A stretch of 34,962 nucleotides of DNA from an uncultured Flavobacteriaceae bacterium (GTDB lineage: Bacteria > Bacteroidota > Bacteroidia > Flavobacteriales > Flavobacteriaceae): positions 1-34,962 of the forward strand of contig CANMSA010000032.1 of NCBI GenBank assembly GCA_947500385.1, in the 5' to 3' direction. This document shows, one piece after another, positions 1 through 34,962 of the stretch. The position numbers and the translations under genes are program-made. The notes beneath the pieces were generated by a model that ran no database searches, was not told the DNA's origin, and worked only from the letters and a program-made list of their open reading frames with translations. Within the stretch, counting starts at the first letter, position 1. Each line of letters begins with the position of its first letter.

Positions 1-77
1 TTACTCCTTACTCCTTACTCCTTACTCCTTACTCCTTACTCCTTACTCCTTACTCCTTACTCCTTACTCCTTACTCC
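1..77. repeat. Perfect heptamer tandem array, TTACTCC x 11
   Basis: Eleven exact, uninterrupted copies of TTACTCC (GGAGTAA on the other strand) fill the first 77 bases and probably continue beyond the window. The array ends 18 bp past the stop codon of the kinase gene, so it lies in its 3' flank. Because the unit is 7 bp it would shift frame in coding DNA; here it is intergenic. The rotated unit AGGAGTA recurs as a single copy at 34406-34412. Confidence 0.97.
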
Positions 78-95
78 CCGCAGCAAACTGTCCTG

Positions 96-1175
96 TCAGT
101 CTATGGGTATCAGCTTTTCAACAATCATTTTTCGCATATACGCCTCCTCTTGCAATGCCTTTTCAGTAAAATGAAAAAGTCGTTGGCAACGATCCAGATT
201 TTGCAGCTCGTAGGTCACCTTATAGTATTGATCATTGTTCAAATAATCCGAAAGCGCGCGAAGGCCATGAATAAAAGGCATTAAAAAAGCGCCGATCCGC
301 AAGGTTTCCAATTCGTTCTGGTGAAGGAAGGCACCATTTAGGGCGAGTCCGTCAATAAAGGCCTCGAACAACGGTCTTTCAAAGGTGATTTTTGCCAAAT
401 CCGGGGCATCTTCACCACCTGGGTTCGAAATGATGCGAACGGCATCGCCAAAATCATATAGAAAATACCCTTTCATCAGGGTATCGAGGTCTATCAGGCA
501 CAAGGCTTTGTGGGTCTTTTGGGAGAAAAGCAAGTTGTTCAGCTTGGTATCGTTATGACACACGCGTAATGGTAGCTTCTCAAAGGAAATGGGCGAGAGT
601 TTCTCAAGGGTTTTGTGCGCAAAGGCAATGGCTTCTTTGGCGGCGTGTATTCGCTTCTTGTTGGCCGCGGCCAAAGCATCCAAGAACTGGGTTTTTCGAT
701 GGGCCAAATCATGAAAATGGGGGATGGTATCTACATAGTCTGCGGGATTCGAATTTGCCAGCAGCATATGAAATTCAGCGATTACCCTCCCGGCTTCCCG
801 GGCGATGGCAAGGTCATTTGTAGTATTATAGGCAATGCTGTTCGGAATGTAGCTCATCACCCTCCAGAAACCATGAACGGAATCTTCTAGAAAAGCAGCG
901 CCTTCTTTGGTGGGGACCAATGCGATCTGGGTGTAACGATCGCTACGAAGGTGTTCAAAAGCCCTTTGGATATTCCCCATAAGCCCCCTTACATTGGGGA
1001 ACACTTTATGGTTGATTCTTTGCAGAATATAGCGCGGTATGGTACCCTGCGAAATAAGAAAAGTATCATTGATCAACCCTTGTGTTAGAGGCTCGGAATG
1101 GTAGTCCGTTTCGGGAACATCGAACCGAGCCAATAGCTTGTTTACAATGGGAGAGGTGTATTTTCCTATTGCCAT
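96..1175 (-). CDS. N-acetylhexosamine 1-kinase-like phosphotransferase (APH fold)
   Basis: This 359-residue cytoplasmic protein belongs to the aminoglycoside-phosphotransferase/choline-kinase fold. Visible motifs are the catalytic loop HNDTKLNN (207-214), the metal-binding IDLDT (228-232) and YDFGDAVR (240-247). The N-terminal stretch YILQRINHKVFP (49-60) is what I associate with NahK-type kinases, which phosphorylate C1 of GlcNAc/GalNAc with ATP; resemblance to antibiotic kinases is only at fold level. The ATG at 1173-1175 overlaps the end of the upstream nucleotidyltransferase gene by 10 bp, so the two are almost certainly co-translated. A kinase plus nucleotidyltransferase is the expected pair for turning a free sugar into an NDP-sugar. 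The substrate is inferred, not proven; another hexose or hexosamine is possible. Confidence 0.82.
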   Translation of the reverse strand: MAIGKYTSPIVNKLLARFDVPETDYHSEPLTQGLINDTFLISQGTIPRYILQRINHKVFPNVRGLMGNIQRAFEHLRSDRYTQIALVPTKEGAAFLEDSVHGFWRVMSYIPNSIAYNTTNDLAIAREAGRVIAEFHMLLANSNPADYVDTIPHFHDLAHRKTQFLDALAAANKKRIHAAKEAIAFAHKTLEKLSPISFEKLPLRVCHNDTKLNNLLFSQKTHKALCLIDLDTLMKGYFLYDFGDAVRIISNPGGEDAPDLAKITFERPLFEAFIDGLALNGAFLHQNELETLRIGAFLMPFIHGLRALSDYLNNDQYYKVTYELQNLDRCQRLFHFTEKALQEEAYMRKMIVEKLIPID

Positions 1176-2050
1176 AAAGGGGATATATACTGCCCCTCGC
1201 TGGTTTTTTGTTCCAGGCTAGCTACGGCCACCTCCCGGTCGCTTGCATAGGTGACTCCAAACCACTGGTCTTGTGAGGGTACCACTTTCACCTCCGCCAG
1301 GCCATCTTTCAGCATTTTTTGTATGGTTTTGGGAATGTAGAGTTCACTTGTTTTGATCATATGGTCGTCTGCTAAGAACTCCCGGAATTCAGTTTCGATG
1401 ACTTCAAAAATAGAAGGTCTGCAAATCCAGAAATTCATACTGGCCAATTCATCTCCTGTATATTCCATGCCAGAGTCGGCATCGACTACTTTATCGCCTT
1501 TTTGCTCCAATTTCAAACGCTCGTCCACTGAAATTAGATTATCCCCATCCGTCATACAAACCCCACGAGAAACAGAACCATGTTCGGAGAGGGTGTCTTT
1601 TAAAGTGTATCCCACTAGGGCATAGTGGTTGTCTTCGGTAAACTCTTGCATAAATTTCGCGGCATTGGCATAGGCCGATTGTCCGTAAAAGTCATCGGCA
1701 TTGATGACGCAAAAAGGGCCATCGATCACGTTTCTTGCGGTCCATACCGCATGGGCGGTACCCCAAGGCTTGGGCCGTTCGCCCGTAAATTCAACCCCGT
1801 ACGGGAGATCGGTAATTTCTTGGGCGAGTACACTTAATTTGATCGCTTCGGGAAGTCGTTCTTCAAGGTGTTCCTGCAAAAAAGCAACATTTTCTTTTTT
1901 TGTAATGACTACAATATGGCCAAATCCGTTTTTAATGGCATCGTACATCGCGAATTCCATCAGGAATTCCCCTTGCGGTCCGAGGTCATCAAATTGCTTT
2001 AGTTTTCCATATCTGCTCCCGCTTCCTGCGGCCATTAAAAGTAAGGTCAT
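1166..2050 (-). CDS. Sugar-1-phosphate nucleotidyltransferase
   Basis: This 294-residue protein is of the NTP_transferase (GT-A-like Rossmann) family, which joins a sugar 1-phosphate to a nucleotide and releases pyrophosphate. The signature LMAAGSGSRYGKLKQ occupies residues 5-19, PWGTAHA (95-101) matches the base/sugar-binding loop, and INADDFYG (116-123) carries the metal-binding aspartates. It stops after the catalytic domain, lacking the left-handed beta-helix acetyltransferase domain of GlmU. It is the first gene of a two-gene minus-strand unit, overlapping the kinase start by 10 bp. Paired with that kinase it plausibly makes UDP-GalNAc/GlcNAc. A generic glucose-1-phosphate transferase role is the alternative; sequence alone does not settle the sugar or nucleotide. 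Confidence 0.85.
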   Translation of the reverse strand: MTLLLMAAGSGSRYGKLKQFDDLGPQGEFLMEFAMYDAIKNGFGHIVVITKKENVAFLQEHLEERLPEAIKLSVLAQEITDLPYGVEFTGERPKPWGTAHAVWTARNVIDGPFCVINADDFYGQSAYANAAKFMQEFTEDNHYALVGYTLKDTLSEHGSVSRGVCMTDGDNLISVDERLKLEQKGDKVVDADSGMEYTGDELASMNFWICRPSIFEVIETEFREFLADDHMIKTSELYIPKTIQKMLKDGLAEVKVVPSQDQWFGVTYASDREVAVASLEQKTSEGQYISPLWQ

Positions 2051-2070
2051 GCTATTATAATTTTAAGTTG

Positions 2071-2078
2071 CAAAAGTA
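2071..2078 (-). promoter_or_regulatory. -7 promoter box (TACTTTTG) for the nucleotidyltransferase-kinase unit
   Basis: CAAAAGTA on the plus strand reads TACTTTTG on the minus strand, a full match to the Bacteroidota -7 consensus TAnnTTTG, 20 bp before the ATG at 2050. No clear -33 TTTG is seen at the usual spacing, so this is a moderate call. Confidence 0.5.
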
Positions 2079-2168
2079 AGTGATTGATTTAAAAAAATGG
2101 AATGCTCACCTTTACTTTCCGATAAAAATTGGAATCGAAAGACAGGCAAGCAAAGATTTTCATAAATT

Positions 2169-2180
2169 AACCAAATGGTT
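2169..2180. promoter_or_regulatory. Palindrome AACCA-AA-TGGTT in the divergent spacer
   Basis: A perfect 5-bp inverted repeat with a 2-bp centre lies in the 171-bp spacer between the divergent nucleotidyltransferase and GH109 genes, 41 bp before the GH109 ATG. Position and symmetry suit a repressor or activator site for a sugar-responsive regulator, but no regulator gene is adjacent. The spacer holds no ORF. Confidence 0.35.
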
Positions 2181-2221
2181 TTATACCTGTAACAGCTGCC
2201 AACCTAATAAATTGTATCCCT

Positions 2222-3580
2222 ATGAGTTCTAGACGAACATTTATTCAAAAATCGGCCCTACTAGGAGCCGGTATCGCTACCGTTCCCAACTTTGGCTATG
2301 GTATGTTCAATGTGCGGCCAAACGATATGTTGAATGTAGGATTAATAGGAGTTGGGTTACGCGGTACGAATCATCTAGAGAACCTTTTATTGCGAAAAGA
2401 TGTAAATGTTACTGCTATTTGCGACGTAGATCCCACTAGAATTGCAATTGCCAAAGATTTGATTGCCAAGGCCGGAGGCAAAACACCCGCTGCTTTTGGT
2501 AGTGGTGATTTCGATTACCGAAATTTATTGGCATCGAAGGATGTGGATGCAGTAATCATTGCAACCCCTTGGTTATGGCATACCCGCATGACCGTCGATG
2601 CCATGAAGGCAGGAAAATATGCGGGGGTCGAAGTGTCTGCTTCGAATACGCTAGAGGAGTGTTGGGACCTGGTGAATACCCATGAAGCAACCGGTACCCA
2701 TATGATGATACTTGAAAACGTAAACTATCGCAGGGATATTTTGGCGGTGTTGCATATGGTAAAGCAAAACGTTTTTGGGGAATTGGTACATTTTAGATGT
2801 GGATATCAGCACGATTTGCGGGAAGTAAAATTCAACAATGGGAAACAACCCTACGGGGGTGGGGTCGAGTTTGGTGAGAAGGCTATTTCCGAAGCCAAAT
2901 GGCGCACGGAACATTCCGTAAAGCGAAATGCCGATGTATACCCCACTCATGGCTTGGGGCCCATTGCGGCCATGGCCGATATCAATCGAGGCAACCGTTT
3001 TGTTTCGATGACCTCCCATGCAAGCAAGGCTATTGGGCTACACAATTATATCGTTGAAAAAGGAGGGGAAGACCATCCCAATGCCAAGGTGAAATTCAAA
3101 CAGGGCGATGTGATTACCTCCACCATCAATACAGCCAATGGGGAAACCATCATCATAACCCATGATTGCAATCTGCCCAGACCCTATTCCCTGGGATTTC
3201 GGGTGCAGGGTGCCAAGGGCCTTTGGGAGAATGACGGAGATCGAATCTATATCGAAGGAAGCTCGAAAGCACATAGATGGGATGCCGATGCCGAATGGCT
3301 TGCCAAATATGACCATCCGTTATGGAAAAAGTACGGGGACTATGCATTGGATGCCGGCCATGGCGGGATGGATTTCTTCGTGATCAACTCGTTTGTCGAA
3401 TCGGCCAAGGCGAATATTGCACCTCCTATGGATGCCTACGATGCCGCTGCCTGGAGCGCTGTGACCCCATTGTCCGAAGCTTCGATTGCCAACAATGGTG
3501 ACCCACAAGATTTTCCTGACTTTACACGCGGACTTTGGATCAAACGAAGCCCGTATAATTGGATCAAGGATACGTATTAA
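2222..3580 (+). CDS. GH109-type NAD-dependent glycosidase, probable alpha-N-acetylgalactosaminidase, Tat-exported
   Basis: This 452-residue Gfo/Idh/MocA-fold protein has a twin-arginine signal (SSRRTFIQKS, residues 2-11, then a hydrophobic stretch), so export to the periplasm is expected. The Rossmann glycine motif is GLIGVGLRG (40-48). Recalled side by side, it shares many segments with the founding GH109 enzyme of Elizabethkingia meningoseptica: EECWD, ENVxYRRD (about 165-172), FGELVH, GYQHDLR, GVEFGEKA, SEAKWRT, YPTHGxGP (240-247, with the catalytic-region Tyr and His) and DINRGNR. GH109 enzymes use bound NAD in an oxidation-elimination-addition cycle to remove terminal alpha-GalNAc. The divergent kinase/nucleotidyltransferase and downstream symporter fit handling of the freed sugar. 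GH109 paralogues with other specificities exist, so the exact substrate is less certain than the family. Confidence 0.88.
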   Translation: MSSRRTFIQKSALLGAGIATVPNFGYGMFNVRPNDMLNVGLIGVGLRGTNHLENLLLRKDVNVTAICDVDPTRIAIAKDLIAKAGGKTPAAFGSGDFDYRNLLASKDVDAVIIATPWLWHTRMTVDAMKAGKYAGVEVSASNTLEECWDLVNTHEATGTHMMILENVNYRRDILAVLHMVKQNVFGELVHFRCGYQHDLREVKFNNGKQPYGGGVEFGEKAISEAKWRTEHSVKRNADVYPTHGLGPIAAMADINRGNRFVSMTSHASKAIGLHNYIVEKGGEDHPNAKVKFKQGDVITSTINTANGETIIITHDCNLPRPYSLGFRVQGAKGLWENDGDRIYIEGSSKAHRWDADAEWLAKYDHPLWKKYGDYALDAGHGGMDFFVINSFVESAKANIAPPMDAYDAAAWSAVTPLSEASIANNGDPQDFPDFTRGLWIKRSPYNWIKDTY

Positions 3581-3800
3581 AGAATCCGTTTGGGATGCAC
3601 ATCCGCGACCAAAAATCACAGCTTTTATGGTCAAATCAAAGCTTTTTAAAGGAATCGCCAGGCCATTGAAGAAAAAAAGACAAAATGGGAAGACAAAATG
3701 TAAAAATCGGAGGTAAAAACGGACAGTGAGATAAGTTTCTTTAGAAGCACTAGGATAAGGGCATTTTGAAAAACGAACAAAACCAACTAAACACTATTTC
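3581..3800. other. Gene-free spacer before the symporter
   Basis: This 220-bp spacer contains an imperfect hairpin at 3607-3632 (GACCA arm, TGGTC arm, with AAA/TTT pairing inside) that might be a weak terminator for the GH109 gene but lacks a proper T-run, and two direct copies of AGACAAAATG at 3678-3687 and 3691-3700. No convincing promoter or ORF is seen. Confidence 0.5.
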
Positions 3801-5426
3801 ATGAAAGGACTCGATACATTTGACTGGGTGGTTATTGCCGCTTATTTTATCATCCTGCTGGGCGTTGCTTGGTGGGTCATCAAACAAAAACAAAAAAACA
3901 CCGAAGACTACTTTCTTGCAGGTCGCAATATGGGCTGGTTTGTAGTGGGGGCTTCGATTTTTGCCTCCAATATCGGTTCCGAGCATGTGGTAGGTCTTGC
4001 CGGGAATGGTGCAGGGGATAAGATGCCCTTGCTTATTTATGAATTGCACGCCTGGATCGTATTGATGCTTGGGTGGGTCTTTTTGCCCTTTTATGCCCGT
4101 AGCGGCGTTTTTACGATGCCCGAGTTTTTAGAAAAAAGATTTGATGCCCGATCACGTTGGGTGCTTTCAGTGGTTTCCTTGATCGCTTATATACTCACCA
4201 AAGTATCGGTGACTATTTATGCCGGGGGGGTGGTCGTTTCTGCCTTATTGGGAATTCCCTTTTGGATCGGAGCGGTAGCGACGGTGGCTTTGACGGGAAT
4301 CTACACGGTGTTGGGAGGCATGCGTGCAGTGGTCTATACCGAAACCATACAAGCCATTGTGTTGGTCATCGGCGCGGGAGTATTGACTGTCATGGGCTTG
4401 GATGCCGTAGGCGGTTGGGGAGCCTTAAAAGAGACCGTGGGGGCCGACTATTTTAATATGTGGCGGCCCAATTCAGATCCCGACTACCCGTGGTTGCCCT
4501 TGTTTTTAACCAGTACCATTGTGGGTATTTGGTACTGGTGTACCGATCAAGTGATCGTGCAACGCGTTTTAACGGCCAAGAATATCAAAGAAGGAAGAAG
4601 GGGCAGTATTTTTGGGGCCTTGTTAAAATTGATGCCGGTCTTTTTATTTTTGATTCCCGGGGTGGTGGCCTTGGGTCTAAAAATGCAGGGAAAATTAGAT
4701 TGGGACAGTCCGGATGAAGCGTTTCCCGTGTTAATGAGCAATCTGTTGCCCTCGGGACTTCGGGGATTGGTAGCAGCGGGATTGTTGGCGGCCTTGATGA
4801 GTTCTTTGGCCTCTGTTTTCAACTCCTGTTCTACCTTGTTTACCCTGGACATCTATAAGAAGGTAAAACCGAACAAACCAGAGGAGGAATTGGTAAGGAC
4901 AGGCCGGATCGCTACCTTTTTTGTGGTAGGGCTAGGGCTTCTATGGATTCCCGTCATCACGCGCTTATCCGATGGCTTGTATGAATACCTGCAGAATGTA
5001 CAAGCCTATATTTCCCCTCCGATAACGGCGGTATTCCTGTTGGGGATTTTTTACAAACGAATCAATGCAAACGGGGCGATCGCAACACTGGTAGGTGGTC
5101 TGATCATTGGTTTTTCCAAACTGACTTTGGAAATCACCAAGTCGAGTTATACCGAGGGAAGTTTCATTTTTAATATAGCCGATATCAATTGGCTGGTATT
5201 TGGCGCCTATTTCTTTGCGATATGTGTGGCCATCGCCGTAACGGTGAGTATGTTTTATCCCAAACCCTCGGAAGCGCAATTGCAGGGACTTACTTTTGGA
5301 ACAGTCACTGCCGAGCAAAAAGCGGCGAACAAATCGAGCTACAACATTTGGGATATTGTTGCCTCGGTACTGGTCATTGTAGTGGTGCTTTACATCATGC
5401 TCTCGTTTAGTACCCTGGCGCTTTAG
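3801..5426 (+). CDS. Sodium:solute symporter family (SSS, SglT-like) sugar transporter
   Basis: This 541-residue polytopic inner-membrane protein belongs to the SSS family (TC 2.A.21), which couples Na+ entry to solute uptake. Family landmarks are the first membrane helix at about 9-27, DYFLAGRNMGWFVVGASIFA (36-55) and SNIGSEHVVGLAG (56-68), the segment that forms the unwound helix around the sodium and substrate site. About 14 hydrophobic segments can be counted. The sequence is closest in style to SglT-type sugar transporters rather than proline or pantothenate carriers. It lies 220 bp after the GH109 gene on the same strand, so the likely cargo is the sugar that enzyme releases; this is inferred from context. 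The ATG at 3801 gives a normal-length N terminus. Confidence 0.9.
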   Translation: MKGLDTFDWVVIAAYFIILLGVAWWVIKQKQKNTEDYFLAGRNMGWFVVGASIFASNIGSEHVVGLAGNGAGDKMPLLIYELHAWIVLMLGWVFLPFYARSGVFTMPEFLEKRFDARSRWVLSVVSLIAYILTKVSVTIYAGGVVVSALLGIPFWIGAVATVALTGIYTVLGGMRAVVYTETIQAIVLVIGAGVLTVMGLDAVGGWGALKETVGADYFNMWRPNSDPDYPWLPLFLTSTIVGIWYWCTDQVIVQRVLTAKNIKEGRRGSIFGALLKLMPVFLFLIPGVVALGLKMQGKLDWDSPDEAFPVLMSNLLPSGLRGLVAAGLLAALMSSLASVFNSCSTLFTLDIYKKVKPNKPEEELVRTGRIATFFVVGLGLLWIPVITRLSDGLYEYLQNVQAYISPPITAVFLLGIFYKRINANGAIATLVGGLIIGFSKLTLEITKSSYTEGSFIFNIADINWLVFGAYFFAICVAIAVTVSMFYPKPSEAQLQGLTFGTVTAEQKAANKSSYNIWDIVASVLVIVVVLYIMLSFSTLAL

Positions 5427-5489
5427 TAAGGCAGTAGAAGTGGCCAGCATAAAAAGGTGGCTTGCCGCAATTTTAAAAGGTGTTTTTTC

Positions 5490-5505
5490 GTTGTTAGAGA
5501 ACAAC
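5490..5505. promoter_or_regulatory. Perfect palindrome GTTGTT-AGAG-AACAAC upstream of the Usp gene
   Basis: Two 6-bp arms are separated by 4 bp. It ends 9 bp before a near-consensus -7 box (TATTGTTG, 5515-5522), so it would lie between -33 and -7 of the promoter. The core TGTT-N4-AACA is shared with the palindrome at 9213-9230. Confidence 0.5.
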
Positions 5506-5514
5506 TCGAAAGTG

Positions 5515-5522
5515 TATTGTTG
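5515..5522 (+). promoter_or_regulatory. Probable -7 box for the universal stress protein gene
   Basis: TATTGTTG differs from TAnnTTTG at one position and lies 20 bp before the ATG at 5543, the short leader typical of this phylum. Confidence 0.4.
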
Positions 5523-5542
5523 AATTAATAAGAGCGTATTTC

Positions 5543-6364
5543 ATGAAAAACATTATTGTACCCGTAGATTTTTCCGAACAATCCGAATATGCCTTGCAAA
5601 CGGCCGCATCGCTTGCCAAAGAACATGGGGCGAACTTGCTTACGGTGCATATGCTCGAACTGTCGGATGCGATATTTTCTACCACCGATACTGCAAGTGC
5701 GCAACAAGCGGTTTTTTTGATCAGGGCTGCGGAGAAAAGATTCGCTGCTTTTTTGGACAAAGACTATTTGGGAGGGGTCTCAATCACGAAAATCGTGAAA
5801 CCGCACAAGGTGTTTGCCGAATTGAACAATATCGCGAAAGAACATGGGGCCGATCTGATCGTTATGGGTTCGCATGGAAGCGACGGACTTGAGGAAATAT
5901 TCGTTGGTTCAAACGCAGAACGGGTCGTGCGCAATTCGGAGATACCAGTAGTGGTGGTGAAACAGAAACATACCGATTTTAAAGTGGAACGCTTTTTATT
6001 TGCCTGTGATTTCGAAGATGAAAGCCTCCCCGCTTTTCAAAAGGCCAAATCTTTTGCAGCGCTATTATCGGCCGAATTGCAATTGGTATATATCAATACC
6101 CCCGGCGATGCTTTTCTGAGCAGCAGCGATGCCTATAACCGAGTGCACCAATTTTTACAAAAAGCCTGCTCGGGCTTGGAGGTGACCATTCATAACGATT
6201 ATAGTGTGGAAAAGGGTATTTTGAATTATAGTAAAATCGCTTCTGCGGATGCTATTGGTATTCCTACCCACGGCCGCAGTGGTCTTGCGCATTTCTTCCG
6301 AGGCAGTATCGGCGAAGATGTCGCCAACCACGCAAAGATTCCCGTTGTCACGTTCAAAATATAA
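5543..6364 (+). CDS. Universal stress protein, tandem UspA domains
   Basis: This 273-residue cytoplasmic protein has two Usp domains (about 1-142 and 147-273). The first starts with the typical beta strand NIIVPVDFSEQSEYAL and has the ATP-binding loop MGSHGSDGLEEIFVGSNAERV (starting near 108, pattern G-x2-G-x9-GS). The second ends with a related loop PTHGRSGLAHFFRGSIGEDV (about 245-264). Usp proteins bind ATP or sense metabolic stress; no specific partner can be read from the sequence. It follows the symporter gene by 116 bp with its own probable promoter and a palindrome, and is convergent with the next gene, 47 bp apart with no clear terminator between. Confidence 0.9.
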   Translation: MKNIIVPVDFSEQSEYALQTAASLAKEHGANLLTVHMLELSDAIFSTTDTASAQQAVFLIRAAEKRFAAFLDKDYLGGVSITKIVKPHKVFAELNNIAKEHGADLIVMGSHGSDGLEEIFVGSNAERVVRNSEIPVVVVKQKHTDFKVERFLFACDFEDESLPAFQKAKSFAALLSAELQLVYINTPGDAFLSSSDAYNRVHQFLQKACSGLEVTIHNDYSVEKGILNYSKIASADAIGIPTHGRSGLAHFFRGSIGEDVANHAKIPVVTFKI

Positions 6365-6411
6365 TAACGCCCGCAATTCCCAAAAGATTTGCCAGGCGGT
6401 AGCGCAATAGA

Positions 6412-7803
6412 TCAAATCAATTTCATCCCTTCAGGGTCCCAATTAATTGCCTTTTTTTGAAAATAGCTTTCATTGGCCAATAGTGCGGCGCCGGCGGCCC
6501 GCAAGCCAAATGTAGGGTCTTGAACAACTTTTTTATTTCCGCGAATGGCTTCAAAAAAGTTGTAAAAATGATCGTAATGGGCACCTTTGTATTGTCGAGG
6601 TGCTTCCCATGTGGAGGTGCCCGTTTTGAGTTTCGAAGCCCTCGTGTCCAGATTTTTTTGGGCATAGCCATCTTTGATCTGTTTTTGCATCGCTTCGGTA
6701 TAGGCGACCAGCGAATACCCCCCGGGGACCATTCCCAACTTGGATCGGGTTAGTTTTATCGAGTTTTGCCCCACTTCCATTTCTCCTTCGGTGCCGATCA
6801 ATTTAAACCCGCCTCCTCCACCATTGCCCGCAATAAAGTTGATACGGAAAGCGGCATTAAAGGCGGCATGGGTGGCAGTTTTGGGATAGTCGTAGAGGGT
6901 GATGGTCACATCGGGCACATCGCGCCCATCATTCCAATATCGGAGCCCTCCAGTAGAAAGGGCCCTATTCGGACCATGTGAACTAAGTACATGATTCAAG
7001 GTAGAGAAGGCGTGCACAAAAAGATCTCCGGCAACACCCGTACCATAGTCCTGGTAATTTCTCCACCGAAAAAAACGTTTTAGCTCATAGGGTACCTTAG
7101 GTGCTTTTCCCAAGAAAGCATCAAAATCGATCGTATCGGGATTTGCGTCCGGCGGAATGGGATATTGCCATGCACCTTCGGCAGAGTAACGATCGTTGTA
7201 CATGTCTAGCATTACAATATCACCAATGGCGCCTTCCTCATAGAGCTGTTTGGCTTTTTCGTTGCCAAGAGAGGCCATCCCTTGGCTTCCTATTTGGCAA
7301 ACTTTTCCGGAAGCGGCGTGCGCCTGTATAATGGCTTGCCCCTCTTCGAATTTTTGTACCATGGGTTTTTCACAATACACCGCTTTCCCGGCCTTTAAAG
7401 CGTCAATGGTAATTTTTTTATGCCAATGGTCCGGGGTGGCGATAATTACCGCATCAATGTCTTTACGATCTAAAAGGGCTCGGTAGTCACGAGTGGTAAA
7501 AATTGTATCGCCCCAAAGCTCTTTTGCCCGTGCATGTCGACCGTCGTAGAGATCGCATACCGCGACCAGTTTTACACCACTTACCTCCAATGCCGTATTG
7601 GTATCGTAAATTCCCTGTATACCGGCGCCAATAAGCCCTAAGTTGATGTGGTCGTTTGCGGCATAGTCGATTTCATGGTACGTTCTATGCAACAGTATGG
7701 TCTCTTCTTGTGGTGCCCCAAAGACAAAAGGTGCTGTGCTAACGGCGGCCGAGCCAAGGCTCGCTTTTTTTATAAAAGATCTTCTTGAAGTATTTTTTTT
7801 CAT
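6412..7803 (-). CDS. Gfo/Idh/MocA family oxidoreductase, Tat-exported
   Basis: This 463-residue NAD(P)-dependent oxidoreductase-fold protein has a twin-arginine signal, TSRRSFIKKASLG (5-17), followed by a hydrophobic stretch to about residue 29. The dinucleotide-binding motif is GLIGAGIQG (56-64). ATPDHWH (122-128) and CEKPM (144-148) are the standard family motifs; the Lys of EKP is the usual catalytic or hydride-transfer-region lysine. It lacks the GH109-specific segments seen in the gene at 2222 and keeps the EKP motif that the GH109 protein has lost, so it is more likely a sugar or inositol dehydrogenase-like enzyme. The substrate cannot be read. It stands alone on the minus strand; the signal implies cofactor loading in the cytoplasm before export. 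Confidence 0.85.
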   Translation of the reverse strand: MKKNTSRRSFIKKASLGSAAVSTAPFVFGAPQEETILLHRTYHEIDYAANDHINLGLIGAGIQGIYDTNTALEVSGVKLVAVCDLYDGRHARAKELWGDTIFTTRDYRALLDRKDIDAVIIATPDHWHKKITIDALKAGKAVYCEKPMVQKFEEGQAIIQAHAASGKVCQIGSQGMASLGNEKAKQLYEEGAIGDIVMLDMYNDRYSAEGAWQYPIPPDANPDTIDFDAFLGKAPKVPYELKRFFRWRNYQDYGTGVAGDLFVHAFSTLNHVLSSHGPNRALSTGGLRYWNDGRDVPDVTITLYDYPKTATHAAFNAAFRINFIAGNGGGGGFKLIGTEGEMEVGQNSIKLTRSKLGMVPGGYSLVAYTEAMQKQIKDGYAQKNLDTRASKLKTGTSTWEAPRQYKGAHYDHFYNFFEAIRGNKKVVQDPTFGLRAAGAALLANESYFQKKAINWDPEGMKLI

Positions 7804-7876
7804 GGTCCCCGGTTTTCAATCTAGAAGTGGTTTAAAATCGTTTAGCCAAATGAAAAAGTCGACTATATTTTTAAAA

Positions 7877-7884
7877 CAAAACTA
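7877..7884 (-). promoter_or_regulatory. -7 promoter box (TAGTTTTG) for the exported oxidoreductase
   Basis: CAAAACTA on the plus strand reads TAGTTTTG on the minus strand, a full TAnnTTTG match 73 bp upstream of the ATG at 7803. A -33 TTTG at the right spacing is not evident. The 183-bp spacer 7804-7986 contains nothing else I can support. Confidence 0.4.
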
Positions 7885-7986
7885 CCATGAATGTACGCTT
7901 TTTCTGCATGGATGCCAAGATGCGGGCAATGGTAAAATGCAGCTGCTAGAAGACAGGTGTCCGGTTTTTTATAGGCAGGTACTTTC

Positions 7987-9201
7987 CTATTGGGAAATCC
8001 AGAACATATCGGCAAGTGGAATGTCTTTTTCATAGCCTACTTCGAAAGGGTCGAAGCCCGATTTGGCCATTAGGTACCAAGCGGTCGAGGATAAGGCGGG
8101 AGTAATATCTGCATGATCCCATAGGTCGTTTGCGCCATAGGTGCTCCCAAAATTGGTGGTATACGGAATGCCATGTGAAGCGGAAATCGTAGCACTGCCG
8201 ATAAACGACTTTTCTAGCTCGGCCAACAAGGTTTCCGATTTTCTGAGGTCCCCATTTGTTTTAAAGGCCAACGCCATTTGGGCAGTGCCTTCCAACCAAA
8301 CCACATCCTTATCGGCGTCAAAACAATATCCCGTTATGGCAGTACCGGATACGGTGGCGATCTGTGTGGTAAGAAACCATTCATCTCCCTTGTAAAGATT
8401 AGTTTGGGGGAAGTTCTTGAATACGCCTTGGCCAATGGAAAGTAAATCCAATGCAAAGGTATGGGTAGTGTTTTCAGGCCATGCCATCAATGTACCCTCA
8501 TCGGCATTCCAACGGTTTTGTTTTAGGTAGTTTAGAATACCTTCGTGAAACGCATCATAGCCGGGAACTGCATTGAAAGCGGTTACGATGCCTTCGGTTA
8601 CCTTATGGATTTGCGTTCCATCTTCGTTTTCTCCCCCCCATAAACCGCCATCCTCATCTTGCAATGACCGAATCCAAGATTCGATACTTGCCGCCATATG
8701 ATGGTATTTTTGATTACCGGTGGCCGCATGGTAATTATGAATGGCAATGAGTAGCCAAGCATTGTCCCCTAACCACCTTCGACTTCCGTTACTTCCTTGG
8801 GCATTTCGAAATTGAAAATAACCCCCACTGCCTTCCAGTAGTTCGGTGTTTATACGTTGTTCAAAAAAGTCTAGGATGTTTTCCGCTTTCTTTATTTCCC
8901 CTTGTTGAATGAACACAAGTGCGGTCAACGAATTGTCATACAGGGAAACAAAATCTGAATTTTCAGTGCTTTCCATCAAACCATTTTCCAATTGCATTTC
9001 AGCAACCCATTGATAGCTTGCGTGTGGAGCTTCCTCGACTGGCTCCTCTTCAGGCTCGGCCGTTTCTTCCTGTTCCTCTTTTTTGTTTTCAGCAGGTACT
9101 TCTGCAAGTTCATTTTCCAGCACCGGAGTTTCTTCCAATTCGGATGCACTGCACGAAAGGAGACCAATAGCGCCTACAATAAGGAGGACGAAGTTTCTCA
9201 T
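7987..9201 (-). CDS. Lipoprotein with alpha/alpha-barrel (six-hairpin-glycosidase-like) pattern, function unknown
   Basis: I chose the ATG at 9199-9201, giving 404 residues, because it produces a clean lipoprotein signal: MRNFVLLIVGAIGLLSC with the lipid-modified Cys at 17. The open frame continues up to 9360, but that 53-residue extension has no signal character and spans the promoter. Residues about 18-50 are an acidic Glu/Pro-rich linker. The rest shows repeated helical pairs with Gly-rich turns (GSGGYFQF, RRWLGDNAWLLIAIHNY, EDGGLWGG, WLEGTAQMALA), the look of an (alpha/alpha)6 barrel such as six-hairpin glycosidases or plant-cyclase-like domains. I do not recognise a named family and see no assigned catalytic pair. 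Surface or periplasmic glycan handling is plausible next to the exported oxidoreductase. Confidence 0.72.
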   Translation of the reverse strand: MRNFVLLIVGAIGLLSCSASELEETPVLENELAEVPAENKKEEQEETAEPEEEPVEEAPHASYQWVAEMQLENGLMESTENSDFVSLYDNSLTALVFIQQGEIKKAENILDFFEQRINTELLEGSGGYFQFRNAQGSNGSRRWLGDNAWLLIAIHNYHAATGNQKYHHMAASIESWIRSLQDEDGGLWGGENEDGTQIHKVTEGIVTAFNAVPGYDAFHEGILNYLKQNRWNADEGTLMAWPENTTHTFALDLLSIGQGVFKNFPQTNLYKGDEWFLTTQIATVSGTAITGYCFDADKDVVWLEGTAQMALAFKTNGDLRKSETLLAELEKSFIGSATISASHGIPYTTNFGSTYGANDLWDHADITPALSSTAWYLMAKSGFDPFEVGYEKDIPLADMFWISQ

Positions 9202-9212
9202 TGACGGTTTTT

Positions 9213-9230
9213 TTGTGTTGGGGAACACAA
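9213..9230. promoter_or_regulatory. 18-bp palindrome TTGTGTT-GGGG-AACACAA
   Basis: Perfect 7-bp arms surround a GGGG centre, about 9-27 bp downstream of the -7 box of the lipoprotein gene, so it covers the start of the transcript and ends 11 bp before the ATG. It can act as a repressor site or as an mRNA hairpin near the start codon. Core shared with 5490-5505. Confidence 0.55.
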
Positions 9231-9239
9231 TTCGAAAAG

Positions 9240-9270
9240 CAAAATTAAAACCGACTGATTCGTTGGCAAA
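9240..9270 (-). promoter_or_regulatory. Consensus Bacteroidota promoter for the lipoprotein gene
   Basis: On the minus strand the sequence reads TTTG (9270-9267), exactly 19 bp, then TAATTTTG (9247-9240). This is a perfect TTTG-N19-TAnnTTTG promoter. The predicted start near 9233 gives a leader of about 30 nt. Confidence 0.75.
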
Positions 9271-9474
9271 CCGATGACGACCTACTGCAATAAAAATACG
9301 GGGAGTGGGGCATTCAAGGCGTTTAATCCCCGAATTATGGCATTTGACGAATAGGGGCAAAACAGCTTATCGAAGATATTCGCATTGTATCGTTGATAGT
9401 ACCTACCTCAATTAACCAATCTTTGGGGACGGAACAAAAACCTGGGAAGGGCACCATTAGTAAAAAACCTTTAG

Positions 9475-9482
9475 TATATTTG
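9475..9482 (+). promoter_or_regulatory. -7 box TATATTTG for a candidate small RNA
   Basis: A full TAnnTTTG match on the plus strand, with a predicted start near 9488, followed after about 70 nt by an intrinsic terminator. No clear -33 TTTG is visible. Confidence 0.5.
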
Positions 9483-9487
9483 CCCTG

Positions 9488-9560
9488 TTGTGTTGTGACC
9501 CATACTTCTTTGGAAGTTACGGGCCAATGAAAGGCTTTCCAAGTTGGAAGGCTTTTTTTG
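9488..9560 (+). ncRNA. Candidate small RNA, two hairpins, about 70 nt
   Basis: A short plus-strand transcription unit is defined by a promoter box (9475-9482) and a terminator (9530-9559). The first hairpin pairs CCC (9499-9501) with GGG (9521-9523), TA (9503-9504) with TA (9518-9519), and CTTC (9505-9508) with GAAG (9513-9516), with a TTTG loop, one mismatch and one bulge. The second hairpin is the terminator. The only ORF is a shadow that reads through the terminator. It lacks the GGAAGGAAGCAGCC-type motif of SRP RNA. Its flanking genes face away or lie more than 600 bp downstream, so it looks free-standing. Identity unknown; Rfam families limited to Flavobacteria should be tested. Confidence 0.45.
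9530..9559 (+). terminator. Rho-independent terminator
   Basis: An 11-pair stem (AAAGGCTTTCC, 9530-9540, with GGAAGGCTTTT, 9546-9556, including two G-U pairs) with loop AAGTT runs into seven T (9553-9559). The T-run is only on the plus strand, so it terminates a plus-strand transcript. Confidence 0.8.
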
Positions 9561-9611
9561 TTTCTACGATTTTCGATGCCTTCCCCTTGTCAATGGGCAC
9601 AACAAATGGTT

Positions 9612-9821
9612 TTATGCGATATCCCGTAGATTGTCCTTTTTGGTTTTTTCCTTGGCTGCTTCCTGTATAACATCGGTTTCTTTAGGAGCATTGTTGACAG
9701 ATGCAGGAGTGTTTTCAGCTGTGGCGTCCTCTGGGATTTTTTTGATTTTTCTGGATTCCTGAAGACGTTCCCATTCTTCCTCAGCCTTTTTGGCCTTGGC
9801 ATTGATTTGTGTTTTATCCAT
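9612..9821 (-). CDS. Small highly charged hypothetical protein
   Basis: I do not recognise this 69-residue ORF. The ATG at 9819-9821 (MDKTQINAKAKKAEEEWERL...) is preferred over the longer 92-residue reading because from this Met onward the composition is uniformly charged (Lys/Glu/Ala-rich, predicted helix or coiled coil, then a disordered Pro/Thr/Asn segment). There is no signal peptide, membrane segment or cysteine. It stands alone between the candidate small RNA and the hmgA leader. Without homologues it may be spurious, but the biased composition resembles short real proteins in this phylum. Confidence 0.45.
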   Translation of the reverse strand: MDKTQINAKAKKAEEEWERLQESRKIKKIPEDATAENTPASVNNAPKETDVIQEAAKEKTKKDNLRDIA

Positions 9822-9899
9822 TTTCAAAGTTTGTTTGGCCAATGGGAAAGAGGTGTTCAAACTCCTCACCATTGTGGTTAGCATGCGCAAACATTGTGT

Positions 9900-9924
9900 G
9901 TTGGTACGTGTTTAAAATACCAAC
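9900..9924. promoter_or_regulatory. Inverted repeat GTTGGTA-N11-TACCAAC
   Basis: Perfect 7-bp arms around an 11-bp A/T-rich centre, 256 bp upstream of the hmgA start and 78 bp upstream of the small ORF start. The spacing suits a dimeric regulator; which gene it serves is not clear. Confidence 0.35.
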
Positions 9925-10147
9925 TGTTGTTTTGCTTGGTTGGTCCCGCTCCGTTTAGAAGGGAAGAGCAAAGTAGGGGAGATCAGGAGGTAGAAAAATT
10001 TTTTTCGTTTACGGGGGCGAAGCTTCCGATAAAGCGTACCAAAAGCTTGACAAAGGGTGTTTTGTTGAATGTTCGGAGTGTTGGATGTACGCATTTTTTT
10101 ACCATCCCATGGGGGGTGTTTTTAGGCATTTACACGGAAAAAAATCG

Positions 10148-10155
10148 TAATTTTA
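10148..10155 (+). promoter_or_regulatory. Possible -7 box (TAATTTTA) for hmgA
   Basis: Seven of eight positions match TAnnTTTG, 25 bp before the ATG at 10181, the usual distance for this phylum. Confidence 0.35.
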
Positions 10156-10180
10156 GCGTATATCTTAAACCTGTTTTTAC

Positions 10181-11338
10181 ATGCCATTATATCATAGATT
10201 AGGGAAGATTCCGCCCAAGAGACACACGGTATTCAAGAAGGAAGACGGTTCCTTGCACTATGAGCAGCTGTTTGGAACAATAGGCTTTGACGGGATGTCA
10301 TCCCTTATGTATCATTTGCATAGACCCACACAAGTTCGGGAAGTTGGTAAAACATTGAACATTGCCCCTAGGGCAGCGGTGGCGTACAACATAAAATCAA
10401 GGTTGCTAAAAGGTTTTGATATTAGACCAGAAGATGATTTTTTGGATAGTAGAAAAACAGTCTTGTTCAATTCGGATGTACATGTAGGGCTAGCGGCACC
10501 GAAAAAATCGATGACCGACTATTTCTATAAGAACACCGATGCCGACGAATTGCTTTTTATACACCAAGGAACGGGTACCCTTAAAACCATGTTGGGCGAG
10601 ATTCCTTTTGAGTATGGGGACTATCTTTTAATTCCTCGCGGAATGATCTACCAAATGGAATTCGATACCGAGGACAATCGCTTGTTGATCACAGAAAGCT
10701 ACCACCCTATTTATACACCGAAACGGTATCGGAATTGGTTCGGGCAGCATTTGGAGCATTCCCCTTTTTGCGAACGGGATTTTAAATTGCCTCAAAATTT
10801 ACAAACACATGATGAAACTGGTTCGTTTTTAATGAAGGTTAAAAAACAAGGGCAATTACATCATCTGGAGTACGCAACCCACCCGTTCGATGTGGTGGGA
10901 TGGGACGGATACAACTTTCCCTATGGTTTCTCCATACACAATTTTGAACCCATTACGGGAAGAGTGCATCAACCACCACCGGTACATCAGACCTTTGAAA
11001 CAAGCGCTTTTGTGGTTTGTTCGTTCTGCCCACGAATGTACGACTATCACCCACAGGCCATTCCGGCCCCTTACAATCATTCGAATATTGATTCTGATGA
11101 GGTTTTGTATTATGTAGATGGGGATTTTATGAGCCGTAAAAGTGTTGATAAAGGCTATATTTCACTACACCCGGCGGGCATTCCCCACGGTCCGCACCCC
11201 GGTACGTACGAGGCCAGTATTGGAAAGACTAAAACCGAGGAACTGGCCGTAATGGTCGATACGTTTAAACCGTTACAGCTTACCCAAACTGCCTTGGATA
11301 TTGATGACGGCAAGTATTATAAGAGTTGGTTGGAATAA
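10181..11338 (+). CDS. hmgA: Homogentisate 1,2-dioxygenase
   Basis: This 385-residue cytoplasmic Fe(II) dioxygenase opens the ring of homogentisate to maleylacetoacetate in tyrosine and phenylalanine breakdown. The C-terminal cupin carries the likely iron ligands: His300 and Glu307 in HSNIDSDE and a histidine in PHGPHPG (335-341). The N-terminal segment MPLYHRLGKIPPKRH and the block VHQPPPVHQTFET (262-274) are typical of the family. It is shorter than the 430-445 residue human/Pseudomonas form, in keeping with the shorter bacterial type. The other pathway genes (maleylacetoacetate isomerase, fumarylacetoacetase) are not in the window. Its stop is one base from the end of hutG on the opposite strand, so two amino-acid degradation units converge here. 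Confidence 0.93.
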   Translation: MPLYHRLGKIPPKRHTVFKKEDGSLHYEQLFGTIGFDGMSSLMYHLHRPTQVREVGKTLNIAPRAAVAYNIKSRLLKGFDIRPEDDFLDSRKTVLFNSDVHVGLAAPKKSMTDYFYKNTDADELLFIHQGTGTLKTMLGEIPFEYGDYLLIPRGMIYQMEFDTEDNRLLITESYHPIYTPKRYRNWFGQHLEHSPFCERDFKLPQNLQTHDETGSFLMKVKKQGQLHHLEYATHPFDVVGWDGYNFPYGFSIHNFEPITGRVHQPPPVHQTFETSAFVVCSFCPRMYDYHPQAIPAPYNHSNIDSDEVLYYVDGDFMSRKSVDKGYISLHPAGIPHGPHPGTYEASIGKTKTEELAVMVDTFKPLQLTQTALDIDDGKYYKSWLE

Positions 11339-11339
11339 C

Positions 11340-12299
11340 CTAAAACCGATGCATTATATAGTGTGCCAATGAGGCGGCCAGCTTTGCGGTTTGATCGTCA
11401 ATATCATAGACTGGGTTCATTTCGGCCAGATCGATACCGATTAACTTGTCCGAAGCCATAATGAATTCAAGGCACTTTAAAACCACCGCCGGTGAAAAAC
11501 CCAACGGAGAAGGAGCACTGACCCCCGGTGCATAGGCCGAAGAGAAACCATCGAGGTCGATGGTTACATATAGGTGATGCACCTTTTCAATAAAACCAAT
11601 TAGTTCTACTTGTATGGTCTCCCAATACTGCAGGTCGAAAAAATCGTTTGGCAGGTAGTTCGCTTTGAACGTTTTAGCAGTTTTGAAGAGCTTGCGGTCA
11701 TTGGCGTCGTTGCGAATCCCAAGGCAGTAATAATGAAAGTCCTGACCGTTTGCAATGGTTTCTTTGGCGATTTGGAAGAAAGGCGTGCCAGAGTTGTTCC
11801 CATTTTCATTGTCCCTTAAATCAAAATGTGCATCGAAATTTAGGATGCCGATTACCTCTTTAGGGTCCAAGGAGTTACGAATGCCTTGAAAATGGCCATA
11901 GGCAATATCATGACCGCCACCCAACAGAATGGGAATTCCTTTTTTCATGAGTAGTTGGTGCACCGCTTCCCCCAGTAGTTTCTGGGAAGCTTCCATATCG
12001 CCATCCCTGCAGGTGATATTGCCCACATCTATGAGCGTTGTTTCATTGTTAAGATGATTGGGCATTTTCGCCAATGCTTTTCGGATAGCGTCCGGACCCG
12101 AAGCAGCCCCAATTCTTCCTTGGTTTCTTCGTACGCCTTCATCACAGGCATACCCCAACAGGGCAATAGTTTTTTCCGGAAAGGGGGCAGAGATCATTTC
12201 TTCGAAATTGACACAAGTCACTTTTTCATGCAAGTATAGGGTATCGTTCGAGCGTCGGCCGGTCCATATATTTTTCGATGCGGAATGGTACGCTTTCAT
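11340..12299 (-). CDS. hutG: Formimidoylglutamase (arginase family)
   Basis: This 319-residue Mn-dependent ureohydrolase has all metal-binding motifs: GGGHD (127-131), NFDAHFD (154-160) and DLDGF (248-252, within a TIDLDGF context). In the hut context the expected reaction is N-formimidoyl-glutamate plus water to glutamate and formamide, the last step of the direct route. It is the last gene of the hut operon; its ATG overlaps the hutU stop in an ATGA arrangement (12296-12299), indicating translational coupling. Arginase or agmatinase activity is the family alternative but is made unlikely by the operon. It ends one base from hmgA with no room for a separate terminator. Confidence 0.92.
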   Translation of the reverse strand: MKAYHSASKNIWTGRRSNDTLYLHEKVTCVNFEEMISAPFPEKTIALLGYACDEGVRRNQGRIGAASGPDAIRKALAKMPNHLNNETTLIDVGNITCRDGDMEASQKLLGEAVHQLLMKKGIPILLGGGHDIAYGHFQGIRNSLDPKEVIGILNFDAHFDLRDNENGNNSGTPFFQIAKETIANGQDFHYYCLGIRNDANDRKLFKTAKTFKANYLPNDFFDLQYWETIQVELIGFIEKVHHLYVTIDLDGFSSAYAPGVSAPSPLGFSPAVVLKCLEFIMASDKLIGIDLAEMNPVYDIDDQTAKLAASLAHYIMHRF

Positions 12300-14311
12300 C
12301 GTTGAACTTGATCAAATAGATTGTTTAAGATACCATCTTCTACCAAATTCGGAAGGGTCACCTTCAGCGCTGGAGTACGGTCCATTTCTCTCTGAATGGC
12401 AAACAAGGCTTCCTTGTTCCTAGCCCAACTTCTTCGGGAAATCCCATTATTTACATCGTAGAAGAGCATGCTCTTAAGTTTTCTGGAAGCATCCTCAGAC
12501 CCATCTAGCACCATTCCGAAGCCGCCGTTCATCACCTCGCCCCAACCCACACCACCACCATTGTGGATAGATACCCAGGTAGCGCCTCGAAAGCTATCGC
12601 CAATAACATTGTGAATGGCCATGTCGGCCGTAAACTTGCTGCCATCGTAGATGTTGCTGGTTTCTCGAAAAGGCGAATCAGTACCACTTACATCATGATG
12701 GTCCCTTCCTAAAACAATCGGGGCCTTGATTGTTCCTTTTGCAATCGCCCGATTAAAGGCCTCTGCTATTTTTGCACGCCCTTCTGCGTCGGCATATAGG
12801 ATCCGTGCCTGGGAGCCTACCACAAGTTGGTTTTGTTCGGCCTCTCTGATCCAGGTACAGTTGTCCTCTAACTGCTGTTGAATTTCCGGAGGCGCGGTTT
12901 CTTTGATGGCGTCCATCACCTGTAAGGCCAGCGCGTCCGTGGTGCGCAAGTCTTCCACTTTTCCCGAAGTACATACCCAGCGAAAGGGGCCGAACCCATA
13001 ATCAAAGCACATGGGGCCTAGTATGTCCTGCACATAGGAAGGGTACTTGAAATCGATTTGATTTTGGGCCATTACGGCGGCACCTGCTCGTGACGCCTCT
13101 AAAAGGAAAGCATTGCCATAATCAAAGAAATAAGTGCCTCGTGCGGTATGCATGTTTATTGCGGCGGCATGTCTTATCAAGGATTTTTGGACCCAAGTTT
13201 TAAATTCTTCGGGCCGGTCGCTCATCAGTTTGTTGGAAGCTTCCAGGGAGAGTCCAACCGGGTAATAGCCACCGGCCCATGGGTTGTGCAGGGAGGTTTG
13301 GTCAGAACCGAGGTGTATGTAGATTTCCGCTTCATAGAACCGTTCCCAGACATCCACAATGTTTCCAATATAGGCAAGGGAGACGATTTCCGCTGTTGCA
13401 ATGGCTTTCTGGGTTCGCTTTACCAAGGCATCCAAATCATCCAACAATTCATCGACCCACCCCTGTTCATGTCTTTTAGTAGCGGCCGCGGCATTTACTT
13501 CGGCACAAACAGTGATACAGCCCGCTATATTTCCCGCTTTGGGCTGAGCACCGCTCATACCGCCCAAGCCGGCGGTCAAGAACACTTTTCCTTTCGGGGA
13601 ATCCCCTTTGGGAAGTACCTTTCGAAAGGCGTTCATCACCGTAATGGCCGTACCGTGCACAATGCCTTGTGGTCCAATATACATATACGAACCGGCGGTC
13701 ATTTGCCCGTATTGGGTTACGCCAAGGGCATTGTATTTCTCCCAATCGTCTGGCCGGGAGTAGTTGGGTATCATCATACCATTGGTGACCACCACGCGGG
13801 GCGCTTCCTTGGACGAGGGGAACAGGCCCATTGGGTGTCCCGAATAACAATGCAAGGTTTGGGTTTCGGTCATCTGCGACAAATACTGCATGGTAAGCAA
13901 GTATTGGGCCCAGTTTTGAAAAACGGCCCCATTGCCGCCATAGGTAATGAGCTCTTCTGGGTGTTGGGCCACGGCGGGATCCAAGTTGTTTTGGATCATC
14001 AACATAATGGCCGCCGCCTGAGCAGTGTTGGCGGGGTATTCGTTTATGGGGCGGGCATACATTTTATATGCGGGCTTAAAACGATGCATATAAATACGGC
14101 CGTACATTTTTAGTTCTTCGGCAAATTCCTCCGCCAGTGTTGCATGCCATTGTTTTGGAAAGTAGCGAAGCGCGTTTCGGATGGCCAGTTTTTTTTCTTC
14201 TTTGGAAAGCACATCCTTTCGTTTCGGGGCGTGATTCACTTTGGCGGAATATACCCTCTGTGGCGGTAGGGTTTTCGGAATCCCCTGTATTATTAGCGAT
14301 TTAAAATCCAT
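12296..14311 (-). CDS. hutU: Urocanate hydratase (long form)
   Basis: This enzyme adds water to urocanate to give 4-imidazolone-5-propionate, using tightly bound NAD+. I place the start at the ATG 14309-14311 (MDFKSLIIQGIP), giving 671 residues; the open frame can be extended to a TTG at 14341 that would overlap hutI by 20 bp, but the ATG leaves a normal 10-bp gap. The glycine-rich NAD site is visible as TAGLGGMSGAQPKAG. Length and the N-terminal extension match the long form found in Bacteroidota and animals rather than the about 555-residue form of Pseudomonas and Bacillus. It sits between hutI and hutG. A 321-codon open frame on the opposite strand is a shadow. Confidence 0.93.
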   Translation of the reverse strand: MDFKSLIIQGIPKTLPPQRVYSAKVNHAPKRKDVLSKEEKKLAIRNALRYFPKQWHATLAEEFAEELKMYGRIYMHRFKPAYKMYARPINEYPANTAQAAAIMLMIQNNLDPAVAQHPEELITYGGNGAVFQNWAQYLLTMQYLSQMTETQTLHCYSGHPMGLFPSSKEAPRVVVTNGMMIPNYSRPDDWEKYNALGVTQYGQMTAGSYMYIGPQGIVHGTAITVMNAFRKVLPKGDSPKGKVFLTAGLGGMSGAQPKAGNIAGCITVCAEVNAAAATKRHEQGWVDELLDDLDALVKRTQKAIATAEIVSLAYIGNIVDVWERFYEAEIYIHLGSDQTSLHNPWAGGYYPVGLSLEASNKLMSDRPEEFKTWVQKSLIRHAAAINMHTARGTYFFDYGNAFLLEASRAGAAVMAQNQIDFKYPSYVQDILGPMCFDYGFGPFRWVCTSGKVEDLRTTDALALQVMDAIKETAPPEIQQQLEDNCTWIREAEQNQLVVGSQARILYADAEGRAKIAEAFNRAIAKGTIKAPIVLGRDHHDVSGTDSPFRETSNIYDGSKFTADMAIHNVIGDSFRGATWVSIHNGGGVGWGEVMNGGFGMVLDGSEDASRKLKSMLFYDVNNGISRRSWARNKEALFAIQREMDRTPALKVTLPNLVEDGILNNLFDQVQR

Positions 14312-14321
14312 CTCGATGTTT

Positions 14322-15563
14322 CTAATGGCTGTGTTTGTCAAAAGCCAATTCCCCGTTCTTCCATACCATACATGGTTTGAAGTTGCCTTGGCTGTATAAA
14401 ATTTCCCGGTAATCGCCGGAATGAAAAGCGCAGAAATCGGCTAGAAGCCCTTCTTTCAATCGTCCCCTGTCCTGCAAGTTCAAGGCGGCCGCGGCACGAA
14501 AGGTTATACCGGCCAATACTTCCGCATTGGTAAGTTTTTCAAAGGTTCCCAAAATTGCCGCCTGTGTGAGTAGATCGCCCATGGGGGCCGACCCAGGGTT
14601 GTGGTCACTGGCGATGGCAAGGGCAGCGCCCGCATCGAGCAGCTTTCTGGCCGGTGTGAAACTGCATCCCAAGCCAATAGAGGCGCCCGGAAGGGCGGTT
14701 GCGATCACATTGCTTTTTGCCAAGAGGGCTATTTCGATATCGGTACTGGCCTCTAGGTGATCGGCGCTGATCGCGTCAAAATCGACTGCTACCTTGCTTC
14801 CGCCGGTAGAAAATTGATCGGCGTGTACGGTGATGTCAAAGCCCAATACTTTGGCTTGCTGAAAATAAGGGGCAATGACCTCTTTGGAAAATGCACTTTC
14901 TTCAATAAAGGCATCTATGCGATTCGTTAGTCCCTCTTCTTTTAAAATCGGAAACAACTTTTCAGCTATTTCCGCTAGATAACCACTAGCGCTCCCTTCA
15001 TAGTCTTTCGGAAGCATATGTGCCGCAAGACAGGTCGGGATCAAATCGGCAGCAACCAACGAATCGGCTTCCTTGATCGCACGAAGCATTTTTAACTCTT
15101 CCGCTACGGAAAGGCCATATCCGCTTTTCACTTCCAAGGTGGTTACTCCGTTTTTTAAATGTCGGTTGGCCAACTTTTGGGTACGTTTGGTCAAGGTAGG
15201 CTGGGGTGCTTTTCGTGTTTGGGTAACCGTATCCCAGATCCCACCGCCTGCTTTGGCGATTTCCAGATAGCTTTTACCGGCGTTGCGCATCGCATAGTCT
15301 TTGGCACGCGAACCGGCAAAACAAATATGGGTATGTGCATCGATCAAACCGGGCAAGCAAACATGATTACCATTTAATTCATGTATTTCTATTTCCTTGT
15401 GCTTGTTTCTTAATTCTTCAAACGAACCGATGGCCTGTATTCCGCCCTCCGCGACGATTATACCGGCATCGGACAGAACGGTCAGTTTGTCATCGGCAAT
15501 GGCGCCTTTCAGGGAAATGCCCGTCATGGGTAAGAGTTGTTTAAAAGGGCCGATTAATCTCAT
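14322..15563 (-). CDS. hutI: Imidazolonepropionase
   Basis: This 413-residue amidohydrolase-family enzyme cleaves 4-imidazolone-5-propionate to N-formimidoyl-glutamate, step three of histidine breakdown. The metal-binding signature is PGLIDAHTHICF near residue 70-81; further ligands are in HADQF and SDHNPGSAP, the last being the HutI-specific loop. The length is normal for the family. It lies 95 bp downstream of hutH and 10 bp upstream of hutU, so it is internal to the operon; the hutH-hutI gap carries a perfect hairpin (15624-15643). Confidence 0.94.
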   Translation of the reverse strand: MRLIGPFKQLLPMTGISLKGAIADDKLTVLSDAGIIVAEGGIQAIGSFEELRNKHKEIEIHELNGNHVCLPGLIDAHTHICFAGSRAKDYAMRNAGKSYLEIAKAGGGIWDTVTQTRKAPQPTLTKRTQKLANRHLKNGVTTLEVKSGYGLSVAEELKMLRAIKEADSLVAADLIPTCLAAHMLPKDYEGSASGYLAEIAEKLFPILKEEGLTNRIDAFIEESAFSKEVIAPYFQQAKVLGFDITVHADQFSTGGSKVAVDFDAISADHLEASTDIEIALLAKSNVIATALPGASIGLGCSFTPARKLLDAGAALAIASDHNPGSAPMGDLLTQAAILGTFEKLTNAEVLAGITFRAAAALNLQDRGRLKEGLLADFCAFHSGDYREILYSQGNFKPCMVWKNGELAFDKHSH

Positions 15564-15623
15564 AAATATTTTTTGTTTGCTTGATGGGGAGCTGCTATAC
15601 TTTTTGTGTTGTAATGATTTAAG

Positions 15624-15643
15624 ATTTCCGCCTACGCGGAAAT
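15624..15643. repeat. Perfect 8-bp hairpin ATTTCCGC-CTAC-GCGGAAAT between hutH and hutI
   Basis: A 20-base perfect stem-loop sits in the 95-bp gap within the hut operon, 15 bp after the hutH stop in transcription order. No T-run follows on the minus strand, so it is not a full terminator. Its form resembles small dispersed REP-like palindromes; it could protect or separate the hutH message. Confidence 0.75.
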
Positions 15644-15658
15644 GAATTTATACGCCCA

Positions 15659-17239
15659 TTAATATACCTCAAATTCGTCGGAGTGTTTTGTTTTCAATGA
15701 AATTTGTTCTTTTTTACAAACCTTGGATACCACTGCTAGTATTGTTAAATCCCGTATCAGCTCGATTCCCTTTTCGATATCGTCGGCAAAGATCCTATCT
15801 TCTTTGGCAAAACGAACATGTGCACGTACCTCTTTGTGCACTTCCTCCAAGAACACCCCCGATTTAAGGGGCTTTCTAAATTCAAAGGCCTGTGCGGCGG
15901 TCAGTAATTCAATGGCCAGTATTTTTTCTACGTTTCCGATGACCTGCAAGGCTTTGCGCCCACTAATAGATCCCATACTTACATGGTCTTCTTGCCCTAG
16001 GGAAGTGGGAATACTGTCTGCACTTGCCGGGAAACAAAGTCCTTTGTTCTCGCTTGCCAAAGCCGCGGTCGTGTATTGCAAAATCATATATCCCGAGTTG
16101 ATACCCGTAGCGTTCATCAATAATTTTGGTACTCCGGGACTATTCCCTTCTAAGGCCAAATAGATTCTTCGGTCGGAGATATTCCCAAGTTCTGAAATGG
16201 CCAAACATGCATAATCCAAGGCCATAGCGAGTGGTTGTCCATGAAAATTACCGCCGCTGATGGTCAGCGCATCATTGATGATCACAGGATTATCGGTAAC
16301 CGCGTTCAGTTCGATCTCCAATAGCTCTTTAAGATGCAACCAGGCATTTCTAGAGGCCCCATGAACTTGCGGTATACAGCGAAGCGAGTACGGATCTTGT
16401 ACCCGTTCACAATCAATGTGGTCTTCCATGATTTCGGAACCCTTTAGAAGACGTTTTACCCGTTTGGCCACATGTACGTTTCCCTTAAAGGGGCGCAGGG
16501 CGTGCAGCTCATTGTAAAAGGGCTTTACGGAACCTTGTAAGCCTTCGATCATCATGGCGCCGATAATATCTGCATGCTCAAGGCAATGGTGCATTTTTTC
16601 GATAACTAGTATGGCATGTGCTGCAATAAACTGAGTGCCATTAATAAGTGCCAAGCCTTCTTTTGGCCCGAGCATCAAGGGGGTCAGCCCCGTTCGTTTG
16701 AATAATTCGACTGTTTTGATGGTTTTTCCATCATAGTGTACGCTGCCTTCACCGATGAGCGGTAAAAACAGATGCGAAAGGGGAGCAAGGTCTCCCGAGG
16801 CCCCTACCGAGCCTTGGCTGGGCACTACTGGAATGGCATCATTTTCGATATGCCATAGGATACGATCTAAGGTAGCCTCTGCGATACCCGAGTAGCCTTT
16901 GGCGAGTGCCTGTAACTTTAGGATCAACATCAATTTTGAGATTTGAGTATCGATCGGATCGCCAACGCCTACACTATGGCTTTTTAAGATGTTGGTTTGG
17001 AGTACCCGGGTTTCAGAAGCCGAAATTTTAGTGGTGCACAAAGGTCCGAAACCAGTATTAATACCATAAACGGGCACTCCTTTTTCAACAATATTTTGTA
17101 CTATTTCCCAACTTTTGACTACTTTTTTACGTGTGTGATCGGTCAGGACCATCTTGGTTTTTCCGTTGCTCATGGCGATTGCTTTCCCAGCGGTAAGCCA
17201 GTCTTCGCCAAAATGAAAGGGGGTGGATTCGAAAACCAT
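15659..17239 (-). CDS. hutH: Histidine ammonia-lyase
   Basis: This 526-residue enzyme removes ammonia from L-histidine to form trans-urocanate, the first step of the hut pathway. The Ala-Ser-Gly triad that cyclises to the MIO electrophile is at 147-149 within GSVGASGDLAPLSH; YGINTGFG (58-65) supplies the active-site tyrosine. GNFHGQP and QEDHVSMG are further conserved aromatic ammonia-lyase motifs. The MIO loop with His in SHL and the hut neighbours favour histidine over phenylalanine or tyrosine. It is the promoter-proximal gene of hutHIUG and diverges from a LysR regulator across 78 bp. The ATG at 17239 gives a slightly long N terminus; a later Met (residue 23) is possible. Confidence 0.93.
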   Translation of the reverse strand: MVFESTPFHFGEDWLTAGKAIAMSNGKTKMVLTDHTRKKVVKSWEIVQNIVEKGVPVYGINTGFGPLCTTKISASETRVLQTNILKSHSVGVGDPIDTQISKLMLILKLQALAKGYSGIAEATLDRILWHIENDAIPVVPSQGSVGASGDLAPLSHLFLPLIGEGSVHYDGKTIKTVELFKRTGLTPLMLGPKEGLALINGTQFIAAHAILVIEKMHHCLEHADIIGAMMIEGLQGSVKPFYNELHALRPFKGNVHVAKRVKRLLKGSEIMEDHIDCERVQDPYSLRCIPQVHGASRNAWLHLKELLEIELNAVTDNPVIINDALTISGGNFHGQPLAMALDYACLAISELGNISDRRIYLALEGNSPGVPKLLMNATGINSGYMILQYTTAALASENKGLCFPASADSIPTSLGQEDHVSMGSISGRKALQVIGNVEKILAIELLTAAQAFEFRKPLKSGVFLEEVHKEVRAHVRFAKEDRIFADDIEKGIELIRDLTILAVVSKVCKKEQISLKTKHSDEFEVY

Positions 17240-17258
17240 GGAATGGATTTTAGAACTA

Positions 17259-17296
17259 TAAAATTATTGATTAGTTTTGATAATTACCAATATCAA
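17259..17296. promoter_or_regulatory. Divergent hutH/lysR operator-promoter region
   Basis: Two interlocked inverted repeats lie in the 78-bp spacer: AATTAT (17262-17267) with ATAATT (17280-17285), and TTGATA (17277-17282) with TATCAA (17291-17296, 8-bp centre), the latter of LysR-box form. The plus strand has a full -7 box TAGTTTTG (17272-17279) for the regulator. The minus strand has TAATTTTA (17266-17259), one mismatch, for hutH. The regulator would therefore cover its own promoter while adjoining that of hutH. Confidence 0.6.
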
Positions 17297-17317
17297 TTTA
17301 GTCAATAGTTAATAACT

Positions 17318-18208
17318 ATGAGTTATCAATTAGAGTTACGTCACTTTCGGTATTTCTTGGCAGTTGCAGAAGAGCTGCACTATCGAAAAGCAGCCGAAAA
17401 ACTATTCATTTCCCAACCGGGTTTGAGCCGACAGATCAAGCAGATGGAAGCGTTGTTGGGCGTTCAGCTTTTTGAACGTAGCAAAAAAAGTGTGTTGCTT
17501 ACGGCGGCAGGGTCGTATTTAAAGAGTGAGATGGAATTTATGTTCAACCACCTCGCGTTGGTCGAGAAGCAGTTGAAGTTGATCGGGGATGGCGCCACTG
17601 GCGAAATTCGAATAGGCTTTTTGGGTTCGGCCATACAAAATGTAGTGCCCGAGCTATTGCTGAAATTAAGTAAGAGCCATCCCGATGTAAAAACCAGCTT
17701 GGAAGAGTTGAACAACAATGCCCAAGTCAATGCAGTGCAGAAAGACCGTTTGGATATCGGTTTTGTACGTTTGGAACGGGTACCGAAAACACTGCGGATT
17801 CGTCCGGTATATGAAGATACCTTTTCCCTTGTACTTCCAACATCACATGCTTTAAATGAGGATAATTTTAAGGGTGTTCGGGCATTGGCCGATGAAGATT
17901 TTATTCTTTTCTCCCAGGATTATAGTCCGTTGTACTTTTCCACGATCATGAGTATTTGCGAGGATGCCGGTTTTACCCCAAAAGTTTCCCATAAGTCGGT
18001 ACATGCCCAGACCATTTTTAAATTGGTCGAGAACCATTTAGGAGTCGCGATCGTTCCTACCGCCTTGCAATATGGTTTTCAAATGGAAGTGAAGTTCATT
18101 GAGCTTCAGAAAATTCCACAGCGCGCAACCTTGTCGGTGATCTGGAAAGAGGACAATCGAAACCCGGCATTGGCTCCTTGCATGGATTTGCTCTTGGGTA
18201 GCTCTTGA
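17318..18208 (+). CDS. LysR-family transcriptional regulator, probable hut regulator
   Basis: This 296-residue protein has an N-terminal winged helix (about 5-65: ELRHFRYFLAVAEELHYRKA, then SQPGLSRQIKQME, the recognition helix) and a periplasmic-binding-protein-like effector domain (about 90-296). LysR proteins usually activate a divergent target with a small-molecule inducer and repress themselves. Divergence from hutH over a shared operator makes the hut operon the obvious target, with urocanate or histidine the natural candidate inducer; that is inference. It is unusual in that the well-known hut regulators are HutC (GntR) or HutP, not LysR. The C-terminal style also resembles BenM/CatM-like regulators of aromatic catabolism. 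Confidence 0.88.
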   Translation: MSYQLELRHFRYFLAVAEELHYRKAAEKLFISQPGLSRQIKQMEALLGVQLFERSKKSVLLTAAGSYLKSEMEFMFNHLALVEKQLKLIGDGATGEIRIGFLGSAIQNVVPELLLKLSKSHPDVKTSLEELNNNAQVNAVQKDRLDIGFVRLERVPKTLRIRPVYEDTFSLVLPTSHALNEDNFKGVRALADEDFILFSQDYSPLYFSTIMSICEDAGFTPKVSHKSVHAQTIFKLVENHLGVAIVPTALQYGFQMEVKFIELQKIPQRATLSVIWKEDNRNPALAPCMDLLLGSS

Positions 18209-18224
18209 TACCCATGTAATATTG

Positions 18225-18232
18225 TACATTTG
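18225..18232 (+). promoter_or_regulatory. -7 promoter box TACATTTG for the nitroreductase
   Basis: A full TAnnTTTG match, 23 bp before the ATG at 18256, with TTG (18205-18207) overlapping the lysR stop as a possible -33 element. Confidence 0.5.
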
Positions 18233-18255
18233 AAAAGGATTTAAACAGTATACCA

Positions 18256-18810
18256 ATGATTTTTGATTTAATACAGCGTCGCCGTTCGGTTTTTCCGGCA
18301 CAATACAACGATACCCCCATTGCAAAGGAGGATATTGAAAAGGTTTTAGAGGCTGCCAATTGGGCCCCGACGCATAAGAAGACGGAGCCTTGGCGTTTCA
18401 AGGTGTTGCAAGGGCAAGCCAAGGAACGTTTGGGTAAATTTCTATCCAATAAGTATGAGGAAGTAGTAGAACGGCCAAAGCAGATGAAAGTCCGAAAATT
18501 ATTGGAAAACCCTGTGAAGGCAGGAGCATTGATTGCTATTTGCATGCAGCGCGACCCGAAGGAAAGCTTACCGGAATGGGAGGAGGTGGCCGCCGTGTCA
18601 ATGGCAGTCCAGAACATGTGGCTTTGTTGCACTCAAATGGGTATCGGGGCCTATTGGAGCTCTCCCGGACTGATCAAGTACATGGATGAGTTTTTTCAGT
18701 TTAACCAAGGTGAACGTTGTTTGGGATTCTTTTATATGGGCTACTACGATGGAGACCTACCGGAGGTCGCAAGAGGTGGAATCGAACACAAGGTCGCTTG
18801 GATCGATTAG
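18256..18810 (+). CDS. Nitroreductase family FMN oxidoreductase
   Basis: This 184-residue protein begins with FDLIQRRRSVFPAQY, the N-terminal RRS segment that contacts FMN phosphate in nitroreductases. It continues with AANWAPTHKKTEPWRF (33-48), matching the family APTHxxxxPWxF pattern seen in the small YdjA-type branch. These enzymes transfer hydride from NAD(P)H through FMN; physiological substrates are seldom known. It follows the LysR gene by 47 bp with its own promoter box, so it may be independent. It is convergent with the DUF456 gene with a 4-bp gap. Confidence 0.88.
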   Translation: MIFDLIQRRRSVFPAQYNDTPIAKEDIEKVLEAANWAPTHKKTEPWRFKVLQGQAKERLGKFLSNKYEEVVERPKQMKVRKLLENPVKAGALIAICMQRDPKESLPEWEEVAAVSMAVQNMWLCCTQMGIGAYWSSPGLIKYMDEFFQFNQGERCLGFFYMGYYDGDLPEVARGGIEHKVAWID

Positions 18811-18814
18811 CCTG

Positions 18815-19324
18815 CTAGTCGAAGTATGGGAAAATGGCCGCCTTATACTCCCAGGCGGTCGATAAAAAGAGTCCCATAAAAATAATGGCCACTACGAACT
18901 TCATAAAGGTTCCGGTCAGGAAACCTAAAAAAGAACCAAAGGCTGCTTTTAGAGCCGTTTTGTTATCGGCCTTGTTCGAAAGCTCCCCGATCAGTGCCCC
19001 GACAAAAGGGCCAATGATGATGCCTCCGGGAATGGGGGCGATCAACCCGACTATGAGTCCGATAGTGGTGCCTATAACGCCCGCTCTCGTGCCTCCGAAT
19101 TTCTTGGTGCCAATGGCCGGTATAATATAATCTAGCGCAAAAACGACCAGCGCTACCCCTGCGGTAATCCCCAAAAACCACCAGTCGTCCGGCACCGATT
19201 TGGTCAAGTACAGTAATAAAAGACCGAGCCAGCTGATAGGTGGGCCCGGAAGCACCGGCAAAAAACTACCCACTAGGCCCAATATCATAAAGAGCAGTCC
19301 AAAGAGTAACAGAGCAATATCCAT
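18815..19324 (-). CDS. DUF456 family membrane protein
   Basis: This 169-residue inner-membrane protein matches the DUF456 pattern: hydrophobic hairpins rich in glycine and proline, LVGSFLPVLPGPPISWLGLL (18-37) near the N terminus, a central IGTKKFGGTRAGVIGTTIG segment, and PIPGGIIIGPFVGALIGEL. Four to five membrane segments are likely. The function of the family is unknown. It starts 241 bp from, and divergent to, the blaI-like gene; the three BlaI-type palindromes lie nearer blaI (from 118 bp upstream of this start), so an effect on this gene is possible but not shown. Confidence 0.85.
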   Translation of the reverse strand: MDIALLLFGLLFMILGLVGSFLPVLPGPPISWLGLLLLYLTKSVPDDWWFLGITAGVALVVFALDYIIPAIGTKKFGGTRAGVIGTTIGLIVGLIAPIPGGIIIGPFVGALIGELSNKADNKTALKAAFGSFLGFLTGTFMKFVVAIIFMGLFLSTAWEYKAAIFPYFD

Positions 19325-19441
19325 CTAAAAACGTATTTCTGGTTTGACGAAGGTAGTGATGATTTGTTACATTTTGCGGATGGTAAATAATGGCTGCCCT
19401 CTTACGAAGTGCGGTCGATCGGACACTTTTTTAAATTATTC

Positions 19442-19457
19442 AACTAAAAAATTAGTT
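19442..19457. promoter_or_regulatory. BlaI-type operator 1, AACTAA-N4-TTAGTT
   Basis: Perfect 6-bp palindrome with a 4-bp centre; the first of three identical sites before the blaI-like gene. Centre-to-centre distance to site 2 is 18 bp. It overlaps where the -33 element of the 19475 promoter would be. Confidence 0.85.
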
Positions 19458-19459
19458 TA

Positions 19460-19475
19460 AACTAAAAATTTAGTT
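19460..19475. promoter_or_regulatory. BlaI-type operator 2, AACTAA-N4-TTAGTT
   Basis: Second perfect copy, ending exactly on the first base of the -7 box TATATTTG. Bound repressor here would block RNA polymerase. Confidence 0.85.
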
Positions 19476-19482
19476 ATATTTG
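19475..19482 (+). promoter_or_regulatory. -7 promoter box TATATTTG of the blaI-M56 operon
   Basis: A full TAnnTTTG match lying between operators 2 and 3; the predicted start near 19489 falls at the edge of operator 3, giving a leader of about 77 nt. Confidence 0.7.
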
Positions 19483-19491
19483 TCATCGTTC

Positions 19492-19507
19492 AACTAATCA
19501 TTTAGTT
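19492..19507. promoter_or_regulatory. BlaI-type operator 3, AACTAA-N4-TTAGTT
   Basis: Third perfect copy, centred 32 bp from site 2 and covering about +3 to +19 of the predicted transcript. Three sites around one promoter indicate strong, possibly cooperative, autorepression. Confidence 0.85.
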
Positions 19508-19565
19508 AAAACGGACTGCATAGAGCGATGTACTAGCAGGAAAAACAGAACATTAAAACGAACAA

Positions 19566-19928
19566 ATGAAACAATTAACGAAGGCTGAAGAGGAGGTTAT
19601 GCAGGTTCTATGGCAATTACAACAATGCAACGTAGCCGCTATCATTGAAGAATTGCCCGAACCCAAACCTGCTTATAATACAGTATCGACCATTGTACGG
19701 ATTTTGGAGAGCAAGGGTTTTGTGGGGCACGAAAAACAAGGAAAAGGGCATGTATACCATCCGCTAGTGCAAAAAGGGGATTACAGCAATCAATCGATCA
19801 ACAAGTTGGTCGATGGGTATTTTCAAGGCTCCTTCAAAAGTATGGTATCTTTTTTTATGAAAAAGAACGATTTGAGTTTGTCTGAATTGGAAGCGATCAT
19901 GAAAGAAATCAAAAAAGACGACCAATGA
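19566..19928 (+). CDS. BlaI/MecI/CopY-family repressor
   Basis: This 120-residue dimeric winged-helix repressor begins LTKAEEEVMQVLWQL, the standard BlaI N terminus, followed by a recognition region PAYNTVSTIVRILESKGFVGHEKQGKGHVYHPL (about 35-67) and a helical dimerisation tail. Family members bind palindromes of TACTA/AACTA type; three such sites lie directly upstream. In the classical system the repressor is cleaved after the partner M56 protease senses its signal. Its TGA overlaps the ATG of the M56 gene (19925-19928), so the pair is translationally coupled. The normal cleavage site was not identified. Confidence 0.93.
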   Translation: MKQLTKAEEEVMQVLWQLQQCNVAAIIEELPEPKPAYNTVSTIVRILESKGFVGHEKQGKGHVYHPLVQKGDYSNQSINKLVDGYFQGSFKSMVSFFMKKNDLSLSELEAIMKEIKKDDQ

Positions 19929-21745
19929 TGCAGTATGTTTTAGAGTGTATTAGCTTTCAGTTGGTATTCCTGATCATGTATGATCTATGGTTGAAAAAGG
20001 AGACCTTTTTTCAATGGAACCGGGCCTATCTACTTGGTACCTATATCGTTTCCCTGCTATTGCCCTGGATAAAGATCGAAGCGCTCAAGACTGCGGTACC
20101 CGAAGAGTACTATGCTTTTCCAACGTTTTTGATATCCTCGGACCAGCTTCCCGTGGAAATGACCGCAACCGGAAACCCTCTTTTTCAACTTTCTTGGCAA
20201 GAGGGGCTATATTTAGCGGGCGTTTTTTTAGCGACTTTGTTTTTTGGCTATAAACTACTTCAAATCTATCGCCTTAGAAGCCGGGGAGAAATACTTTTCT
20301 TTCATGATTTCACAAGGGTGGTCGTCAAGAATAGCAACATGGCTTTCTCGTTCTTTAGATCGATCTTTTTGGGAGACCAGGTATTGGAACGGGAACATGA
20401 AAGTATCATTCAGCACGAGCTGGTGCATATTCGGCAGCGTCATTCATTGGATCTTTTGTTTTTTGAGACGATGCGCATTCTTGGTTGGTTCAATCCGTTG
20501 GTCTATGTGTACCAAAGTCGCATTTCCGAACTGCATGAATTCATTGCAGATGCCAAGGTGGCCAAGACACATAAAAAGGAACAGTACCAATTATTGTTAT
20601 CACAAGTATTTCAAACAAAACATATCTCTTTTATCAATCAATTTTCTACATCATCATTAATTAAAAAACGAATTGTCATGTTAACAAAAACAAAATCAAA
20701 AAAAGTATTCAGACTAAAGTATGTGCTCCTAATGCCAGTGGTATTGGCCATGCTTATGTATACTTCTTGTCAACCAGAGTCCGCACCACTTACTTCCGCG
20801 AATGTAATTCAGGTCGAAGATGTAAACAATTTAACTGCAATAGAAGAAAAAAGTGTTTTTAGCAAATTACAAGCGCTTTCAGAGAGCGATATGGAATGGG
20901 AATTGCGCGTTAAGGATAAAGAGGGAAGCATTACATTTGTCCCTTCTAACGATGGCTCCTCGGTATCTGCCCCAGATGGAACCTTGATCAGGGCAAAAAT
21001 GAAAATAGAGAATTCATTGACAAACACTGAAATTAAGGAAATGGTTCCTAAAGATGCCGAGCTTAAGTACATGGAGCTTTTGAAACAGAAAGAACAACTG
21101 TTAAAATCTGGGACGGATCCTCAGAGCCCGTTGATGCAAAACCTTGATGAGCAATTGGAAGCCCTAAAACAGCTTGTCGCGGAGAATAGCGGAAGCACCG
21201 TTCCGTTTCGCGTGATAGAGCAAGTGCCCATTTTCCCCGGTTGTGAGGGTGCCGGCGACCAAAGGGCCTGTTTTCAAGAAGCGATTCAAAAGCATATTTC
21301 CAAAAATTTCAACTATCCCCTTGAAGCCCAGCAAAAAGGAATTCAAGGCAGGGTGAGTGTGATGTTCGTTGTTCAAAAAGATGGTACTATCGGAAATATC
21401 AAAATGCGTGGTCCAGATCCATTGCTTGAAGCGGAAACGGCCCGTATTATTGGTCGGCTCCCCAAGATGCAACCCGGAAAGAATAAGGGGAAGGCGGTGA
21501 ATGTACCGTTCTCCATACCAATTACCTTTAAACTACAAACTAATTCTCAAGTGCTTTCCGCCGTTCCGCTTGAAAAGGATTTTCAGGATAAAATAGATGT
21601 TATGGTCACTCGGTACAATGACCTGGTAGCGGAACATCAGCGGTTAACGGATGCAGAACCCAAGAACGATGACCGCATTCTTTTGGTGGAACGGAATAAA
21701 AACAATTTGAAAGAAGAGATAAAGGAAACGCTTAGGGAAATGTAA
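19925..21745 (+). CDS. M56 (BlaR1-like) membrane metallopeptidase with C-terminal TonB domain
   Basis: This 606-residue protein has membrane segments at about 5-20, 34-50 and 94-112, a cytoplasmic zinc-peptidase domain with HELVH (164-168) and SELHEFIADAKVAK (201-214, third ligand region), and a further membrane helix at about 264-280. The outer part has a Glu/Lys-rich coiled stretch (about 360-420), then a TonB C-terminal domain (about 433-538: VPIFPGCEG, QRACF, NFNYPLEAQQKGIQGRV, then a VxVxFVVxxDGxI-type strand) and a charged C-terminal tail. BlaR1 itself ends in a penicillin-binding sensor; here the TonB_C domain takes that place, so the input is unlikely to be beta-lactam acylation. It probably senses an envelope state and inactivates the co-encoded repressor; the signal is unknown. 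Confidence 0.88.
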   Translation: MMQYVLECISFQLVFLIMYDLWLKKETFFQWNRAYLLGTYIVSLLLPWIKIEALKTAVPEEYYAFPTFLISSDQLPVEMTATGNPLFQLSWQEGLYLAGVFLATLFFGYKLLQIYRLRSRGEILFFHDFTRVVVKNSNMAFSFFRSIFLGDQVLEREHESIIQHELVHIRQRHSLDLLFFETMRILGWFNPLVYVYQSRISELHEFIADAKVAKTHKKEQYQLLLSQVFQTKHISFINQFSTSSLIKKRIVMLTKTKSKKVFRLKYVLLMPVVLAMLMYTSCQPESAPLTSANVIQVEDVNNLTAIEEKSVFSKLQALSESDMEWELRVKDKEGSITFVPSNDGSSVSAPDGTLIRAKMKIENSLTNTEIKEMVPKDAELKYMELLKQKEQLLKSGTDPQSPLMQNLDEQLEALKQLVAENSGSTVPFRVIEQVPIFPGCEGAGDQRACFQEAIQKHISKNFNYPLEAQQKGIQGRVSVMFVVQKDGTIGNIKMRGPDPLLEAETARIIGRLPKMQPGKNKGKAVNVPFSIPITFKLQTNSQVLSAVPLEKDFQDKIDVMVTRYNDLVAEHQRLTDAEPKNDDRILLVERNKNNLKEEIKETLREM

Positions 21746-21768
21746 GCGATTAAGGCCAAATTTAAGGA

Positions 21769-22917
21769 TTGAAAAGGAACGTACTACTAGTTTTCGTTTT
21801 GACACTATTGCTAGGCAAGTTGGAAGCTCAGGCTCCTTCTTTGGCCACTGCCGATAGCCTCTACGCACTTGGGAATTATACCTTGGCCATTAATTCCTAT
21901 GCGAAAGTGGGGTCTGTAAAAGCGCACTTACAAATAGCGCGGGCCTACAGCGCAATCGGGAATTATCACAAGGCGATTACGCAGTATGAAAATGTCGTCA
22001 CCACCCATGAAAACCTTCGTATCGCCCGTTTTGAACTGGCAAAGCTGTATCTGAAAACACGCGCTTTTGATCGCGGAAGAATACTGTTTACCGCACTCTG
22101 CAATGAGGATACCGAGAACCCGGAGTATCGGTATTATCAAGGAGAAGCTTTTCGGGAACTGGGACAGGAATCGAGTAGTTTGGTCAGCTATAAAAAGGCG
22201 GTCACAATCGATAGCACGCATTTACGAAGCCTATTCCGCCTAGGCAAGTACTTTACCATTCGGCAAGAACGCGATCCAGCCTTACGATATGTAGATCAAG
22301 GACTCCGTTTTTATGAGGAAGATGTGGCACTGATCAACCTGAAGGCTTTGATTTTGTATAATGATGCACAGTTCGAAAAAGCGATTCCGTGGTTTGAAAA
22401 GGTGCTGACCCTCCAAGAGGGGAAGGAGTACCTGTATACCAAATTGGCCTATTGCTATTATAAAAATTGGGAATTCGAAAAGGCAAAGGCCACCTACAAG
22501 ATTTTACTCAAAATGGACGAAACCAATGCGGATGCCTATTTTGGTCTGGGTACCGTGTATCAAAAAAACAAACAAACCGACAGTGCCGAAATTGCCTACA
22601 AAAAAGCGATAGCAGTACAAGACCCTATCCTCGTAAGAGAGTACAATGCGCTCGCCAGTTTGGCACGTAGCAAAAAAGATTTGAAGTTGGCCTTGGAATA
22701 TTATCGCAAAGCATTTAGGGAAGACACCAGTAGTGGGCATGGCTACTTTCAGATTTGCACGGTGGCGGATCAGTACTACAAAGATCCCAAGCAACGCCTT
22801 GCCTTGTATGAAAACTATCTAAAGAAATTTGGCAAAGATGATTCCTATTATGCCCGCACCGCGGTGCGGCGCATTCGTGAATTGAAAGAAGCACTGCATT
22901 TTGACGCCTCCGAATAG
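21769..22917 (+). CDS. Secreted tetratricopeptide-repeat protein
   Basis: This 382-residue protein starts with TTG: an in-frame TAA stands two codons upstream and the TTG gives a textbook signal peptide (KRNVLLVFVLTLLLGKLEAQA, residues 2-22, cleavage near AQA). The mature part is built of TPR-like helical pairs throughout, for example YALGNYTLAINSYAKV, AYFGLGTVYQKNKQTDSAEIAYKKAI and LALEYYRKAFREDTS, so it is a periplasmic or surface scaffold for protein contacts. It lies 23 bp after the M56 gene and is likely co-transcribed, suggesting it belongs to the same envelope-sensing unit, as partner or output. The specific partner cannot be read. Confidence 0.85.
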   Translation: MKRNVLLVFVLTLLLGKLEAQAPSLATADSLYALGNYTLAINSYAKVGSVKAHLQIARAYSAIGNYHKAITQYENVVTTHENLRIARFELAKLYLKTRAFDRGRILFTALCNEDTENPEYRYYQGEAFRELGQESSSLVSYKKAVTIDSTHLRSLFRLGKYFTIRQERDPALRYVDQGLRFYEEDVALINLKALILYNDAQFEKAIPWFEKVLTLQEGKEYLYTKLAYCYYKNWEFEKAKATYKILLKMDETNADAYFGLGTVYQKNKQTDSAEIAYKKAIAVQDPILVREYNALASLARSKKDLKLALEYYRKAFREDTSSGHGYFQICTVADQYYKDPKQRLALYENYLKKFGKDDSYYARTAVRRIRELKEALHFDASE

Positions 22918-22998
22918 TTTTTTTTAATGGATAAGAAGCCGTCATACATAGACTCATGTCCTTAAAATATCGTACTTTTCACCTTGAATATTTGTGCG

Positions 22999-23475
22999 AT
23001 GAAGTATCTTTTGCCCATCAGTTTAATTGTGTTGTTAAGCTCCTGTGAACTCTTTGTTTCGAAGGATAAAAAAACACAGGAACTGGTCAATAAGGAACTG
23101 CTCGAAATCAATTGGAACGATGTGGATAGCTATCCCCTGTTCGAGAATTGCGATGAGACGCTCACTAAAATGGGACAACGCGCATGTTTTGAGCAAGAGG
23201 TACTGACCCATTGTGCTCATACATTGAAAGAGGTTTCGTTTACATTGCTATCGGGGGCCGACTCCACCGTGCTGGTAGATTTTTTGGTGGATCAGGAAGG
23301 AAACATTTCCATTTTAGAGATTCAGAAAGACAGCATGCTTGATACCCAAATGCCTAATTTCGATACATTGATCAAGCAGAGCCTTCATAAATTACCGGCT
23401 ATGTCGCCCGCTTTGAAAAGAGGGATTCCCGTAAAAACGAAGTTTCGCATTCCAATCGTATTGCGCAGTAATTAA
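22999..23475 (+). CDS. Small lipoprotein with a degenerate TonB_C-like domain
   Basis: I use the ATG at 22999 (158 residues), not the TTG five codons upstream, because it gives a clean lipoprotein signal MKYLLPISLIVLLSSC with the lipid Cys at 16. Residues about 45-158 echo the TonB_C domain of the M56 protein upstream: YPLFENC (45-51) for VPIFPGC, QRACF (60-64) in both, VLVDFLVDQEGNI for the VxVxFVVxxDGxI strand, LPAMSPALKRGIPVKTKFRIPI for LPKMQPGKNKGKAVNVPFSIPI. The two cysteines (51, 63) correspond to Cys440 and Cys449 of the M56 protein and could pair. It lacks a TonB membrane anchor and Pro-rich linker, so it is not an energy transducer. Likely function is interaction with the same partner as the M56 sensor domain; inference. 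Confidence 0.7.
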   Translation: MKYLLPISLIVLLSSCELFVSKDKKTQELVNKELLEINWNDVDSYPLFENCDETLTKMGQRACFEQEVLTHCAHTLKEVSFTLLSGADSTVLVDFLVDQEGNISILEIQKDSMLDTQMPNFDTLIKQSLHKLPAMSPALKRGIPVKTKFRIPIVLRSN

Positions 23476-23556
23476 TGGTACATACCGAATATACTGGGAA
23501 AGATTGAGTTTGTGTTTGATATCTGAGTTTGTATTTTAATTCTAACTGCTACAAAA

Positions 23557-24111
23557 TTGTCGAGCGAAAAAATCATATTGGGAATTGACCCTGGAACCAC
23601 GATCATGGGCTTTGGGTTGATCAAGGTGGTGAACAAAAAAATGGAGTTTCTGCAGATGAACGAGTTGTTGCTTAAAAAGTACAGCGACCCGTATACAAAG
23701 CTTAAGTTGATTTTTGAACGAACCATCGAATTGATCGATACCTACCATCCCGATGAAATTGCCATTGAAGCCCCTTTTTTTGGTAAAAATGTGCAGTCGA
23801 TGCTGAAGTTGGGACGTGCCCAAGGGGTTGCAATGGCGGCCGGACTCTCAAGACAAATTCCGATCACCGAATACTTGCCCAAGAAGATAAAGATGGCGAT
23901 TACCGGAAACGGAAATGCAAGCAAGGAGCAGGTCGCCAAGATGCTGCAAAGTTTGCTGGGGCTCAAAACGCTGCCCAAAAATTTGGATAGCACCGATGGG
24001 CTCGCCGCCGCGGTCTGTCATTTCTACAATGCAGGGCGTGTACAGGTCGGTACAAACTATTCGGGTTGGGAGGCCTTTGTGAAACAGAACGATAAACGGG
24101 TTAAGAAGTGA
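23557..24111 (+). CDS. ruvC: Crossover junction endodeoxyribonuclease RuvC
   Basis: This 184-residue Holliday-junction resolvase cuts four-way DNA junctions after RuvAB branch migration. All four catalytic acids are present: Asp11 in GIDPGT, Glu71 in IAIEAPFF, Asp144 and Asp147 in LDSTDGLAAAVCH. The start codon is TTG (23557), as no in-frame ATG precedes the first catalytic strand and the family N terminus fits exactly. ruvA and ruvB are not nearby. The upstream 80-bp spacer is of the low-complexity TTTG-rich type seen elsewhere in this window. Confidence 0.95.
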   Translation: MSSEKIILGIDPGTTIMGFGLIKVVNKKMEFLQMNELLLKKYSDPYTKLKLIFERTIELIDTYHPDEIAIEAPFFGKNVQSMLKLGRAQGVAMAAGLSRQIPITEYLPKKIKMAITGNGNASKEQVAKMLQSLLGLKTLPKNLDSTDGLAAAVCHFYNAGRVQVGTNYSGWEAFVKQNDKRVKK

Positions 24112-24125
24112 ATGTAAATGAGTTC

Positions 24126-24145
24126 GCAGTAGCAGTGAGCAGTGA
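24126..24145 (+). repeat. Short heptamer tract upstream of the four-helix-bundle gene
   Basis: One GCAGTA and two GCAGTGA units follow one another directly between ruvC and the four-helix-bundle gene. Related inverted units lie just after that gene (24538-24565). Confidence 0.6.
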
Positions 24146-24167
24146 CCTCCAGTATAAACTACGGAAA

Positions 24168-24536
24168 ATGGGATTTCAAGATCTACTAGCATACAAAAAA
24201 TCTTTTTTATTGGCGATGAAGGTTTTTGAGGTTTCAAAAACCTTTCCCAAGGAAGAGAAGTATTCGTTAACGGACCAAATAAGGCGCTCTACAAGAAGTG
24301 TAAGTGCAAATATTTCCGAGTCATATCGCAAGAGGAGATATCCAAAGAACTTTATTAGCAAACTTACGGATGGTGATGCAGAAAATTCAGAGACACAAAC
24401 ATGGTTGGAGTTTGCTTTGGCATGCCAATATATTGACGAGAAGGTATTTTATGAATTACGTAAAGACAGTGAAGAAGTAGGAAAGCTAATTAATTATATG
24501 ATAAACAACCCAGAGAAGTTCGGCGTAAAACTTTAA
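24168..24536 (+). CDS. Four-helix-bundle protein (S23 / 23S rRNA intervening-sequence protein family)
   Basis: I start at the ATG 24168 (MGFQDLLAYKKSF), giving 122 residues; the open frame reaches a GTG at 24108, but that part overlaps ruvC's end and a repeat tract. The family pattern is clear: FQDLLAYKKSFLLAMKVFEVSKTFPKEEKYSLTDQIRRSTRSVSANISES with the conserved QIRRSTRSVSANISE, then FISKLTDGDAENSETQTWLEFAL and a final Glu-rich helix. Members form pentameric or bundle structures; roles are mostly unknown, with links to rRNA intervening sequences and, in the Avd branch, to diversity-generating retroelements, none of which is present here. It is bracketed by heptamer repeats in inverted orientation, and its AT-richer sequence differs from the neighbours, suggesting an inserted cassette. 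Confidence 0.87.
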   Translation: MGFQDLLAYKKSFLLAMKVFEVSKTFPKEEKYSLTDQIRRSTRSVSANISESYRKRRYPKNFISKLTDGDAENSETQTWLEFALACQYIDEKVFYELRKDSEEVGKLINYMINNPEKFGVKL

Positions 24537-24537
24537 G

Positions 24538-24565
24538 AACTGCCAACTGAAACTGTCATCTGATT
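24538..24565 (-). repeat. Inverted heptamer tract downstream of the four-helix-bundle gene
   Basis: Four 7-bp units in phase (AACTGCC, AACTGAA, ACTGTCA, TCTGATT) start two bases after the stop. Read on the minus strand they include TTCAGTT followed by GGCAGTT, almost the same as the start of the tract at 30826 (TTCAGTT, GGCAGTA). Confidence 0.6.
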
Positions 24566-24572
24566 ACTTAAA

Positions 24573-25706
24573 ATGAGCGGTATCTACATCCACATACCAT
24601 TTTGCAAACAGGCCTGTCATTATTGTGACTTTCACTTTTCCACTTCGTTGCGCAAAAAAGAGGATATGATTGCAGCACTCTCCAAGGAACTGGAGTTGCG
24701 AAAAGGGGAGTTCAAGGAGGAGGTGGTACAAACGATTTACTTCGGTGGAGGCACCCCTTCGGTATTGGAAATAGATGAAATAGAACGGCTACTTGCTGCT
24801 GTTTATGCCCATTATAGCGTTATCGAAGACCCTGAGATCACCTTAGAGGCCAATCCCGATGATCTCTCAGCGGAAAAGATACGGCAATTGGCCCAATCAA
24901 AAATCAATAGACTTAGCATCGGAATACAGTCTTTTTTTGAAGCAGATCTGAAACTGATGAACCGTGCCCATAACGCCCAAGAGGCAACCGCCTGTATCGA
25001 AGAGGCTACCCGCTATTTTAAAAATATTTCGATCGACTTGATATACGGGTTGCCCAATATGGACAATACCCGTTGGAAACAAAATATTGAAAAAGCACTG
25101 TCATTCAATGTGCCGCATATTTCAAGTTATGCCTTAACCGTTGAGCCACAAACCGCCTTGGCCAGCTTCGTGGAAAAAGGTCTTGTAACACCGGTAGACG
25201 ATGAGGCCGCCCACGCCCATTTTCATATTTTATCGGAAACTTTGGAAGCTGCCGGTTTTGAGAGCTATGAAATATCGAACTTTGGAAAACCCGGGTATTT
25301 TTCAAAGAACAATACCGCTTATTGGTTGCAAAAAAAATACATCGGTATCGGTCCTTCTGCGCATTCGTATGACGGCACGCGACGGGGGTGGAATGTAAAA
25401 AATAACCCAAAGTATTTGAAAGCGATTGCGGCTAGCGAGTTGCCGATGGAGGTGGAAGTGCTGTCCAAAACGGACCAATACAACGAATATGTGATGACGG
25501 GCCTACGCACCATTTGGGGCGTTTCTTTGGAGAAAATAAGAACAGATTTCGGAGACGACTTTCGTACCTATATCCTTTCTCAGGCGCAAAAATACATGGA
25601 AGACCACCTGCTTTATCTAGATGGGGAAGTAGTATTGACGACAAAAAAAGGACGTTTTTTGGCCGATGGTATTGCCGCAGATTTGTTTATGATAAAAATG
25701 AAGTAA
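24573..25706 (+). CDS. hemW: HemW-type radical SAM protein (heme chaperone)
   Basis: This 377-residue protein begins SGIYIHIPFCKQACHYCDF with the CX3CX2C [4Fe-4S] cluster cysteines at 11, 15 and 18, and has FGGGTPS (58-64) and the HemW C-terminal domain. HemW was long annotated as oxygen-independent coproporphyrinogen oxidase but is a heme-binding chaperone that loads respiratory enzymes; it lacks HemN's fourth cysteine (here Phe20). The usual HNxxYW motif reads NNTAYW (247-252), with Asn in place of the heme-linked His. It heads a closely spaced run of plus-strand genes; the cyclase-family gene follows after 11 bp. Confidence 0.9.
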   Translation: MSGIYIHIPFCKQACHYCDFHFSTSLRKKEDMIAALSKELELRKGEFKEEVVQTIYFGGGTPSVLEIDEIERLLAAVYAHYSVIEDPEITLEANPDDLSAEKIRQLAQSKINRLSIGIQSFFEADLKLMNRAHNAQEATACIEEATRYFKNISIDLIYGLPNMDNTRWKQNIEKALSFNVPHISSYALTVEPQTALASFVEKGLVTPVDDEAAHAHFHILSETLEAAGFESYEISNFGKPGYFSKNNTAYWLQKKYIGIGPSAHSYDGTRRGWNVKNNPKYLKAIAASELPMEVEVLSKTDQYNEYVMTGLRTIWGVSLEKIRTDFGDDFRTYILSQAQKYMEDHLLYLDGEVVLTTKKGRFLADGIAADLFMIKMK

Positions 25707-25717
25707 TTTTAAATGGT

Positions 25718-26455
25718 ATGAAAGCCAAAATTAAAAACGATACGATCGACCTTTCCAAACCCTTGGATCTGTCGATTTCCATTCGAGGCGATGCGTTGAA
25801 TGTGAATGCTTGGTATATAGACCATCCGACCATAAAACCTCATGAGGAAGGCGATTTTGTGGGAAAGATAACGGAGGGTGCTTCTACCAATTTCAACGAT
25901 ATTTGGTTCAATCCGCATGCCCATGGTACGCATACTGAATGTGTGGGACATATTACGAGGGAGTCCTATTCCGTGAACAGACAGTTGCGAAATTTTTTCT
26001 TTTTGGCCGAGGTCATTACCATTGCTCCCGAAAAGTACCAAGACGATTTTGTCATTTCTAAAAAACAGTTGCAATACGCCCTTGGGAACAAAAAAAGGGA
26101 AGCCGTGGTCATACGCACGTTGCCCAATTTAAACGAGAAGCGGAGTAGGCAGTATTCCCATACGAACCCGGCTTATTTGTTAGAGGAGGCAGCACAATTG
26201 CTTGTAGCGAAAGGCATTCAACATTTGCTGATTGACCTCCCTTCCATAGATCGGGAAAAAGACCGAGGGGCCCTATTGGCCCACAGGGCATTTTGGGACG
26301 TAGAGGGCACCATACGTGCCCATGCCACCATCACCGAGTTCATTTTCGTAGGCAATGATATTGCTGATGGCAAGTACTATCTGAACTTACAGGTAGCCCC
26401 TTTTGAGAACGATGCAAGCCCAAGCCGACCGATCCTCTACAAAATAGAAACTTGA
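25718..26455 (+). CDS. Cyclase family protein (kynurenine formamidase-like metal hydrolase)
   Basis: I start at the ATG 25718 (MKAKIKNDTIDLSKPLDLS), giving 245 residues; the open frame running back to 25514 lies inside hemW. The metal-binding motif HAHGTHTE (67-74) corresponds to the HxGTHxD signature of the family, here ending in Glu, and the N-terminal IDLSKPLDLSI strand is typical. Family members hydrolyse N-formylkynurenine or act on polyketide-like or isatin-type amides. No kynurenine genes are present, so the substrate is unknown. It begins 11 bp after hemW and is probably co-transcribed. Confidence 0.85.
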   Translation: MKAKIKNDTIDLSKPLDLSISIRGDALNVNAWYIDHPTIKPHEEGDFVGKITEGASTNFNDIWFNPHAHGTHTECVGHITRESYSVNRQLRNFFFLAEVITIAPEKYQDDFVISKKQLQYALGNKKREAVVIRTLPNLNEKRSRQYSHTNPAYLLEEAAQLLVAKGIQHLLIDLPSIDREKDRGALLAHRAFWDVEGTIRAHATITEFIFVGNDIADGKYYLNLQVAPFENDASPSRPILYKIET

Positions 26456-26491
26456 TTGAAGCAACAGTCCTATTCTTCTTATATTTAACGC

Positions 26492-27151
26492 ATGGATAAT
26501 CTGTTCGATACGTTTCTTGGTCTTGTTCTCGGTGCCATCGCTACCTATTGGGGGTATTCTTTTTTTCGTAAGAAGAAGGGAAAAGAAGTAACCAAGCACC
26601 AATCGACGGTTTTGCTCGATAAGATCAAAAGCGTTTGTAAATTGGTTTCGGTAGAGGGTGAATTTGCTGAAATTTACAAATACGAAAATACGAAGGAACG
26701 CTTTTTGAGCATGATCAGTAGTAAAAAGAAAGCACTGATCGTAATCAATGCAAAGGCCCATATTGGCTATGACCTGAAGAAGATCAAGATGAAGGCGAAT
26801 GTGGATAAGAAAAAAATAGTACTCACAGGATTTCCACAGCCAGAAGTACTTTCCATTGAGCCTGACCTGGAATTCTACGATATTAAAAATGGCATGTTCA
26901 ACTCTTTTACGCCAGACGATCTCAATGTGCTGAACCAAGAGGCAAAACAGCACATTCGAGATAAAATTCCACAGAGCGGACTCATGGAAACGGCTCGAAA
27001 AGAAGCGCTCGGAACCATTTTATTGATCGAGAGTCTTGCAGCGACCATTGGTTGGGAATTAGACTATAGTGCGTTGGAATTGGGAACAGGGATCGAGGAA
27101 GAAAATGAACAACGCTTGTTGGAAACAAAAACAGCAGATACACAACCTTAA
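26492..27151 (+). CDS. DUF4230 family protein, N-terminally membrane anchored
   Basis: This 219-residue protein has a single membrane segment (about 4-24, FDTFLGLVLGAIATYWGYSFF) followed by a basic patch (RKKKGK), so the bulk probably faces either the cytoplasm or the envelope as a tail. The soluble part (STVLLDKIKSVCKLVSVEGEFAEIYKYENTK, then KALIVINAKAHIGYDLKKIKM) is the pattern I associate with DUF4230, whose role is unknown. It lies 36 bp after the cyclase-family gene and 15 bp before the Dabb gene, in a run of same-strand genes. No catalytic motif is apparent. Confidence 0.78.
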   Translation: MDNLFDTFLGLVLGAIATYWGYSFFRKKKGKEVTKHQSTVLLDKIKSVCKLVSVEGEFAEIYKYENTKERFLSMISSKKKALIVINAKAHIGYDLKKIKMKANVDKKKIVLTGFPQPEVLSIEPDLEFYDIKNGMFNSFTPDDLNVLNQEAKQHIRDKIPQSGLMETARKEALGTILLIESLAATIGWELDYSALELGTGIEEENEQRLLETKTADTQP

Positions 27152-27166
27152 AAATGCCTTCTACAC

Positions 27167-27565
27167 ATGAAAAAAATTACAGCCGCTTTCTTATTTTTAA
27201 CCTTTGTTAGCTTCAGTTATTCCCAAACAAATACGCCTATGAAAGAATTTGATTCGAATTTTGCCCATACCGTCTTTTTCTGGTTGGCCAACCCGGACAG
27301 TGAAGAAGATCGCGCTGCTTTTGAAACTTCCTTGCAGAAGTTTTTGAATACTTCTCAGTTTGCGAAGACTAAGTTTATCGGAAAGCCGCCCAAAGCAAGT
27401 CGCGATGTGGTCGATGGTTCCTTCACATATTCCTTGATCGTCACCTTCGAGTCTGCCGAAGCGCAACAGCAGTACCAAGATGAAGCGCCGCACAAGTTGT
27501 TCATCGAAGAATCGAGTGCGCTTTGGACCAAGGTAATCGTGTACGATTCGATACTGATTCCGTAG
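27167..27565 (+). CDS. Secreted Dabb (stress-responsive A/B barrel) protein
   Basis: This 132-residue protein has an N-terminal signal peptide (MKKITAAFLFLTFVSFSYSQ) followed by a small ferredoxin-like domain: FAHTVFFWLANPDSEEDRAAFETSLQKFL, FIGKPP and YSLIVTFESAEAQQQYQDEAPHKLFIEE, the familiar Dabb pattern of His-x-V-x-F-W, Lys/Pro turn and HxxF. Dabb domains form dimeric barrels with varied or no catalysis. Export is unusual but recurrent in Bacteroidota. It is followed after 2 bp by the GNAT gene. Confidence 0.82.
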   Translation: MKKITAAFLFLTFVSFSYSQTNTPMKEFDSNFAHTVFFWLANPDSEEDRAAFETSLQKFLNTSQFAKTKFIGKPPKASRDVVDGSFTYSLIVTFESAEAQQQYQDEAPHKLFIEESSALWTKVIVYDSILIP

Positions 27566-27567
27566 CG

Positions 27568-28089
27568 ATGGTCGAGTACCGCCTTGCCAAGGCCAAGGAT
27601 GCCCCCGCGATTGCAACATTGCATGCAGAAAGCTGGCGAAGACACTACCGTGGGGTGCTAAGCGATGATTTTTTGGACCATTTTGTAATGGAGGAAAGAA
27701 AAGCACTGTGGTCGAAAAGATTTCGAAACCCCACCGCCGATCAATTCGTGATAGTGGCGGAAGAAAACGAACTCTTGATCGGCTTTCTGTGTGCCTATCT
27801 GAACCATGATACCACCTACGGTACCTTATTGGATAATTTGCATGTTGCGAACGCCTACAAAGGCAAAGGGGTCGGCACGGAATGTATGAGGCTATTGGCT
27901 GTCAAGTTAAAGGAACAAACGCTCGATAAAATGTATCTTTGGGTACTTGCGCAAAATGTGGCCGCCAAAGGCTTTTATGAATCCCTGGGCGGGGTAGTGA
28001 TGGAAACAATTGAGGAGACCGAAGTGGGGGACGGCCTTACCATGAAAACGAGGATGTATTGGAAATCGGTACATGGTTCACTGACTTAA
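27568..28089 (+). CDS. GNAT family N-acetyltransferase
   Basis: I use the ATG at 27568 (MVEYRLAKAKDAPAIATLHAESW), 173 residues; the longer frame begins inside the Dabb gene. The acetyl-CoA motif A is LDNLHVANAYKGKGVGTECMRLLA (GKGVG as the Q/RxxGxG/A loop), and the C-terminal LWVLAQNVAAKGFYESLGG is motif B with the usual N-x2-A-x2-F/Y-Y pattern. The substrate is unknown. It stands 2 bp after the Dabb stop and 15 bp before the MmcQ/YjbR gene, so it is surely co-transcribed. Confidence 0.9.
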   Translation: MVEYRLAKAKDAPAIATLHAESWRRHYRGVLSDDFLDHFVMEERKALWSKRFRNPTADQFVIVAEENELLIGFLCAYLNHDTTYGTLLDNLHVANAYKGKGVGTECMRLLAVKLKEQTLDKMYLWVLAQNVAAKGFYESLGGVVMETIEETEVGDGLTMKTRMYWKSVHGSLT

Positions 28090-28104
28090 AAATCCATAAG
28101 AGCA

Positions 28105-28461
28105 ATGAATATAGAAGCGTTTAGAGAATACTGTATCAACAAAAAAGGGGTCACCGAAGAATTCCCCTTTGATGCGCATACCTTAGTGTTCAAAGTAATG
28201 GGCAAAATGTTCGCTTTGGCGGGTTTGGAAAGGCTTCCGCCTCAAGCAAACCTAAAATGCGATCCGGAGCGTTCGGTCGTATTAAGAGAAGAATACGATG
28301 GTGCTATTATTCCGGGTTATCATATGAGTAAACTGCATTGGAATACCGTTATTCTAGAACAGTTGCCACCAAAGTTGATTATGGAATTGATCGATCATTC
28401 CTATGAATTGGTGGTTTCGAAATTTACCAAGAAGTTAAAAGCTACCTTCGACAGCTTATAA
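28105..28461 (+). CDS. MmcQ/YjbR family protein
   Basis: This 118-residue protein is the CyaY-like double-wing fold family MmcQ/YjbR: N-terminal FREYCINKKGVTEEFPFDAHTLVFKVMGKMFAL, then NLKCDPERSVVLREEY and the C-terminal HWNTVILEQLPPKLIMELIDHSYELVVSKF with the conserved K/H-W-N/x motif. DNA binding is suggested for the family but the role is not established. It lies between the GNAT and DinB genes with 15 and 7 bp gaps. Confidence 0.9.
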   Translation: MNIEAFREYCINKKGVTEEFPFDAHTLVFKVMGKMFALAGLERLPPQANLKCDPERSVVLREEYDGAIIPGYHMSKLHWNTVILEQLPPKLIMELIDHSYELVVSKFTKKLKATFDSL

Positions 28462-28468
28462 ATATCGT

Positions 28469-28942
28469 ATGCAACATAAAATAAAGAAAGTGATCGGAAA
28501 TCTCAAAGAATACTTTGAGGGAGAACCATGGTACGGCGTCGCCATTATGAATACCTTGGAAGCACTGGATTGGGAAAAAGTAAACGAGCGGCCTATGAAC
28601 TTAAAGTCTATTGCAGTTTTTGTGCAGCATCTGATCAACTGGCGCATTTTTGTGGTCAAGAAACTGGAAGGGGATGCCGCCTATGATATCAAAATAGATA
28701 GTGTAGAAGATTGGACTCCCATACATATCAAGAATGAAATGGAGTGGGAGCAACTGAAAAATGCACTACGGCAAACACAATTTGACATGGTACGTATTTT
28801 GGAGCGTTCAAACGAACAACTTTTAGAAAAGAAGGTTCCTGGGAAAGCGTATGATTTTGAATCGCTGCTTGTTGGTATTTCGCAGCATGACATTTATCAC
28901 TCCGGGCAAATAGCATTGCTTAACTCTCTTAGTAAGACCTGA
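28469..28942 (+). CDS. DinB-like superfamily protein
   Basis: This 157-residue four-helix protein has the three histidines expected of a DinB/YfiT metal site: His54 (VQHLINWR), His140 and His144 (SQHDIYHSGQI). The family includes thiol-dependent transferases (bacillithiol or similar) and many uncharacterised stress proteins; the name comes from a damage-inducible gene and does not imply the DNA polymerase. It ends 42 bp before the MutS-like gene, which has its own promoter box. Confidence 0.87.
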   Translation: MQHKIKKVIGNLKEYFEGEPWYGVAIMNTLEALDWEKVNERPMNLKSIAVFVQHLINWRIFVVKKLEGDAAYDIKIDSVEDWTPIHIKNEMEWEQLKNALRQTQFDMVRILERSNEQLLEKKVPGKAYDFESLLVGISQHDIYHSGQIALLNSLSKT

Positions 28943-28951
28943 ACAAAAAAC

Positions 28952-28959
28952 TATCTTTG
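28952..28959 (+). promoter_or_regulatory. -7 promoter box TATCTTTG for the MutS-like gene
   Basis: A full TAnnTTTG match 25 bp before the ATG at 28985; TTAG stands 19 bp upstream as a weak -33 element. Confidence 0.5.
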
Positions 28960-28984
28960 CGCTCCTAAAAGCAGTGATATCCCT

Positions 28985-30757
28985 ATGGAGGAACTCCACC
29001 AATTTTATGCTGATCAACTTGCCAAGTACAATGCACAACTGGCAAGGGTAAAAGAGCAATTATTCGCCTCTAGTATGGTACGCTTGCTTGTTTTTTGTGC
29101 GGTCGCCTTGGGGGTTTATCTACTTTTAGACCATACGAAGTGGTTGGTGGCCTTTGTTCTACTTGGTATTGCAACCTTTCTTTTTCTGGTGGCCCGACAT
29201 ACAGATCTTCAACATAAACGAGATAAATTAAGAGCACTTTCCAATATTAACACCACCGAGATGCGGGTGTTAAGACGGGATTTTCATGACCTTGCAGATG
29301 GCAGTACCTACCAGGATTCAGGGCATTTCTACAGTCAAGATGTAGATCTTTTTGGCAAAGGCTCTTTCTATCAGTATATAAATAGAACGGCCTTGCAACA
29401 AGGAAGTGATGCCCTGGCAAAGCTCTTGCTTTCCAATACAATTGAAGATATCGTTCAGAAACAGGAGGCGGTCAAAGAATTGGCAAAAGTTCCGGAATGG
29501 CGGCAGGAGTTTTCGGCGATTGCTTCGCTTACAAAGACGGAAACTAGTACCCATGCGATTGTTCGCTGGATATCCGATTATAATTCTTTTATCCCAGCGA
29601 TGATGAAGTGGCTTCCCTTCGCTTTTTCAGGCGCATCAATACTGTTGTTTGGCCTGTACTTTCTCGGTAGTATCTCGGGTATTTTTCCGTTTTTATGGGT
29701 CTTTGTGGGCTTGGGGGTGTCGAGTATGTTTACCAAGAAAATAGGTAGGTTGGGTAGGCACGCTTCCAAAATACATAGTACGTTTCGACAGTATAACAAA
29801 TTGCTGGTACTTATAGAAGAACAATCGTTCGTTTCACCCTTACTACGTTCCAAACAGGCTTTGATCATGCACCAGGAGGAGAAAACTTCACAAGTGCTGA
29901 AAACGTTTTCCCGTTTGTTAAATGGCCTTGATAAGAACAACAATGTCTTTTATCTGATCTTGGCCAATGGTTATTTTCTGAGAGGATTGCATTACAGTTA
30001 TCAGGTGGAGCAATGGATCGTAACCTATGGCAGTGCTGTGGAAAAGTGGTTCGATACCGTCGCGTTTTTTGATGCGTACAATAGTTTGGGAAATTTTAGT
30101 TTTAACCACCCCAATTACGCTTTCCCGGAGATAGTTGACACCGGTAGTATCCTACATACGACACAAGCAGGGCATCCGTTGTTAGACCCTGAAAAGAGCG
30201 TCTGCAACGATTTTAAAATAAACCAAGAGCAGTTTTTTATTATCACAGGGGCGAATATGGCAGGGAAAAGTACCTTTTTACGAACGGTTTCGTTGCACAT
30301 TGTAATGGCCAATATGGGGCTGCCCGTTTGTGCCAAAAAAACGGAGTATACGCCTATAAAACTGATTACAAGTATGCGCACGACCGATTCGCTAACCGAT
30401 GATGAATCGTACTTTTTTTCCGAACTGAAACGACTGCGCTTTATTGTGGATGAAATTCAAAAGGACCGTTACTTTATTGTACTCGATGAAATTTTGAAAG
30501 GTACCAATAGCACTGATAAGGCAAAGGGTTCGCGTAAGTTCGTAGAACGGTTGGTAAGTTCTAGATCAACCGGAATTATTGCGACACATGATTTAAGTCT
30601 TTGCGAAGCTGCCGAAGAATGGCCCCAAATAAAGAATCACTATTTTGATGCCGAGATAATTGAGGACGAATTGCATTTCGATTACCGATTTAAGGAAGGT
30701 ATTTGCCAGAATATGAACGCCTCTTTTCTCTTGAAGAAAATGGGAATTGTGGACTAA
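28985..30757 (+). CDS. Membrane-anchored MutS-family ATPase
   Basis: This 590-residue protein has the MutS ATPase domain at its C terminus: Walker A TGANMAGKST (421-430), Walker B YFIVLDEI (496-503), the STDKAKG trans-acting loop (about 509-515) and the ATHD H-loop (533-536). It lacks the N-terminal mismatch-recognition domain of MutS. Instead it carries two hydrophobic pairs, about 32-49/53-71 and 208-228/231-247, predicting membrane anchoring with the ATPase in the cytoplasm, and a helical lever-like middle (about 260-370). Such MutS relatives are common in Bacteroidota, are not mismatch repair proteins, and have no settled role. It has its own promoter box 25 bp upstream. Confidence 0.87.
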   Translation: MEELHQFYADQLAKYNAQLARVKEQLFASSMVRLLVFCAVALGVYLLLDHTKWLVAFVLLGIATFLFLVARHTDLQHKRDKLRALSNINTTEMRVLRRDFHDLADGSTYQDSGHFYSQDVDLFGKGSFYQYINRTALQQGSDALAKLLLSNTIEDIVQKQEAVKELAKVPEWRQEFSAIASLTKTETSTHAIVRWISDYNSFIPAMMKWLPFAFSGASILLFGLYFLGSISGIFPFLWVFVGLGVSSMFTKKIGRLGRHASKIHSTFRQYNKLLVLIEEQSFVSPLLRSKQALIMHQEEKTSQVLKTFSRLLNGLDKNNNVFYLILANGYFLRGLHYSYQVEQWIVTYGSAVEKWFDTVAFFDAYNSLGNFSFNHPNYAFPEIVDTGSILHTTQAGHPLLDPEKSVCNDFKINQEQFFIITGANMAGKSTFLRTVSLHIVMANMGLPVCAKKTEYTPIKLITSMRTTDSLTDDESYFFSELKRLRFIVDEIQKDRYFIVLDEILKGTNSTDKAKGSRKFVERLVSSRSTGIIATHDLSLCEAAEEWPQIKNHYFDAEIIEDELHFDYRFKEGICQNMNASFLLKKMGIVD

Positions 30758-30941
30758 AAAAGTGCAAGCGCAAGTATCAAATTCAAGACCAAGAGGAATA
30801 AAAAGGCGTTGATCAGGGGGTAGTATTCAGTTGGCAGTAGGCAGTAGGCAGTACTCAGTATTTAGTGTTAGTTGGTTTTGAATTTGTTGTTTGTATTTGA
30901 ATTTAATGCTCGCACTTGATATTCGAACTTGAACTTGATAA
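30758..30941. repeat. Repeat-filled spacer with 7-bp periodic tract and TTTGAA-rich tract
   Basis: Eight consecutive 7-bp units run from 30819 to 30874: GGTAGTA, TTCAGTT, three exact GGCAGTA, CTCAGTA, TTTAGTG, TTAGTTG. They are followed (30876-30940) by a hexamer-like tract rich in TTTGAA, TTTGTA, ACTTGA and two direct GAACTT units, running up to the ATG at 30942. No ORF or promoter is apparent. Confidence 0.8.
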
Positions 30942-31943
30942 ATGGATTCACTTACGCAAATTGTATTAGGCGCTTCGGTAGGGGAGGCGGTGTTGGGGAA
31001 AAAAGTCGGTAATAAGGCCCTTTTATACGGGGCGATTGCGGGGACTATTCCAGACCTGGATGTTTTGGCCAGATCCTTGACCGATACGGTGACCGCTATT
31101 GAATGGCATCGGGGTTTCAGCCATTCGATTGTTTTTAGCGTGGTATTTGCACCCTTGTTCGGTTGGCTGGTTTGGAAACTGCACCGGGGTAGGGAGGCCA
31201 GCTGGAAAGATTGGTCCTGGTTATTCTTCTGGGGGTTGTTCACCCATCCCATACTAGATGCATTTACCACTTGGGGTACGCAGTTGTTCTGGCCCTTTGA
31301 CCTGCGCTTGGCTTTTCAGAATATTTTCGTAATAGACCCTTTGTATACGGTACCCTTTTTATTGTTTGTGGTGCTGGCAATGTGCTACAAACGTACTTCC
31401 CCGAAAAGAAGAAAGTACAATCGCTTGGGTTTATTGGTGAGCAGTTGCTACCTATTGGTTACCCTGATATTAAAGGGAATGGCCTATATCAAATTTACCG
31501 ATGGCCTAACGGAACAGGGAATTGTATACCAACAAATAGACACAAGGCCGACGCCCATGAATGCTTTGCTCTGGACCGCCAATATAGAGGCGGGAGACGC
31601 CTACCTGATCGGGAATTATTCATTCTTTGATACGAGCCCCATCCAGTTTTCTACCTATCCCAAAAATCATCATTTGTTAGGGACATTGGAAACAAATGAT
31701 AAGGTGAATCGTCTCATAACCATAGCAGAGGGTTGGTATACGATTAGCAAAAAAGAAGACCGTGTGTTTTTTAATGATCTACGGTTCGGTCTCATAAGTA
31801 TCGATCCCCAGGAAACACAGTTTGTATTCAGTTATGAATTGATTCCCTCGGCAACCGGCATTTCAGTAGAAGAAACCCCCAAATTCGACACGGATGCCAA
31901 ACGTCTTTTAAGTTCTTTGTGGAATAGGATTTGGGGAAACTAA
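30942..31943 (+). CDS. YdjM/LexA-binding-like inner-membrane metal-dependent hydrolase
   Basis: This 333-residue protein starts MDSLTQIVLGASVGEAVLGKKVGNKALLYGAIAGTIPDLDVL, the family hallmark, with the metal-site motif WHRGFSHSIVFS (about 55-66) and FFWGLFTHPILDAFTTWGTQLFWPF (about 94-118). Several membrane helices follow (to about 175), and a soluble C-terminal half that is periplasmic or cytoplasmic. Members are annotated as membrane-bound metal-dependent hydrolases (DUF457/YdjM); substrates are unknown. It is followed after 10 bp by a DUF998 gene. The ATG stands at the end of a repeat tract, so its leader may be made of repeat sequence. Confidence 0.88.
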   Translation: MDSLTQIVLGASVGEAVLGKKVGNKALLYGAIAGTIPDLDVLARSLTDTVTAIEWHRGFSHSIVFSVVFAPLFGWLVWKLHRGREASWKDWSWLFFWGLFTHPILDAFTTWGTQLFWPFDLRLAFQNIFVIDPLYTVPFLLFVVLAMCYKRTSPKRRKYNRLGLLVSSCYLLVTLILKGMAYIKFTDGLTEQGIVYQQIDTRPTPMNALLWTANIEAGDAYLIGNYSFFDTSPIQFSTYPKNHHLLGTLETNDKVNRLITIAEGWYTISKKEDRVFFNDLRFGLISIDPQETQFVFSYELIPSATGISVEETPKFDTDAKRLLSSLWNRIWGN

Positions 31944-31953
31944 ATTTGTTTGC

Positions 31954-32574
31954 ATGCGATTTATTCTTTTTTTAATAGGGACACTGGGCGTACTTCTTTT
32001 TGTAGGCACCAGTATCTGGGCGGGAGTTCAAATAGAAGGGTACGACCCGGTTTCACAATTTATAAGCGAAAGTTATGCGAACGGGATACCAAATGCCCCT
32101 GCCCTTCAAAAGGTTTTTATGATCTCGGGCATATTTCTTGCCGGCTTTGGTTTCATGGCTCCGATCGGCCTCCCTTCCAGTAAAAGGCTAAAGATGTACT
32201 TTGTTTTGTTCGCCTTGTTCTATGGTGTGGGTACGATAGTGACGGGGTACTTTCCCTGCGATTTGGGATGTGTGCTGGATACCGAAAACCCGTCTATTTC
32301 CCAGTTGATACACAATACCATGGGCTTGCTCACCTATGTGGTGGTGCCTTTCTGTCTGCTTGGCATAGGGGTAGAATTGAAAAAAAAGGACGATGCCTCA
32401 AAATTACCGGTGGTTTCACTCATATGTGGTAGTGTATCATTGGCTTTTGTAGTATTTTTATTTGGAAACCCCGAAGGCCCTTTTATCGGTTTGTTTCAAA
32501 GAATCGTAGAGGGAAGTATTTTGAGCTGGACGTTGTTTTGCGCCAGCCTTTTTATAAGATCATCCAAAACCTGA
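31954..32574 (+). CDS. DUF998 family membrane protein
   Basis: This 206-residue polytopic protein shows about six membrane segments: near 3-23, 54-73, 79-99, 121-140, 151-170 and 181-200. The sequence YDPVSQFISESYANG (30-44) and the CDLGC pair (101-105 region) match the DUF998 pattern (conserved S-x-SEY and a Cys-rich loop). Function is unknown. It starts 10 bp after the YdjM-like gene and ends 4 bp before the DUF5060 lipoprotein gene, making a probable three-gene operon. Confidence 0.85.
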   Translation: MRFILFLIGTLGVLLFVGTSIWAGVQIEGYDPVSQFISESYANGIPNAPALQKVFMISGIFLAGFGFMAPIGLPSSKRLKMYFVLFALFYGVGTIVTGYFPCDLGCVLDTENPSISQLIHNTMGLLTYVVVPFCLLGIGVELKKKDDASKLPVVSLICGSVSLAFVVFLFGNPEGPFIGLFQRIVEGSILSWTLFCASLFIRSSKT

Positions 32575-32578
32575 AACT

Positions 32579-34420
32579 GTGAAAAACCGTTATTTTCTCT
32601 TATCCAGCCTTTGCCTTCTCGTTTTATTCGTAGCCTGTAACGAGGAAAACAAGGAAGTTGTTGCGCTGGCCAGCCACATGCAGTGGCATACTGTTGAGCT
32701 CTCGTTTGAAGGACCCATGACCTCCGAAGCGGCTTCGGAAAATCCCTTTTTAAACTATCGGTTATTGGTAGAATTGAAGCATGCCGAAACCAGTTATACG
32801 GTTCGTGGTTTTTATGCCGCAGATGGCAAGGCCGGGGAAACAAGTGCGGCTTCCGGTGGGGTTTGGCAAGCCCGTTTTACGCCGGATAAACTAGGGGAAT
32901 GGACCTATTCGGCGGTCTTACAACAAGGAGATTCCATCGCTTTAAAAGACGATTCTTACGAGGGAAAACCAGTAGAAATTACCAATCAGGAAGGGGCCTT
33001 TACCGTAGGGCCATCGAACAAAAAGGCACCCGATTTTCGAAGTAAAGGCCGGTTGGTCAGTTCGAATGGTTATTTTAGGTTTGGTGAAAATGGCGAATAT
33101 TGGATCAAGGGCGGGGCCGACAGTCCTGAGAATTTACTGGCTTTTGAAGGTTTTGATGGTACATATCGCATGCAGCGTTCCGATGACGATGGCGAAGCGA
33201 GAACGAATGATACCATACACAGTTTTAAGCCGCATTTAAACGATTGGAGAGAAGGAGATCTTACATGGCAGGGTGGCAAAGGAAAAGGATTGGTAGGTGC
33301 CTTGAATTATTTGTCTTCCAAGGGTATGAACGTGGTTTATTTTTTAACTATGAACATTAATGGGGATGGGAAAGATGTATGGCCTTATGCAGATCCAAAT
33401 GATTTTAGCCGCTTTGATGTGAGTAAACTGGCGCAATGGGAAATGGTTTTTCAACACATGCAATCAAAAGGATTGATGTTGCATATGGTATTGCAGGAAA
33501 CGGAGAACGAAACCCTATTACATGGTGGAGATACGGGGCCGTTACGACAATTGTATTTTCGGGAATTAATGGCGCGTTTTGGACACCATTTGGCCCTGAA
33601 GTTTAATTTGGGAGAGGAGAACGGTCCGGCCGATTTTTCTCCCATTGCCCAGAACGACGCACAGCGAAAAGCGATGACCTCTTTTATTAGTGCGATAGAC
33701 CCTTATAACCATCCTATTCTGTTACATACGCATTCGCATGAACCGGCGCGTAGCAATGTACTTGATTCGATTGTTGGTTTTAAGGCATTGGACGGACTTT
33801 CCCTGCAAGTAGATTTGCGGGAAGGGGCTTCAGATGTCGTAGCCGATTGGAAGAACAAATCGCAGGCCGCTGGCCATGATTGGATGATTACGATGGATGA
33901 GATCGGGATGTGGCATACAGGGGCGGTTCCGGATTCGGTAACCCCAGAACACGATAGCCTCCGGAAGTACGTACTTTGGGGAACTTTGTTGTCGGGTTCT
34001 GCAGGGGTGGAGTGGTACTACGGTGCCCGCAATGTGTATAATGATTTGAATACCGAAGACTGGCGTACTACCGACCGCCTATGGGAGTTGACACACCATG
34101 CTATGCAGTTTTTTGAACAGTATTTGCCGTATTGGGAAATGCAACCGGATCACAGTTTAATCAACACAAAAGATGGCTACTGCTTTCGAAAAAAGGGAAC
34201 GGTCTACGCTGCGTATCTGGCAGTTCCTCAGGGAGGGCACACGATTGACTTGGAAGGGGAAACCGGTACGTTCACCGTAAAATGGTACGATCCCTTGCAA
34301 GGAGGAGCACTACAAGAAGGAACTGTTCAAGAAATAAACGGAGGAACCGCGCAAGAGTTAGGGTTGCCGCCAAATTCAAAAAAGCAAGATTGGGTGGTGT
34401 TGGTAAGGAGTATTAAGTAA
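32579..34420 (+). CDS. DUF5060 glycoside-hydrolase-like lipoprotein
   Basis: This 613-residue protein begins with GTG (32579), 4 bp after the DUF998 stop; this start yields a full lipoprotein signal, KNRYFLLSSLCLLVLFVAC with the lipid Cys at 20. Domain order is DUF5060 beta-sandwich (about 35-145: WHTVELSFEGP, FYAADG, WQARFTPDKLGEWTY), a TIM-barrel glycoside-hydrolase domain (about 155-520) and a C-terminal beta domain of the collagen-binding-like type found with DUF5060 and DUF4038 proteins (about 525-613). Probable acid/base and nucleophile are Glu346 (FNLGEENG) and Glu441 (TMDEIG). It should act on a polysaccharide at the outer membrane or cell surface. No SusC/SusD genes are near, so no classical PUL context. 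The last codons enter a heptamer repeat tract. Confidence 0.85.
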   Translation: MKNRYFLLSSLCLLVLFVACNEENKEVVALASHMQWHTVELSFEGPMTSEAASENPFLNYRLLVELKHAETSYTVRGFYAADGKAGETSAASGGVWQARFTPDKLGEWTYSAVLQQGDSIALKDDSYEGKPVEITNQEGAFTVGPSNKKAPDFRSKGRLVSSNGYFRFGENGEYWIKGGADSPENLLAFEGFDGTYRMQRSDDDGEARTNDTIHSFKPHLNDWREGDLTWQGGKGKGLVGALNYLSSKGMNVVYFLTMNINGDGKDVWPYADPNDFSRFDVSKLAQWEMVFQHMQSKGLMLHMVLQETENETLLHGGDTGPLRQLYFRELMARFGHHLALKFNLGEENGPADFSPIAQNDAQRKAMTSFISAIDPYNHPILLHTHSHEPARSNVLDSIVGFKALDGLSLQVDLREGASDVVADWKNKSQAAGHDWMITMDEIGMWHTGAVPDSVTPEHDSLRKYVLWGTLLSGSAGVEWYYGARNVYNDLNTEDWRTTDRLWELTHHAMQFFEQYLPYWEMQPDHSLINTKDGYCFRKKGTVYAAYLAVPQGGHTIDLEGETGTFTVKWYDPLQGGALQEGTVQEINGGTAQELGLPPNSKKQDWVVLVRSIK

Positions 34421-34440
34421 GAAGTAGTCAGTAATTGGTA
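34406..34440 (+). repeat. Heptamer tract crossing the DUF5060 stop codon
   Basis: Five 7-bp units in register: AGGAGTA, TTAAGTA, AGAAGTA, GTCAGTA, ATTGGTA. The first two encode the final residues and most of the stop codon; the first unit equals the unit of the 1-77 array. Confidence 0.55.
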
Positions 34441-34591
34441 TTTGAACTTGCTCGGATGAAAGACAAAAGGACTTAGGACAAAATGACTTAAGATGTAGTA
34501 CGTATGTGGTCTAGATGGGGCGTCAGGTAGTCGGTTCTGTGTTTGAATTTGACATTTGTGTTTGAATTTATTTTTTTGTCTTTGTTCTTTT

Positions 34592-34633
34592 AAGCAGTTC
34601 CTCGACAGGCCTGTCCTGAGTGAAACCTCAGGG
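34592..34633. repeat. REP-like palindromic element, copy 1
   Basis: It contains the perfect 12-bp palindrome GACAGGCCTGTC (34604-34615) followed by a hairpin CCTGAG (34615-34620), loop TGAAAC, CTCAGG (34627-34632). Nearly the same 42 bases return at 34846-34887. Confidence 0.75.
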
Positions 34634-34862
34634 CTCGGACTCACGGTTGATTTTTCATTTGGCAATGGGATAAAAAGGAACGCTATTGTCACGCTGAGTC
34701 CTGTCGAAGCGCATTTCGATTGTCTCCTGGACAAGCTCGGAGGGACAGCATTTTTTACATTTGACGATCCTAGCTTGAATTTGACGTTTGCGCCTTAATT
34801 TGTTTTTTCGTCCTACGTCTTTGCTCTTTTCGTCTTTTTTCTTTCAAGCAGGTCCTCGACAG

Positions 34863-34962
34863 GCCTGTCCTGAGTGAAACCTCAGGGCCTGTCCTGAGTG
34901 AAACCTCAGGGCCTGTCCTGAGTGAAACCTCAGGGCCTGTCCTGAGTGAAACCTCAGGGCCT
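34863..34962. repeat. 24-bp tandem repeat, four full copies plus a partial one
   Basis: Units begin at 34863, 34887, 34911, 34935 and 34959 with no visible differences. Each starts GCCTGTCCTGAG and ends CCTCAGG, so each holds a CCTGAG-TGAAAC-CTCAGG hairpin. The array runs off the window. Confidence 0.93.

Follow-up and report, generated by a model that had tools for sequence, protein, structure and literature searches.

The heptanucleotide tracts of the window, which is the whole contig C32 (34,962 nt) of an uncultured Flavobacteriaceae bacterium with a genome of 6.03 Mb, are probably arms of IVS-type elements, either as complete pairs or as orphans. Such an element is likely to consist of a four-helix-bundle gene (IVP/S23) situated between two inverted arrays of degenerate 7-bp units that are private to the cassette. 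In the window, one cassette of this kind would, with good probability, occupy the spacer between ruvC and hemW, the remaining tracts representing arrays without the gene. The architecture is observed in many phyla as well as inside a 23S rRNA gene, with arms that match within a locus. Furthermore, an orthologous site shows turnover, and genomes with IVP genes more often contain arrays.

Heptamer tracts of the window and the source genome

Period-7 tracts were found by TRF and in the sequence itself at all places indicated by a sequence-only reading of the window (Table 1). The 11 exact units of the first array were recovered as well, and due to its location at the contig end this copy number is a minimum. 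The three exact GGCAGTA units are located at 30833-30853, within TRF calls of CAGTAGG at 30822-30860 and 30828-30853, and AGGAGTA is present in the last site. For this site, TRF reports a period of 14 at 34403-34434. In case of 24126-24145, the call is GCAGTGA with 3.0 copies and 7% indels, including one 6-base step, and 24538-24563 was called as period 13, AACTGCCAACTGA. Both of these tracts are real, but it had been overlooked that they form an inverted pair: the tract at 24538-24565 has the opposite orientation to that at 24126-24145, and a 23S_rRNA_IVP gene is enclosed between the facing tracts, linking them to an element family that is already known.

Table 1. Heptamer tracts and IVP gene of the window.
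Feature	Position	Strand	Basis
Solo array (GGAGTAA)x11, at contig end	1..77	-	TRF: TTACTCC x 11.0, 100%
Left arm of IVP cassette, degenerate heptamers (GCAGTAGCAGTGAGCAGTGACCTCCAGT)	24122..24152	+	sequence, TRF
Four-helix-bundle (23S_rRNA_IVP, S23) gene, 122 aa, ATG at 24168	24168..24536	+	PF05635
Right arm of IVP cassette, inverted (ACTGCCAACTGAAACTG..; reverse complement CAGTTTCAGTTGGCAGT)	24538..24571	-	sequence, TRF
Solo array with five CAGT cores in 7-base register, flanked by degenerate units	30819..30874	+	TRF, unit count, differs among relatives
Solo degenerate array, AGTANNN-like	34403..34440	+	TRF score 43

As had been proposed, the tracts belong to a single population of degenerate heptamers that extends over the genome and by far exceeds chance expectation. 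Throughout the 6.03 Mb, (CAGTNNN)x4 occurs 109 times (39+70), compared to 1+0 matches of the reversed control, and the window contains three non-overlapping period-7/14 arrays with a TRF score of at least 40, compared to a mean of 0.17 and a maximum of 1 in 40 dinucleotide shuffles. The density is patchy: an unselected 200-kb portion of contig C3 contains 1 period-7 array of this score. In 421 kb, composed of the window and 20 further stretches, 10 of which were picked because they hold arrays, 55 arrays were identified. According to a crude ORF call, 50 of these are intergenic, in line with the sequence-only reading. The array at 34403-34434 overlaps the 3' end of ORF 32579-34420 (stop at 34420). 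The presumed constancy of both unit length and AGT core holds for the length, which is the firmer constant. AGT, read on either strand, is the commonest core and not the sole one: in 42 of 54 arrays, half or more of the units have it in a single phase, and the other 12 consist of other units. In the relatives G001 and G107, the reversed TGAC control pattern matches at least as often as CAGT.

Inverted heptamer arms around IVP genes

The window gene is assigned to S23/IVP by its match to PF05635 (7.1e-31, above the cut-off, on the longer ORF 24108-24536), and its structural relatives in the PDB are 2rld (1.4e-10) and 2gsc (5.4e-7). Compared to three intact orthologues, dN is 0.20-0.26 and pS 0.77-0.94; judged from these sequences, the protein is probably under purifying selection. 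A match to bAvd, of the accessory protein Avd of diversity-generating retroelements, remains below the cut-off of 40 (4.8e-9, 37.1 bits) and reaches 40.9 bits in the orthologue of G008, but unlike in the Avd setting the gene adjoins ruvC and hemW. Due to this location outside of the 23S rRNA, the cassette is classed as an intergenic relative of the rRNA IVS. By eye, its CAGT heptamers face each other, with a weak arm score of 11, and the intact orthologues score 24, 23, and 20. In the predicted RNA fold the right-arm cores pair with the left-arm cores, and the stability of the fold is no greater than that of shuffles (z -0.41). The source genome contains six IVP genes, and heptamers are evident on reading their flanks. 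A strict CAGT detector (spacing 7 or 14) found none around these six genes, because other cores are in use and the phase is broken.

Heptamer arms are a general property of IVP loci. In 126 loci from 67 Bacteroidota genomes, identity at lags 7, 14, and 21 was 0.384, 0.351, and 0.339 in upstream flanks and 0.372, 0.350, and 0.331 in downstream flanks, compared to about 0.285 at other lags and 0.307 at lag 7 in 45 control spacers. The upstream arm matched the inverted downstream arm of its own locus with a score of 15.4, compared to 9.7 for the remaining IVP loci of that genome (P 1.5e-27), 9.8 for other genomes, and 9.2 for shuffled arms. The own partner arm was the best match in 61.8 of 80 (21.0 expected), and inverted matching exceeded direct matching (15.4 vs 11.4, P 1.8e-10). 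A set of 80 loci from many phyla, 79 of which entered the flank analysis (one flank was too short), gave lag 7 identities of 0.419/0.423 and an own-locus score of 16.4 vs 8.6 across loci (P 2e-24). Most of the sampled loci are top-scoring ones rather than a random draw. Neither single-locus test was passed at p<=0.01 by 40 of 126 Bacteroidota, 18 of 78 many-phyla (another locus contained N), and 4 of 12 plasmid loci, and the periodicity test was passed by 5 of 39 (of the 45), 6 of 24, and 1 of 2 control spacers of these sets, respectively. In Azospirillum, an IVP gene with heptamer arms is located within the LSU rRNA gene (1708 bits). Four-helix-bundle genes of cyanobacterial plasmids carry heptamer arms as well, in agreement with the likeness to cyanobacterial heptamers that had been noticed.

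In pairs without detected flank homology, arm likeness increases with IVP identity (0 of 500 permutations). In the fad operon (17 loci), arms are more similar between closely related IVPs than between the two sides of a single cassette, and the picture for concerted change over short times is thus mixed. A G-U wobble test for selection on the RNA stem revealed no excess (G-U type 99, A-C type 155), the G-U fraction being 0.39 within loci and 0.44 between genomes. With respect to purine content, 43 of the 126 loci are rich on the left and poor on the right, 13 show the reverse, 60 are rich and 10 poor on both sides, and thus no simple strand rule applies.

Turnover of arrays and alternative explanations

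Across 10 genomes, the ruvC-hemW spacer is occupied by the same IVP flanked by other arms, by a different or a decayed IVP, by a scrap, or by none of these. In G007 it is occupied by another PF05635 protein (2.3e-27) with CAAT heptamer arms, in G005 the YIHIP motif of hemW is preceded by 29 bases with a heptamer scrap, and in G006 the IVP is lacking. Variation of arrays in orthologous spacers had been suggested as a check, and the array at 30822 does vary among relatives. The downstream gene is present in 9 of 10 genomes of the genus, which were compared. The window, G004, and G008 (one unit TAGT) have five CAGT in register, G007 has three, and in G003, where the contig ends, the array is pure (CTTGAAC)n. 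By eye, the array is absent from this spacer in G001, G002, G006, and G009, and an IVP gene is absent from all nine orthologous spacers. Most arrays found in the source genome are likewise without an adjoining IVP gene. CAGT arrays, a single heptamer type, were detected in 42 of the 89 genomes that have IVP genes and in 2 of the 31 that lack them (P 1.7e-5, ignoring kinship). For genomes of at least 2.7 Mb and at least 90% completeness, the numbers are 37 of 74 and 2 of 15 (P 0.008, again ignoring kinship).

The differences in unit and copy number between relatives, together with the many arrays that lack an IVP gene beside them, are what plain replication slippage would produce, an explanation quoted in passages of PMC4679880 and PMC4692102. 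A length of 7 bp would then suit the polymerase, tracts would arise in any spacer, and IVP genes would be found there by chance. This does not account for the inverted arms that pair privately around each IVP gene, for a periodicity that is weaker in control spacers, or for the co-occurrence of arrays and IVP genes, and we consider it improbable. In a target-site model, heptamer arrays came first and IVP genes inserted into them, which agrees with the occupation of one spacer by different IVP proteins and with the existence of solo arrays. However, insertion into a direct array would generate flanks of the same orientation, and inverted matching prevails, though a few loci (e.g., L216 and L115) have direct or near-direct flanks by eye. 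Since, in addition, arm sequence tracks IVP relatedness, this order of events is very unlikely. Hardly any probability is given to arrays as regulatory sites for translation or protein binding that selection maintains, a role suggested for TAACTGA repeats by MacGregor 2015 (PMC4679880). The predominantly intergenic location is in line with such a role, but units, copy number, and presence differ among same-genus genomes, and solo arrays have no uniform orientation toward genes, both orientations being found between same-strand genes.

We tend to favor one process that makes or homogenises heptamer tracts, as in the sequence-only reading, and consider the tracts as probable arms of IVS-type elements. 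For their formation and spread we infer the following steps. Slippage by 7 bases would lengthen and shorten the arms, which may be kept alike via fold-back copying or may have been laid down together when a cassette was founded. In the transcript, the arms would pair to a stem cleavable by RNase III, as published for rRNA IVSs, so that the insert would be tolerated inside operons and rRNA. The IVP protein may bind the arms and thereby aid the spread or persistence of the cassette. Gene-less arrays may be remains of cassettes after gene loss or may be made in trans. As worded, the step of arm copying or joint founding and the step of arm binding and spread by the IVP protein are tentative proposals.

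Relation to known heptamer repeats

As in the case of cyanobacterial STRRs, the arrays described here are degenerate 7-bp tandem arrays that are located in spacers and occur many times per genome; TAACTGA repeats are intergenic heptamer arrays as well. By eye, the units seem to differ from the STRR units of Cyanobacteria.

The impression that such a family was undescribed in Flavobacteriaceae is only partly right, as TAACTGA arrays are already in print for Cyanobacteria and five Bacteroidetes genomes, including Gramella, Aequorivita, and Elizabethkingia (passages of MacGregor 2015, PMC4679880). The reverse complement of TAACTGA is TCAGTTA, and the unit thus contains the CAGT core. The text of PMC4679880 gives no link to IVP (S23, four helix, and intervening are absent). 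In Xanthomonas, GGGAATC-type arms enclose the IVP genes at loci L211 and L212. The L211 genome contains 188 tandem GGGAATC pairs (control 0), and, among the contig 1 places within the 100 listed of these 188, 6 of 6 array neighbors within 400 bp are convergent. For the GGGAATC repeats of Xanthomonas, passages of Rehm et al. 2015 (PMC4692102) report 70 and 75 convergent pairs and treat the repeats, unexplained, as G-quadruplex SSRs; S23, four helix, and XCC0516 do not appear in its text.

The rRNA IVSs with S23/IVP ORF, named for Leptospira, Coxiella, and Brucella in PMC4990558, have a PF05635 gene between inverted arms, an arrangement that the window cassette shares by eye. According to passages of PMC4990558, the Coxiella IVS has tandem GACAGAT heptamers at its 5' side, in two or three copies depending on the strain, a 28-bp stem, and RNA excised by RNase III. 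Unlike the rRNA IVS, the cassette described here is located between protein-coding genes, with several copies per genome and a different heptamer in each. Among the matches listed from open-licence PMC papers, none linked IVP, S23, or four-helix-bundle genes to heptamer repeats, and the nearest published statement among them is that of heptamers inside the Coxiella IVS (part of PMC4990558).

IVP cassettes may connect heptamer repeat families of unrelated bacteria that were reported separately until now. It is tempting to speculate, though the idea is a doubtful one, that IVP genes provide the protein component of selfish elements of a very widespread class. Instead of a fixed sequence, the ends of such elements would carry a heptamer code that is private and renews itself, each cassette writing or copying matched 7-base arrays at its two sides and perhaps seeding others elsewhere in the genome. 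The heptamers of Cyanobacteria, Xanthomonas, Beggiatoaceae, and Bacteroidetes would then be traces of one system, with the 23S rRNA IVS as its best-known copy. Although rRNA IVSs were discovered more than 25 years earlier, PMC4990558 still describes their function and origin as unclear, and the heptamers of several phyla were each regarded as a puzzle of their own; the link gives each a concrete partner. Arms and gene would be expected to move, change, and decay together. Furthermore, genes annotated as “four helix bundle protein” between operon genes may be the cargo of an element rather than members of the operon.

Heptamer tracts in the window and its genome

All seven-base tracts listed by the sequence-only reading were found in the window, in which three period-7/14 arrays of score at least 40 were observed compared to 0.17 in shuffles. 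Since the window spans all of C32, one of the 123 contigs in a draft genome of 6.03 Mb, the array at its start is truncated by the contig end. The (CAGTNNN)x4 pattern matched 109 times in this genome, the pattern read backwards (reversed control) once, and it was also found in 15 of 39 relatives. In the same-genus relative G001, the reversed control of TGACNNN type is about as frequent (16 vs 17 matches), and in G107, another genome of the family, it yielded 163 matches vs 19 for the CAGT pattern, which points to additional heptamer families in both relatives.

A survey of 421 kb, composed of the window and 20 stretches of which 10 were picked for holding arrays, located 50 of 55 arrays in intergenic regions. 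The proposed AGT core is in phase in 42 of 54 arrays and lacks this phase in 12. Array density is patchy, with one array of score at least 40 in 200 unselected kb. Assembly of C32 breaks within repeats at either end. At the place matching the degenerate tract 5' of the YdjM-like gene, the array of G003 consists of (CTTGAAC)n alone and lies where a contig ends.

Coordinates of features in the window (C32) and of single IVP loci described in the text
Location	Feature	Remarks
C32 1-77	heptamer array	
C32 24126-24145	heptamer tract	
C32 between 24126-24145 and 24538-24565	four-helix-bundle (IVP) gene, PF05635	122 aa; 7.1e-31
C32 24538-24565	heptamer tract	
C32 30822	heptamer array without adjoining IVP gene (solo array)	
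C32 30878-30940	degenerate TTTGAATTTG / CTTGAACTTGA tract	5' of YdjM-like gene
C32 about 34600-34640	stretch related to the 24-bp unit	
C32 34862-34962	24-bp unit GGCCTGTCCTGAGTGAAACCTCAG	4.2 error-free copies, running to contig end
Source genome, C3 53064-55012	two IVP genes (L043, L045)	about 1.3 kb apart; AAAGAC-type heptamer flanks on each
L185 989-1345	IVP gene, Picosynechococcus plasmid	flanked by cas10 and cmr3; inverted arms, score 17
L187 977-1366	IVP gene, Pseudanabaena plasmid	directly after cas1-cas2; without inverted arms, score 7

IVP genes between inverted heptamer arms

The tracts at 24126-24145 and 24538-24565 are present, but the four-helix-bundle gene of the 23S_rRNA_IVP/S23 family (IVP) between its two tracts, which lie on opposite strands, had been overlooked. 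Solved structures related to its protein are 2rld and 2gsc; the bAvd match is below threshold. In the predicted RNA fold of this element, the CAGT cores of both flanking tracts (arms) pair with each other, and fold stability is no greater than in shuffles (z -0.41). Six PF05635 genes above cut-off occur in the source genome, all flanked, by eye, by period-7-like tracts that are mostly inverted and differ in their units; the flank of the C14 copy is nearer to a 6-7-base TTTGAATTTG tract. L043 precedes a thiolase-like start, as do 16 other loci.

Counting the source genome, 89 of 120 sampled genomes of the family and 232 of 296 of the phylum carry PF05635. From these, 126 IVP loci of 67 genomes were compiled, not randomly drawn: the six own-genome loci, the 60 best-scoring of the family and phylum lists, and 60 from multi-copy genomes therein. 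Identity at lags 7, 14, and 21 was 0.384, 0.351, and 0.339 in upstream and 0.372, 0.350, and 0.331 in downstream flanks, respectively, compared to about 0.285 at other lags; 45 control spacers gave 0.307 at lag 7. The match of the upstream to the inverted downstream arm (arm score) averaged 15.4 within a locus, compared to 9.7 and 9.8 with other IVP genes of the same genome and elsewhere, respectively, and 9.2 for shuffled arms. The own partner arm was the best match in 61.8 of 80 cases (21.0 expected). Thus, the two ends of an IVP copy tend to share a heptamer that is private to that copy. In single-locus shuffles (p<=0.01), 73 of the 126 loci passed for periodicity and 61 for inversion (86 either test, 40 neither); 5 of 39 control spacers passed for periodicity. 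L216 and L115 are among the IVP genes with direct instead of inverted flanking heptamers or near-palindromic units.

CAGT arrays, the one heptamer type counted, occur in 42 of 89 IVP-positive vs 2 of 31 IVP-negative family genomes (P 1.7e-5; 944 vs 3 matches in total). When restricted to the 89 genomes with at least 2.7 Mb and at least 90% completeness, the counts are 37 of 74 vs 2 of 15 (P 0.008). Both comparisons are uncorrected for phylogeny. For 218 loci, paired between different genomes with flanking-gene homology undetected, arm likeness climbs with IVP identity, from a GC-matched cosine of 0.143 in pairs below 25% to 0.259 in the 17 pairs above 65% (0 of 500 permutations). Such a trend would be expected from joint movement of arms and gene, although orthology overlooked on account of short flanks could inflate the top identity bins.

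IVP loci beyond Bacteroidota

With Xanthomonas XCC0516 as query against named genomes, the best 80 of 578 confirmed loci belong to many phyla, including two labelled Methanophagales archaea. Their 79 usable loci show lag 7 identities of 0.419 and 0.423 and arm scores of 16.4 (own) vs 8.6 (cross; P 2e-24); 60 of 78 passed either single-locus test, and 6 of 24 nearby control spacers passed for periodicity (both p<=0.01). In L261, from a metagenome bin labelled as Methanophagales, CCGCTAA / ACCTCTG-type heptamers follow the IVP relative, but there is no match between the flanks on its two sides (score 6).

The window protein matched 48 plasmid records (tblastn, best identity 56%), with Nostocales prevailing among the matches listed. 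Of 12 plasmid loci fetched, 8 passed one of the single-locus tests. The IVP gene of an Azospirillum lipoferum plasmid is situated within a bacterial LSU rRNA gene (1708 bits); this locus is an rRNA intervening sequence (IVS) with heptamer arms. Xanthomonas loci L211 and L212 carry GGGAATC-type arms around the IVP gene, a unit described as abundant and unexplained in this genus in PMC4692102. The L211 genome contains 188 tandem GGGAATC pairs (control 0), and among the places listed on its contig 1, all six array neighbours at most 400 bp apart are convergent, in the same order as arms around IVP genes.

Turnover of arms and a proposed cassette account

The ruvC-hemW spacer, which holds the window copy, was compared in 10 same-genus genomes. 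An open orthologous IVP gene occurs in G000 (the source genome), G003, G004, and G008, with AGT-type arms varying among genomes; in G002 the orthologue has stops in the read frame, and G009 retains a decayed remnant flanked by arms. G007 carries another PF05635 protein (2.3e-27) with CAATNNN arms, and G001 CAAT heptamers followed by the contig edge. IVP is absent from the G006 spacer, and in G005 29 bases, including GCAGTGAGCACT, extend until the hemW YIHIP motif. The four intact orthologues differ by a dN of 0.20-0.26, with synonymous sites nearly saturated (pS 0.77-0.94), which shows purifying selection on the protein despite the turnover of its arms. The two arms of each of six elements match with scores of 11 (window, the weakest), 24, 23, 20, 13, and 13. 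Spacers orthologous to that of the 30822 array showed no IVP gene; only the ruvC-hemW site therefore suggests that solo arrays descend from cassettes (gene plus arms).

The 17 fad-operon loci give a mixed picture of concerted change of both arms. Arms of close IVP relatives resemble one another more than do the two arms of a cassette and are therefore inherited over short times. Arms match better within a cassette (13.7) than when downstream arms of IVPs sharing less than 50% identity are compared (8.0; P 3e-5), but this excess may stem from whole-cassette replacement instead of concerted change. Upstream comparisons at these loci include conserved coding sequence. G-U mismatches between arms show no excess.

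Each of the three components, IVS, S23 protein, and heptamer repeat, is already known. Among the open-licence papers listed by the literature searches, no paper joining them was found; the closest prior statement, in PMC4990558, concerns heptamers that vary within the IVS of Coxiella. The same paper reports RNase III cutting for this IVS, cites it for other rRNA IVSs, and credits the older idea of the IVS as a mobile element, its ORF serving mobility, to Ralph and McClelland 1993. In our preferred account, heptamer tracts and IVP gene would form an IVS-type selfish cassette. Its inverted arms would alter by slippage and be matched via fold-back copying or at the founding of the cassette; in the transcript they would pair and become cleavable by RNase III, and the IVP protein may bind them.
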